From: Agelas oroides
Taxonomy: Eukaryota > Porifera > Demospongiae > Agelasida > Agelasidae
DNA: 64,000 bases
NCBI GenBank assembly: GCA_949130485.1
Contig: OX422196.1
Location: forward strand, 5,438,889-5,502,888
Reading direction: 5' to 3'
The notes below the pieces were generated by a model. That model saw nothing but the letters and a program-made list of their open reading frames with translations. It had not been told where the DNA came from and ran no database searches. The position numbers and the translations under genes are program-made. This document shows, in pieces, positions 1 through 64,000 of this stretch (the first letter of the stretch is position 1; each line of letters begins with the position of its first letter).

Positions 1-263
1 GTATTGAGTCAGATAGGTAAAAAATGTCACAGCAATTAAATTATTGAAAATGAACAGCAATCCTTTTACAAGCTGTAAGTAGTTGCCTTGTGGTCTCTGG
101 GATCCCCCACAGTAATCCAAGGCTAAAGTGCAGAATACAAATGTTCATCAGTTCTGCTGTCTATAATGTCACATCATTCATCACTTAAATTTTGAACTTG
201 AACATTAACGTGACGGGATACTGTTTGGTGTGTGCATGCACATAGCAATATTATATAAGTATT

Positions 264-391
264 ACCATAGCTATACCGGAAAATATCACGAGTTTGTTGC
301 CGTCTGTATTGTTACGAGTGCGCAGCACGAGTAACAATGCCAATGGCAACAAACGAGTGATATTTTTTCTGGTATAGCTTGGTACTATGGT
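264..391. repeat. Palindromic MITE-like hairpin
   Basis: Left arm accatagctatacc-ggaaaatatcac and right arm gtgatatttt-tctggtatag-ctt-ggtactatggt pair almost fully, with agtttgttgcc and ggcaacaaac continuing the stem. The loop is short. No coding potential. Superfamily not assignable. Confidence 0.6.
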
Positions 392-1020
392 GATAATGAT
401 TTTATCATACAAACCTTCAATTTCATTGCACGTTCAGACGCAGCGCACGTGACTTGTAGTACCTGATACGGATTCTCGCGTGACTTGTAGTATAAAATAC
501 GGCTTTTTATAAACTGCGTGCAGTTGCAAGGCTTCCCCATTGACTCCCATACATTAGCGTGAGTTAGACGTATGATAATGATGCTGTAATCAACGTATAA
601 TGTGCATGTGCCATTCACTTTGAACTTTGCACTCAGCCGATTCAGTACTAGTTACTGAAATTTATTTGTAACCGATAATAAAATTATGCAGACTGATTTA
701 CAATTGGTTAAGGCAGTGAAACTACACAAGGATACTGTGCAAAGGGTAACTCAACGCAGTTTTCATGATATTGCCTTCCATTGTAATGCTATGTCCCATT
801 ATTCCCCATTATTTCAAGGAAACTTCTCTTTTTGGCCATGCATATCTTCCCTTTTTGAGTACCATTTAGCAAAAACATTTTGAGCCATGCTAGAGTTTAT
901 CAATGTGTATCTATACTGTGTACACTTCGTAAAACACACCCACTGGGACTATCCCACCACCTTAATGATCACATATCCAAGTAGTCTTCACTATCTGCAA
1001 CAAAGTGGTAGCTACTTTTC
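392..1020. other. No gene recognised
   Basis: Contains a small imperfect duplication (gtgacttgtagtacctgatacgg / gtgacttgtagtataaaatacgg) near 449-505. Otherwise I see nothing supportable. Confidence 0.5.
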
Positions 1021-1025
1021 CACCA

Positions 1026-1490
1026 TGTTCCAGACACATACCTAGCTATCAGAGAGAGGGTCTGGTGATACATAATGTCATGTTCCAGACACATACCTAG
1101 CTATCAGAGAGAGAGTCTGGTGATACATAATGTCATGTTCCAGACACATACCTAGCTATCAGAGAGAGGGTCTGGTGATACATAATGTCATGTTCCAGAC
1201 ACACACCTAGCTATCAGAGAGAGGGTCTGGTGATACATAATGTCATGTTCCAGACTATCAGGGAGAGGGTCTGGTGATATATAATCTTATGTCCCAGACT
1301 CTATCAGGGAGAGGGTCTGGTGATACATAATGTCATGTTCCAGACTCTATCAGGGAGAGGGTCTGGTGATACATAATGTCATGTCCCAGACTCTATCAGG
1401 GAGAGGGTCTGGTGATACATAATGTCATGTTCCAGACTATCAGGGAGAGGGTCTGGTGATACATAATCCTATGTTCCAGACCCATAAATA
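1026..1490. repeat. Minisatellite, 55-bp unit shortening to about 44-50 bp
   Basis: Unit begins tgttccagacacatacctag and ends ggtgatacataatgtca. The first four units are 55 bp; later ones lose the acatacctagct segment. Each unit holds a short inverted repeat (ccagac...gtctgg). About nine copies. Confidence 0.85.
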
Positions 1491-1499
1491 TTATCAGGG

Positions 1500-2730
1500 T
1501 GAGGGTAACACTGCAAGCATTCCTGTAATGCAGAGTCAACAGCATGCCAATTTGACCAAAAAGAAACAGAGCACAGGTCTATGCTCAGTAATATAGAGAA
1601 AATTTAGTATGCATAGTTTATGTGTCTTCAACCCAAATTTATTGGTATAATCCTAGGAACAAAGCAAGTAGCAACTGGTGCATATGCAGGTTGAGACCAT
1701 ATTAAAGTAACAATGTTGAGATGGTTAGTCAGTGGAATGTCTCAGGCTGGGACCAACAGGGGAATGTTCTAACCTACATGTACAAAGCCTACTTCCACTG
1801 CAACATCTCTTGTGAAAGTTATGCTGTAACTAAAACTCCACCTGATTCACAGCACTGTCTCATAATGAGAGCTGTTCAGCTCATAATTAGTGCTGATCAT
1901 CTGACCTTCAGCCAATCAGGTGTCTAGAATTTGGTCAGGTGACTACGCTTTAAATCGCTTATGCACACTTTTTCAAGTACAAAATCAAGAGATTTCCACA
2001 AGTTTAAGGCATGAAATACAGAATGATATGCAGAGAAGTGTATTGCCGACTAAAGGTACTAAAACTGCATGCCTTCTGCGCACAGAACCGGCTGGTAAGC
2101 CTTGGATGTTGAGAATTGAAAGTGCTAAAGCGGGCATCGTTTGTGCCTAACGGATGAATGGCAAGTCTACCATTCACTTCATGGAGATGCTCAAAAGCAA
2201 GTACACAAAAAACATGGACACAACTTACTTACGAAGTGTGCGCTTACTTGCTACCTTCTTTTCAGGCTTCCGTGATGCTTCTGCCAGCTTCCCCAGCCTG
2301 TAAGCAAGTCCACTAGCATCAACAATAACAAGGACATCGATTTGAGTGGCATCCCATGCTCTCCAGACACAAATCTACCAGTCGCTAGGCCACTGCATTG
2401 TCGGCAAACAGTTCCTAATGCCATGTCTACCTTTTTGCTCACCTAAACCAGTGATAACACAATGTGCAACTGCACATCAAGCCACGCACACAGCAACAGC
2501 TCCCTCGACTGCTCGAACGTTTGATGACTCAGCAACATAAATGGTTGGCTGAAGGTCACGTAACAGCACAAAAAATAGGTAGGGCTTCATACAATTTAAT
2601 TAGTGCACTTGGATTGCATCAACCTCATGCACTAAATTTAAAATGCACGAATCCCTACCTAGAGTGTTCTAAATTTACATCATAGCCTTTAACTTATATT
2701 GAGTGTGAAACTAAGATAGTAGTTACTTAG
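1500..2730. other. No gene recognised
   Basis: Short open frames on both strands here have no recognisable domain, no clear splice structure and no repeat partner in the window. Confidence 0.45.
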
Positions 2731-3286
2731 TTCAGTTGAAGCTCTGGTTCACTCTCAGAGCATCAACCAGTTAGAACCCTTTAAACCCTGAACTTTTTTT
2801 TTCACTTGAGACTAGTCTTAGCCTATACATGCCTTTAATGCACCATATCTCTATTTCTGTCCAAGCTCTGACTCCAAAACTGAACCTAAGTCCACTTCCA
2901 GCCTTAGCAAGCAGACTCGTGACCTTAACCACGCCTACTCATTAATGGGCATGCAATAGTCAGCACTCTCGGTTGTCAAACACCCACTCAGAGCCCAAGC
3001 AGCCTTCCCTGCCAGAAATGAACCCCCTACAAGGTGAGAGTAGTGTTTTCTAAGCCTGTCCATGTAGCCAGGGCAAGAATTGGCCCACCCGGTCCCAACC
3101 ATGGCACTTTGACACCCAAACCTAGCAGTTACCATGTGCATGTCAACCTGCGGGTGACCCCACCCACCCACCCCTGTCCCACCTTTTCTGCGCAGTGTGC
3201 AGTATGATGTAACCAAAAGTGCACTATAGGGTTTAAAGGGTTACATAGCTCCAGAATCTTATTCCATCTGAGACTGTGAAATGGAG
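2731..3286 (-). pseudogene. Type B LRR exon split by a piggyBac-like MITE
   Basis: Bases 2731-2774 match the 3' half of a type B LRR exon (antisense of gctctggttcactctcag) and 3241-3286 match its 5' half with acceptor-like sequence. A 464-bp element with ccctttaaaccct/agggtttaaaggg ends lies between. The donor position reads ctaagt instead of gtaagt. The same right-hand half reappears at 20001-20045 and a fragment at 33340-33357, so the insertion predates some block duplications. Confidence 0.6.
2777..3240. mobile_element. piggyBac-like MITE, copy 1
   Basis: Ends are ccctttaaaccct and its inverse tatagggtttaaaggg. Flanking bases are degenerate relatives of TTAA. The interior matches the copies at 32862-33339 (same orientation) and 42532-43037 (opposite orientation). 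No transposase ORF. Confidence 0.65.
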
Positions 3287-3454
3287 TATACTCCAGAATT
3301 ATTACAAGTAAATGAGACAATGAGTCTGACAGTGAGTCACTAAGAATAAGTGGAGTAGAAGGAGTATGCATGGGAAAAACCGGCAATGGTTTTCATGCAT
3401 GAAGTATGCAACTGTCATGATTCCTGATAGCAAGACACTCAGGTTACAACTTAC

Positions 3455-3538
3455 TTCAGTTCTTCCAGTGACTGGTTATGTTGCAGTGCTCTGGCCAGAG
3501 CTGTGGCTCCAGTGGCAGTCAGATCATTGTTTCTGAGG
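3455..3538 (-). CDS. LRR exon, type A
   Basis: 84 nt, LRNNDLTATGATALARAL, donor gtaagt. Most distal full LRR exon I can see in the array. Confidence 0.68.
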
Positions 3539-3849
3539 CTGCAGTGGAGTACAATCAGACAGACACACTTGAGTTAGATCTACATAAACAAATTCCATAT
3601 TTTTGTTGCTATGGCAATGACAACTCCTCATCAGCCAGCAAAGGTGCCAACGACATTTTAAGTGTCCACAATTCAAATCTTGTACATCATGTGTACCACT
3701 TGGAATAAAGAGTTTCCACATTGGTGTCCCTACTCTACTGATGACAACATTGGCTATATTCATGGGGTGCTCATGTTAGCTGTTAATGTAAACTACGTGT
3801 TCAACAAACTAAAATCCCACCCTTTCACTTATAAATGGCTATTTAGTAC

Positions 3850-3933
3850 TTCAGTGTTTTCAAGCTCGTGTTCACTCTCAGAACATCAGCCAGTGCTGGG
3901 GCTCCCTCAGATCCAATTTCATTTGATTCGAGG
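3850..3933 (-). CDS. LRR exon, type B
   Basis: 84 nt, LESNEIGSEGAPALADVL; the donor is gtacta, which departs from the family gtaagt and may be weak. Confidence 0.6.
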
Positions 3934-4009
3934 CTGTGGAAGAGAGTACTTCAGAATTAGTACAAGCAGTAAAATATTAATGAGACAGTAAGTAATTAAC
4001 ATAGATGTA

Positions 4010-5050
4010 TGTCATCACTAACAGTCAGTGGAGTTGTTGGGAGAGAATGTGCATGAGAGAAAAAAGTAATGATTTCTCAGGGTGGTTTCATATAGAGGGG
4101 GAGGGGGGGGGTTGCTCTCGGATTTCTCTCTCTCCGGCCTGAAATTTGATGCCATAATTGCCTCAACAGCTACAAGACTTAATGTATTATAGCTGAATAC
4201 AATGATTCTTGTCCTTAAAAGTGTCCAGAATTTCTACAAAACCCCAGTGGGCACACTGACCCACGCATGTGCCCTTTGCATGCATCTACAATTCCCTCCT
4301 TCCCAGGAAAAAAAAATCCTGTATTAAACCCTGCCCTCCCACCTCCCCAACTATAACCCCACCCCTAACCCCATTCACTTGTATGAAATTCATATTCTCT
4401 TCCCACACCCTGTCCCCAACAATACCACAATCACATATACAACTAGTGAAATGCAAGGGCATTGTGAGGTGAGCCTGAGTGAGTGAGTGCATATGCAAGA
4501 CAAGGAGCTGCAGTCATTCTTCCCAGAAGCTACTACGGATGAAGCAATATGGTCAGCTAATAGTTAAAGCGTTGAGATAGCAGGAGACACTCTGCCATCC
4601 ACTCTGTGTGTGAGCAGTCTAGTCCTTGTAGAAAAAGTTAGAGAATGCTGGCCAGCTCTCTATGGCAGGGCCTATCTTGATGACGTGGCTCAGTGTTTAC
4701 ACCAGGCCTTTACAGGGATCCCAATCCAATTAAACTAATCCGGTTCATGTAAACACACTAATCCTGATTGCAGTCTACGTTCAACCCACATCCGGATGTA
4801 GGTTGAACCCAGATTGCAATCCGGATTAGGATCTGAACAGCACGTGTAAACAGCTGGGGTAGTTTGTAAGTGGATTGGCAGCTGCCTATGGAAGTTATCA
4901 ATATTCATGACAAGTAGTACAGCCCTAGCCTCGTTCCCAGGCTCTCCCCACGCATGCAAACAAAAAATCAAAGGGAAAGGGGAGAACCTGGTAAAATTTA
5001 TCACATGAGAAACATCATAGGTAGAGAGAACTCAATTGCATGTGGGTGAA
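4010..5050. repeat. Dispersed intronic repeat block R, copy 1
   Basis: Holds a polyG/C tract, a CA/CT-rich stretch (ccctcccacctccccaac), and a hairpin around 4780-4816 (aacccacatccggatgtaggttgaaccc broken across the axis). Near-identical copies lie at 10140-11180, 20760-21800 and 26610-27380; a partial one is at 33360-33590. The hairpin and taatccggattgcaatc arms suggest an embedded MITE. Confidence 0.65.
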
Positions 5051-5625
5051 TGAATGAACTCGCCCACAGTTTAACGACAGAATGTATTCGTTCAGTTGCA
5101 AAAGCCTTATAGCTGACAGAATGGGACTAGGCGGCACTACGCAACATTACCTGGCAGCACAGCAAGCTATGATGAGTGTACACAGACCCGCACATTCGAA
5201 AATCTTACTCGCTTACCTGGCAAACTGACCGCTGTATATACACCCCGGAGAATATGGCTTTCAAGGTGCTCTTAAACGCCAAGGCGAACAAATGAACTCG
5301 CCCACAGTTTAACGACAGAATATATTTGTTCGGTTGCAAAAGCCTTATAGCTGACAGAATTGTACTAGGCGGCACTATGCAACATTACCTGGCAGCACAG
5401 CAAGCTATGATGAGTGTACACAGACCCGCACATTCGAAAATCTTACTCGCTTACCTGGCAATCTGACCGCTGTATATACACCCCGGAGAATATGGCTTTC
5501 AAGGTGCTCTTAAACGCCAAGGCCAAATCTTACTCGCTTACCTGGCAAACTGACCGCTGTATATACACCCCGGAGAATATGGCTTTCAAGGTGCTCTTAA
5601 ATGCCAAGGCGGCCCTTTCCTAGGC
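5050..5625. repeat. Tandem duplication of a ~240-bp segment
   Basis: The segment from gaactcgcccacagtttaac to ggtgctcttaaacgccaagg occurs twice, with a third partial copy of its last ~80 bp. Related copies are at 11190-11420, 21805-22050 and 22125-22355. Confidence 0.75.
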
Positions 5626-5739
5626 TTTGCTCAAGTATTCTCTGTGCTCATTGTTTGAAAAAACTGCCAGAACGGGCTCCTACTAAGGCCATTCCAAATT
5701 AAAGCCTTGTTGCACGGGAATTAGTTCTATAAGTAGCCA

Positions 5740-5960
5740 GGTTTCTCTTCACAACTTGCAGCCCTCGTACAGTAAATCAGTAAATGTTCACGTTACAGCT
5801 ACTCCTCCCAAGTGCCTCTCCCCGCCATCTTCGCCCACACTGCTCGTGCTGGAAAGTAGTTTATACAGAGCGAAAATGTTACTTATAGACCACATGTGGC
5901 ATGCGGTTGCGTTAAACTACAGTCTAACAAACATACAGAATATGTATGACAAATAATACG
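5740..5960. repeat. Repeat S, copy 1
   Basis: From ataagtagccaggtttctc to tatgtatgacaaataatacg. Near-identical copies: 16706-16940, 19330-19540, 22677-22910, 27932-28155. A plus-strand 66-codon frame is open in most copies, but its neighbours and codon changes do not argue for coding. Confidence 0.65.
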
Positions 5961-6685
5961 TATATAATATTTGGCAGTCCCAGATAGAAATCGAATATTA
6001 TTCCCGTCCAGTCAAAATCGAGTTATACCAATGGAACTCACCGTTGGGGCATCCCCTAGAGGTTGTACACTTTTCAGCGCCGTAGGCAATGTATGCGCGG
6101 AGATATACGCTCACAAAGCCGGCCGGCCCATCAGCTGATTATGCACACATGATTACGAGACGAACCTTGCATTTGTGAACGCTGTGCTTGAAGCGTTGTG
6201 ATAACGATTTGACCGTCACCAGGAGTGTTGGAAGGCACGTTAACAAAACCTCCTACCAGAGATCCGTTGAGACCCAAGAAAAGACCTCAGGAGCAAGGGC
6301 CGCTTGGAAGGTGAGTATTATTTAGAATAGTACTCATAAGTAGCCTTGCCCTCACACCTGACTGCAGCGTTTGTTGCTTACAGTAATAGACTGCTGCAAG
6401 CTACAAACGGTGGGGTCAGAAAGTATGAGAGGGATGTTATCCAGGAGTGCATAGCGACGTACAAACGTCTTTGTGCGCTGTGACACTAGCAGTTTATGCA
6501 GCAACCTTTCCGTACTCTTCTACATTTCTATAATGTCGTTAGTTGTAACTTGTGTGAGTAGCTTAACATAGAAATGAGAGTGCAGTGATAATTTTATCCC
6601 ACGGGTATTACGATAGTTTTATGCAAGAATAATTATGCAGTGTTTACAGTAGCAAGGTCCAGAAATTAACAAAGACGGCGTAAAG

Positions 6686-8606
6686 CTATTGCCTACTGTT
6701 GGGGTGGAGTTTAGGACATCCAGCACTCCATCGTCCTCGGTTGCGATGACCAGTACCATCACAACCAGGAACTGTGCACTTGCTTTGCTTTCTCTTCTTA
6801 GGTTCGTCTGAGATGGTGGAAGTACATCTTGAAGCTGTTGTGCGAGAGTCAAGTACAGCTGTTCTACCCAAGGGTGGCAGGTACTCTGGTCGCCGATCAG
6901 GTGCAATGAAACGATCATACATCGTGATCATGTTGGCCATTTTTTCGGCTGATAGGTCACGTGTTTGCTCCTCCTTGTATGTGGTGACAGGCTCTCCCGG
7001 AATCCCCGGTTCAATAACATGAAGAGGTGGCTCCTTCCATGCCCCAGTGAAACAGTGCTGCCGTACCTTCATGACAATCTCTCTGTTGTGCTGCCGAACT
7101 ATGAGGAAGTCATGGAGCTTGCGGACCCCTGGCAAATCTGAATATTTCTTTCCCAGTGTTCTTCGCCAGGTGAGAACATGCTCTCCATCTTCTACATACA
7201 TGTCAGCTGTTTGAGCACAGAGTGCTTGTAGCTCACTGATTGTGAACATGTCAGCTGCTTTGTAGACATTGTCAATTACTGAAAACAGCCTGTCAGGTGT
7301 AAACTTTGTGTGACCGGCTATCATAAAACTGATGTGCATGTGCTCAAGCTCACCATTCCTAACCATTTCCATTGCCCAGGCAAATAGGTAGCGATTCTTG
7401 TTGGTACTGGTGGCGTTATCAAGAAAGATGGCAAGTCGTTGCAGCCATGGGTATTGCTGGGAGATGCTGCGCCAATACATGGTGAGGAATGATATTGTAT
7501 GGTCTATATTTTTCGGCCCAATTTGCTCATCAAATGTGTACACAACGCTCTTATCTTCTCGGTGGTCCACTATGCCAAAGATATCATGTGATACCTTCTG
7601 TAGATATTGTATGTTGATCCTAGTTGTTCAGTGGCTCCCCAATTAGGAATCAACTTTGACTGCTGGTAGTCGGCACTAATCACCAGTGTAAAGCAATGCT
7701 TTAGTATCATAAGCTCCTCTCTTTCTTCCTGAGTTAAACCACCCTTCTCATCGTACTCCTTGATATCTCTCCACTGCTTTTTACACTTCTGCATACATGC
7801 CTTGTAGTATTCCCTTGCACGTGTGGCCACTGCTTTATGCTCTGCAAGATTTTCATCCAGCTGTTTCCTTTCTTCCTCCAGGCCTCTCAAGTCAGATTCA
7901 GAAGCATTGGCAGACTGTTGCAGGCAATTCTTCATGGCCTGGTTTCTGGACAGCTCCTCCTTTAGGTTTTTGCAGGTGTCACAATAGTCGGTCATGCTGG
8001 GATGAACAGCAACCTTGGGGCGATGCTTGTCAAGCCACTCAGCTGCTGCTGTTGGACCGCAGGTACCTCTTCCTTGTTCTACTTGTGCTCTGTTGAACTC
8101 TGAAACCACTGACGCTTTAGCCTTCTGATCAAAGCTCTTCTCTCCTGGTCTAGGTGGAGCAATGCGACTGAACTTGGGAATAAAGAAGAACTGAGCACTA
8201 CAGCTGCCAGCGTGCCTGCCATTTGGCTGCGAATTTAAATCCACAAACTCCAGGAAATCAGCCATCACATCAAGCTTGGAGTGATTGGAGGGACGTCCAG
8301 CAAGGCCGTGATGTTCGTATGGAAACTTCACTTCAACATCCTCATCTTCATCAAGGGACTTCCACCACATTTCAAAGGTATGCATCTCTCCATCATCTGG
8401 GCACAGTACCAAGTTTTCAAGCCTTTTCTCTGTTGCCTCTTTCTTCTTCATGATCACTATAGGTCATTGATTCATCTGCTGCTTGATGACACGTTGCCTT
8501 TGGAGACGTTCCATGTGTATGCCTGTGAATGCTGTGATACACTCTTGGCAGAAGAGCAAGTTGCCATGTGCGTCAAGGACACTTTGACGGAGCCATTGAT
8601 TTTGAG
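6686..8606 (-). pseudogene. DUF7869-like element gene, copy 1, exon 2 (decayed)
   Basis: Begins after acceptor tttttgcaag. Its first ~47 codons contain CQECITAF and HMERLQRQR. An in-frame TGA at 8464-8466 follows, shared with copy 2. The main open frame (8457-7570) holds a coiled-coil-like EERKQLDENLAEHKAV stretch, CDTCKNLKEEL and ISADYQQSKLIPNW. A shift of about two bases near 7600 moves the frame into the C-terminal half (7570-6686) with LAIFLDNATSTNKN, FMIAGHTKFTPDRLF and a C2HC finger CTVPGCDGTGH. The aspartates in ADYQQS and FLDNATSTNKN look like an RNase H-type catalytic pair, which is inference. DUF7869-like assignment is from remembered motif order. Function as the element's transposase is likely but unproven. 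Confidence 0.6.
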
Positions 8607-8780
8607 CTTGCAAAAATGAAAGACAGCTTGCTTTTGTAATATTCTTTTCTGTGATGACTGTGCATTTGTATGTCTAGCTGCATAATTATGTGTGCATTGT
8701 GCGTGTGTGTGATTGTGCTAGCCCTACACCTAGGCATGGTCAGACGAGGAGACATATTCATGATTGTGTGAGAGGCGTAC

Positions 8781-8877
8781 CTGAGACATTTCGGTATGCC
8801 AGTCTCTGCTTCTTGGGCTGTGGGTAGCTGATCACCCTGTTACGGAGTGCCTTTGCTGGATGTCTACCCATTGCCAT
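8781..8877 (-). CDS. DUF7869-like element gene, copy 1, exon 1
   Basis: Encodes a basic N-terminus starting MAMGRHPAKALRNRV. ATG at 8877 lies downstream of a TATA-like tttataaacg (about 9010-9020). The donor is tctcag/gtacgc, leaving one base for the next codon. Exon 2 supplies CT so the junction reads NVS-A-QNQW, a smooth join in both copies. A second in-frame ATG at 8871 is the alternative start. Confidence 0.6.
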
Positions 8878-9594
8878 GAAAGCCCCAGCTAGTCCACATG
8901 GAATAGCGGGACACCCCCAATGACAATTGGCTTCCCTTGCGGTTTGTTGAGGGGTGGGACCAACTTCCGTATGGTAATTGGTTTCATTGCGCGGGAGGGG
9001 GATGGGTCGTTTATAAACTGCTCTGCTGCGCCCTGCGACAAACTTTATTTGGCGCTGCCTTTTGCGCTGACTATACACGGACACTGTTGCCATCATTCCT
9101 ACCGATCGACCTGAAAGCAGCTGGTATCAACAAGACATCAGAGCTGTTTTTGCGTGATTGTGAGTTTGCAGTGCACTATAAATGGGTGCAGATGTGTCTA
9201 GGGTTAGCAAAGAACAAGCACTACTACGAGAGCGAGTGCGAGTGTAGGTAAGACGACGGGATAATCATACATAAACTTTAATCGCCATTATCTCAAAACG
9301 TATAACGCGGAATAATATTCGATTTCTATCCTGGACTGCCACATATGAAAATCCACCGTTCAACTCACTAGTGTGGGGCTCACTCAGGCTCGCCCCAATT
9401 AATGAGACAGTAAGTAATTAACACAGACATATTATGTTGTCACTAACAGTCAGTGGAGTTAATGTGCAGGAGAGAAAATAATATTACCTACCGTAGTCAA
9501 TAATATTACCTACCATAGCCAATAGTATATAAGTCTGTACATACTGTTTGACTCTCATATTTCCTGATAGCAAGACACTCAGGTTACAACTTAC

Positions 9595-9678
9595 TTCAGT
9601 TCTTCCAGTGACTGGTTATGTTGCAGTGCTCTGGCCAGAGCTATGGCTCCAGTGGCAGTCAGATCATTGTAGCTGAGG
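9595..9678 (-). CDS. LRR exon, type A
   Basis: 84 nt, LSYNDLTATGAIALARAL, donor gtaagt. Confidence 0.68.
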
Positions 9679-9976
9679 CTGCAGTGGAGTACAATCAGAC
9701 AAACACACTTGAGTTAGATCCGCATAAACAAATTCCATGTTTTTGTTGCTATGGCAATGACAACTCCTCATCAGCAAGGTGCCAACGACATTTTAAGTGT
9801 CCACAATTCAAATCTTGTACATCATGTGTACCACTTGGAATAAAGAGTTTCAACATTGTTGTCCCTACCCTGCTGATGACAACATTGGCTATATTCATGG
9901 GGTGCTCATGTTAGCTGTAATATAAGCTACGTGTTCAATAAACTAAAATCCAACCCTTTCAGTTATAAATGGTTAC

Positions 9977-10060
9977 TTCAGTGTTTTCAAGCTCTTGTTC
10001 ACTCTCAGACCATCAGCCAGTACCAAGGCTCCCTCAGATCTAACTCTATTTGATCCGAGG
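9977..10060 (-). CDS. LRR exon, type B
   Basis: 84 nt, LGSNRVRSEGALVLADGL, donor gtaacc; the intron has a deletion so the donor context is weaker. Confidence 0.62.
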
Positions 10061-10139
10061 CTGTGGAAGAGAGTACTTCAGAATTAGTACAAGCAGTAAA
10101 AATATTAATGAGACAGTACGTAATTAACATAGACATATG

Positions 10140-11180
10140 TCGTCACTAACAGTCAGTGGAGTTGTTGGGAGAGAATGTGCGTGAGAGAAAGATTTCTCAG
10201 GGTTTCGCCCCTCTGTGGTTTCATACAGAGGGGGAGGGGGGGTTGCTCTCGGATTTCTCTCTCCGCCCAGAAATTTGAAAATTATGATGCCATAATTGCC
10301 TCAACAGCTACAAGACTTAATGTATAGTATGCACAATATACAATGATTCTTGTCCTTAAAAGTATCCAGAATTTCTACAAAACCCCAGTGGGTACGCTGA
10401 CCCACGCATGTGCCCTTTGCATGCATCTACATTCCTTCCTTCCCAGGAAAAAAATTCTGTATTAAACCCTGCCCTCCCACCTCCCCAACTATAAGCCCAC
10501 CCCTAACCCCATTCACTCGTATGAAACCCATATTCTCTCCTCACACCCTGTCCCCAACAATACCACAATCACATATACAACTAGTGAAATGCAAGGGCAT
10601 TGTGGGGTGAGCCTGAGTGAGTGAGTGCATATGCAAGACAAGGAGCTGCAGCCATTCTTCCCAGAAGCTACTATGGATGAAGCAATATGGTCAGCTAATA
10701 GTTAAAGCGTTGAGATAGCAGGAGACACTCTGCCATCCACTCTGTGTGTGAGCAGCCTAGTCTTTGTAGAAAAAGTTAGAGAATGCTGTGCAACTCTCTA
10801 TGGCAGGGCCTATCTTGATGACGTGGCTCAGTGTTTACACCAGGCCTTTACAGGGATCCCAATCCAATTAAACTAATCCGGTTCATGTAAACACACTAAT
10901 CCTGATTGCAGTCTGCGTTCAACCCACATCCGGATGTAGGTTGAACCCAGATTGCAATCCGGATTTGAACAGCACGTGTAAACAGCTGGCGTAGTTTGTA
11001 AGTGGATTGGCTGCTACCTATGGAAGTTATCAATATTCATGACAAGTAGTACAGCCCTAGCCTTGTTCCCAGGCTCTCCCCACGCGTGCAAACAAAAAAT
11101 CGAAGGGAAAGGGGAGAGCCTGATAAAATTTATCACATGAGAAACGTCATAGATAGAGAGAACTCAATTACATGTGGGCG
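10140..11180. repeat. Repeat block R, copy 2
   Basis: Same order of parts as copy 1, with a few small indels (for example loss of taggat near the hairpin). Confidence 0.65.
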
Positions 11181-11538
11181 AACGAATGAACTCGCCCACA
11201 GTTTAATGACAGAATATATTCGTTCAGTTGCAAAAGCCTTATAGCCGACAGAATGGGACTAGGCGGCACTACGCAACATTACCTGGCAGCACAGCAAGCT
11301 ATATGATGAGTGTACACAGACCCATACATTCGAAAATCTTACTCGCTTACCTGGCAAACTGACCGCTTTATATACACCCCGGAGAATATGGCTTTCAAGG
11401 TGCTCTTAAACGCCAAGGCGGCCCTTTCCTAGGCTTTGCTCAAGTATTCTCTGCGCTCATTGTTTGAAAAAACTGCCAGAACGGGCTTCTACCAAGGCCA
11501 TTCCAAATTAAAGCCTTGTTGCAGGGGAATTAGTTCTA

Positions 11539-12154
11539 AAGTCACAAAAAAGCTTTCCGAATGAAAACAAGCGCATGTAGGATGGAACCCTCAAAAACCA
11601 GCCAAACAAGATGGAAACGACACCACAACACATTCACACCATCCCTACATCTTGTGCCATTTTGCCAACTATGTTTTGTGTTTGTTAGTTGTGTGCATGC
11701 ATAGGACGGTTGTGGAAGGCAGTGGGGAGGGTATTGCTGGGTGTGTAATGCATGTTGATGTGCATGGAGAGTGTGTTGTGGGTGGACAAAATTATGTAGT
11801 TGCTACTGAACATGGCAGGTATAGTTTGTCTTGTATGCAGAAACTGTGAGCAGTGCTGGGTTGTATGGTATGTTGGGAGTTTTAAGTTATGTTGTAAAAT
11901 TTTATTGGTGCTGAATGTGGCAGATATGGATTGTCTTTTATGTGGAAGGCTGTGGAGTGAGCACTGCTAAGTACGGTGTTCATTTAATGAGTTTGTAGAG
12001 AGGTTTTTCTTTGTTGTGCATAGTTGGCAAAATGGCACAAGATGTAGGGATGGTGTGAATGTGTTGTGGTGTTGTTTCCATCTTGTTTGGCTGGTTTTTG
12101 AGGGTTCCATCCCTACATGCGCTTGTTTTCATTTGGAAAGCTTTTTTGTGACTT
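11539..12154. mobile_element. Long-TIR element, copy 1
   Basis: About 130-bp inverted repeats: aagtcacaaaaaagctttcc... at the left and its inverse ending ggaaagcttttttgtgactt. The ~350-bp interior is strongly depleted in C on the plus strand (GT-rich). No coding potential recognised. Same family as 61773-62449. Confidence 0.75.
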
Positions 12155-12344
12155 GTTCCTGCTGTTTTTTTTTATTGTTTTTTAGAAATAGGAAGAGAGA
12201 AGAGAGGTGGGAAAGGAATGCGAGGGGAAGATGCATGGTCTGTAAAGAATGAAAGCATAGAACTGTGTTGTTCAAAAAGAACAAACAATCGTCATAAATT
12301 CAAATGCTTCCAAGTGAAATTGTAAATTTATCTACGGGGTTTAG

Positions 12345-12425
12345 AAGCCCAAGCAAAGCCTCATAAAACCCAAGTGCAAAGCACATGAGTTTTATGAGGC
12401 TTTGCGCACAGGCTTATAAATCCCA
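12345..12425. repeat. Strong hairpin
   Basis: gcaaagcctcataaaac and gttttatgaggctttgc form a 17-bp perfect stem around a ~20-base loop (acccaagtgcaaagcacatgag region). Could be a MITE core or a structured RNA; no promoter seen. Confidence 0.5.
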
Positions 12426-12802
12426 TAGATCCCAACGCTGTGGTGTCAAACCGATAGTAAAACTGTTGCTGTAATGGTGTCTTACGACTCAATACTACAT
12501 GTATGTGAGGACGAACACTGCAGAGAGTGTTTTGGTGAACCCAATAGTAGTCCACATGAAGTGAGCGGGAGCTGAACAACTGCCAGTTTCTGCAGCTGCC
12601 TCCTTTAGTGTGGACGTTTTTGAATGAAGCCACCATTGACTCGTGCTACTAGCTGCAATAGAGCAGTTTGAGGACCAAGCTACCAATAGGCTGCCACTTG
12701 CTGTGTTGGAGGAATATGAAGACTCAGGCACAACACAAAAGGAAGATGTTAAGAAGACACCAGCCAAAATGCTACCTTCAACTAAAGATTGTGTACTACC
12801 GT

Positions 12803-14460
12803 CAGGCCCGTAGGCAGGGGGGGTTCGAGGGGGTTCGTATGAACCCCCCTTTTGGTCTCCAGTATAGTTTTATACACTAGCTAGCTCCATATTCTAACGC
12901 TATACTGATTATAACTAGTCCACATACCTGAAGAATCACAGAACACTGGTGCGGGCACGGTATTACTATACACTCAAACTCACGTGCGCTACCTGGAATG
13001 CGCGTGCGCGTGTATGCGTGTACAAATTATGTGAAATTAATTGCGCTTGTGAATGAAATCTACAAAATGAAACGGCAACATCCTAAAGACATTCAATTCT
13101 TTTTCACAAAGAAAAACAAAACTCATGGAGACTTGGAGTGTGGTAGGTGCACATGCATGCTATACCATTTTCTTCCAAATTAGTTTTCCTATGATGCCTT
13201 TCCTTCTGATATGATTTCAGAATGCTCTGATGATACAACTGCATCCTCTCAGTCAACTGAAGAATTGTGTGAGAATCCATCTGCCACTAGTGAAGAATCA
13301 TGTGACAATCTGTCAGCAGATATGCATACAACAGCAACAACAAAATTATTGGCATCTCCAGAGTCTTCAACTCCTCCTGAACCATGCCTTGACATTGGTA
13401 CAATAATAACACCAACAAAATCCATCAGTGAAATTTGTCACACAGTGGGTAATCTTTCAAATGCTGAAAAGATTTCCTTTCTACTTCAACATGTGCCCCC
13501 ACCTGCTGTTCTGCCAATTACCTTCTCACATGGCTGTAACCGAAAATTCAATATTAGCTGGCTTACCAAATATCCATGGCTAAGATACAGCCCAAAACTT
13601 GATGCGGTACTCTGTGGGCCATGTGCTCTGCTCCTTCGAGAAGTGAGCCAAAAGGACAAAGGTTGGCTTGTGAACAGGCCATTTTCTAACTGGGTGAAAC
13701 TCAGTGAGGTTCTACAGAATCACTCCAAGCTTACGTATCATCGTGATGCTGTGCAGTCAGCTGATGTATTGAAAATCAGCATTGAAAATCCAGCCTCCAG
13801 AATTGATGTGCAAATGAGCAGCTCCCTACAGTCTCAGATGGCTGAAAATAAGCACATTATTCGCCAAATTGTACGAGCTGTTCTGTTTTTGGCAAAGCAG
13901 GGTTTGGCATTTCGAGGTGACAAAGAAGATATTCATTCCCAGAAGAATCCTGGAAATTCTTTGGCCTTGCTAAACACTTTCGCTGAAACTGATAGTGTGT
14001 TGCATGACCACCTGCACAAACCCGGAGCAAAAAGTGCCACGTACTTATCTCCAACTACCCAAAGTTACATAATCAACGTCATTGGTTATGATGTGATTCG
14101 TGCTGGAATACCACTGAAGTCAGGAAAGCAAGATTCTTCTCTGTTCTTGCTGATGAAGTCTCCAGCCATAACGTAGAGCATTTAGCGTTATGCCTTCGCT
14201 TTGTTGATGAGAAGTGCGATATTCGAGAGGAGTTTGTCACATTTGTGAAACTAGAGAGGGTCAGAGCAAGTGATATCACCACTGCCATTGTCAATACCTT
14301 GGAATGACTTGGATTGTCTCTGAATGAGCTGCGAGGTCAAGGGTATGATGGAGCAGCCGCTATGAGTGGAGAAAAGTCAGGTGTGCAAAAGCAAATAAGA
14401 GACAGACAGCCAAAGGCTGTTTACACTCACTGTGCTGGGCACTCTCTCAATCTTGTGATA
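12803..14460 (+). mobile_element. hAT element (ZMYM/TTF type), truncated
   Basis: Starts with caggcccgtaggcaggg, a hAT-like terminus related to that of the 57.7-kb hAT. It carries the 5' part of a transposase. No matching right terminus was found before 15.4 kb. Confidence 0.65.
13067..14460 (+). pseudogene. hAT transposase, 5' two thirds, decayed
   Basis: Exon 1 (13067-13142) encodes MKRQHPKDIQFFFTKKNK, then a 78-bp intron (tg/gtaggt...gatttcag), then exon 2 from 13221. Exon 2 has a TTF-type zinc finger region (CNRKFNISWLTKYPWLRY, LCGPCALLLRE, LTYHRDAVQSAD), the DUF4371-like LFLAKQGLAFRGDKED segment, and catalytic-core motifs SVLADEVSSHN, GQGYDGAAAMSG and YTHCAGHSLNLV. The frame shifts by one near 14130 and an in-frame TGA lies at 14305-14307. 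Sequence after LVI at 14460 (gtgagt, a possible donor) no longer matches; the CHTRW and hATC parts are absent. Decayed plain DNA transposon. Confidence 0.7.
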
Positions 14461-14519
14461 GTGAGTTCATGTTCTGTTCCACCTGTGCCTTCCTTCGCCT
14501 GCCCCCAGTTGTAGTGTAA

Positions 14520-15430
14520 TGTGTGATTGTTTAGTATTTCTCACTTGGGTGGTACAAGTCATTGTTTATGTTCTCAGCAGTATTCTATCTTTGGTGTTCC
14601 ATACTTAGTAACTAGCTGATTCTGTATAAATATGCCCTGTACATGTCCTGAGATTAATGTTTGAATCAGAACACTACACCAGTATTTCTGCATTGGCAAG
14701 TATTGGGGGGGGGGGGGGAAGGCAATGGTTGGGATGGGGCTATTGTACCCAGGGCCTGGGTATGAAGCCATAATTTGCTTCACACACTGCAAGCAATCAA
14801 AACTGGAAGTAGGTCTAGGAACGAGGCTGCAAGAGTAGGAATGCTGGCCTTGTTCCAAAACGAAGTAGGTTACTCTCATGGTCAGATTGCAACTAGTCTT
14901 GTGCTGAGACCCTCTTACATGTGAACCAGACTAGATTGCAACATTGCTTGCCACATGAGTGATAGTCAACCACACTAAAAGCAGTAATCACAAAGCACAG
15001 TACAAGAGTAAAGGCAAAGCACATGACTCGTAAAGCCAGTCCTATAACCATTGCTAAGTACAATACAAGAGTAATGACTAAGCACACTATGAAGAAAACA
15101 TTGCACCAGTGATTGGTGCGTTTCATGTTCCCATTTCCGTTTCCAGTTTCCATTTCCAGTTTCCATTTCCAGTTTCCGTTTATTTTCCATTTCCTGCTTT
15201 TCCATATGCCCGCCTCGCGGTGCAAACTTTGACTAGCTTCCATATAAGGAACGCAATATGGTTTTCGCTTTACGCATTCTAAGCAGCGTTGCAAAGATTC
15301 TGCAAAACCCTGTATATACCTGACTTTGGCTGTTGCCGTCCAAAGTTCGTAGCCTCCTGTACGAGCCTGGGAAGCTGAGCTAATGACATTCCAAAGAGTC
15401 TTCTTCAGTGATTCTCAAGCACTCCGATGT
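14520..15430. other. No gene recognised; polyG tract and TTCC-rich repeat
   Basis: Contains a 12-plus G run near 14706-14718 and, at 15127-15197, a tandem of tttccatttccag-type hexamer/dodecamer repeats. Remaining sequence shows no supportable feature. Confidence 0.5.
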
Positions 15431-15439
15431 TAATGTTTA

Positions 15440-16300
15440 GTGCTAATATGCCGTTTTGCTAGAATAAGATTATTCATAGCACGTACGCTTCCCCCCCCCC
15501 CAGAAGCTCAACTGAGCACGTGTTTAGATCTAGCTTACCGTGAAAGACATCTCTTCTGCCTGTCACTCTGACAGGCAACTCTCCTGGAAGATTCAGGAGA
15601 GTGCTAAAGGTACTTTGATCCAGTTGGTCTGGAAACCAGCCCTAACTGTTGTACCAAGACAGAGGAAAGCCGACATGGTGGGCAGCAATTGGAATACCAA
15701 TGCGCAACTTTCGTTTTCTATGGCACAGAGTGCTGAAAATGTGTTTGCCAGTAGGTCAGAAAAGAAGAGAAGAAATCCGCACAGGAGTGCCAAGCGCTTA
15801 GCAGAGTTTTTGGACAAGAAACAATTAGCTACTGATAACTCTGATCCTTCCTCTTCGGGTGATCCAGCAGCTTGCGGTGGAAATCCTACTCTTGCTGTTT
15901 CTAACCGAGCTGTTTCAACTGCTGCGGAGATCAGCAGCACTGATGAAAGCGGGTACAGTCGAAGATCCTCAGGTTCTGGCTACTCCGGGTACCTCACTTA
16001 CCTTGGAACTGTCTGGTTGCAAGCAGATTGAATTTGAGGTTAGGGATGATTCTCCTGGTTTATGGTATACTGCCGCTGATAATACAACGAAGTGGACACC
16101 TGTAGTTGTCAATTGTGATGGTCACGAGAGTGAATTTATGGTGGTTGATCCTGAAGGCCGATCCCAAAGAATGTTTCTTTTCAGCTGCTCCGTGAAACTC
16201 CATACTTGTGTACATCTTACGGACCCTCTAGTCAAGTTTTTACTCCCATTGCAAAGGGAACAAGGTCTAAAGTTAATACTTAGCTAAATCTACTACACCT
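15440..16300 (+). other. Unassigned ORF-bearing repeat
   Basis: Open frames here encode a charged segment (RKADMVGSNWNTNAQL, SEKKRRNPHRSAKRLAEFL) and a second segment with WTPVVVNCDGHES. The RRNPHRSAKR-AEFL pattern resembles DNA/RNA-binding leaders I associate with mobile-element proteins, but I cannot name the family. The leader (gctaatatgccgttttgctagaat...attcatagc) is similar to 60695-60735, before another repeat-borne ORF. It looks broken as a gene. Confidence 0.35.
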
Positions 16301-16379
16301 ATGTATTGGTGTGTTCTATATCCAATAATATTAATAAAAGGTTCGAGTTCTACGATAACGATAAGTAGTGAGTGCAATA

Positions 16380-16700
16380 CCCAGTCATTTATGTTGTTTT
16401 TTCACGTTTGTAATAGCTTCAGCTGTTATCATGCTAGCGAGGCTTACACTCAAGGAAAGAAAGAAAGAAAGTAAGAAGATAGACGATTTGCCCGTTTTAG
16501 CGACTTGCCGGTCTGGTACTTTAGCGATGCTTTCCAGCAAAGTTAACGGTCCTGTTGCCCATGGAAGCACTCGATAATATGGCTCATGGAGGCCATTGAC
16601 TAATCTAATGCAGACATTTCGAGCATGTCATTTGTGCACTTTTAATGTGGCCGCCATTTCTTTCCGGGGTCATCCCTACATATGGCGTACTACCGTACGC
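16380..16700. repeat. Uninterrupted copy of the repeat that hosts the 57.7-kb hAT
   Basis: Reverse complement of this stretch matches 57525-57720 joined to 60488-60640. Its right end carries a small palindrome ggcgtactaccgtacgcc. It gives an empty reference site for the hAT insertion. Confidence 0.75.
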
Positions 16701-16705
16701 CATGA

Positions 16706-16940
16706 TAAGTAGCCAGGTTTCCCTTCACAATTTGCAGCCCTTGTACAGTAAATCAGTAAATGTTCACATTACAGCTACTCCTCCCAAGCAACTCTCCCCG
16801 CCGTCTTCGCCCACACTGCTCGTGCTGGAAAGTAGTTTATACAGAGCGAAAATGTTACTTATAGACCACATGTGGCATGCAGTTGAGTTAAACTACAGTC
16901 TAACAAACATACGGAATATGTATGACAAATAATACGTATA
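16706..16940. repeat. Repeat S, copy 2
   Basis: Followed by the uninterrupted tataatatacatatgaaaat site that corresponds to the DUF7869-like element insertion point. Confidence 0.65.
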
Positions 16941-17185
16941 TAATATACATATGAAAATCCACCTTTCAACTCGTTAGTGTGGGACTCACTCAGGCTCGCC
17001 CCAATTAATGAGACAATAAGTATTATGTCGTCACTAACAGTCAGTGGAGTTAATGTGCAAGAGAGAAAATAATATTACCTACCGTAGCCAATAATATTAC
17101 CTACCATAGCCAATAGTATACAAGTCTGTACATACTGTTTGATCCTCACATTTCCTGATAGCAAGACACTCAGGTTACAACTTAC

Positions 17186-17269
17186 TTCAGTTCTTCCAGT
17201 GACTTGTTATGTTGCAGTGCTCTGGCCAGAGGTGTGGCTCCAGTGTCAGTCAGACCATTGTATTCAAGG
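17186..17269 (-). CDS. LRR exon, type A
   Basis: 84 nt, LEYNGLTDTGATPLARAL, donor gtaagt. A proline replaces the usual Ala in the helix. Confidence 0.65.
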
Positions 17270-18142
17270 CTGCAGTGGGGTACAATCAGACAAACACACT
17301 TGAGTTAGATCCACATAAACAAATTCCATGTTTTTGTTGCTATGGCGATGACAACTCCTCATCAGCAAAAGTGCCAACAACATTTTAAGTGTCCACAATT
17401 CAAATTTTGTCCATCATGTGTACCACTTGGAATAAAGAGTTTCCACATTGTTGTCCCTACTCTACTGATTACAACATTCAAATTCTCACTGATTGTCAAG
17501 ACAATGTTCTACATTGTTGTTACCATAGCAACAGAATATATCACATTGAGCTCCCTAGCTAGCTATGTACTACTTAGCATTGTTCCTAGCCTGTTAAAAT
17601 CTTTTTCATGCAACTTTAAACTGTTTAGTTCCAAAAGTCTGTAGAACCAATCAAACTTAAAGAATGACAATTGTGCAATCGTCATGATCACAATACTGAT
17701 TCCCTGGTTGCACTACTTTGGAAGCATTTGTATACATGACGGCTTCGGTTCGAATCTTCCCCTAACTTGTGCACAACTACTGCAGAACATGCAGACACAA
17801 TGGTTGCTTGTACAAGAAGTAACTGAATAGAGTTACATATAGACTAGTCTTGTTCCCACACCACAATAGTGTAGTCTCGCTATGAAGCTAAAGTCAGTCA
17901 GCTAGATCAACCTCAGAGAGCAAGTCTACTGCAAGCTGTCTCACATTTGAACTGCCACATTGTACAGGTAGGTGAGTCTTGTTGGCCAAACCAATGTGCT
18001 TGCATACTACAAGGGTCACATAACTACAAGCAAATAATTGTTGCTGGTATGGGTGCAGTGCAACCTCCATGATATTGCATCTGCATATTGAATTCATGTA
18101 AGTTACCAGGCCGTTTCTCTCACAAACAGCCTGGGTATATAC

Positions 18143-18325
18143 CTAGTATACAGCTAGGCCTAGTCCTATGAAACAATGATGCTGTTGGAGAGATCCTAGT
18201 TCTCGGCAGCTGGCCACAATGCAAAGACACTGGCAGTAGTACGTACGTCCTTGTAGTCCCACTGTCAGTGGTGACAACCAGTTGTAGAACACAAGCAGCC
18301 CTAGCACTAGCTTGGTGATCATCAT
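18143..18325 (-). CDS. Possible small secreted Cys-containing peptide, or repeat ORF
   Basis: A 60-codon frame starts MMITKLVLGLLVFYNWL, a plausible signal peptide, and continues to CQCLCIVASC. A TATA-like tatatatatac lies just upstream on the same strand. Related but degenerate sequence recurs at 29413-29600, 37420-37500, 41430-41540 and 46300-46440, most without the frame. This may equally be a dispersed repeat with one copy open by chance. Confidence 0.25.
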   Translation of the reverse strand: MMITKLVLGLLVFYNWLSPLTVGLQGRTYYCQCLCIVASCRELGSLQQHHCFIGLGLAVY

Positions 18326-18581
18326 GTGTTCGTGTATATATATATGGTTTGTTACATGCTAGTCTTGTATACTAGCTGCAGCTACTGTTAAAGGAAGGAG
18401 TACATCACTCAGTACTTCCAATGTTACGGCTACTACTCCAGGATGGTGACTATTCTATATTGCATCCGATTGAAAAAATATGGTGTGAGCTTAACTGCTC
18501 ATGTTAGCTGTAATGTAAACTACGTGTTCAACAAACTAAAATTCTCACCCTTTCAGTTATAAATGGTTATTTAGTACTTAC

Positions 18582-18665
18582 TTCAGTGTTTTCAAGCTCT
18601 TGTTCACTCTCAGACCATCAGCCAGTAGTGAGGCTCCCTCAGATCCAACTCTATTTGATCCGAGG
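18582..18665 (-). CDS. LRR exon, type B
   Basis: 84 nt, LGSNRVGSEGASLLADGL, donor gtaagt; 290 bp from its neighbour, like the 46.7-48.3 kb array. Confidence 0.68.
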
Positions 18666-18871
18666 CTGTGGAAGAGAGTACTTCAGAATTAGTACAAGCA
18701 GTAAAAATATTAATGAGACAGTAAGTAATTAACATTGACGTATGTCGTCACTAACAGTCTGAACAAATTTGATACAAGCTGACAGCTCACGTTAGCTGTA
18801 ATGTAAGCTATGTGTTCAATAGCTCTCATCAAACTAAAATCCCAACCTTTCACTTATTACTTGGTACTTAC

Positions 18872-18955
18872 TTCAGTGTTTTCAAGCTCTTGTTCACTCT
18901 CAGAACATCAGCCAGTGCCGAGGCTCCCTCAGATCCAATTATATTTGATTCGAGG
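18872..18955 (-). CDS. LRR exon, type B
   Basis: 84 nt, LESNIIGSEGASALADVL, donor gtaagt. Confidence 0.68.
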
Positions 18956-19329
18956 CTGTGGAAGAGAGTACTTCAGAATTAGTACAAGCAGTAAAAATAC
19001 TAGGCGAATGTGGTGCATTGTGGGGCGAGCGTGAGCGAGTTGTATCGTGTGTTGCATAGGCAGCATGGTAGTTTTGTATATACTGCATGTTTGCAATGTA
19101 TATATGCACAATGCGCAATAGGATATTTATACAAATTTATGCATCGGCATTCTGGGTAGAGTGCCTAGCCCTATCTCTCTCCGCTTCATTAATCTTTCCT
19201 GCCTTTGCTCGGCTGTTTCTGTCATGCATAGTTCTTACACAAATAGGAAAGGCGTTGAAAAGTTGCTACGCATGATAAATACACCGTCAGCTATTCAACT
19301 ATCAAAGAATCTCAGTCGCCTTCTGAGTT

Positions 19330-19540
19330 CTATAAGTAGCCAGGTTTCTCTTCACAACTTGCAGCCCTTGTACAGTAAATCAGTAAATGTTCACATTACA
19401 GCTACTCCTCCCAAGTGCCTCTCCCCGCCGTCTTCGCCCACACTGCTCGTTCTGGAAAGTAGTTTATACAGAGCGAAAATGTTACTTATAGACTGCATGT
19501 GGCGTGCAGTTGAGTTAAATTACAAGCATACAGGTAGCTG
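19330..19540. repeat. Repeat S, copy 3
   Basis: Truncated at its right end, where tacaagcatacaggtagc replaces the usual sequence. Confidence 0.6.
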
Positions 19541-19707
19541 CAGATATGCATGATCTGTATGCTGCAACTCGCTAGTGTGGGGCTCGCTTAGGCTCGCCAC
19601 AATTAATGAGACAGTAAGTAATTAACCATAGCCAATAGTATATCAGTCTGTACATACTGTTCGATCCTCACATTTCCTGATAGCAAGACACTCGGGTTAC
19701 AACTTAC

Positions 19708-19791
19708 TTCAGTTCTTCTAGTGACTTGTTATGTTGCAGTGCTGTGGCCAGAGCTCTGGCTCCAGTGTCAGTCAGACCATTGTGTCTGAGG
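19708..19791 (-). CDS. LRR exon, type A
   Basis: 84 nt, LRHNGLTDTGARALATAL, donor gtaagt; differs from the exon at 20215 by one visible residue. Confidence 0.7.
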
Positions 19792-19941
19792 CTGCAGTGG
19801 AGTACAATCAGACAGACACACTTGAGTTAGATCCACATAAACAAATTCCATGTTTTTGTTGCTATGGCGATGACAACTCCTCATCAGCCAGCAAAGGTGC
19901 CAACAACATTTAAGCGTCCACAATTCAAATCTTGTACATCA

Positions 19942-20000
19942 TCTTTTCTGCGCAGTGTGCAGTATGATGTAACCAAAAGTGCACTATAGGGTTTAAAGGG
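19942..20000. repeat. piggyBac-like MITE, right-end fragment
   Basis: Only the last ~59 bp (from cttttctgcgcag to tttaaaggg) are present, joined directly to intron sequence on the left. The flanking half LRR exon on the right is the same as at 3241. Confidence 0.6.
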
Positions 20001-20214
20001 TTACATAGCTCCAGAATCTTATTCCATCTGAGACTGTGAAATGGAGTATACTCCAGAATTATTGCAAGTAAATGAGACAATGAGTCTGACAGTGAGTCAC
20101 TAAGAATAAGTGGAGTAGAAGGAGTATGCATGGGAAAATCCGGCAATGGTTTTCATGCATGAAGTATGCAACTGTCATGATTCCTGATAGCAAGACACTC
20201 GGGTTACAACTTAC

Positions 20215-20298
20215 TTCAGTTCTTCTAGTGACTTGTTATGTTGCAGTGCTGTGGCCAGAGCTCTGGCTCCAGTGTCAGTCAGACCATTGTCTCTGAGG
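20215..20298 (-). CDS. LRR exon, type A
   Basis: 84 nt, LRDNGLTDTGARALATAL, donor gtaagt. Paralogue of 3455-3538 and nearly identical to 19708-19791. Confidence 0.7.
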
Positions 20299-20613
20299 CT
20301 GCAGTGGAGTACAATCAGACAGACACACTTGAGTTAGATCCACATAAACAAATTCCATGTTTTTGTTGCTATGGCGATGACAACTCCTCATCAGCCAGCA
20401 AAGGTGCCAACAACATTTTAAGCGTCCACAATTCAAATCTTGTACATCATGTGTACCACTTGGAATAAAGAGTTTCCACATGGTTGTCCCTACTCTACTG
20501 ATGACAACATTGGCTATATTCATGGGGTGCTCATGTTAGCTGTTAATGTAAGCTATGTGTTCAACAAACTAAAATCCCACCCTTTCACTTATAAATGGTT
20601 ATTTAGTACTTAC

Positions 20614-20697
20614 TTCAGTGTTTTCAAGCTCTTGTTCACTCTCAGAACATCAGCCAGTGCTGAGGCTCCCTCAGATCCAACTCTATTTGATTCGAGG
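20614..20697 (-). CDS. LRR exon, type B
   Basis: 84 nt, LESNRVGSEGASALADVL, donor gtaagt, acceptor ctcttccacag. Paralogue of 3850-3933. Confidence 0.7.
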
Positions 20698-20759
20698 CTG
20701 TGGAAGAGAGTACTTCAGAATTAGTACAAGCAGTAAAATATTAATTAGACATTAAGTAA

Positions 20760-21800
20760 TGTCATCACTAACAGTCAGTGGAGTTGTTGGGAGAGAATGT
20801 GCATGAGAGAAAAAAGTAATGATTTCTCAGGGTTTCACCCCTCTGTGGTTTCATATAGAGGGGGGGGGGGTTTCTCTCAGATTTCTCTCTCTCCGCCCAG
20901 AAATTTGATGCCATAATTGCCTCAACAGCTACAAGACTTAATGTATTATAGCTGAATACAATGATTCTTGTCCTTAAAAGTGTCCAGAATTTCTACAAAC
21001 CCCCAGTGGGTACACTGACCCACGCATGTGCCCTTTGCATGCATCTACAATTCCCTCCTTCCCAGGAAAAAAATCCTGTATTAAACCCTGCCCTCCCACC
21101 TCCCCAACTATAACCCCATCCCTAACCCCATTCACTTGTATGAAACCCATATTCTCTCCTCACACCCTGTCCCCAACAATACCACAATCACATATACAAC
21201 TAGTGAAATGCAAGGGCATTGTGAGGTGAGCCTGAGTGAGTGAGTGCATATGCAAGACAAGGAGCTGCAGTCATTCTTCCCAGAAGCTACTATGGATGAA
21301 GCAATATGGTCAGCTAATAGTTAAAGCGTTGAGATAGCAGGAGACACTCTACCATCCACTCTGTGTGTGAGCAGCCTAGTCTTTGTAGAAAAAGTTAGAG
21401 AATGCTGTGCAACTCTCTATGGCAGGGCCTATCTTGATGACGTGGCTCAGTGTTTACACCAGGCCTTTACAGGGATCCCAATCCGATTAAACTAATCCGG
21501 TTCATGTAAACACACTAATCCTGATTGCAGTCTGCGTTCAACCCACATCCGGATGTAGGTTGAACCCAGATTGCAATCCTGATTTGAACAGCACGTATAA
21601 ACAGCTGGCGTAGTTTGTAAGTGGATTGGCTGCTACCTATGGAAGTTATCAATATTCATGACAAGTAGTACAGCCCTAGCCTCGTTCCCAGGCTCTCCCC
21701 ACGCGTGCAAACAAAAAATCGAAGGGAAAGGGGAGAGCCTGGTAAAATTTATCACATGAGAAAAGTCATAGGTAGAGAGAACTCAATTGCATGTGGGCGA
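20760..21800. repeat. Repeat block R, copy 3
   Basis: Part of the segmental duplication of 3.4-9.8 kb; hairpin intact. Confidence 0.65.
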
Positions 21801-22470
21801 ATGAATGAACTCACCCACAGTTTAACGACAGAATATATTCATTCAGTTGCAAAAGCCTTATAGCTGACAGAATTGTACTAGGCGGCACTACGCAACATTA
21901 CTTGGCAGCACAGCAAGCTATGATGAGTGTACACAGACCCGCACATTCGAAAATCTTACTCGCTTACCTGGCAAACTGACCGCTGTATATAGACCCCGGA
22001 GAATATGGCTTTCAAGGTGCTCTTAAACGCCAAGGCCAAATCTTACTCGCAAACTGACCGCTGTATATACACCCCAGAGAATATGGCTTTCAAGGTGCTC
22101 TTAAACGCCAAGGCGAACAAATGAACTCGCCCACAGTTTAACGACAGAATATATTTGTTCGGTTGCAAAAGCCTTATAGCTGACAGAATTATACTAGGCG
22201 GCACTACGCAACATTACCTGGCAGCACAGCAAGCTATGATGAGTGTACACAGACCCGCACATTCGAAAATCTTACTCGCTTATCTGGCAAACTGACCGCT
22301 GTATATAGACCCCGGAGAATATGGCTTTCAAGGTGCTCTTAAATGCCAAGGCGGCCCTTTCCTAGGCTATGCTCAAGTATTCTCTGTGTTCATTGTTTGA
22401 AAAAACTGCCAGAACGGGCTCCTACTAAGGCCATTCCAAATTAAAGCCTTGTTGCAGGGGAATTAGTTCT

Positions 22471-22652
22471 AAAGTCACAAAAAAGCTTTCCGAATGAAAA
22501 TAAGCGCATGTAGGGATGGAACCCTCAAAAACCAGCCAAACAAGATGGAAACGACACCACAACACACTCACACCATCCCTACATCTTGTGCCATTTTGCC
22601 AACTATGTTTTGTGTTTGTTACTTGTGTGCATGCATAGGAGGGTTGTGGAAG
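22471..22652. repeat. Long-TIR element, left-end fragment
   Basis: Left TIR plus a little interior, ending at ggagggttgtggaag where it joins duplicated ccttgttgcaggggaattag sequence. Confidence 0.65.
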
Positions 22653-22676
22653 CCTTGTTGCAGGGGAATTAGTTCT

Positions 22677-22910
22677 ATAAGTAGCCAGCTTTCACTTCAC
22701 AACTTGCAGCCCTCGTACAGTAAATCAGTAAATGTTCACGTTACAGCTACTCCTCCCAAGCGCCTCTCCCCGCCGTCTTCGCCCACATTGCTCGTGCTGG
22801 AAAGTAGTTTATACAGAGCGAAAATGTTACTTATAGACCACATGTGGCATGCGGTTGCGTTAAACTACAGTCTAACAAACATACAGAATATGTATGACAA
22901 ATAATACGTA
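22677..22910. repeat. Repeat S, copy 4
   Basis: Directly left of the copy 2 DUF7869-like element. Confidence 0.65.
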
Positions 22911-23447
22911 TATAAATATTATACATATGTGGCAGTCCTGGATAGAAATCAAATATTATTCCGGTCCGGTCAAAATCAAGTTATACCAATGGAACTCACC
23001 GTCGAGGCATCCCCCTACCAGAGATCCGTTGAGACACTAGAAAAGACCTCAGGAGCAAGGGCCGCTTGGAAGGTGAGTATTATTTAGAATAGTACTCATA
23101 AGTAGCCTTGCCCTCACACCTGACTGCAGCGTTTGTTGCTTACAGTAATAGACTGCTGCAAGCTACAAACGGTGGGGTCAGAAAGTATGAGAGGGATGTT
23201 ATCCAGGAGTGCATAGCGACGTACAAACGTCTTTGTGCGCTGTGACACTAGCAGTTTATGCAGCAACCTTTCCGTACTCTTCTACATTTCTATAATGTCG
23301 TTAGTTGTAACTTGTGTGAGTAGCTTAACATAGAAATGAGAGTGCAGTGATAATTTTATCCCACGGGTATTACGATAGTTTTATGCAAGAATAATTATGC
23401 AGTGTTTACAGTAGTAAGGTCCAGAAATTAACAAAGACGGCGTAAAG

Positions 23448-25382
23448 CTATTGCCTACTGTTGGGGTGGAGTTTAGGACATCCAGCTTTGGTTGTTTGTC
23501 CTTCACTCCATCGTGCTCGATTGCGATGACCAGTACCATCACAACCAGGAACTGTGCACTTGCTTTGCTTTCTCTTCTTAGGTTCATCTGAGATGGTGGA
23601 AGTACATCTTGAAGCTGTTGTGTGAGAGTCAAGTACAGCTGTTCTACCCAAGGGTGGCAGGTACTCTGGTCGCCGATCAGGTGCAATGAAACGATCATAC
23701 ATCGTGATCATGTTGGCCATTTTTTCAGCTGATAGGTCACGTGTTTGCTCCTCCTTGTATGTGGTGACAGGCTCTCCCGGAATCCCCGGTTCAATAACAT
23801 GAAGAGGTGGCTCCTTCCATGCCCCAGTGAAACAGTGCTGCCGTACCTTCATGACAATCTCTCTGTTGTGCTGCCGAACTATGAGGAGTCATGGAGCTTG
23901 CGGACCCCTGGCAAGTCTGAATATTTCTTTCCCAGTGATCTTCGCCAGGTGAGAACATGCTCTCCATCTTCTACATACATGTCAGCTGTTTGAGCACAGA
24001 GTGCTTGTAGCTCACTGATTGTGAACCCGTCAGCTGCTTTGTACACATTGCCAATTACTGAAAACAGCCTGTCAGGTGTAAACTTGGTGTGACCGGCTAT
24101 CATAAAACTGATGTGCATGTGCTCAAGCTCACCATTCCTAACCATTTCCATTGCCCAGGCAAATAGGTAGTGATTCTTGTTGGTACTGGTGGCGTTATCA
24201 AGAAAGATGGCAAGTCGGTGCAGCCATGGGTATTGCTGGGAGATGCTGCACCAATACATGGTGAGGAATGATATTGTATGGTCTGTATTTTTCGGACCAA
24301 TTTGCTCATCAAATGTGTACACAACACTCTTATCTTCTCGGTGGTCCACTATGCCAAAGATATCATGTGATACCTTCTGTAGGTAGTACGTTGATCCTGG
24401 TTGTTCAGTGGTTCCCCAATTAGGAATCAGCTTTGACTGCTGGTAGTCACACTAATCACCAGTGTAAAGCAATGCTTTAGTATCATAAGCTCCTCTCTTT
24501 CTTCCTGAGTTAAACTACCCTTCTCATCGTACTCCTTGATATCTCTCCACTGCTTTTTACACTTCTGCATACATGCCTTGTAGTATTCCCTTGCACGTGT
24601 GGCCACTACTTTATGCTCAGCAAGATTTTCATCCAGCTGTTTCCTTTCTTCCTCCAGGCCTCTCAAGTCAGATTCAGAAGCATTGCCAGACTGTTGCAGG
24701 CGATTCTTCATGGCCTGGTTTCTGGACAGCTCCTCCTTTAGGTTTTTGCAGGTGTCACAATAGTCGGTCATGCTGGGATGAACAGCAACCTTGGGGCGAT
24801 GCTTGTCAAGCCACTCAGCTGCTGCTGTTGGACCGCAGGTACCTCTTCCTTGTTCTACTTGTGCTCTGTTGAACTCTGAAACCACTGACGCTTTAGCCTT
24901 CTGATCAAAGCCCTTCTCTCCTGGTCTAGGTGGAGCAATGCGACTGAACTTGGGAATAAAGAAGAACTGAGCACTACAGCTGCCAGCGTGCCTGCCATTT
25001 GGCTGCGAATTTAAATCCACAAACTCCAGGAAATCAGCCATCACATCAAGCTTGGAGTGATTGGAGGGACGCCCAGCAAGACCGTGACGTTCGTATGGAA
25101 ACTTCACTTCAACATCCTCATCTTCATCAAGGGACTTCCACCACATTTCAAAGGTATGCATCTCTTCATCATCTGGGCACAGTACCAAGTTTTCAAGCCT
25201 TTTCTCTGTTGCCTCTTTCTTCTTCATGATCACTATAGGTCATTGATTCATCTGCTGCTTGATGACACGTTGCCTTTGGAGACGTTCCATGTGTATGCCT
25301 GTGAATGCTGTGATACACTCTTGGCAGAAGAGCAAGTTGCCATGTGCGTCAAGGACACTTTGACGGAGCCACTGATTTTGAG
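23448..25382 (-). pseudogene. DUF7869-like element gene, copy 2, exon 2 (decayed)
   Basis: Same domains as copy 1. It shares the TGA (25240-25242) but is broken elsewhere: one base is missing at the VISADYQQS motif near 24450 and another near 23882. The junction that is shifted in copy 1 reads straight through here (STYYLQKVSHDIFGIVDH). The C-terminal zinc finger is longer and better spaced than in copy 1 (CTVPGCDGTGH then 14 residues then AGCPKLH), resembling the C2HC fingers of MYT1-type proteins. Neither copy looks able to make a full protein. Confidence 0.6.
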
Positions 25383-25556
25383 CTTGCAAAAATGAAAGAC
25401 AGCTTGCTTTTGTAATATTCTTTTCTGTGATGACTGTGCATTTGTATGTCTAGCTGCATAATTATGTGTGCATTGTGCGTGTGTGTGATTGTGCTAGCCC
25501 TACACCTAGGCATGGTCAGACGAGGAGACATATTCATGATTGTGTGAGAGGCGTAC

Positions 25557-25653
25557 CTGAGACATTTCGGTATGCCAGTCTCTGCTTCTTGGGCTGTGGG
25601 TAGCTGATCACCCTGTTACGGAGTGCCTTTGCTGGATGTCTACCCATTGCCAT
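25557..25653 (-). CDS. DUF7869-like element gene, copy 2, exon 1
   Basis: Identical layout to copy 1: MAMGRHPAKALRNRV start at 25653, donor tctcag/gtacgc at 25557, offset 16776 from copy 1. Confidence 0.6.
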
Positions 25654-26370
25654 GAAAGCCCCAGCTAGTCCACATAGAATAGCGGGACACCCCCTATGAC
25701 AATTGGCTTCCCTTGCGGTTTGTTGAGGGGTGGGACCAACTTCCGTATGGTAATTGGTTTCATTGTGCGGGAGGGGGATGGGTCGTTTATAAACTGCTCT
25801 GCTGCGCCCTGCGACAAACTTTATTTGGCGCTGCCTTTTGCGCTGACTATACACGGACACTGTTGCCATCATTCCTACCGATCGACCTGAAAGCAGCTGG
25901 TATCAACAAGACATCAGAGCTGTTTTTGCGTGATTGTGAGTTTGCAGTGCACTATAAACGGGTGCAGATGTGTCTAGGGTTAGCAAAGAACAAGCACTAC
26001 TACGAGAGCGAGTGCGAGTGTAGGTAAGACGACGGGATAATCATACATAAACTTTAATCGCCATTATCTCAAAACGTATAACGCAGAATAATATTTGATT
26101 TCTATCCGGGACTGCCACATATGAAAATCCACCGTTCAACTCACTAGTGTGGGGCTCACTCAGGCTCGCCCCAATTAATGAGACAGTAAGTAATTAACAC
26201 AGACATATTATGTTGTCACTAACAGTCAGTGGAGTTAATGTGCAGGAGAGAAAATAATATTACCTACCGTAGCTAATAATATTACCTACTATAGCCAATA
26301 GTATATCAGTCTGTACATACTGTTTGATCCTCACATTTCCTGATAGCAAGACACTCAGGTTACAACTTAC

Positions 26371-26454
26371 TTCAGTTCTTCCAGTGACTGGTTATGTTGC
26401 AGTGCTCTGGCCAGAGCTGTGGCTCCAGTGGCAGTCAGACCATTGTCTCTGAGG
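26371..26454 (-). CDS. LRR exon, type A
   Basis: 84 nt, LRDNGLTATGATALARAL, donor gtaagt. Paralogue at offset 16776 of the exon at 9595-9678. Confidence 0.7.
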
Positions 26455-26609
26455 CTGCAGTGGAGTACAATCAGACAGACACACTTGAGTTAGATCCGCA
26501 TAAACAAATCCCATGTTTTTGTTGCTATGGCAATGACAACTCCTCATCAGCAAGGTGCCAACGACATTTTAAGCGTCCACAATTCAAATCTTGTACATCA
26601 TGTGTACAC

Positions 26610-27380
26610 TGACCCACGCATGTGCCCTTTGCATGCATCTACATTCCCTCCTTCCCAGGAAAAAAATTCTGTATTAAACCCTGCCCTCCCACCTCCCCAA
26701 CTATAAGCCCACCCCTAACCCCATTCACTCGTATGAAACCCATATTCTCTCCTCACACCCTGTCCCCAACAATACCACAATCACATATACAACTAGTGAA
26801 ATGCAAGGGCATTGTGGGGTGAGCCTGAGTGAGTGAGTGCATATGCAAGACAAGGAGCTGCAGCCAATCTTCCCAGAAGCTACTATGGATGAAGCAATAT
26901 GGTCAGCTAATAGTTAAAGCGTTGAGATAGCAGGAGACACTCTACCATCCACTCTGTGTGTGAGCAGCCTAGTCTTTGTAGAAAAAGTTAGAGAATGCTG
27001 TGCAACTCTCTATGGCAGGGCCTATCTTGATGACGTGGCTCAGTGTTTACACCAGGCCTTTACAGGGATCCCAATCCAATTAAACTAATCCAGTTCATGT
27101 AAACACACTAATCCTGATTGCAGTCTGCGTTCAACCCACATCCGGATGTAGGTTGAACCCAGATTGCAATCCGGATTAGGATCTGAACAGCACGTGTAAA
27201 CAGCTGGCATAGTTTGTAAGTGGATTGGCTGCTACCTATGGAAGTTATCAATATTCATGACAAGTAGTACAGCCCTAGCCTCGTTCCCAGGCTCTCCCCA
27301 CGCGTGCAAACAAAAAATCAAAGGGAAAGGGGAGAGCCTGGTAAAATTTATCACATGAGAAATGTCATAGGTAGAGAGAA
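26610..27380. repeat. Repeat block R, copy 4
   Basis: Starts abruptly in the middle of the block (tgtacactgacccacgcatg), consistent with a deletion junction against the 9.83-10.40 kb paralogue. Confidence 0.6.
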
Positions 27381-27484
27381 CTCAATTGCATGTGGGTGAA
27401 CGAATGAACTCGCCCACAGTTTAACGACAGAATAGCTCTCATCAAACTAAAATCCCAACCTTTCACTTATTATTTGGTACTTAC

Positions 27485-27568
27485 TTCAGTGTTTTCAAGC
27501 TCTTGTTCACTCTCAGAACATCAGCCAGTGCCGAGGCTCCCTCAGACCCAATTATATTTGATTCGAGG
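27485..27568 (-). CDS. LRR exon, type B
   Basis: 84 nt, LESNIIGSEGASALADVL, donor gtaagt; duplicate of the exon at 18872-18955. Confidence 0.68.
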
Positions 27569-27931
27569 CTGTGGAAGAGAGTACTTCAGAATTAGTACAA
27601 GCTAGGCGAATGCGGTGCATTGTGGGGCGAGCGTGAGCGAGTTGTATCGTGTGTTGCATAGGCAGCATGGTAGTTATGTATATACTGCATGTTTGCAATG
27701 TATATATGCACAATGCGCAATAGGATAATTATACAAATTTATGCATCGGCATTCTGGGTAGAATGCCTAGCCCTATCTCTCTCCACTCCATTAATCTTTC
27801 CTGCCTTTGCTCGGCTGTTTCTGTCATGCATAGTTCTTACACAAATAGGAAAGGCGTTGAAAAGTCACTACGCATGATAAATACACTGTCAGCTATTCAA
27901 CTATCAAAGAATCTCAGTCGCCTTCTGAGTT

Positions 27932-28155
27932 CTATAAGTAGCCAGGTTTGTCTTCACAACTTGCAGCCCTCGTACAGTAAACGTTCACGCTCCAGCTACT
28001 CCTCCCAAGCATCTCCCCGCCGTCTTCGCCCACACTGCTCGTGCTGGAAAGTAGTTTATACGGAGCGAAAATGATACTTATAGACCATGCACATGTGGCA
28101 TGCAGTTGAGTTAAACTACAGTCTAACAAACATACAGAATACGTACGACAAATAA
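27932..28155. repeat. Repeat S, copy 5
   Basis: Has a 12-bp deletion (aatcagtaaatg) and a further small one relative to the other copies. Confidence 0.6.
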
Positions 28156-28179
28156 TACGTATATAATATACATATCAAA

Positions 28180-29620
28180 ATCCACCTTTCAACTCACTAG
28201 TGTGGGGCTCACTCAGGCTCGCCCCAATTAATGAGACAGTAAGTATTTGACATATTATGTCGTCACTAACAGTCAGTGGAGTTAATGTGCATGAGAGAAA
28301 TAATATTACCTACCATAGCCAATAGTATACAAGTCTGTACATACTGTTCGATCCTCACATTTCCTGATAGCAAGACACTCAGGTTACAACTTACTTCAGT
28401 TCTTCCAGTGACTTGTTATGTTGCAGTGCTGTGGCCAGAGCTTTGGCTCCAGTGGCAGTCAGACCATTGTATCTGAGGCTGCAGTGGAGTACAATCAGAC
28501 AAACACACTTGAGTTACATCCGCATAAACAAATTCCATGTTTTTGTTGCTATGGCGATGACAACTCCTCATCAGCAAAAGTGCCAACAACATTTTAAGTG
28601 TCCACAATTCAAATCTTCACATCATGTTCACCACTTGGAATAGGGTTTCCACATTGTTGTACCTACTCTACTGATTACAACATTCAAATTCTCACTGATT
28701 GTCAAGACAATGTTCTACATTGTTGTTACCATAGCAACAGAATATATCAAATTGAGCTCCCTAGCTAGCTATGTACTACTTAGCATCGTTCCTAGCCTGT
28801 TAAAATCTTTTTCATGCAAGTTTAAACTGTTTAGTTCCAAAAGTCTGTAGAACCAATCAAGCTTAAAGCAAGGTCAAATGACAATTGTACAATCGTCATG
28901 ATCACAATACTGATTCCCTGGTTGCACTACTTTGGAAGCATTCGTATTATGCTTGATGGCTTCGGTTCGAATCTTCCCCTAACTTGTGCACAACTACTGC
29001 AGAACATGCAGACACAATGGTTGCTTGTACAAGAAGTAACTGAATAGAGTTACATATAAACTAGTCTTGTTCCCACACCGCAATAGTATAGTCTCGCTAT
29101 GAAGCTAAAGTCAGTCAGCTAGATCAACCTCAGAGAGCAAGTCTACTGCAAGCTGTCTCACATTTGAACTGCCACATTGTACAGGTAGGTGAGCCTTGTT
29201 GGCCAAACCAATGTGTTTGCATACTACAAGGGTCACATAACTACAAGCAAATAATTGTTACTGGTATGGGTGCAGTGCAATCTCCATGATATTGCATCTG
29301 CATATCGAATTCATGTAAGTTACCAGGCCGTTTCTCTCACAAACAGCCTGGGTATAAGGTTAATACTACAAGGGTCACATAACTACAAGTGGGTATAAGG
29401 TTAATGTACCCACTATACAGCTAGGCCTAGTCCTATGAAACAATGATGCTGTTGGATAGATCCTGTACTTCTCGGCAGCTGGCCACAATGCAAAGATGCT
29501 GGCAGTAGTACGTACGTCCTTGTAGTCCCACTGTCAGTGGTGACAACCAGTTGTAGAACACAAGCAGCCCTAGCACTAGCTTGGTGACCACTGTTTGTAA
29601 CTTTCTGCATTTTGACTATA
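28180..29620. repeat. Duplicated block D2, copy 2
   Basis: Partner of 17.0-18.4 kb; contains a small local tandem duplication of caagggtcacataactacaag near 29220-29400. Confidence 0.7.
28395..28478 (-). CDS. LRR exon, type A
   Basis: 84 nt, LRYNGLTATGAKALATAL, donor gtaagt. Lies in the block shared with 17.0-18.4 kb. Confidence 0.68.
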
Positions 29621-30125
29621 AGTCAGAGAGGCTTAAGTGCTAGTGAGATGGCTGTAAGATTTCACTCACTTCCAAACCCACAGGATACAAGGGGAAAAGT
29701 CACAGCTGACACTACAACTGCACGGCAAAATGGTGAAACAAGACTAGAAACTTTTCCTGCTTCAAAGGTTCCAAATATTGCCTCAAACACGAGAAGAGAG
29801 TGAAGAGTAGACTCAAAGAGTCCATGGTGAGGACTTCCTTCTAGTGGACACTGGGTGAAATGATCAAAACTGCCTTGTTGCCTTTGCAACAGTTGGCAAT
29901 CTAGGGATGCTGCCTAGAAAATGGCTTCCACCTTCTATCATTCTATTTGACTTTCACTTGTTCTATTGCTCTTCAATTTCCAGGAGCATGCCAACAAGGT
30001 TGCTTCTACCGTTTCTCTCAGGCAATCTGCCACAAAGTTTGTCTGTCATGGTTTACAAATGTTGCACTTACACTCACTCAGGCTTGTTATACTGCATGGT
30101 CATTTGGAGCCTAAAAGTTACTTAC
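29620..30125. other. No gene recognised
   Basis: Intron-like sequence between LRR exon blocks; short frames have no domain or splice support. Confidence 0.45.
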
Positions 30126-30221
30126 ACCAATGTTTTGAAGTTTGTGATCACTCTCGGATCAGCCAGTGCAGTAGCTCCCTCATCCCCAATTCTAGTCCAC
30201 TTGTATTTATCCCAATCAAGA
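30126..30221 (-). CDS. LRR exon, type C
   Basis: 96 nt, LDWDKYKW then TRIGDEGATALADPRV; ends in Val instead of Glu because the last exon base differs; donor gtaagt intact. Confidence 0.66.
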
Positions 30222-30410
30222 CTGAATAAAGAATATATCAGGGGGAAAACATACAACAGATACATGTACATATTACATTACTCCATTCTATAGAAATATT
30301 CAGCATCCAACCGCTACATTCCTGCATGTAACTAAAATCAGCTCTAGTACAACGTATCCCGAGGCAGCCTGACCCTAAGACCTCAGAGCATCAATCAGTT
30401 TACAACTTAC

Positions 30411-30494
30411 TTCAGTACTTCCAGTGACTTGTTATGTTGCAGTGCTCTGGCCAGAGCTGTGGCTCCAGTGGCAGTCAGACTATTGTCTCTAAGG
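30411..30494 (-). CDS. LRR exon, type A
   Basis: 84 nt, LRDNSLTATGATALARAL then QHNKSLEVL, donor gtaagt, acceptor cccactgcag. Confidence 0.7.
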
Positions 30495-30605
30495 CTGCAG
30501 TGGGATATACTTAGACATGAACATACAGCAGTCGCTAGATCCATGTCTCTGTTGTTATGTCAATGATAACTCCTCACAACCTCAACTGCCATAACTCAAA
30601 CCACA

Positions 30606-31394
30606 TACCGTAGATTCTGGTTAATAAGCGCATGCACTTATGAGTGTAAGTGGTAAGCCAACATGCGCCTAATAGAGGATATGCGCTAAATAAAGGGTTC
30701 AATAATTAAAGCCACACCCAACAGGTATTGACATGATACGTAGCTCTCTGGCGCTGTTCAGTAGACCATAAGACATGCTCACCTGGCGAGCATCAACATA
30801 AAATCAGAAGACTCCATCCTCCTCAGAGAGCAAGAGCGTAGTTTGGATCTATCGTGTATTCATGCGGGGCTCCATGCACAGGAGAAATCAGTTCTAGTCT
30901 TGTAAGCCGCAAAGGGTGTGGCTTGCGAGTTTCGTGTTAGCCAAAACCTGTGTAGCTCTTCTTTGGTTGACTTCAGGATGACCATCGAGTGCGCTGCGTA
31001 CTCTTGATGCCATGGGTTTCACTCAATCTCTTGCCGCTATCGTGTACATGTGCTAAATAAATGATGCCATGTACTGGGAAGACTACATGCACCTAATAAA
31101 TAATATGCTCGTAATACCAAGGTGTACTTAATTGGGGCGAGCATGAGCGAGCCCCACACTTGTGAGTTTAACGGCGGAATTTCTCTGATATATATATGTT
31201 TATATGTTTATATATATCGTACGTACGTCCAATGCACGCGTACGCGTGCCGTGTATGGACAATATGCGCGTGATCTAAAAAAAACACGTGCGGACCTAGA
31301 CACTTTTATAGTTCAGTTTATTCATACATTGCAAACATGCAGTATATATATTGTGCGTATAGCTGTGTTCACCTAGTAACCAGAGTTTACGGTA
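30606..31394. mobile_element. MITE with taccgta ends, interrupted by another element
   Basis: Left end taccgtagattctggttaat and right end taaccagagtttacggta are inverted repeats. At about 31130-31375 a second repeat (attggggcgagcatgagcgag ...) interrupts the right arm. Confidence 0.55.
31130..31375. repeat. Nested repeat with ggggcgagc(g/a)tgagcgag end
   Basis: Related to sequence at 19015-19125 and 27605-27725 (tgcattgtggggcgagcgtg... and tgcatgtttgcaatgtatat), in inverted orientation. Confidence 0.45.
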
Positions 31395-31415
31395 CTTTCA
31401 CACAAAAAGTCACTC

Positions 31416-31462
31416 AGTCAGTGCAGTGCAGTGCAGTGCAGTGCAGTGCAGTGCAGTGCTGG
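31416..31462. repeat. (GTGCA)n microsatellite
   Basis: Eight or nine pentamers gtgca followed by gtgctgggttaaagag; same flank as at 35071-35117. Confidence 0.85.
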
Positions 31463-32160
31463 GTTAAAGAGTTGCTGTATGCTGCAATAACATGGCAATC
31501 GTATACCTGATAGAGACCAAAGCAGTTCAATTTTCCACATTTCCAGCACTTTTCTATTTAACATTAGTATTGTCCACCATTTTGATACGGTCAACAACTT
31601 GGATACAGTGGTGATCGGTCATATGCAGACTTCAAGTAAGTGCTTGTGTTTAACAGCCTCGTTCCCAGTAAAAGGCTGGGCGGGGGGGCCTGGGAGCCAG
31701 TATACACGATGGTGTTGGAGGTTTGCCAGGGAAGACGCTGACAGCAAGAAGGGAATGTGACAGGCTGGATACAAGACTAGAGTAGATCTTCATCGAGAAT
31801 TCATCTTGGTATTTGCATGCTAATAATACACGTGCAGCGAGTAGCCACGGCGTCTGATCGAAGAAATACGGTAGCTCATGTAGCTCTTTTTCCTGGAAAT
31901 TGTTCTTGACCGACCTTTGTTGTCACAAAATAGGGACAACTGAGAGGCTTCATTCCTGGTACTCAAAATTAATTAGTGGCGGCTTGCGCTAAGTTGGATC
32001 CACCCATAAATTCCCAGAATTGAATATCTTGCGCTAGATTGGATCATGCGTTTTATTTGAAAAAATACGGTACTTCTAGTTAAGATATTGTTGTTGCCAT
32101 AGCAGCAACAGAATATGGGGTTGGTCTCCTAGATCAGATTCCAAGGCTACTACCATCAAG

Positions 32161-32302
32161 TGTCCTGCATGCTCTTGGTACCATGGTTTCACTCGATCTC
32201 ACACCGCCAATCATGTACTCCGTGTACCAGGATGAAAGCAAGCACCTAATAAATAATATATGTCTAATATTAAGGTGCACTTAATAACCAGAATTTACGG
32301 TA
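32161..32302. repeat. taccgta-end MITE, right-end fragment
   Basis: Ends ggtgcacttaataaccagaatttacggta, matching the right end of the 30.6-31.4 kb element. Confidence 0.5.
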
Positions 32303-32654
32303 CTATTCAAGGGCAACATCTATTTGAGGGTGGTATTTATTCCTACTGAAAGTCCTTGGATACCACTGAGCTAGCTACCTACCTGTGCACTACTTAGGCT
32401 TGTTCCCAGCCTGTAAAAATGGCATGGCCATTTATACAGCATAGCATCTGATCATGTATATCATGACCATAATCAATTATGATTCCACAGTTCATTATCT
32501 GACCTTCTGTGTGAGTACCTAAATGTCTTTATATGGAGTAAAATCTAAGGTCCCAATAAAAGTTATAAGTACCACTTAGTTGTCACAATTATACACAACA
32601 CCACTAATTCAAGAAAAGAACAGCCAGTGGTTCTTGGAGATGATTTCTCAAAGT

Positions 32655-32683
32655 GGGGGGGGGGGGGGGAGGGGGGGGGGGGG
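32655..32683. repeat. G run
   Basis: 28 G in 29 bases, one A. Could form a G-quadruplex on the plus strand and is a likely assembly or replication trouble spot. Related shorter runs occur in block R copies. Confidence 0.85.
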
Positions 32684-32861
32684 AGAGGTGCACTGGAGCG
32701 TCGGGAGCATCTTTCCACCTCGCGTTCTACGCTCGGCCCCCCGAAATTTGAAAATTATACAATTGCCTAAACAGCTACAATAGGGTATACAATACAATAA
32801 CAAAGTACAGCATAATTATAGGCTTAATGTATTATAGCTGAATACAATGATCCTTGTCCAG

Positions 32862-33339
32862 CCCTTCAAAACCTAAATTCTTTTCACTTGAGAGTACTTT
32901 TAGCATAAACATATCTCTAACACACCATATCTCCATTTCTGTCCAAGCTCTGACTCCAAAACTGAACTCAAGTCAACTTACAGCCTTAATAAGCAGACTC
33001 GTGACCTTAACCATGCCCACTCATTAACGAGCATGCAATAGTCAGCACTTTCGGTTGTCATACACCCGCTCAGAGCCAAAGCAGCCATCCTTGCCAGAAA
33101 TCAACCCCCTGCAAGGTGAGAGTAGTGTTACTAAGCCTGTCCATGCAGTCAGGGCGAGAGGTAGCCCACCCGGTCCCAACCATGACAGCCAAGCCTAGCA
33201 GCCACCATGTGCATGTCACCCACCTCCCCCCGTCCCACCCTTTCTTCTGACACAAGCCACACACTTGCGCACGGAGACTATCTTTTCTGCGCAGTGTGCA
33301 GTGTGATGTAACCAAAAGTGCACTATAGGGTTTAAAGGG
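32862..33339. mobile_element. piggyBac-like MITE, copy 2
   Basis: Shares interior sequence (accatatctccatttctgtc) and right end tatagggtttaaaggg with copy 1. The left end is mutated (cccttcaaaacct). Confidence 0.6.
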
Positions 33340-33359
33340 TTACATAGCTCCAGAATTTC

Positions 33360-33590
33360 ATTAAAATCTACAAAACCCTAGCGGGTACCCTGATTCGTGC
33401 ATATGCCCTTTGCATGCATGTAGATTCCCTCCCCCCCAGGAAAAAATCCTGTATTAAACCTTGCCCTCCCACCTCCCCAACTATAACCCCACCCCTAACC
33501 CCATTCACTTGTATGAAATTCATATTCTCTCCCCACACCCTGTCCCCAACAATACCACAATCACATATACAACTAGTGAAATTACTACAG
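33360..33590. repeat. Repeat block R, partial copy 5
   Basis: Only the CT-rich part up to catatacaactagtgaaat is present. Confidence 0.5.
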
Positions 33591-33599
33591 TATTGTAGT

Positions 33600-34490
33600 C
33601 GAAACATTGCTAATTGATGATGAGAAATTCCAGTTGGAATTGAAGAAACCACGTAATCATGAATACCAACCCACCGAGAGAATCGAAGAGTAATGACAGC
33701 TACCACGTGCTAGTTACCAGCTAACACACAATAAATGCAGATTATCGAGTGCGTTGTCATGTATCACGGGTAGCGTGCGCCAAATCCAATTTTACGCGTG
33801 CTAAACTTAATTTAGCGCACACTGGATACTTCTGAGTCACACCCCTGACTAGCACCCTATTGAACAATCTGCGCACCATAATATGTAAACCACCTCCAGA
33901 TGTGGGTTGAACCCAGTTGCAATCCGGCCTGAACAGCACATGTAAACAGCTGGCATGGTTTGGAAGTGGATTGTCCGCTGCCTACGGAAGTTATCAGTAT
34001 TCATGACAAGTAGTACAGCCCCTCAGCCACAGAAGCACTAGTTGTGAAAGATTATTTATGAACTAAAACAGCTTAGCAGCTGTATGTGTGAACACATTTA
34101 ATCTGGATTGTAATCCGGGTTAAACTAACCCAGGTTAGTAAGTGTAAACGGGGCTTTACTGGCCACACCTACAATGTGGCAAGTGCCAGCAAGTGGGCCA
34201 CTCATACTTTCATTGGAGATTTTGCATTTCAAAGTAGCTCACTCCACACACGGTCTCTCATGATTGATCAACTGACCTACGTTCATATACAGTCCCTCAA
34301 CTCACTGCCATCAATGTTGTAACATTTTTTTACATTCATAATCCATAAATATTTAGTAAGTGGCCACAAACATACACAAACATGTGTGTAATCATGGATA
34401 ATCCATGGCGCAATGCAGTCCCGTTAGTGTGGAGTTTGCTCAGGCTACCCCTAATAACTATTGCATGGTCATATGGAGCCTAAAAGTTAC
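33600..34490. other. Intron-like sequence with a decayed block R hairpin
   Basis: 33880-34160 holds ccagatgtgggttgaaccc and taatccgg pieces related to the block R hairpin. No gene seen. Confidence 0.4.
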
Positions 34491-34494
34491 TTAC

Positions 34495-34590
34495 TCCAAT
34501 GTTTTGAAGTTTTTGATCACTCTTGGATCAGCCAGTGCAGTAGCTTCCTCATCTCCAATTCCAGTCCACTTGTACTTATCCATATCAAGA
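34495..34590 (-). CDS. LRR exon, type C
   Basis: 96 nt, LDMDKYKW then TGIGDEEATALADPRV, donor gtaagt; partner of the type A exon about 200 bp upstream. Confidence 0.68.
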
Positions 34591-34789
34591 CTGAATAAGA
34601 AATATATCAGAGAAGCGAAACACACATAAAATTATCACTGCATGTACTCCATTGTATAGAAACCTTCAGCATCCAACCTCCACATTCTTCCATGTAGCTA
34701 TAATTGGTCCTACTACAACTTATCCCGAGGCAGCCTGATCCTATAGCACCGACAGATCTCTTTAGAGCATCAATCAGTTTATAACTCAC

Positions 34790-34873
34790 TTCAGTTCTTC
34801 CAGTGACTTGTTATGTTGCAGTGCTATGGCCAGAGTTATGGCTCCAGTAGCAGTCAGATCATTGTCTCTGAGG
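34790..34873 (-). CDS. LRR exon, type A
   Basis: 84 nt, LRDNDLTATGAITLAIAL, donor gtgagt, acceptor cccactgcag. Confidence 0.7.
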
Positions 34874-34874
34874 C

Positions 34875-36012
34875 TGCAGTGGGATATAATCAGACATACT
34901 CGAGTTGGCTAAATCCATGTTTCTGTTGCTATGGCAATGATAACTCTTCCCCACCTCAACTGCTGTAACTCAAACCACATATTTTAATAGAAAGGATCTG
35001 ACTGTGGTGTCTAGTCAATTTGATTCCAGGCAATATTTCAGTCGGTCGGTCGGTCGGTCGGTCGGTCGGTCGGTGCAGTGCAGTGCAGTGCAGTGCAGTG
35101 CAGTGCAGTGCAGTGCTGGGTTAAAGAGCTGCTGTTATGCTGCAATAACATGGCAATCTAATTAACGTATACCTGATAGAGACCAAAGCAGTTCAATTTT
35201 CCACATTTCCAGCACTTTTCTATTTAACATTAGTATTGTCCACCATTTTGATACGGTCAACAACTTGGATACGGTGGTGATCAGTCATATGCGGACTTCA
35301 AGCAAGTGTTTGTGTTTCCTAGCAGTATAGTACACATTACTGCAAACAACCAAAAGCTGGGCGGAGGCCTGTGAACCAGTATACATGTTGATGGTGTTCG
35401 AGGTTTGACAGGGAAGTGAAACCACACTCAAGACGCTAACAGCAAGAAAGGAGTTGTGACAGGCTGGATACAAGACTAGACTAGATCTTCATCGAGAGTT
35501 CATCTTGGCATTTGCATGCCATCCACTCTGTGTGTGAGCAGTCTAGTCTTTACTTTAGAAAAGTTAGAGAATGCTGGCCAGCTCTCTATAGCACAGCAAT
35601 CTCTAACCGATTGACGTGGCTCAGTGTCACTGGCTACACCTACAATAAGGTAAGCTCCAGCTAGCGACCACTCATGCTTTCAGTGGAGATTTTGCATTCA
35701 AAAGTACATTGGTGTAGCTCACTCCACACATGGTCTCTCATGATTGATCAGATGACCTACATCCACATGCAGTCCCCCAACTCACTGCCACCAATGTTGT
35801 GGTATGAATATATGTATAATTTATTTACACATTCATAATGCTTGTTACACATAAATTTAGTTTGGGATATAAAGTAAGTGGCCACAAACATACACATACA
35901 CGTGGGCAATCATGGATAATCCATGGCGCAATGCAGTCCCGTTAGTGTGGAGCTTGCTCAGGCTACCCCTAATAACTATTGCATGGTCATATGGAGCCTA
36001 AAAGTCACTTAC
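34875..36012. other. Intron-like sequence between A/C exon pairs
   Basis: Shares long stretches with 31420-31660 (ctgatagagaccaaagcagttc onward) and with 34160-34480 (cactccacacatggtctctc onward), so A/C exon pairs were duplicated with their introns. Confidence 0.5.
35041..35117. repeat. Compound (GTCG)n(GTGCA)n microsatellite
   Basis: Seven or so gtcg tetramers run into gtgca pentamers, then the same gtgctgggttaaagag flank as the 31.4-kb tract. Confidence 0.85.
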
Positions 36013-36108
36013 TCCAATGTTTTGAAGTTTTTGATCACTCTCGGATCAGCCAGTACAGTAGCTTCCTCATCCCCAATTCCAGTCCACTGGTAATCAGTCC
36101 AATCAAGA
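36013..36108 (-). CDS. LRR exon, type C
   Basis: 96 nt, LDWTDYQW then TGIGDEEATVLADPRV; acceptor ttcttattcag, donor gtaagt. Paired with the type A exon 169 bp upstream. Confidence 0.68.
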
Positions 36109-36276
36109 CTGAATAAGAAATATATCAGGGGGAAAACATATAGTGTGTATTACATTACTCCATTCTATAGAAATATCAGCATCCAACCCCCACATTCCTG
36201 CATGTAACTAAAATCAGTCCTAGTATAACTTATCACAAAGCAGCCTGACACTAAGACCTCAGAGCATCAATCTCAC

Positions 36277-36360
36277 TTCAGTACTTCCAGTGACTTGTTA
36301 TGTTGGAGTGCTCTGGCCAGAGTTATCACCCCAGTGGCAGTCAGACCATTGTCACTGAGG
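36277..36360 (-). CDS. LRR exon, type A
   Basis: 84 nt, LSDNGLTATGVITLARAL then QHNKSLEVL, donor gtgaga. The acceptor region reads acccacctgcag. Confidence 0.68.
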
Positions 36361-37727
36361 CTGCAGGTGGGTGTAATCAGACATGAACACACGCTCGAGT
36401 TGGGTTTCTTTTGCAAATGATAACTCCTCACCACCTCAACTCACACTACTTATTTCCACGAAAGGGATCTGAATGTGGTGTCTAGTCAATTTGTTTCCAG
36501 GCACCATCATTATTACACTATGTGCGCATGCAATCAGTTTTGGCCGTCTGTCTGTCTGTCCGTCAGTCACTTTGTCAGTACAGTGAAAAATGTAAAAATC
36601 AGCACATTAATTTTGCTGTATGCACCAATGACATGGCGATCTAAAATAAATTAACATGTGTACCTGATAGAGACCAAAGCAGTTCAATCCTTTGCATTTC
36701 CAGTGCTTTTCTATTTGTATTGTCCACCATTTTGATACGGTCAACAACTTGGATATGGTGAAGACCAGTCATATGTGTTTGGGTTTACCAGCCTCGTTTC
36801 CAGTATAGTACATGTTACTGCAAACAAGCAAAAGCTGGCAGGGCCAGAGCCAGCCATGGTGATGATCGTTGATGCTAGGGGGGTCTGGGGGCGTGTCCCC
36901 CAAGAAATTTGTATTCTGAGATCGCTTCTGAGGCTATGTTTCAGCCAAAATGGTATTAGAATCTCCTACCTGTAGCTACTTACTGCAGCCAGTGAAGCTA
37001 CTTGAAACAACTGAACAAAGCTGCCAGAAATGACCATCTCACATAAGTATTTTTCAATGGGGAAAGGCGATGCGAGTTGCCTGGAAGGCTTGATCTAATC
37101 TCTTTTTGGAAGATTGCCATCATTTGCTTGCATGCATCATTTCACACACGTTAGCCCCACCCCCATTTTGCATGCTGCTCTCACACTTAGATGTCATATG
37201 GAAAATCAACAATCCAGTCATCGTCACTTTGAACGCTTGATGTCTCAAAAAACGCCTCATCATACTTTGGCCATGGTATTGCATCTGCATACAGTTGAAT
37301 TCACGTAAGTTACCAGGCTGGTTCTCTCACAAACGCCCTAGGTATAAGGTTATCGTATCTACTATACAGCTAGGCCTAGTCTTATGAAACTATAACGCTG
37401 ATGGGTAGATCCTGTATATCTCAGCAGCCGTGCAGTTCCACTGTCAGTGGTCACAATCAGTTGTGAACACAAGCAGCCCTAGTGCTAGCTTGGTGACTAT
37501 TTTGCAACTGTCTGTATACATATTCATGTATACGGTTTGTTTACATGATAGTCTCATAATACCATATTTCTTCAATCAGACGCCACAGCCACTGTTTTTT
37601 CACGGTTTGTTTTTGTGCGGCTACTCTTTGAGGGCGGCATCCATTTTTTTTGGAAAGCCTATGAATATCAACAATGGCTGAATAAGGTACGTACAGGCAA
37701 GAGTTTATTACAGTATTAAGAGTGTAA
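36361..37727. other. No intact gene; hAT scrap at about 36840-36960
   Basis: The scrap gctaggggggtctgggggcgtgtcccccaag is the inverse of the 3' subterminal region of the 57.7-kb hAT (gggggggcatgcccccagacccccctag). 37290-37560 holds degenerate copies of the small secreted-peptide-like repeat. Confidence 0.5.
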
Positions 37728-37781
37728 AACTCCCATATGTTTCTATACCCACCATCTGGATGGGAGGACGTACGCAATCAG

Positions 37782-37884
37782 TAGCCTCGTTCCCAGGCCC
37801 CACCCAGCTTTCTGTCGCTTATTAGTACAGTAAAGTGGGACTAATAAGCGATGGAAAGCTGGGCGGGGCCTGGGAACGAGGCTA
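37782..37884. mobile_element. Palindromic MULE-like MITE inside the foldback left arm
   Basis: Ends tagcctcgttcccaggcc and its inverse. It is flanked by cgcaatcag (37773-37781) and tgcaatcag (37885-37893), a 9-bp duplication with one mismatch. The mirror position in the right arm has a single ggcaatcag, an empty site. The 9-bp duplication suggests the Mutator superfamily. Confidence 0.75.
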
Positions 37885-38049
37885 TGCAATCAGCAGTGAA
37901 TATGCTAAGCTGTGAAAACACAGCAGTAAAGAGGCTGGCTTTTGCTGTTCTGTGGTGGCCCGGTAGTGTCAAAAACGACTTTCGCATGTCACATTGAATT
38001 CGCCTCTGCAATCGCTAAATTAGATATACGGCATTGCGTTATTCGTAAA

Positions 38050-39377
38050 TATACGGTAGCGCGATCGGTCAGTGATCACCCTGTGCGGTCACCGATCGGA
38101 GTGGTACGGTCTGTGATCACCCCGTGCGGTCACCAATCGGAGTGGTGCGGTCTGTGATCTACCTGTGCGGTCACCGATCAAGGTTGTGCGGTCTGTGATC
38201 TACCTGTGCGGTCACCGATCGAGGTTGTGCGGTCTGTGATCTACCTGTGCGGTCACCGATCGAGGTTGTGTGGTCTGTGATCACCCTGTGCGGTCACCGA
38301 TCGGAGTGGTGCGGTCTGTGATCTACCTGTGCGGTCACCGATCAAGGTTGTGCGGTCTGTGATCTACCTGTGCGGTCACCGATCAAGGTTGTGCGGTCTG
38401 TGATCACCCTGTGCGGTCACCGATCGGAGTGGTGCGGTCTGTGATCTACCTGTGCGGTCACCGATCGAGGTTATGCGGTCTGTGATCTACCTGTGCAGTC
38501 ACCGATCGAGGTTGTGCGGTCTGTGATCTACCTGTGCGGTCACCGATCAAGGTTGTGCGGTCTGTGATCTACCTGTGCGGTCACCGATCGAGGTTGTGCG
38601 GTCTGTGATCTACCTGTGCGGTCACCGATCGAGGTTGTGCGGTCTGTGATCTACCTGTGCGGTCACCGATCGAGGTTGTGTGGTCTGTGATCACCCTGTG
38701 CGGTCACCGATCGGAGTGGTGCGGTCTGTGATCTACCTGTGCGGTCACCGATCGAGGTTGTGCGGTCTGTGATCTACCTGTGCAGTCACCGATCGAGGTT
38801 GTGCGGTCTGTGATCTACCTGTGCGGTCACCGATCAAGGTTGTGCGGTCTGTGATCTACCTGTGCGGTCACCGATCGAGGTTGTGCGGTCTGTGATCTAC
38901 CTGTGCGGTCACCGATCGAGGTTGTGTGGTCTGTGATCACCCTGTGCGGTCACCGATCGGAGTGGTGCGGTCTGTGATCTACCTGTGCGGTCACCGATCG
39001 AGGTTGTGCGGTCTGTGATCTACCTGTGCGGTCACCGATCGAGGTTGTGCGGTCTGTGATCTACCTGTGCGGTCACCGATCGAGGTTGTGCGGTCTGTGA
39101 TCTACCTGTGCGGTCACCGATTGAGGTTGTGTGGTCTGTGATCACCCTGTGCGGTCACCGATCGGAGTGGTGCGGTCTGTGATCTACCTGTGTGGTCACC
39201 GATCGAGGTTGTGCGGTCTGTGATCTACCAGTGCGGTCACCGATCGAGGTTGTACGGTCTGTGATCTACCTGTGCGGTCACTGATCGGTGTGGTGCGGTC
39301 ACCGATCGGAGTGCTGCGGTCTGTGATCTACCTGTGCGGTCACCGATCGGTGTGGTGCGGTCTGTGATCACCCTGTG
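38050..39377. repeat. 41-bp satellite array, left arm
   Basis: Unit gtgcggtctgtgatctacct plus gtgcggtcaccgatcgaggtt; about 30 copies. A variant with gatcaccc and ggagtg recurs every few units, giving a higher-order pattern. Confidence 0.9.
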
Positions 39378-39639
39378 CGGACACCGATCACTTTGTGCGG
39401 TCACCGATCTGCTCTGTGCGGTCACCGATCTTAGCGTGCGGTCACCGATCTTAGCGTGCGCTCACCGATCTGCCCTGTGCGGTGACCGATCACTCAGTGC
39501 GCTCACCGATCTGCCCTGTGAGGTCACCGATCACTCAGTGCGATCACCGATCTGCCCTGTGCGGTCACCGATCTTAGCGTGCGCTCACCGATCTGCCCTG
39601 TGCGGTCACCGATCACTCTGTGCGGTCACCGAGCAGGGT

Positions 39640-41110
39640 AGATCGGTGAGCGCACACTAAGATCGGTGACCGCACAGGTAGATCACAGACCGCAGCACTC
39701 CGATCGGTGACCGCACCACACCGATCAGTGACCGCACAGGTAGATCACAGACCGTACAACCTCGATCGGTGACCGCACAGGTAGATCACAGACCGCACAA
39801 CCTCGATCGGTGACCACACAGGTAGATCACAGACCGTACAACCTCGATCGGTGACCGCACAGGTAGATCACAGACCGCACAACCTCGATCGGTGACCACA
39901 CAGGTAGATCACAGACCGCACCACTCCGATCGGTGACCGCACAGGGTGATCACAGACCACACAACCTCAATCGGTGACCGCACAGGTAGATCACAGACCG
40001 CACAACCTCGATCGGTGACCGCACAGGTAGATCACAGACCGCACAACCTCGATCGGTGACCGCACAGGTAGATCACAGACCGCACAACCTCGATCGGTGA
40101 CCGCACAGGTAGATCACAGACCGCACCACTCCGATCGGTGACCGCACAGGGTGATCACAGACCACACAACCTCGATCGGTGACCGCACAGGTAGATCACA
40201 GACCGCACAACCTCGATCGGTGACCGCACAGGTAGATCACAGACCGCACAACCTTGATCGGTGACCGCACAGGTAGATCACAGACCGCACAACCTCGATC
40301 GGTGACCGCACAGGTAGATCACAGACCGCACAACCTCGATCGGTGACCGCACAGGTAGATCACAGACCGCACCACTCCGATCGGTGACCGCACAGGGTGA
40401 TCACAGACCACACAACCTCGATCGGTGACCGCACAGGTAGATCACAGACCGCACAACCTCGATCGGTGACCGCACAGGTAGATCACAGACCGCACAACCT
40501 CGATCGGTGACCGCACAGGTAGATCACAGACCGCACAACCTTGATCGGTGACCGCACAGGTAGATCACAGACCGCACAACCTCGATCGGTGACTGCACAG
40601 GTAGATCACAGACCGCATAACCTCGATCGGTGACCGCACAGGTAGATCACAGACCGCACCACTCCGATCGGTGACCGCACAGGGTGATCACAGACCGCAC
40701 AACCTTGATCGGTGACCGCACAGGTAGATCACAGACCGCACAACCTTGATCGGTGACCGCACAGGTAGATCACAGACCGCACCACTCCGATCGGTGACCG
40801 CACAGGGTGATCACAGACCACACAACCTCGATCGGTGACCGCACAGGTAGATCACAGACCGCACAACCTCGATCGGTGACCGCACAGGTAGATCACAGAC
40901 CGCACAACCTTGATCGGTGACCGCACAGGTAGATCACAGACCGCACCACTCCGATTGGTGACCGCACGGGGTGATCACAGACCGTACCACTCCGATCGGT
41001 GACCGCACAGGTAGATCACAGACCGCACCACTCCGATCGGTGACCGCACGGGGTGATCACAGACCGCACCACTCCGATCGGTGACCGCACAGGGTGATCA
41101 CTGACCGATC
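39640..41110. repeat. 41-bp satellite array, right arm (inverted)
   Basis: Reverse complement of the left-arm unit, about 35 copies, with the same variants in mirrored order and an extra pair of units at the outer end. Confidence 0.9.
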
Positions 41111-41341
41111 GTGCTACCGTATATTTACGAATAACGCAATGCCGTATATCTAATTTAGCGATTGCGGAGCCGAATTCAATGTGACATGCGAAAGTCGTTT
41201 TTGACACTACCGGGCCACCACACTGTTCACATAGCACTACCACCTAGAATGGCTTCATGTTAAGTACCTGCTAAACATATTCACTGCTGATTGCCTAAGT
41301 CATCCTATCCAGATGGCGGGTATAGAAACCATATGGGAGTT

Positions 41342-42235
41342 GCACACCAGAGGTTGCGTTCCCAGATTCTTGCACGAGAGCCTGGGAATGAGACTAGACA
41401 GACACTTTCTGCAGCTAATCACATTGTGATGACTGATAGACGCTGGCAGCAATGCCCACAGCCTCTCAGTCCTGCTGTCAGCTGTGGAAACAAGTTGTAA
41501 AACACAAACAGCTTTAGCGCTAGCTCAGTTACTGTCACTGAAACTTATTTGTACACGTGTTTGTGGGATCAATTGCTAGCCATTGCTACTACCCGAGGGC
41601 GGTGTTTATTTTGCTCAGAGCTTCCAATCGTGCAACTAATATTTGAGGGCAGTGACTACTCAAGGGTACGTATATCACTCAGTGCTTCTAATTTTGTAGC
41701 TACTACTCAGCGGTGGTGACTATTCAATATTGTGTCCGACTGAAAAAATATGGTATGAGCTTAACCACTCATGTTAGCTGTAATGTAAGCTATGTGTTCA
41801 ATAGCTCTCATCAAACTAAAATCCAAGCCTTTCACTTATGGTTATTCAGGACCATACCCTACTTCTTTGTCTGGGGGGGCCAACTTATTGGCTGAAGTAG
41901 AGAACATAGCTGCAGCCTTTTACTCCAGGGGGGTCGGGGGGAATACTCCCCCAGGAAGTTTTTGTAGTTTTAGGTGTTCTGAGGTGCATTTTCTGAGGCA
42001 TACAGGAAATCACACAGAGCTTCTTGAGAAAGTTTCATTGGGCGGCTCATTATCATTGTCGCATGCTGAACTACTAGAACTGGAAACCATCTCCACCTAG
42101 GGCCTACCCACCTAGGGCCTACCCCGAGTGCATGGATGCACGACACATGCACGTATATCATAACTGAGAGGTCATGTGATAGTATGCATTATTAGGGATT
42201 TGAAACCCACTGCCTAGTCAGCACTTAGCAGTCAA
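41342..42235. other. No intact gene; hAT scrap near 41865-41985
   Basis: ggggggtcggggggaatactccccc resembles hAT subterminal sequence. 41350-41400 has a partial cctgggaatgagactag MITE end. Remaining sequence is intron-like, with the B-exon upstream intron motif (tcatcaaactaaaatcc) but no exon. Confidence 0.45.
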
Positions 42236-42355
42236 CAGTTTCGCAAGCCATGCAGATCTAACCAACCCAGCGCAGATCATTTTTGGAGTCATGCACGGGG
42301 CACATATAACGAAAGCGATCCACACTAGCGTTGGTGGATCTGGCTTGCGAGACTA
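42236..42355. mobile_element. Short palindromic MULE-like MITE
   Basis: Left cagtttcgcaagcc...agatctaaccaaccc and right gttggtggatctggcttgcgagacta are inverted repeats related to the ends of the 61089-61492 element. No clear target duplication. Confidence 0.55.
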
Positions 42356-42531
42356 GCAAACAGCAATAGAGCAGGCCAGAAAAGATAGTCTCTGTGCGTT
42401 TGCCTACTGAGAGTGTTGACTATTGCATGCTACTCTCACCTTTTAGGCGGTTCATTTCTGGCCAGGAAGGCTTCTTGGGCTCCAAGCGGGTGTTTGCCTA
42501 CTGAGAGTGTTGACTATTGCATGCTTATTAA

Positions 42532-43037
42532 CCCTTTAAACCCTATAGTACACTTTTGATAACGTCATACTGCGCACTGCGCAGAAAAGATAGTCTCTGC
42601 GCGCTGGCGCGCAGGTTCTGCGTCAGCAGAAAGGGTGGGACAGGGGGAGGTGGGTGGGGTCACCCGCAGGGTGCTGTGCACATGGCAGCTGCTAGGCTTG
42701 GCTGCAAAAGGACCGTGGTTGGCACCGGGTGGGCCAACTCTTGGCCTGGCTGCATGAGCAGGCTTAGAAAATGCTACTCTCACCTTTCAGGGGGTTCATT
42801 TCTGGCAGGGAAGGCTTCTTGGGCTCTAAGCGGGTGTTTGCCAATCGAGAGTGCTGACCATTGCATGCTCGTTAATGAGGGGGCGTGGTTAAGGTCACGT
42901 GTCTGCTTGCTAAGGCTGGAAGTGGAGTTGGGCTCAGTTTTGGAGTCAGAGCTTTGACACAAATGGAGATACGGTGCGTTAAAGGCATGTTTAGGCTAAA
43001 ACTAATCTCCAGTGAAAAAAATTCAGTGTTTAAAGGG
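42532..43037. mobile_element. piggyBac-like MITE, copy 3, with perfect TTAA flanks
   Basis: Element begins ccctttaaaccctatag and ends gtgtttaaaggg. TTAA sits directly on both sides (42528-42531 and 43038-43041). The TTAA target duplication and CCC/GGG termini are the hallmark of the piggyBac superfamily. Non-autonomous, inverted relative to copies 1 and 2. Confidence 0.72.
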
Positions 43038-43239
43038 TTAAGCCTGAAAGTGCACTGGGGTTCATTTTTGGAGTCAGAGCTCAGACAGAAATGAAGATAT
43101 GGTGCATTAGAGGCATGTGTGTGCTAAAAGTCATCTCAAGTGAAACAAATTTAATTAAAAGCAACTTTAACTTTAGGTGTTAAAGGGTTAAAAGGAACTT
43201 TAACCTAAATTGTAATGTGGAGCTTAAAAAGTTACTTAC

Positions 43240-43335
43240 TCCAATGTTTTGAAGTTCTTGATCACTCTCGGATCAGCCAGTGCAGTAGCTCCCTCATCCC
43301 CAATTCCAGTCCACTTGTATTTATCCATATCAAGA
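43240..43335 (-). CDS. LRR exon, type C
   Basis: 96-nt exon, phase 2-2, encoding a 32-residue repeat with core WTGIGDEGATALADPRV and ending IKNFKTLE. Acceptor ttcttattcag, donor gtaagt. Type C repeats are four residues longer than types A and B. A MITE starts 13 bp upstream of the exon. Confidence 0.68.
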
Positions 43336-43347
43336 CTGAATAAGAAA

Positions 43348-43865
43348 TACCGTAAAATCGGGATAATAAGCACCCATGCATAGAAAATAAGCACCCCATG
43401 AATATAGGCACCCGTTTTGATTACAACAACCACATCACATTTATAAGCACCCATACAAAAATTGGCATCCCACATGAAAGAAAAAGCACCCGTTACCGCG
43501 CAAACAGAAGTGAATTTGCTGATTCGGTTTTTTTGAACGTAGCGGCTAATTTTCATCAGGGTCTATCTCCAATTGTAAGCAAGCTATTGACATGCGATAC
43601 AAAACCACAATTTAGGCAAAGCCCTCTTGATAAAACATACCCAGGAATTTAGTAAAAACCTCTTACAGACTCATTGGTGTCAAGCGTAGGTGGGTGGGGG
43701 TTGGCAACAGTCGATCGATTGCTGACTGTATCTCTGGTTGTAGAAAAGCTATAAACATAAAAAGAAACTCTAGGCCTACATAGCTAATCCGTTCCCACAC
43801 AACTGCACGCTACCAGAAAATTATATGCATTTATTAGCACCCCATGATAACCCTTAGTTACGGTA
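43348..43865. mobile_element. MITE with taccgta ends, second subfamily
   Basis: Left taccgtaaaatcgggataat and right ataacccttagttacggta. Interior repeats of ataagcaccc. 13 bp upstream of a type C LRR exon on the minus strand, where it now forms part of the acceptor-side intron. Confidence 0.6.
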
Positions 43866-43996
43866 TATCTGGAGGAAAAATCATGCACAGACAGTGAATA
43901 TAATAGTAATAATTACAGTACTCCTTTATAAAACATCCAGCATCCAACCCCCACATTCCTGCATGCAGCTACGTATATTTAGCCCTAGTACAACTT

Positions 43997-44556
43997 CAGT
44001 GATTCACCGATTATCGGATCCGTTATCAGAATCGGGCCGATAATGAGCTTTCTGGGCAGTATCGCCATCGGCAAATTTCACCAATAATGTAACCACATGC
44101 TAGCAATTCTTCTCTTTGAATGCTATACTCAAGCTGTCTTGGATGCACTTGCCTCGCTACCAGAGAGGAAGATTCCACACTCACAGTGGGAACGTTACTC
44201 CAGGTAAGTATAATATGAAGGCTTTCATACTTGCACAATTCAATCGCTAGCAACCAGTTTCTGCCAAAAGTATAGCTTAGTACTTTCATTCTTAAATACT
44301 ACAGTCTTAGAGATTGGGATTACTGTGACAAGCTACCGTCAGTCCTTGGTGAACATCACTGCCAAGTGAGAAGCCACAAAACAATTTTCATTGCACGGAC
44401 TCACTGCGAAGCACCCGGGAGGAAAATATTGGATCAGTTATCAGTATCGGCTGATATCTGCTGGTATATATCAGACTATCGGAGTATCGGCTGATATCTG
44501 CTGGTATATATCAGACTATCGGAATATCGGTAAAAACCCATATCAGTGCAACACTA
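43997..44556. mobile_element. hAT-like MITE
   Basis: Ends cagtgattcaccgattatcgg and ccgat...cagtgcaacacta, the CAGTG-TTGCAC style of hAT termini. A 40-bp internal unit (atcggctgatatctgctggt...) is tandemly duplicated at 44440-44525. Confidence 0.6.
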
Positions 44557-44558
44557 TA

Positions 44559-45454
44559 TGGGCCATTTGATAGGAAATGGGTCTTTGGGGTGAAATCTGG
44601 AAATGTGCATGTTTATGCACCAAATTATACTTTAGTATTTAACACTTTCCTGGCAAAGAATGCTTGTTGAAATAACTTATCATTGCCATGTTATATTTCT
44701 CAAAACCAACTCGTGTACAAAAGACAACTTTGAGAAATAACAGTTTAAAGTTTGACAAATGTTTGATGCTGGATGTGGACATGTGTGCGTATGATGTTCT
44801 GGTTCTCCTAGCTCAGCCATTTGCAATTAACTTGAGTACATTTAATCCTCAGGAAATTGACTGTAACAACTGTTTGAGCAAACATATTCACTTTCAAGCT
44901 CTTTTTGCGCTAGTTTCCTTGCATTGTCAAAATTAGGCGTTTGGCTGGTCACCCTCATTTAAAACACCTCTAGCAATCACAGTGCCAAGATCCAATTAAT
45001 CTTCACTCCCAATGTCCACATCAGAACCTCTGCCATGACGGTAAGTGTTCCTGGGACCTCCAAAGCAAACCCATAGAATATTCCTCATCCTGTTCAGTGA
45101 ATGCAGCTAAGTGTGCTTCATCTTCACATGCTGGAATGCTTATGTCATCACTAGTAGTAGCTATAGTTCCTAACAGCTGTATAAAACATGTAAAGTGGTG
45201 ACACTACTAAATGTTCTACAGTTATAGCTAGGCAACTTACCAGAAATACAGCTGCATTCCGCATTCTATGTGGATATTTCCCACTTAGTGAGCGCTTTCT
45301 GACATGGGAGTATGCATATGTTTAACCTCAGGATTGTGGCAACTCAAAATTGCAATAATCCCAGTTTCGTCAAAAATTTCGTATTTCACATATTTAGAGC
45401 TACTGAATATTCATAAATTTCACCCTAAGGGCCCTTTTCCTATAAAACGGCCCA
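44559..45454. mobile_element. Non-autonomous TIR element flanked by TA
   Basis: Ends tgggccatttgataggaaat and its inverse atttcaccctaagggccc...ggccca over ~40 bp. TA lies on each side (44557-44558, 45455-45456). The 82-codon frame inside has no known domain. TA flanks would fit the Tc1/mariner group, unproven. Confidence 0.6.
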
Positions 45455-45530
45455 TATAACATATCCCAAGGCAGCCTGATCCTACACAACTGACAGATCT
45501 CTTCAGAGCACCAATCAGTTTACAGCTCAC

Positions 45531-45614
45531 TTCAGTACTTCCAGTGACTTGTTATGTTGCAGTGCTCTGGCCAGAGCTGTGGCTCCAGTGGCAGTCAGAC
45601 CATTGTCTCTGAGG
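45531..45614 (-). CDS. LRR exon, type A
   Basis: 84 nt, LRDNGLTATGATALARAL then QHNKSLEVL; acceptor ccccactgcag, donor gtgagc. Matches the type A consensus exactly in the core. Confidence 0.72.
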
Positions 45615-46041
45615 CTGCAGTGGGGTATAATCAGACAAACACACTCTGAGTTAGATCCGCATGTTTCAGTTGCTATGGTAACGACACTCCTTACCACCCA
45701 AGGAGCCAATAACACTTCTAGTACATCATTTTTCACAAAAAGCATCTAAATATGGTGGCTGGTCAAGTAGATTCAATGCATTGTTGGCATTGTTGTTGCC
45801 ATAGCAACCAATCATGGGTTTACCACTAAGGACTTGTATTACTGAATAAAAGACAGCCTGTTTGTTGACAACATTCAAATATATAAAGTCCAGACTTGTT
45901 TCCGCATTGTTGTTACCATAGCAACAGATTACGGGGCTGGATTGGTATAATTTCCAAATTTCATGGATCAGATGCTGTGGCTACTAGTTGTCTTGCTGTT
46001 TAATTTTGTGCAGACACTATTCAAGTGTGGTATCTATATAT

Positions 46042-46275
46042 GTGAGTGGTTCAAGTAAAATTCTATGATATTCATAGAACCACGTGCCAATTAAGGTGGG
46101 TGTGGCTAACACCCACTGGGTAATATATATACTAGTTAGTAATATACCTGCACATTTGTAGATGAAGGAAAACAACTTCTTAATAACCTGTGAGTCTTTC
46201 CATCACTGTAAACCTCAATTTTAATAGAACTTGAGTCATGTGACATAAAGTTTGAATTTTACTTGAACCACTCAC
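46042..46275. mobile_element. Short MITE
   Basis: Ends gtgagtggttcaagtaaaatt and the inverse aattttacttgaaccactcac, 21 bp nearly perfect. Confidence 0.65.
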
Positions 46276-46714
46276 GTATACAGCTATGCCTAGTAGACTA
46301 TGACACTGTTGGGTACTTCTCGGCAGCTGGCCACAATGCAAAGACGCTGGCAGTAGTGCGTACAACCTTGCAGTCACACTGTCATAGGTGGCAATCAGTT
46401 GTAGAACACAAGCAGTCCTAGCACTAGCTTGGTGATCATCACTGACAATGATCTGCTAGTGCATATGGTCGGTTCACATGCTATAGCCTTGTATAGTAGC
46501 TGTGGCTACTAGTAGAGAGGAGAGTTTATTATGATCAGTGCTTCCAATCTTGTGGCTACTACTCCAGGGTGGTGACTATTCTTAACCTCTCATGTTAGCT
46601 GTAATGCACCTATGTGTTCAATAGCTCTCATCAAACTAAAATCCTAGCCTTTTATGGCATGTGTTCAATAAATCCAAGCCTTTCAGTTATAAATGGTTAT
46701 TATTTGGTAGTTAC

Positions 46715-46798
46715 TTCAGTGTTTTCAAGCTCTTGTTCACTCTCAGAACATCAGCCAGTGCCGAGGCTCCCTCAGATCCAATTTCATTCGATCCGAGG
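46715..46798 (-). CDS. LRR exon, type B (tandem array unit 6)
   Basis: 84 nt, LGSNEIGSEGASALADVL, acceptor ctcttccacag, donor gtaact. Last of the tandem array. Confidence 0.7.
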
Positions 46799-47044
46799 CT
46801 GTGGAAGAGAGTACTTCAGAATTAGTACAAGCAGTAAAAATATTAACGAGACAGTAAGTAATTAACATAGACATGTGTCACCACTAACAGTCTGAAAAAA
46901 TATGGTATGAGCTTAACAGCCCATGTTGACAGCAATGTACCCTATGTTCAACAGCTCTCATCAAACTAAAATCCTAGCCTTTTATGGCATGTGTTCAATA
47001 AATCCAAGCCTTTCAGTTATAAATGGTTATTATTTGGTAGTTAC

Positions 47045-47128
47045 TTCAGTGTTTTCAAGCTCTTGTTCACTCTCAGGACATCAGCCAGTGCTGAGGCTCC
47101 CTCAGATCCAATTTCATTTGATCCGAGG
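47045..47128 (-). CDS. LRR exon, type B (tandem array unit 5)
   Basis: 84 nt, LGSNEIGSEGASALADVL; spacing to the next unit is 290 and then 330 bp because the introns carry a short extra segment. Confidence 0.7.
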
Positions 47129-47334
47129 CTGTGGAAGAGTACTTCAGAATTAGTACAAGCAGTAAAAATATTAACGAGACAGTAAGTAATTAACATAGAC
47201 ATGTGTCACCACTAACAGTCTGAAAAAATATGGTATGAGCTTAACAGCCCAAGTTGACTGCAATATAAACTATGTTCAACAGCTCTCATCAAACTAAAAT
47301 CCCAATCTTTTACTTAGAGCTATTTGGCAGTTAC

Positions 47335-47418
47335 TTCAGTGTTTTCAAGCTCTTGTTCACTCTCAGAACATCAGCCAGTGCCAAGGCTCCCTCAGATCCA
47401 ATTTCATTTGATCCGAGG
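47335..47418 (-). CDS. LRR exon, type B (tandem array unit 4)
   Basis: 84 nt; same coding sequence as the adjacent unit by eye (LGSNEIGSEGALALADVL). Confidence 0.7.
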
Positions 47419-47618
47419 CTGTGGAAGAGAGTACTTCAGAATTAGTACAAGCAGTAAAAATATTAATGAGACAGTAAGTAATTAACATAGACATATGTCA
47501 CCACTAACAGTCTGAAAAAATATGGTAACAGCCCAAGTTGACTGCAATACAAACTATGTTCAACAGCTCTCATCAAACTAAAATCCCAATCTTTTACTTA
47601 GAGCTATTTGGTAGTTAC

Positions 47619-47702
47619 TTCAGTGTTTTCAAGCTCTTGTTCACTCTCAGAACATCAGCCAGTGCCAAGGCTCCCTCAGATCCAATTTCATTTGATCCGA
47701 GG
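47619..47702 (-). CDS. LRR exon, type B (tandem array unit 3)
   Basis: 84 nt, LGSNEIGSEGALALADVL, 284-bp spacing, donor gtaact. Confidence 0.7.
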
Positions 47703-47902
47703 CTGTGGAAGAGAGTACTTCAGAATTAGTACAAGCAGTAAAAATATTAATGAGACAGTAAGTAATTAACATAGACATATGTCACCACTAACAGTCTGAA
47801 AAAATATGGTAACAGCCCAAGTTGACTGCAATACAAACTATGTTCAACAGCTCTCATCAAACTAAAATCCCAATCTTTTACTTAGAGCTATTTGGTAGTT
47901 AC

Positions 47903-47986
47903 TTCAGTGTTTTCAAGCTCTTGTTCACTCTCAGAACATCAGCCAGTGCCGAGGCTCCCTCAGATCCAATTTTATTTAATTCGAGG
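47903..47986 (-). CDS. LRR exon, type B (tandem array unit 2)
   Basis: 84 nt, LELNKIGSEGASALADVL; exactly 284 bp from its neighbour on each side and with near-identical introns. Confidence 0.7.
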
Positions 47987-48186
47987 CTGTGGAAGAGAGT
48001 ACTTCAGAATTAGTACAAGCAGTAAAAATATTAATGAGACAGTAAGTAATTAACATAGACATATGTCACCACTAACAGTCTGAAAAAATATGGTAACAGC
48101 CCAAGTTGACTGCAATACAAACTATGTTCAACAGCTCTCATCAAACTAAAATCCCAATCTTTTACTTAGAGCTATTTGGTAGTTAC

Positions 48187-48270
48187 TTCAGTGTTTTCAA
48201 GCTCTTGTTCACTCTCAGAACATCAGCCAGTGCCGAGGCTCCCTCAGATTCAATTTTATTTAATTCGAGG
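48187..48270 (-). CDS. LRR exon, type B (tandem array unit 1)
   Basis: 84 nt, LELNKIESEGASALADVL, donor gtaact. First of the 284-bp tandem array. Confidence 0.7.
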
Positions 48271-48595
48271 CTGTGGAAGAGAGTACTTCAGAATTAGTAC
48301 AAGCCGTAAAAATATTAATGAGACAGTGAGTCTGATTTAACAAAGGCTTATGTTGTCACTAAGAAGGTTTTACCACTATTGGAATAGAGAAATTCCACCT
48401 TTCTGTTGCTACATAATGACAACTCCTTACTACCTGATTGAGCTTCATAATTAATGAGCATTGTTGTGATTTACAAGTGTCCATACTGTGAGAAGAGTGA
48501 CAGTAGTCACCTGTCTCCCTAGTCCAAGATCAACCATACTACAATTGTGGATATTCCGTGTTTTTCAGGTTTGTAAGGGCCAGGATTTTTCTTAC

Positions 48596-48679
48596 TTCAG
48601 TGTTTTTAAGCTCTGGTTCACTCTTAGAGCATCAGCCAGTGCAGTAGCTCCCTCAGATACAATTTCATTCCCTCTGAGA
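48596..48679 (-). CDS. LRR exon, type B
   Basis: 84 nt, reads LRGNEIVSEGATALADAL. The acceptor is tcttcttgcag and the exon begins with T instead of C, still giving Asn at the junction. Donor gtaaga. Most diverged of the B exons near NACHT. Confidence 0.68.
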
Positions 48680-48817
48680 CTGCAAGAAGAGGTTACTTCA
48701 GAATTAGTGCATAAAACATCAATGGGACAGTGAGTCTGACTTAACATATATTATAGGCTTATGTTGTCACTAAAAGGCAGTGGAGTAGGAGGGAGTATGC
48801 ATGGAAGAAAAAGTTAA

Positions 48818-49741
48818 TACCGAATAATTTCTAATAATTCGTACAAAAATAAATTTTAGCTGTACGATTTGATTAGAGTATGTAAATCACCGAATATTCC
48901 AAGAAACTGGGGGTGTACGAACAAAGAGTATTTGTACGAATTGAATAGAAGAAAAACGTGTGCAAATTTTCGACACTAAGGAAACCAATCAGTAGGTACC
49001 GGTACTTTTCTAGCTACAGTTAGCTGCCATTATGTATAACAACTAGTAACAAGTAACTTTGGCTTCGATCTACGTGCATACATATATGCTGGGTAAGCAA
49101 GTTTACGAAGCTCCACAACTTACACTTCACATATAAGTGCAGGGCCGTAGCAAGCTATTTCAAAGTGGTGTGGCCAATATGCACGATGGTGGGCAGCCAT
49201 TTTCCATAATGGCTCGGCTTACTAGTTCCTATACATACGTACTTCACGTGTTTTCAAATTGCGCATGTGCATGTTTAGTCCGCGAAAAAGTGGTCAGGCC
49301 AAAACCCGACCAGCCCAACCGCTTGCTACGGCCATGATTAGTGTCAGTCACACTAAGACCTCTTAGCCAACATCGAAGAATGAACTTATAGTATGCTATA
49401 CAGCATTCACTGAACGTTCATCTCATGAGACTTCACATGATTAAATCTACGGGAACACGTGGACTGACCCCCATCCTGGCTTATTCAACATCGTCCCTGC
49501 CCGTACGATCAGAACCAAGAGCCAAAAGAACGTTTTTATTCATACTTGTGGACGTTAGAAACACTCGTATCATATTTGCATCAACTGAGAGTGCTTGTAC
49601 TCAAACGCGCTTTCCGCTGTATGAACAATAGAATAATAATTTCATTTTTACATGTACAAATAAATTAGAGTACGTAAATTACTAGGAAAAGGGGGGTGTA
49701 CAAATTAATAAGGTGTACAAATTATTAGAAATTCTACGGTA
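48818..49741. mobile_element. TIR element with a nested hAT-like MITE
   Basis: Left taccgaataatttctaataatt and right aattattagaaattctacggta are inverted repeats, extended by a ggggtgtac motif on both sides. Interrupted by 49140-49336. Confidence 0.65.
49140..49336. mobile_element. Small hAT-like MITE
   Basis: Ends cagggccgtagcaagc and gcttgctacggccatg, close to the termini of the 57.7-kb hAT. Flanks ataagtg and attagtg suggest a 7-bp duplication with one mismatch. Confidence 0.65.
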
Positions 49742-50412
49742 CCTACCATAGCCGACAGTACATATGTTATTATTAGCCACTCATGAGACCTTTAGTAGAT
49801 ATATAAGCACACCGCCTGAGAGCGGTATTGCTTATATATCAATTAAATAAAACCCAAGGGTGCAGTTAATAACCAGCTTCAAGCTTGAATGTTTGCGCAT
49901 GTGCTTCAATGCGTTGTCATGTCAGCGGTATGTTTATTTGTGAATGCAGCTGTTTTTCGATGGTTACACTAGTAGTCTAGCTAGCTTTTAGCTACTCATT
50001 TAAATTTTGTCGTAGCTACAAATATTATAACTTTGAAACCGTTCAACACTGCAAAGAGACGATGACAGCCAGTTCGAAAACGTGCCAAGTGGAGAAGCCT
50101 TATGAGAATTGACAGATCACACCAGCGCTATCAGTTTGGTTTTCGTCCACTTGGGGCTCATTGGGAGGGCTTCGACACTGGCTTGTTCTCGGACTAGCTA
50201 TCGCTGTCATCAACCCATTCAATTGTCACGATGCTAAGCGGCTTAGAATGCACATAAAATACATACATTTCTGCATAACCGCAGACAAATAAAGTTACCT
50301 GTACTTTATGCCTGCAGGATACAATGCACTGTATTACATAGCAACCACATACCATCAGGCTAGAAAATTACATATTGTTCAACAGCAAAACACCATTAAT
50401 TTTACAACTTAC
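49742..50412. other. No gene recognised
   Basis: Intron-like sequence between LRR exons; nothing supportable. Confidence 0.4.
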
Positions 50413-50496
50413 TTCAATTCTTCCAGTGACTTGTTATGGTGCAGTGCTCTGGCCAGAGCTGTAGCTCCAGTGTCAGTCAGACCATTGTTTCTGAGG
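50413..50496 (-). CDS. LRR exon, type A
   Basis: Type A repeat of 28 residues, LRNNGLTDTGATALARAL then HHNKSLEEL. Acceptor ccccactgcag, donor gtaagt, phase 2-2, 84 nt. Type A exons share the GLTATGATALARAL core. Confidence 0.72.
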
Positions 50497-51021
50497 CTGC
50501 AGTGGGGTACAATCAGACATGAACACACGAGTTACATCCACATCAAACAAATTCCACATTTCTGTTGTTACCATAAGAGTCAGGGATACCGGTACAGGCT
50601 TCAATTGGAAATTATATCGTACCTCGCACACAGATTCCCACAAACAGCGTATGGTGGCTAGTCAATTGCCATTGTTGTTGCCATAGCAACAGAACATGGG
50701 CTTACCACTACATTTAACTTCATTCCCAGTCCTGGTTGAAAAATCAGAAAAAAGGCCTAGTATTCACTGTTTGTACAGTCATGCAATTTTGCCAACATTC
50801 CCATGTCACCTCTGTGTGCTATGATGGTCAGGCGTATATCGCTGTATATTTGTATGTAAGATCAGGATTTAATCTAGATTTTCATCTGCCTGCTAGCAAC
50901 TTGGCCATTATTTCACATAATTCAACATGAGCCTTATGCACAAGTTAAGAACATGTGCAAGCAGTGGATACCAGGCCCTTTTCTCTGATTTTCAAACAGG
51001 CCTGGGAACAAGACTATATAC

Positions 51022-51245
<224 letters not shown>

Positions 51246-51448
51246 ATACACATAATACATACACTATACTGACAACCCACTTATGATTCCATATTCAATC
51301 GAACTTTGCAAGTGTCAATACAGTGAGGAAAGTGATAATAGTTACTAGCACCAGTCTCCCAAGTTCAAGGAGGGCCGATCATTGTCACCCAGGTCAACTG
51401 TACATGTCCCTGTATGTACATGGAAGTAGCTACTTAGTAGTTACATAC

Positions 51449-51532
51449 TTCAGTTTCTGCAAGCTCTGGTTCACTCTCAGAGCATCAGCCAGTGCAGTGG
51501 CTCCCTCAGATCCAATACTATTTGATTCGAGG
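51449..51532 (-). CDS. LRR exon, type B
   Basis: An 84-nt exon, phase 2 at both ends: one base completes the incoming codon, 27 codons follow, and two bases start the next. It encodes a 28-residue ribonuclease-inhibitor-type LRR (LESNSIGSEGATALADAL). The acceptor is tctcttccacag, donor ctgaa/gtatgt. Type B exons share the SEGA-ALAD core. Confidence 0.7.
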
Positions 51533-51696
51533 CTGTGGAAGAGAGTACTTCAGAATTAGTGTAAGTAGAGACACAAAATAAATGGGACTGTGAGTCTGAC
51601 TTAACATAATGTTATGTCACGACAAAGAGTCAGTGGAGTGGAAGAAATAACTGTATTTACCGGAGCCGCATGTACTGTTCAACCCTCACAACTTAC

Positions 51697-51771
51697 TTCA
51701 GTTCTTCCAGTGACGTGTTACATTGCAGAGCTCTGGCCACAGCTATGGCTCCAGTAGCAGTCAGACGGAGG
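51697..51771 (-). CDS. LRR exon, type A, 9 nt short
   Basis: First LRR exon after NACHT. It is 75 nt instead of 84 because nine bases near its 5' end are missing, which keeps the frame (LRLTATGAIAVARAL). The acceptor is cactgaag rather than the usual cactgcag, the donor gtaagt. It may be weakly used. Confidence 0.5.
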
Positions 51772-53133
51772 CTTCAGTGGGGTATAAACAGACAAACACA
51801 TTCGAGTTAGATCCACACTAACTATGTTTCTGTTGCTACGGCAATGACCTGAGCATCAGAGAATCACAGCATGGGCTTCCATCGGTATTTGTTGAGGCCA
51901 TAACTCAATCCCATACGTCAGATCCCCACAAACAGCGTCTCAGTATGGGGGCTAGTCAATTGGCATTGTTGTTGCCACAGCAACAGAATGTGGACTTACC
52001 ACTACTTTTGCATACTGTATAGCTGAATTTTCAAGGGATTAAACTTTCATGAATGATCAAATAAAAAAGCTTCTATCAAACATTTTCGCAGATGACATAA
52101 TCTACCAGGTATTATATATAGTGTGCACGTGCATGCTCATTCATATTTACGTATGTCTTGACACTTATGCAGCTAGCTTCGCCATGCAATCACACATATT
52201 TAAGAGATGGAGTTTCAAGCCAAAACAGAGCTCTGGCCACAGCTATGACTCTAATAGCAATCAGATGGAGGCTGCAGTGGGTACAATTAGACACAAACAC
52301 ACTCGAGTTAGATCCACACTAACCATCTTTGTTTTTTTTTGCTACGCATCACAGTGATAACTACTCTGCCTTGTACTCCTGTGAGATTTTGGTGTAACTT
52401 CCCTCAGTCATTTTCTGGGTGGTTAGTGCAATTCTTGTTCACAGCAGTGATGACTCTGGAATCTACAAAGATCCTGATGGATCAGGAAGATCGTTAGCTG
52501 GATGAAGGTATCTATACCAGCTGCCAAGTAGTCAACTATGTACGTAGTTGCTCATGGTCATCAAGATTGGGTGTGGCTTACTAGAATGGGCAGGGCAAAT
52601 GTTAACCATTGCTGGAATATATTTTCACGGAAGACCTTTTACCTGCGAAATGCACAAAATTAAAGTACCAACAAAAATTTAATGGAAATGCCATGTTTCT
52701 GTTGCTACAACTACTTACTACTAATGGTGAATGATAAACATAACCTATGATGCTGATGCAAATAGGTAAATCCCAAAAACATGGATCCAGAGATGGGAAC
52801 AAGGTCACTTCCACTAAACAGTTGTGGAATTTTGGCTAGCCATCATTAGGCATAATGTGAAATGAGTCCTCCTAGGATGTAGTATGAACATTACTACTGC
52901 ATGTACTACTAACAAACAGTATCCAATTTGTGAACATATCAGTTGATGCATGGGTACAGTACAACCTTCCACTATGTCTTCTTCATTTAACTTGCTTGAT
53001 ATACTGCAAAGAAGTGTTACTTGAGTGTCTTCCACTATGCCTATTATCTATCTATGGAGTACAGTACAGGGAGTGACCGTAACTGGATTAATCACAAGAG
53101 GCTGAGAATTCATTGACCAATACTATAGCTTAC
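51772..53133. other. Intron after NACHT exon
   Basis: Contains one degenerate type A exon (52226-52280) and no other recognisable element. Confidence 0.5.
52226..52280 (-). pseudogene. Degenerate type A LRR exon
   Basis: Antisense sequence matches the ALARAL core of a type A LRR exon (agctctggccacagct) and its ctgcag acceptor, but the downstream half and donor are missing. Probably a dead exon copy. Confidence 0.45.
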
Positions 53134-54658
53134 CAAAGATGCTTAATGCCGCTGTGATCATCACGCCAAGCACCTGCAACAAGAAATTTTGAGAATTCCC
53201 TCATAGCTTGTGCTCCTAAGAAGCATTTGTTGAGGACCACTACATGGGGATTTTGCATGTGTGGAAGACAATGAAGAATACTGTGGATGTCACGTGTGGT
53301 GACAACTGCACTGCTAACTTCAGTTGTTAGGGAAGAAAGATCTGTTTGCTGTTCAGTTGTCACATATTCAGTTTCAGTTAAACAATCCGTTAATCTTAAA
53401 GCATTTCCTTTATAGTACTGTTTTAACAGATTCGTAATGTTGGTTTCGGCTCCAAGACCAGCAATGAAACACCAGAAATAAGCAAATTCGTCCTTGTACC
53501 TCAGTGATAGTTTCTTGCGATCAGGATTGAGGAGAGTTTCCACTGCCAAACAAAAATCTTGAAGATAAGGTACAGTGGAATTACGATCTGCTAGTTCACA
53601 GTTACACTCCTCATTATCATAGATTAGTGATTTGCCAATTGTTGCAATTACGTTTCCTGAGTCCTCAATGGTTTTCCTGCCACTTTCCAGTAAAATATTC
53701 CTGAACTGAGACTGCAGTGGATCAGTACTAAACATTTCATAGAGCTTCCCCTTGTGCCATTCATTGACCAACACTACCAGAGAGGTGTACAGTTGGGTCC
53801 ATGTCACAGGAAGGTCATCATATGAAATGCGAGCAAAAACATACATGGTTCCAATCAGGTAACTAGGTGATGAAACAAGTGATTCCACTTGTGGGTTTCC
53901 AGCAAGATAACTCAAGAAATCAGATGCTCTCTTATCGTCAAAATGTTGAATAACTTCCTTTCCAATTTGTTGATTAGTTAATCCAAGAATCTCAAACTGG
54001 ATGAAGTTACCTTCAATAAAATGTGAACATGTAGTGGCAACAACTACTGTGGATTCGGAGAAATTGCTGCGGCCAGACAAAATACTGAACAGCACATCTC
54101 CATACGGTTCCAGAGGTGATTGAAAGAGATATTCATGGCAAAAACCGTCAAGTATAAAAAGGACTCCCTTTCCTTTCTCTGCTTTAATCCAGCGACAAAT
54201 CGTTTTGCTTACTACAGTGCTGCCTTTGAGCTGTCTGTCAATCAATTCTTGTATTGAGCAACCTTGGTGCAGATCCCAGATGTTAACATAAAGGATTAGT
54301 GAAAATCCTCTCAATGCATAATGTTTAGCCCAGCTGCGGCATAATCTAGATAATAACTCTGTTTTACCACATCCTGGGGGCCCTTTGACAACAAACACAC
54401 GGCTTTCTCTTTGTGCAATTTTGTTCAGCATAGACTTCATGGACAGCTCCTGGATCTCAGAGGGAAACTGGTCCATCATCTCATAGCAGGAAGTATAGTC
54501 CAGTTGAGACAAAAGAGGAGCATTTTGGACAATTCCAAACCTTCGATTAAAGTTTGATAGTTTAGGAGCACCAGACCATAGCTTCCTTTTTGAAAATGAG
54601 TCTTTCAGAAACTTCTGTCGTAAAAACTCACAGGCTCCTTGGACTTCAGTGATACTAC
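53134..54658 (-). CDS. NLR gene, NACHT NTPase exon
   Basis: A 1525-nt exon (acceptor ccttaacttag, donor ctttg/gtaagc) that encodes a NACHT STAND NTPase. The P-loop GPPGCGKTELL lies near 54383-54350. A Walker B-like strand VLFILDGF follows about 70 residues later, and a sensor strand VVVATTCSHF after that; the helical remainder includes LPVTWTQLYTSLV and YFWCFIAGL, typical of the NACHT-associated helical part. The acidic pair that usually follows Walker B is replaced by CHEYL, which is worth noting. The exon enters in phase 1 and leaves in phase 2, matching the phase-1 upstream exons and the phase-2 LRR exons. NLR proteins of this kind act in the cytoplasm as nucleotide-switched sensors. Identification as an NLR NACHT domain is strong; ligand unknown. 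Confidence 0.85.
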
Positions 54659-54722
54659 CTAAGTTAAGGAAAAGCACACACCATAAACAGGGATGCAGTT
54701 AACACAAACTATTGTTACTGAC

Positions 54723-56918
54723 CTTGTAAATGTATCAGTAGTTCTTCAGCATTGTGAAGGTGTCCATGTCTTAACAAAAATTCAAGAAGACCCTCATTAG
54801 TAGCATTGTTTACATTCACTCTCTTCCAGCACAGAAGGGCCATATACTTCTGTTCCTCTTCATTTCCAGTCTCTTCTAACTCCTTCTCACTGATCCCAAG
54901 ATATGAAGCCAAGTCTTTCCAGCTTCGCATCTTCCTTGAAAATATCTTTAGGAAATCATTTGAACAAATTTCTTGGAGCTTGCCTGCGGGAGTGCTTGTG
55001 ATGAGATCATTCAAATGACGGACAGCTTCTCCACTTGTCTGTTTCATTTCTTCTTCAGGAATGAAGTGTTCCAGTCCAAGGACCTTGACTCTCCTCCTGG
55101 TGTCTTCTCCGACAGTTGCTACAGTCTGTACACTGTATAGCTTCTGAATGTTGTCTGCAACTGTGTCATAGTCAACCTCTAACCTTTGGACACCTCTTCC
55201 AGCTAAGATTTCCAAGTCTTCCTCACAGAGTTCCCCAAATATTCCACTGATAGATTTCGGAATGAGGAATGTGAACTGGTGAGTGGTGAATCCTCCTTCC
55301 CAGTGGGCATAAATGATGAAGTCTTGATCAATTCCTGTGGCCTTCTCCACTGCTTCTCTCACTACTTGTATGTCACCCAGTGTCCATTCAATCGCACTAC
55401 CACCACCACGGGTCACTCGCAGCTTTTGAAATTCTTTAAATTCTGAGATTTCTTCCTCGGACAGAGGGTCTGGGAGAGTGGAGAGTTTAGTATGAGAGGG
55501 AAACCTACTTTTGTACAACTGAAATATAGATGTCATCTCAATGTCAAAAGCATCAGCAACCTTCCAAAGAACACCCCAGTTAAGGAAGTTTAGGACTTGG
55601 GGCTGCAAAATGGTGAATATTTGTGGGACAGACTCTGCATTTTTCAGGATCCTGGGATCAATGTACCGAGCTTCTGGATATAAAACATGGGTGAAACTTT
55701 GCAAGAATTTTTTCAGCTGGATAACTTCTACTGTTTTTTTCCCTACTTCAGAAATGAGTTGCTGAAATTCTGAGTTGTAATGGGCTGTTTTGGGGGAGTC
55801 ATGAGTTAAGGGGACTCGCTTCATTCCAGCAGTAGTGTAGGTGGATTTATCAGTTTTAGCATCTGGCTGTGGTATATCAGTCTTGGACTCTGCCAGTGAT
55901 GTACTAGTCTTGGACTCTGCCAGTGATATACTGGTCTTGGACACTGCCAGCGATGTACCAGTTTTGGACACTGCCAGTGATGTACCAGTTTTGGACACTG
56001 CCAGTGATGTACCAGTTTTGGACTCTGCCAGCGATGTATCAGTCTTGGACTCTGCCAGCGATGTACCAGTCTTGGTCTCTAGCTGTGATATATCAGTCTT
56101 GGACTGGGCCTGCAATGAATCAGCCTTGGTCTCTGTCTGCAATGTGTCAGTTGTAGTCTCTGGCTGTGATATATCAGTCTTGGACTCTGCTTGCAAAGAT
56201 TGCAGGTCTATGACTACATCGGCATTCACTTCAACTCCGAGGATGCCATGATCAGCTAGGTCCCTTTGATTGTCTGCACTGAGACTACTGAAGCAACTGA
56301 CCACAGTTTCTGGGATGAGAAAAGTAAATAAGACACACCCTGACATCTGATTGGAGTAGACAATCATACTCTCATCAACTCGTGTGTTTCTACTGATGGT
56401 TTGTTGCACCCTTTTGACATCCTCCATAGTGGTTGTGTGAACATCCCCTTCAGACTTGACTTTCACCTTCTTGGTTCCACTAAATGCATCTATCTCTTCA
56501 TCTGATAATGGGTCACACATCCGTTTGAGTGGTTTCTTTTGAGGAAAGTTATCTTCATACTGTTTCAGGAGTGTTTTTGATTGCTCATTTCCAAACATAT
56601 TGACAATTATCCTCAAGAGATCAGTGTGCATGTAGTGGATGTAACATGGAAAGAGTGCCTCAATGATCTCTCTTGGAGTTCTACAGTGCTCATAGAGCTT
56701 ACTGTCAATATATCGTTGACGGGTGTGAGGATGGCACAAGAATTTCAAAAAGTCTTTTAGACTCTCCACATCAGCTGATTCATTGAGCAGTTTAACTACC
56801 TTGGTAAGCATGATGGAAAATTGCATAGGTAAATCCAATTCTTCATAGCTGATGGATTTCTCAGATTCTGCAGTTTTAAATGTAGGATTGGTCGATTTCC
56901 CAGATTCTGCAGTTTTAA
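54723..56918 (-). CDS. NLR gene, large exon: two related modules, 10-residue repeats, second Death domain
   Basis: A 2196-nt open exon (732 codons, phase 1 at both ends). In order it encodes a first ~200-residue module (about 55775-56840 region upstream of the repeats, with motifs DPLSDEEID, VKRVQQ and FTFLIPETVV), a run of about a dozen 10-residue repeats of the SLAESKTGT/SLAVSKTGT type, a second copy of the same module (DPLSEEEISEF, GDIQVVREAV, FTFLIPKSISGIF), and a C-terminal Death-like domain ending in LLEFLLRHGHLHNAEELLIHL. The acceptor is tttttccctacag and the donor is caag/gtcagt. The modules resemble a unit I recall from many predicted sponge proteins; its function is unknown to me. 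The following exon carries the NACHT domain, so this is the sensor/adaptor-binding half of the same receptor. Confidence 0.75.
55851..56170 (-). repeat. In-frame 30-bp coding minisatellite in the NLR linker
   Basis: Within the large NLR exon a 30-bp unit encoding ten residues (consensus SLAxSKTGT plus one) repeats about a dozen times, degenerating at both ends to DTLQTETKAD and DIPQPDAKTD types. All units stay in frame and lack stops. The peptide is Ser/Thr/Lys rich and likely a disordered linker between the two modules. Neighbouring central units are nearly identical, so copy number is probably variable. Confidence 0.8.
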
Positions 56919-57065
56919 CTGTAGGGAAAAACAAAAGTGAATCATATTTCAAACAAAGGAAACCTACTTTACAACAGTAACTTGCTGACATTTTAATTTG
57001 ATGCACATATACTCATTCAGAAAATGTCTACAGCATCTTGATGATATAAATGGTATGTAAATTAC

Positions 57066-57359
57066 CTGTATGTCTCTTTGCTATGGTCTCTGCTAAAGCA
57101 GTATTATTCCCTCCAGCTGGATCATCCACAGCCTCCACCAGCATTCTCCAGGTGGGATGACCACATCTCTCATAGTTGTAAGACTTCTGGAGCCACTTGG
57201 TCAGCACCATTCGAAGACAGCGCTTGCAATCATCACCTTTAGTTTCTTTGCGGATAGTTTCTTCATGTAATATTGGCAAGTTGAGAGCACAGCAAATGTC
57301 TGACCATCTGGGAGCTAAGTTGAGCACTTCTTTATACACTTCAAATAGGTTATCGTCAG
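57066..57359 (-). CDS. NLR gene, exon encoding N-terminal Death domain
   Basis: This exon encodes about 98 residues that read as a Death-fold domain of the sponge NLR kind. Visible landmarks are a helix around LAPRWSDICCALNL, a CKRCLRMVLTKWLQ helix, and the HPTWRMLVEAVDDP segment followed by LAETI, the usual order for a Death domain that recruits adaptors by homotypic contact. The acceptor is a pyrimidine run ending ttttccag and the donor is acag/gtaatt. Both boundaries are phase 1, and the next exon starts in the same phase. The exon therefore needs an upstream start exon, which I could not find; the sequence just upstream is a MITE and a hAT insertion. Splice sites are predicted by eye. Domain identity is fairly sure, the partner protein unknown. 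Confidence 0.75.
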
Positions 57360-57519
57360 CTGGAAAAAGTACAAATACCAAAACCTTTCAACAAAACACA
57401 AAACATTGGACAAACATTGGTAGGGAGAGCAATTCCAGGTCTAAAAACATATCACAGCTTCAGCAGCATGCATATCATAGGTTGGTAGATACTACACATC
57501 TAATCGTCCAGTTTATCAT

Positions 57520-57728
57520 GGCGTATCATGGCGTACGGTAGTACGCCATATGTAGGGATGACCCCGAAAAAAAATGGCGGCCACATTCAAAGTGCACAAA
57601 TGACACACTCGAAATGTCTGCGTTAGATAAGTCAATGGCCTCCATGAGCCATATCAGACATTATCGAGTGCTTCCATGGGCAACAGGATCGTTAAATTCG
57701 CTGGAAAGCATCGCTAAGTATACCTGAC
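57520..57728. repeat. Left part of the repeat hosting the hAT
   Basis: Starts at the palindrome ggcgtacggtagtacgcc; continues at 60488-60640 on the other side of the hAT. Confidence 0.65.
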
Positions 57729-60482
57729 CAGGGCCGTAGGAGCAGGTCCGGCAGGTCCGGCGGCCGCCGGACCAATCTCAGCGCCCCAAACCTTCGTGTA
57801 GCACAAAACGTGGGTGTGGCTGAAGCGCTGCAGCACTGCTGCAATGTCTTCAGCCACACCCACATGCATGTTTACAACTCTACGTGTAGCAGCCGCGACG
57901 TCCATACGCGCGCAACATGGCCGAGTCACAGTTTCAACCGACTAAAGCGTTTAACTTTCCAAAGCGACAGTTTGGTACAAAGGGCGAGGAGAGGAGTTTC
58001 CGGGCTGAATGGTGTGACACGTTCAGCTGGCTGCACTATGATGTTAAAACAGACGCGGCATTTTGTTACCTTTGCATGCGCTGTGAGGCTGAGAAAAAGT
58101 TCTTAGCGAGTACCAAGCGGGAGCCAGCGTTTATCTCCAAAGGTTTTACATACTGGAAAGAGGGCCCTAAAGCGTTCAAGAAACATCAAGGAAGTGATTG
58201 TCACCGTGAGGCTGTAGACGCTCTGATCGTTCTCCCTCGGTGCACGAAGGATGTTGGTGAGCTGCAGAGTTGAGAACATGAAGTAGAGAAGGCACGAAAT
58301 TCTGAAATGCTGTTGCTGGTGCTACAAAGCATACGATTTCTTGCAAGGCAAGGCTTACCCCTGAGAGGAGATGGCAATGAGTCTGATGGTAATTTCAATC
58401 AGCTGCTTCGTTTGAGAGGTGTTGATCACGAAGGAATTGACTCATGGTTGAGCAAGAAGACAAACAAGTACACCTCACCTGAAATCCAAAACGAGTGCTT
58501 GCAGCTGATGGCACTACACATTCTTCGTCAAATAAGTCACAAAATTGCTGGTAGCCACTGTTTCAGCATCCTGGCAGATGAATGTACTGACTGTTCGAAC
58601 AAAGAGCAGTTCACCATCAACATCCGTTGGGTTGATCCACATCTGACTGAGCACGAGGATTTCATTGGCCTCTATCAGGTGAACATGATTGATGCCGAGA
58701 GCTTGGTGTCTTCCATCAAAGATGTGCTGTTGCGTATGAATGCAAAAGTCGCTGATTGTCGTGGCCAGTGTTATGACGGGGCATCAAATATGAGTGGTGC
58801 AAGGAAAGGGGTTGCTGCAACCATCACACAGGAAGAAAGCCGAGCTCTTTACACCCATTGCTATGCACATGCCCTGAACCTTGCTGTAGCTGACACTGTA
58901 AAACAGTCGAAAATCTGCAGGGATGCATTAGACACAGCATTTGAGATAACTAGGCTGATCAAGTTTTCTCCAAAGAGAAATGCAGCATTTGACAGAATCA
59001 AATCAAGCAGCGAAGATGATGCCTGTCTCAGTCCCATTGGAATTCGCACCTTTTGCCATACACGGTGGACAGTCCGAGGGGATGCCATTGAGAGTATTCT
59101 GGTCAACTACAGCACCCTTAATGCTCTTTGGGAAGAGTGCTTGGAGTCACAAACTCGACTTGATCCTGATGTCAAAGCCAGAATCATTGGAGTGCAGTCA
59201 CAGATGTCAACCTTCAACCTCTTTTTTGGCTTGAAGTTGTGCGAGCGAATTTTGAAGATTACTGACAACCTGAGCAGAACCCTGCAGAAAACCTCCCTGT
59301 CTGCCGCTGATGCACAGCACATTGCCTCACTGACTGTCACTACTTTGCACAAGATGAGAACAAATGTGGCGTTCCAGGCCTTTTTTGACCTGGTTGAGTT
59401 GCTTCGCACTTCAGCTGGTGTGGAGCAACCTTCCCTACCTCGAAAGAGGAAAGTGCCCAGACGTATTGATGATGGTAATGGTGGTGCCTATTTCAGTGAG
59501 ACAGTTGAAGACCACTATCGCCTGCAGTACTTTGAAGCGTTAGACCTGGCAGTGGTGTCTATCAGGGACAGGTTTGATCAGCCAGGTTACGCAGTGTACT
59601 GCAAGCTTGAGGAGCTGTTACTCAAGGGAGCAGCTGGTAGCGACTTCAGTGAGCAGCTGAGGGAAGTGTCAAGAATTTATCATGAGATTGATGGCAGTCA
59701 ACTGAAGGTGCAGCTGTCCAATTTGGCCACCTACTTCCAAAAGAGTGGTATTGAGGTTTCATTGCAAGAGTGCCTCAATTACCTGCGAAGCCTCTCTCCA
59801 GCTGCAAAGACATTTTATAGTGAAGTATGCACCTTGGCTCGCATAATCCTTGTAATGCCAGCTAGCAATGCTGTCAGTGAAAGGTCCTTCTCTGTTATGC
59901 GGCGAATTAAGAGCTACTTAAGAAACACAATGGGTCAAGCTCGACTTAACCATCTAATGGTTCTCAACATCTACAAGGAACAACTTGATAAGTTGGATTT
60001 GATGGCCATTGCCAATGAGTTTGTAAGTGGCAATGAGCACCGCCTGAGGTTTTTTGGCAAGTTTACCTGATACAAACTTTAACATGAATGCTAACATTGG
60101 GATTCATTGCCTCATTATCAAACAGCACAACATTTATTATTATTCAAAACACTGAAGAGCTTTTCTATTATCTGTGTGGTTCCGTTTTGCTGTGTATTAT
60201 GCTATACTGCTGAAACTACATTAGTTTTTACAACAATTTCAATTGCATTATATACTATGAGAGTGAAGTGGAGTCATTGAATGTGCAAATGTTAAGGTTT
60301 CGAGCACATTTCTATGTTTAGCAGCAGATTGGGCAACTCTTGCTCTTTCACCCCAAAATTGCACCAGAAGTGATCTTAGAATGTCTGAAATCCAAAATTT
60401 TCCTGGGGGGGCATGCCCCCAGACCCCCCTAGTGGAAACACATTATTGCCTGACCAAACAAAAATTGCTTGGTACGGCCCTG
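57729..60482 (+). mobile_element. hAT transposon, nearly intact
   Basis: Begins cagggccgta and ends with the inverse tacggccctg. ctgac occurs on both sides (57724-57728 and 60483-60487). Compared with the uninterrupted relative at 16380-16700 (inverted), where a single c-a/t-gac is found, this is a 5-bp target duplication. Most hATs make 8 bp, so this is a short-duplication family. It carries one transposase gene. Confidence 0.85.
57917..60070 (+). pseudogene. hAT transposase (ZMYM1/DUF4371-like), one in-frame TGA
   Basis: A single 718-codon frame, MAESQFQPTKAFNFPKRQFG to RFFGKFT, interrupted only by TGA at codon 119 (58271-58273); reading is otherwise open. Order: TTF-type zinc finger (WLHYDVKTDAAFCYLCMRC, then HQGSDCHREAV), DUF4371-like region (LARQGLPLRGDG), RNase H-like core with SILADECTD and QCYDGASNMSG aspartates, YTHCYAHALNL, the CHTRWTVRG motif, and C-terminal hATC dimerisation with NAVSERSFSVMRRIKSYLR supplying the catalytic Glu. 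All expected catalytic residues are present. The TGA falls just after the zinc finger, so a second start (Met at 58307) could give a finger-less protein of 587 residues. Recently active by appearance. Confidence 0.85.
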
Positions 60483-60700
60483 CTGACATCAAGTCGCTAA
60501 AAAAGGCAAATCGTCTATCTTCTGACTTCTTCTTTTGCTCACCACGATAGCACGACAACGGCTGAAGCTATTACAACGATTCAAACGCGAAAGATCAGCA
60601 TAAATTACTGGGTATTGTACCCACCACTCATCGTTCTCAAAGAAAGAAGTCGAATTAATCGGCGATTCTCAGGTAACCCCACGCTTATGCTTGCTGCTAT
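60483..60700. repeat. Right part of the repeat hosting the hAT
   Basis: aagtcgctaaaaaaggcaaatcg to about 60640 matches the inverse of 16360-16510. Confidence 0.65.
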
Positions 60701-60903
60701 ACGCCATTTTGTTAGAATAGAATATTCATAGCGATTACGTCAACAGAAGTTCAACAGCTACAGCACGTGAAGTTGGCATGCAGCTGCGGTTATTCTACTT
60801 CCGTAGAGAACTTGACGATCGATTGATTCCCAAACGATTGCATATGTTGCTACTTTCATACAGCAGTTGACGTACTTGTGCTGGATTTGACAAGGAACGC
60901 AGT

Positions 60904-61584
60904 ATGCGTAACGTCCACAAGAAACGGGCGCGGGATAAGCAGAACTATCTGCGAAACAAAGAAAGCAAAAGGCAAGCGTCCCGTAACAAGTACTGGAAGA
61001 ACCCGGAAAAACAAAGGGCATCTTCCCGGGCGTACTCTCTTACTAGTTATTGGAAGAACCCTGAAAAGAAAAGGGCATCTTCCTATACTAGTCTCGCAAG
61101 CCAGACCCAACCAACCAACCCCAGCGCGGATCGCTTTCAGTATCACACACGGGGAAGGAAGGGTCTAGTGACTTTCGGTAGGTTTCCGTGTGCTACGTCG
61201 CGATTAGCGCGTAGACAATCTGATTGGCTACGGTCACATAACTTTGAGCTAATCTCGACGTGTGAAACCGCTGAATCGGAAGAGCGTAGTGGCAAAGTTC
61301 GTTACCCACGCTAGCGCTCATAGCACCTACTTAATTAATGGCTTTATCGAATATTAACCTCGTGATTTTCTGCGTTTAATGCATTCCACTTGCACACGGA
61401 AACCTACCGAGAGTCACCAGACCCTTCCTTCCCCGTGCGTGATACTGAAAGCGATCCGCGCTGGGGTTGGTTGGGTCTGGCTTGCGAGACTACTTCCCAT
61501 ACCCGTTATTGGGAGGACCCCGAGACCAAGAGGGCGTCCTCCCATACCCGTTATTGGGAGGACCCCGAGACCACAGTGCCTTAG
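60904..61584 (+). pseudogene. Basic-repeat ORF (RYWKNPEKKRASS repeats) split by a MITE
   Basis: Starts MRNVHKKRARDKQNYLR and continues as degenerate 13-16-residue repeats of the KYWKNPEKQRASS / RYWEDPETKRASS type. Such basic leaders occur, as I recall, at the N-terminus of large predicted sponge and cnidarian proteins that may be Helitron-related, but no Rep or helicase follows here. The MITE at 61089-61492 interrupts it. Skipping the MITE and one copy of its target duplication leaves an open frame of about 88 residues. Confidence 0.45.
61089..61492. mobile_element. MULE-like MITE, 404 bp, with 10-bp target duplication
   Basis: TIRs of about 50 bp: tagtctcgcaagccagaccc... and inverse ...gggtctggcttgcgagacta. 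Flanks cttcctatac (61079-61088) and cttcccatac (61493-61502) are a 10-bp duplication with one mismatch. A 9-10-bp duplication plus long TIRs fits Mutator-like elements. Confidence 0.8.
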
Positions 61585-61772
61585 AACAACCACTCACACA
61601 CACATGCACATACCCAATTAGACAACAGTTACACCCATGATTCCATTGTCAAGTGGATAAGTGCAAACAGCTAACATCCTCCAGAAATCCATCAACATCA
61701 ACAATAAACTACATAACAAGTCATTTCACTTGGGGTGTGGTTACACAACAACAAAAAAAAAAAAAACAGAAA

Positions 61773-62449
61773 CAAGTCACAAAAAAGTTTGCCAAACGCA
61801 AACAAGCACATGTAGGGATGAAATCCTCAAAAACCAACCAAACAAGATGGGAACGACACCACAATACTTTTACACCATCCCTACATCTTGTGCCATTTTG
61901 CCACCTGTACACAACACAAAACCCTCTACATTTGTAATTATTAGCCCACACCAACCACAAACAAACATAGTACTTCACTCCATTCAACTATCTCACAAAA
62001 TAACCCATCCTTCACAAAGCATTACAAAATTACCACTACTCACTTCACAGCCACCTGTATACAAGACAACCCATATCTATCATGCTAAACAGGCATAAAA
62101 CTTAACATAATGCACATTCCAACATACCACACACACTCACCACTCCTCACTCACTCCACACCTTCTACACACAACTTGGACCATACCTGCTACACTCAGT
62201 AGCAACCACCAACAACACAACATACTCACTATGCACAACACACCCACGCCACACCCTTCCATCTACAAGACAACCCTCTTCTACACACAACTAAAAAACA
62301 AATACAAACACACAGTTTTGGCAAAATGGCACAAGATGTAGGGATGGTGTAAAAGTATTGTGGTGTCGTTCCCGTCTTGTTTGGTTGGTTTTTGAGGATT
62401 TCATCCCTACATGTGCTTGTTTGCGTTTGGCAAACTTTTTTGTGACTTG
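61773..62449. mobile_element. Long-TIR element, copy 2
   Basis: TIRs of about 130 bp (caagtcacaaaaaagtttgcc... and inverse). The interior 61905-62310 is nearly free of G on the plus strand, so it is the opposite orientation of copy 1. Overlapping ORFs on both strands come only from the low-complexity composition. Confidence 0.75.
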
Positions 62450-62599
62450 TATATCTAGCACCCACGCACCTCCCACTTTGCCACTTCACAAAACAAAGGC
62501 ACTTAATACACACTCTATGGTACTATTGCAGCATGTAATCCGCTCCAGGGTAAGCAAAAAAAGCTGCTGCATATGAAAATATTCAGTAAGGTGATCTTG

Positions 62600-63990
62600 T
62601 GTATCTGAAAATGTTTCCCATTCTACCAGCGAACAAGGGGGAATGCGACCATGATGATGAAATGTGACTACAACAAGAAGATGGAGATGTTTCAGACAGG
62701 CACCTAAGATCGATGAGCCTCAAGTCCCATTCAGACCTATGGTCTCATGCATAGGGTTACCATTACATCAGCTCTCCAAGCACATCACATTCCTCAATGT
62801 CTTGTCCTTCTGAAACCTCCCACAAATGATAGAATTGCCTCACTTACAGAATGTTGGTGAAGAGAGAGGAGACATCAAAGCTCACTAAAATCTCATCACT
62901 CTCTCCATGCACATCTTTCATCATCTCTGTAAAATGCCTGGAGTTTCTGACATGGGAACCAATCTGTCCTGCTAGGGGGGAATGAGGGACAGGACCTCTA
63001 ACTTCCTAGAACAAATTGCAGAGCTGTTGTAGATTTGCCTGAGGTCCACCTACTTCAGCAACAGGGAAAATATCTACAAGCAGAAGGAAGATGCAACATT
63101 GGCCTCCCCGTTCTCTGCTGTGGTGGCCAACCTCTTAGAGGAGCTGTCACTTGAGACAACACCAACCAGACCCCAGGTTGTGGTAGAGGTATGTTGATGA
63201 CACCTTTTGTATCCTCAGAAAGGGCTCCTTTGCCATCACAAAGGGGTCAGGCTGACCATCAAGTTCACTACGGAGCAGGGAAAAAATGGGACATTCCCTT
63301 ACATAGACACTCTACTCAGGAGAAGAGAGGATGACAGCTTGGACACATCTGTCAATGGAAGCCCATGCACACGGACTGACATCTCCACTTTGAGTCCAAT
63401 CATCTGACCCATGTGAAGAGAGGTGTGGTGAGATGTCTACACAACAGAGCCAGAGAGATCATCAGCATACAGGACAACCTTCAGAAGGAAATAGACCACC
63501 TTGTTAGAGTTCTTGAGCAAAACAGTTTTTGAGAAAAACACGGGTGGTGATACTCTACGTGACCGGGAGAGTGAAAACATCAGAAAGTTTAACATCAGAG
63601 TAGTCCTTAAATCACAGACACTTCCTCAATGTAGACCAGGGTCAAGAATACACTACCTCTGGGTAAACAATCCGATGTGATATATTGTATCCCCTGCAGC
63701 TGTGGCAGGTCTACAATTGAAGAGACTAGATGGAGACTGGAGACAAGGCTAAAGGAACACCAGGATGCCTGCAAGAAGGGGATGACAGAGAAGTCAGCTA
63801 TAGTAGAGCACACATGGGAGAATCACCACCCAATCCACTGGGAGGAGACAGTGGTGCTGGACCATGGCAGGGGACAGAAGCTGTTGGTAAAGAAGGTTCT
63901 GCACATCCAAATGACCCTGGGAGGAGCACTTCAACCAGGATGAAGGACTGGAAGCCCTGGATGCTGGATCACAGTGATTAAGCCTTGGCA
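62600..63990 (+). mobile_element. Penelope-like retroelement, broken
   Basis: Recognisable reverse transcriptase C-terminal pieces (FPYIDTLLRRREDDSLD) are followed by a GIY-YIG endonuclease region (YCIPCSCG, WRLETRLKEHQDACKKG, ENHHPIHWEETVVLDHGRG). Order and strand fit the 3' part of a Penelope-like element. It lacks a 5' end in the window and is broken in several places. Confidence 0.65.
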
Positions 63991-64000
63991 AATCATGCTC

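What the first reader, a model, noticed from the sequence alone, without database searches (positions are those of the whole stretch)
2700..57400. An NLR receptor gene trailed by 30 full LRR exons across about 50 kb, all skippable in frame
The sequence shows 30 full-length stop-free LRR exons and one 75-nt exon on the same strand downstream of a NACHT exon, none on the other strand. Each is 84, 96 or 75 nt and phase 2-2. Any subset or order gives an open protein. This is what a combinatorial receptor (splicing choice of LRRs, as Dscam does with Ig exons) would need. That use is inference; the alternative is one gene plus NACHT-less duplicate blocks.
Basis: partly seen in the sequence, partly recalled or inferred. 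Interest (0 to 1): 0.9.

Follow-up and report, generated by a model that had tools for sequence, protein, structure and literature searches.

The report
Immune receptor gene with giant repeat-exon array
An animal immune-sensor (NLR) gene is followed by 31 similar, interchangeable exons that each encode one leucine-rich repeat; the exons look functional and appear to be selected to differ from one another, but whether the animal mixes them by splicing is not shown.

Summary
On the minus strand, downstream of a Death/TRADD-N-like exon and a NACHT exon (57.4-53.1 kb), lie 30 full LRR exons (26 of 84 nt, 4 of 96 nt) plus one of 75 nt, all phase 2-2, open and AG/GT-flanked. Spliced in order onto NACHT they give 1,402 codons without a stop. 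No further copy was found within 100 kb either side. The architecture recurs: two paralogues on another contig (C16) have their own Death-NACHT exons, followed by 30 and at least 73 matches to these exons. The exons look selected: scaffold residues almost never change, exposed residues change in excess, indels are nearly absent, and in the three longest non-overlapping block duplicates exons differ about three times more than their introns (5 of 13 block pairs go the other way). The combinatorial (Dscam-like) reading fits but has no transcript evidence; in-order inclusion in one long LRR domain is at least as likely, because A-type and B/C-type exons alternate. One-LRR phase-2 exons are known in NOD/NLRC genes, brown-algal ROCO genes and Tetrahymena LRR genes. 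This is a new variant of that kind.

The parts
57066..57359 (-). upstream coding exon (about 97 codons), conserved in a C16 paralogue, no Pfam match
   Evidence: 53% aa identity to C16 over 104 aa; splice boundaries read by eye; Pfam 0 families
54723..56918 (-). exon with TRADD-N-like region and Death domain, with a coding 27-nt repeat between
   Evidence: Death 5.8e-9; NCOA6_TRADD-N 2.4e-4, just below its cut-off; boundaries by eye; minisatellite 55875-56190
53134..54658 (-). NACHT exon, ends in phase 2 inside the start of an LRR (IKHL-C-L)
   Evidence: PF05729 1.6e-11; G106, P107, G111, K112 of GPPGCGKT invariant in 15 aligned sequences; donor at 53134
52194..52271 (-). diverged A-like LRR copy, open over 78 nt, poor donor GTGATT; status uncertain
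51697..51771 (-). LRR exon A, 75 nt (three codons shorter)
51449..51532 (-). LRR exon B, 84 nt
50413..50496 (-). LRR exon A, 84 nt
48596..48679 (-). LRR exon B, 84 nt
46715..48270 (-). six tandem B exons of 84 nt (starting 48270, 47986, 47702, 47418, 47128, 46798), about 284-bp unit, all with GTAACT donors
45531..45614 (-). LRR exon A
43240..43335 (-). LRR exon C, 96 nt
36277..36360 (-). LRR exon A
36013..36108 (-). LRR exon C, 96 nt
34790..34873 (-). LRR exon A
34495..34590 (-). LRR exon C, 96 nt
30411..30494 (-). LRR exon A
30126..30221 (-). LRR exon C, 96 nt
28395..28478 (-). LRR exon A
27485..27568 (-). LRR exon B
26371..26454 (-). LRR exon A
20614..20697 (-). LRR exon B
20215..20298 (-). 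LRR exon A
20015..20064 (-). broken B exon: acceptor region and 5' start (exon from 20033) running into the MITE-like insert; duplicate of the one near 3260
19708..19791 (-). LRR exon A
18872..18955 (-). LRR exon B
18582..18665 (-). LRR exon B
17186..17269 (-). LRR exon A
9977..10060 (-). LRR exon B (GTAACC donor)
9595..9678 (-). LRR exon A
3850..3933 (-). LRR exon B (GTACTA donor)
3455..3538 (-). last intact LRR exon, A
2718..3304 (-). last B exon of the array (exon start 3273), split by a MITE-like insert of about 480 bp with inverted ends; the corresponding exon on C16 (4907325-4907242) is open

Best explanation
This is one NLR gene (Death/TRADD-N-like - NACHT - LRR) whose LRR domain is encoded by a greatly expanded array of single-repeat, phase-2 exons on one strand. 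The array grew by duplication of blocks (often one B or C exon plus one A exon) and by a six-copy 284-bp B tandem. Selection keeps the scaffold residues and the frame while exposed residues diversify. The pre-mRNA is most likely one long unit whose exons are spliced in genomic order into a long RI-type LRR solenoid; skipping, favoured at exons with weak donors, would change repeat number without breaking the frame. Shown: anatomy, frame compatibility, signs of selection, block duplication, recurrence in paralogues. Inferred: a single transcription unit, in-order inclusion, and ligand recognition as the cause of the diversification.
For: 31 of 31 intact exons on one strand, phase 2-2, open, with splice sites. 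Distinct variants at scaffold codons: A type 0 amino-acid changes against 6.6 expected (P 3.5e-4), B type 1 against 7.6 (P 8e-4); at exposed codons 21 against 12.6 (P 5.5e-4) and 22 against 14.2 (P 0.003). In the three longest non-overlapping block duplicates exons differ at 23/336 sites and introns at 165/6,907 (odds ratio 3.0, P 1.7e-5; this subset was chosen after seeing the table). Eight exon pairs in such blocks have 48 nonsynonymous and 3 synonymous differences, 46 of the 48 at exposed codons (pairs overlap). Indels: 2 in 2,279 exon sites against 146 in 15,659 intron sites, 21 expected. A versus B/C alternation. Short colinear matches in the 3' flank shared with C16 gene 2. Two C16 paralogues with their own Death-NACHT exons head same-strand arrays of 30 and at least 73 hits.
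Against: No transcript, so neither a single unit nor use of distal exons is shown. Pooled dN/dS is near 1 (A 1.24, B 1.16, C 0.89), and synonymous variants are as numerous as expected. Over all 13 block pairs the exon excess is small (131/2,279 = 5.75% against 711/15,659 = 4.5%, P 0.013), and in 5 of 13 exons are less diverged than introns. Gene conversion among exons may inflate exon differences. Eight of 14 B donors lack G at +5. No terminal coding exon was found. 73 or more repeats in one solenoid (C16 gene 1) would be extraordinary. Sense AATAAA motifs in the array are not significantly depleted (17 against 25, P 0.28).
Confidence: 0.6

Rival explanations
1. Combinatorial receptor: each transcript (or cell) keeps a different subset of LRR exons by stochastic or regulated skipping, or ends early by intronic polyadenylation, so one gene makes many receptors.
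For: All 31 exons skippable in frame. 28 of 31 encode different repeats. Excess of exposed changes between exons of one array. Eight of 14 B exons lack G at donor +5. 29 of 31 donors, if unspliced, read into an immediate in-frame stop, so almost any exon could end the protein cleanly. 73 or more exon hits behind one NACHT in a paralogue seem too many for one solenoid (inference). Precedent: brown-algal ROCO genes with one 72-bp phase-2 exon per LRR and up to nine splice variants (PMC11378527, passages).
Against: No transcript. Frame preservation and the donor stop follow from phase 2 plus a GTRAGT donor and need no special use. All 17 A and C donors have G at +5. The A versus B/C alternation is not needed if exons are chosen freely.
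Confidence: 0.25
2. Only the proximal exons are used; the distal array is a germline reservoir that feeds new repeats into the gene by unequal crossing-over and gene conversion.
For: Block duplications of up to 3.6 kb at 90-98% identity; four-gamete violations within exons (A 3 of 15 site pairs, B 8 of 21); A exons almost as similar between contigs C14 and C16 (9.1% different) as within C14 (8.2%), while B exons are not (23.1% against 8.9%, 7 A and 5 B exons of C16 sampled).
Against: The block pairs with a nonsynonymous excess and no exon indels are distal (3.4-28.5 kb), so distal exons seem to be seen by selection on protein. Most distal donors are GTAAGT.
Confidence: 0.12
3. Somatic DNA assembly from LRR cassettes, as in lamprey VLRs (recalled).
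For: LRR cassettes next to a receptor gene in an animal that presumably lacks B and T cells (inference).
Against: All 31 cassettes carry splice sites and lie in one orientation, which splicing needs and copy-choice assembly does not. No recombination signal was sought.
Confidence: 0.02

Closest known systems
Vertebrate NOD/NLRC genes (Hoss et al. 2019, PMC6642158; abstract and two results sections read)
   Same: One 28-aa LRR per exon, exon border at the same place in the beta strand, frame-preserving; splice variants observed (NLRP3 exon 5).
   Different: Here 31 similar copies over 49 kb (73 or more hits in a paralogue), with recent block duplication and exposed-site diversification; Death/TRADD-N-like N-terminus.
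Brown-algal LRR-ROCO genes (Teng et al. 2024, PMC11378527; passages read; Zambounis 2012 not read)
   Same: Arrays of phase-2 single-LRR exons, shuffling, diversifying selection; alternative splicing shown there.
   Different: 72-bp exons, ROC-COR GTPase instead of NACHT, unrelated lineage; splicing not shown here.
[quoted passage not shown] passages read)
   Same: Tandem arrays of uniform phase-2 LRR exons, clonal expansions, transposons nearby.
   Different: 90-bp exons, mostly purifying selection reported.
Dysidea avara NLRs (PMC12909245; abstract, passages and section 3.5 read)
   Same: Expanded NACHT-LRR family including DEATH-NACHT-LRR; a cluster with 15-30 LRRs.
   Different: The terms exon, intron and splic do not occur in its main text, so exon architecture is not described; a different, larger genome (575 Mb).
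Insect Dscam (recalled; mentioned in PMC11378527)
   Same: Duplicated, frame-compatible exons in one gene as a potential isoform source.
   Different: Ig exons chosen mutually exclusively per cluster (recalled); nothing of the kind tested here.

Membership tests
NLR (NACHT + LRR) receptors | NACHT domain with Walker A | tested here: met
   PF05729 1.6e-11; G106, P107, G111 and K112 of GPPGCGKT invariant in 15 aligned sequences
NLR (NACHT + LRR) receptors | C-terminal RI-type LRRs in the same protein | tested here: inconclusive
   LRR_6 matches on joined exon peptides, ribonuclease inhibitor and NLR chains among the best PDB matches, phase-compatible with NACHT; joining in mRNA not testable
NOD/NLRC-type one-LRR-per-exon genes | 84-bp (28 aa) frame-preserving LRR exons split at a fixed place | tested here: met
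   26 of 31 are 84 nt, 4 are 96, 1 is 75; all phase 2 at the LxxL|x split
Dscam-like combinatorial splicing | many isoforms from one gene | not testable with these tools
   no RNA data; protein searches returned no spliced close relative
Dscam-like combinatorial splicing | mutually exclusive choice with docking/selector sequences | not tested
   none
Brown-algal LRR-ROCO | ROC-COR domain | tested here: not met
   Pfam lists NACHT and Death, no Roc or COR family
VLR-type somatic assembly | cassettes without splice sites, joined in DNA (recalled) | tested here: not met
   31 of 31 cassettes carry AG/GT splice sites in one orientation; joining in DNA itself was not testable

The most novel reading that the evidence does not exclude
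An animal NLR family in which tens of one-repeat exons per gene, kept in frame and selected to differ, are spliced in varying combinations to make a somatic repertoire of intracellular receptors from germline arrays.
Probability: 0.25. Interest if true: 0.92.

Novelty: new variant of a known kind. Interest (0 to 1): 0.66.

Why it matters
It gives a concrete, sequence-defined place to test whether an animal uses germline LRR exon arrays to diversify NLR receptors, by splicing within a life or by block duplication between generations. In the longest duplicated blocks the exons differ about three times more than their own introns, almost only at exposed residues: a sign of recognition-driven diversification inside single genes. 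At least three such Death-NACHT genes with arrays exist in this genome (the window and two on C16), and similar exon clusters lie on contigs C1, C4, C7 and C8.

Tried and rejected
Transposon-borne LRR copies: rejected as the main cause, since copies share intron flanks in colinear blocks, although DUF7869/DDE and hAT/DUF4371-type elements lie among or beside them. Separate NLR genes within the window: rejected; the window's NACHT and Death exons match nothing else in the window (a 27% NACHT match lies about 20 kb outside, opposite strand). More LRR exons outside the window: none found in 100 kb either side. A terminal coding exon: the conserved 3' flank aligns to C16 with stops in all frames, so it looks non-coding; unresolved. 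PolyA-motif depletion on the sense strand: not significant. C16 as one 200-kb gene with about 100 exons: rejected; a second Death-NACHT unit sits at 4.952-4.956 Mb. Of the five largest exon-free gaps in the remaining 118-kb array, three hold no NACHT match (5077-5085 and 4999-5007 kb; 5091.6-5097.9 kb); 5029.8-5035.3 kb and 5085.7-5090.0 kb were not read, nor were smaller gaps, so 73 or more exons for one gene is likely but not proved. Spliced relatives in the protein database: none found (the 120 listed of 333 hits are 27-50% identical RI-like proteins; 2 hits in the full-length range; both searches scored only about 8,000 candidates). Taxon: not determined.
Full report
WHAT IS THERE. The window (C14:5438889-5502888 of a 259-Mb assembly) carries on its minus strand a NACHT exon (54658-53134; PF05729 1.6e-11). 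It is preceded by an exon with a Death domain and a weak TRADD-N-like match just below its cut-off, and by a further conserved exon without a Pfam match. Downstream, between 51.8 and 3.4 kb, a mechanical scan for AG-[75/84/96 nt open in phase 2]-GT shows 31 LRR exons in three sequence types: A (12 of 84 nt and one of 75), B (14 of 84) and C (4 of 96). Nucleotide profiles of each type and an A/B protein profile over six frames find no other full copy and none on the plus strand. Nearest NACHT, at 52271-52194, an A-like repeat is open over 78 nt but diverged and with a poor donor; the two C16 paralogues also have short diverged repeats just after NACHT. Two B copies are broken: one split by an insert of about 480 bp with inverted ends (3273-2718), and a duplicate of its 5' half (from 20033). 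Joined exon peptides match LRR_6, and a 12-exon join has ribonuclease inhibitor and NLR chains among its best PDB matches. The NACHT exon ends in phase 2 inside an LRR start, and NACHT plus the 31 exons in order read 1,402 codons without a stop.

SIGNS OF SELECTION. Pooled dN/dS is unremarkable (A 1.24, B 1.16, C 0.89), but the changes are not spread evenly. Among distinct variants, scaffold codons carry 0 of 29 (A) and 1 of 33 (B) as amino-acid changes against 6.6 and 7.6 expected, and exposed codons 21 and 22 against 12.6 and 14.2. The scaffold set was taken from the recalled RI consensus after seeing the variability, and variants were treated as independent. Synonymous variants are as expected (8 against 8.9; 9 against 10.3). 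One B variant scores as a stop when taken alone; no actual exon has a stop. In 13 block-duplicate alignments exons have 2 indels in 2,279 sites (both in one A/C alignment whose exons are of equal length) and introns 146 in 15,659. Substitutions over all 13 are 131/2,279 in exons and 711/15,659 in introns (P 0.013). Exons are more diverged than introns in 8 of 13 pairs and less in 5 (the 1,500-, 844-, 812-, 1,293- and 927-bp alignments; the 1,500- and 812-bp ones are the B tandem). In the five longest pairs, which share exons, exons differ at 51/672 sites and introns at 295/10,251. In the three of those that do not overlap, it is 23/336 against 165/6,907 (odds ratio 3.0, P 1.7e-5; subset chosen after seeing the table). 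The differences in eight exon pairs of these blocks (overlapping) are 48 nonsynonymous, 46 of them exposed, against 3 synonymous. For an illustrative 2 synonymous of 23, with 26% expected, P is 0.04. Gene conversion may contribute: four-gamete violations in 3 of 15 (A) and 8 of 21 (B) site pairs.

RECURRENCE. DNA and pattern searches of the genome show 158 A-type and 342 B-type motif hits (reversed-motif control 0 and 0). The listed ones (about the first hundred of each) fall in clusters that are mostly on one strand; on C16, 55 of 55 listed A hits are minus (count). At C16:5.113-5.118 Mb a paralogue with the same exon structure (NACHT exon 66% identical) heads a same-strand array. From an exon-free gap at 4.947-4.989 Mb I expected a second NACHT and found it at 4.952-4.956 Mb (65% identical). 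Tallies of profile, DNA and pattern hits are 30 for the second gene (4.907-4.947 Mb) and 73 for the first (4.989-5.107 Mb). They are lower bounds as to hits, but most of these exons were not read for open frames. Two of the five largest gaps and all smaller ones were not read in full, so a further NACHT there is not excluded. Of 14 C16 exons that were read, 12 (7 of 7 A, 5 of 7 B) are open with AG/GT at 84 nt. The 3' flanks of the window array and of C16 gene 2 share short matches in the same order (window 2674-2772, 1860-1891, 991-1071 and -128 to 163; the third touches a tandem repeat) and one inverted match. This suggests that the array lies between ends that the two loci share; it is moderate evidence. 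B exons are locus-specific (8.9% within the window, 23.1% between loci), whereas A exons are almost as similar between loci as within (9.1% against 8.2%), which suggests exchange of A units between contigs.

HOW IT MAY WORK. Shown: frame-compatible exons, kept splice sites, and uneven change. Inferred: one transcription unit and in-order inclusion. The order of A against B/C exons (the six-copy tandem counted once) has 3 same-type neighbours of 25, shuffle mean 12.0, P 0.0002, as in the alternating repeats of ribonuclease inhibitor (recalled) or as left by duplication of two-exon units. Donors: all 17 A and C exons have G at +5; 8 of 14 B exons do not, so skipping is plausible there. 29 of 31 donors, if not spliced, give an immediate in-frame stop, so early polyadenylation would end the LRR domain cleanly; this follows from phase 2 and GTRAGT and is not evidence by itself. 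Sense AATAAA motifs are not significantly depleted (17 against 25).

COMPARISON. One 28-aa LRR per frame-preserving exon is the usual NOD/NLRC layout, and LRR exon skipping occurs in human NLRs (PMC6642158, two sections read). Arrays of phase-2 single-LRR exons with shuffling, diversifying selection and alternative splicing are reported in brown-algal LRR-ROCO genes (PMC11378527, passages), and uniform 90-bp phase-2 LRR exon arrays in Tetrahymena (PMC6564038, passages). Zebrafish NLR genes also have single-exon LRRs, 0 to 6 of the variable type in most groups (PMC4852459, passages). The Dysidea avara NLR paper reports a cluster with 15-30 LRRs but no exon architecture (PMC12909245). In the rows listed by searches (titles and starts of abstracts; 6 to 20 rows each) I saw no paper describing such arrays in sponge or other invertebrate NLRs; most subscription papers are not held. 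I therefore call it a new variant of a known kind.

DATABASE RELATIVES. The NACHT exon has 159 matches at E <= 0.001 (120 listed). Ninety of those listed, one of them the window's own protein, are 54% or more identical, nearly all from unnamed ENA contigs. A search in the length range of full receptors gave 2 matches.

Noticed in passing
window 55875-56190 (-): In-frame 27-nt minisatellite (11.7 copies) inside the Death exon, encoding 9-aa repeats (SKTGTSLAV-like) between the N-terminal domains.
   Followed up: no
window 54723-56918 (-): The exon seems to hold two diverged copies of a roughly 210-280 aa region ahead of the Death domain, one of them with the TRADD-N-like match (cross-matches of 29-30% identity with a C16 paralogue).
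   Followed up: partly
window 58274-60067 (+) and 13184-14173 (+): hAT-type transposase remains (Dimer_Tnp_hAT 1.1e-9 and DUF4371 5.6e-21; the second only DUF4371 0.0012, below its cut-off).
   Followed up: partly
window 6689-8463 (-) and 23448-25239 (-): Two copies of a DUF7869/DDE-like element inside the array (family match made on the first copy); they lie in a 3.6-kb block duplicated at 97.7% identity together with an LRR exon.
   Followed up: partly
window 38066-41107: Two 41-bp satellite arrays (about 30 and 34 copies) with complementary consensus units, meeting near 39635, inside one LRR intron.
   Followed up: no
C14:5418395-5419078 (+), about 20 kb left of the window: Another NACHT-like stretch, 27% identical, on the opposite strand.
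   Followed up: no
C16 against C14 arrays: A-type LRR exons are nearly as similar between the two contigs as within one (9.1% against 8.2%), while B-type exons and NACHT are strongly diverged: possible interlocus exchange of A units.
   Followed up: partly
C16 5112468, 5111885, 4951282, 4950539 and window 52271-52194: Short diverged LRR repeats just after the NACHT exon in all three loci; perhaps a conserved first-repeat type that the A, B and C profiles only half match.
   Followed up: partly
C7 2.885-3.28 Mb (-), C8 9.33-9.78 Mb (+) and 7.02-7.09 Mb (-), C1 21.95-21.97 Mb (+): Further clusters of listed B-type motif hits on one strand, spanning up to about 450 kb; the genes that head them were not identified.
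   Followed up: no
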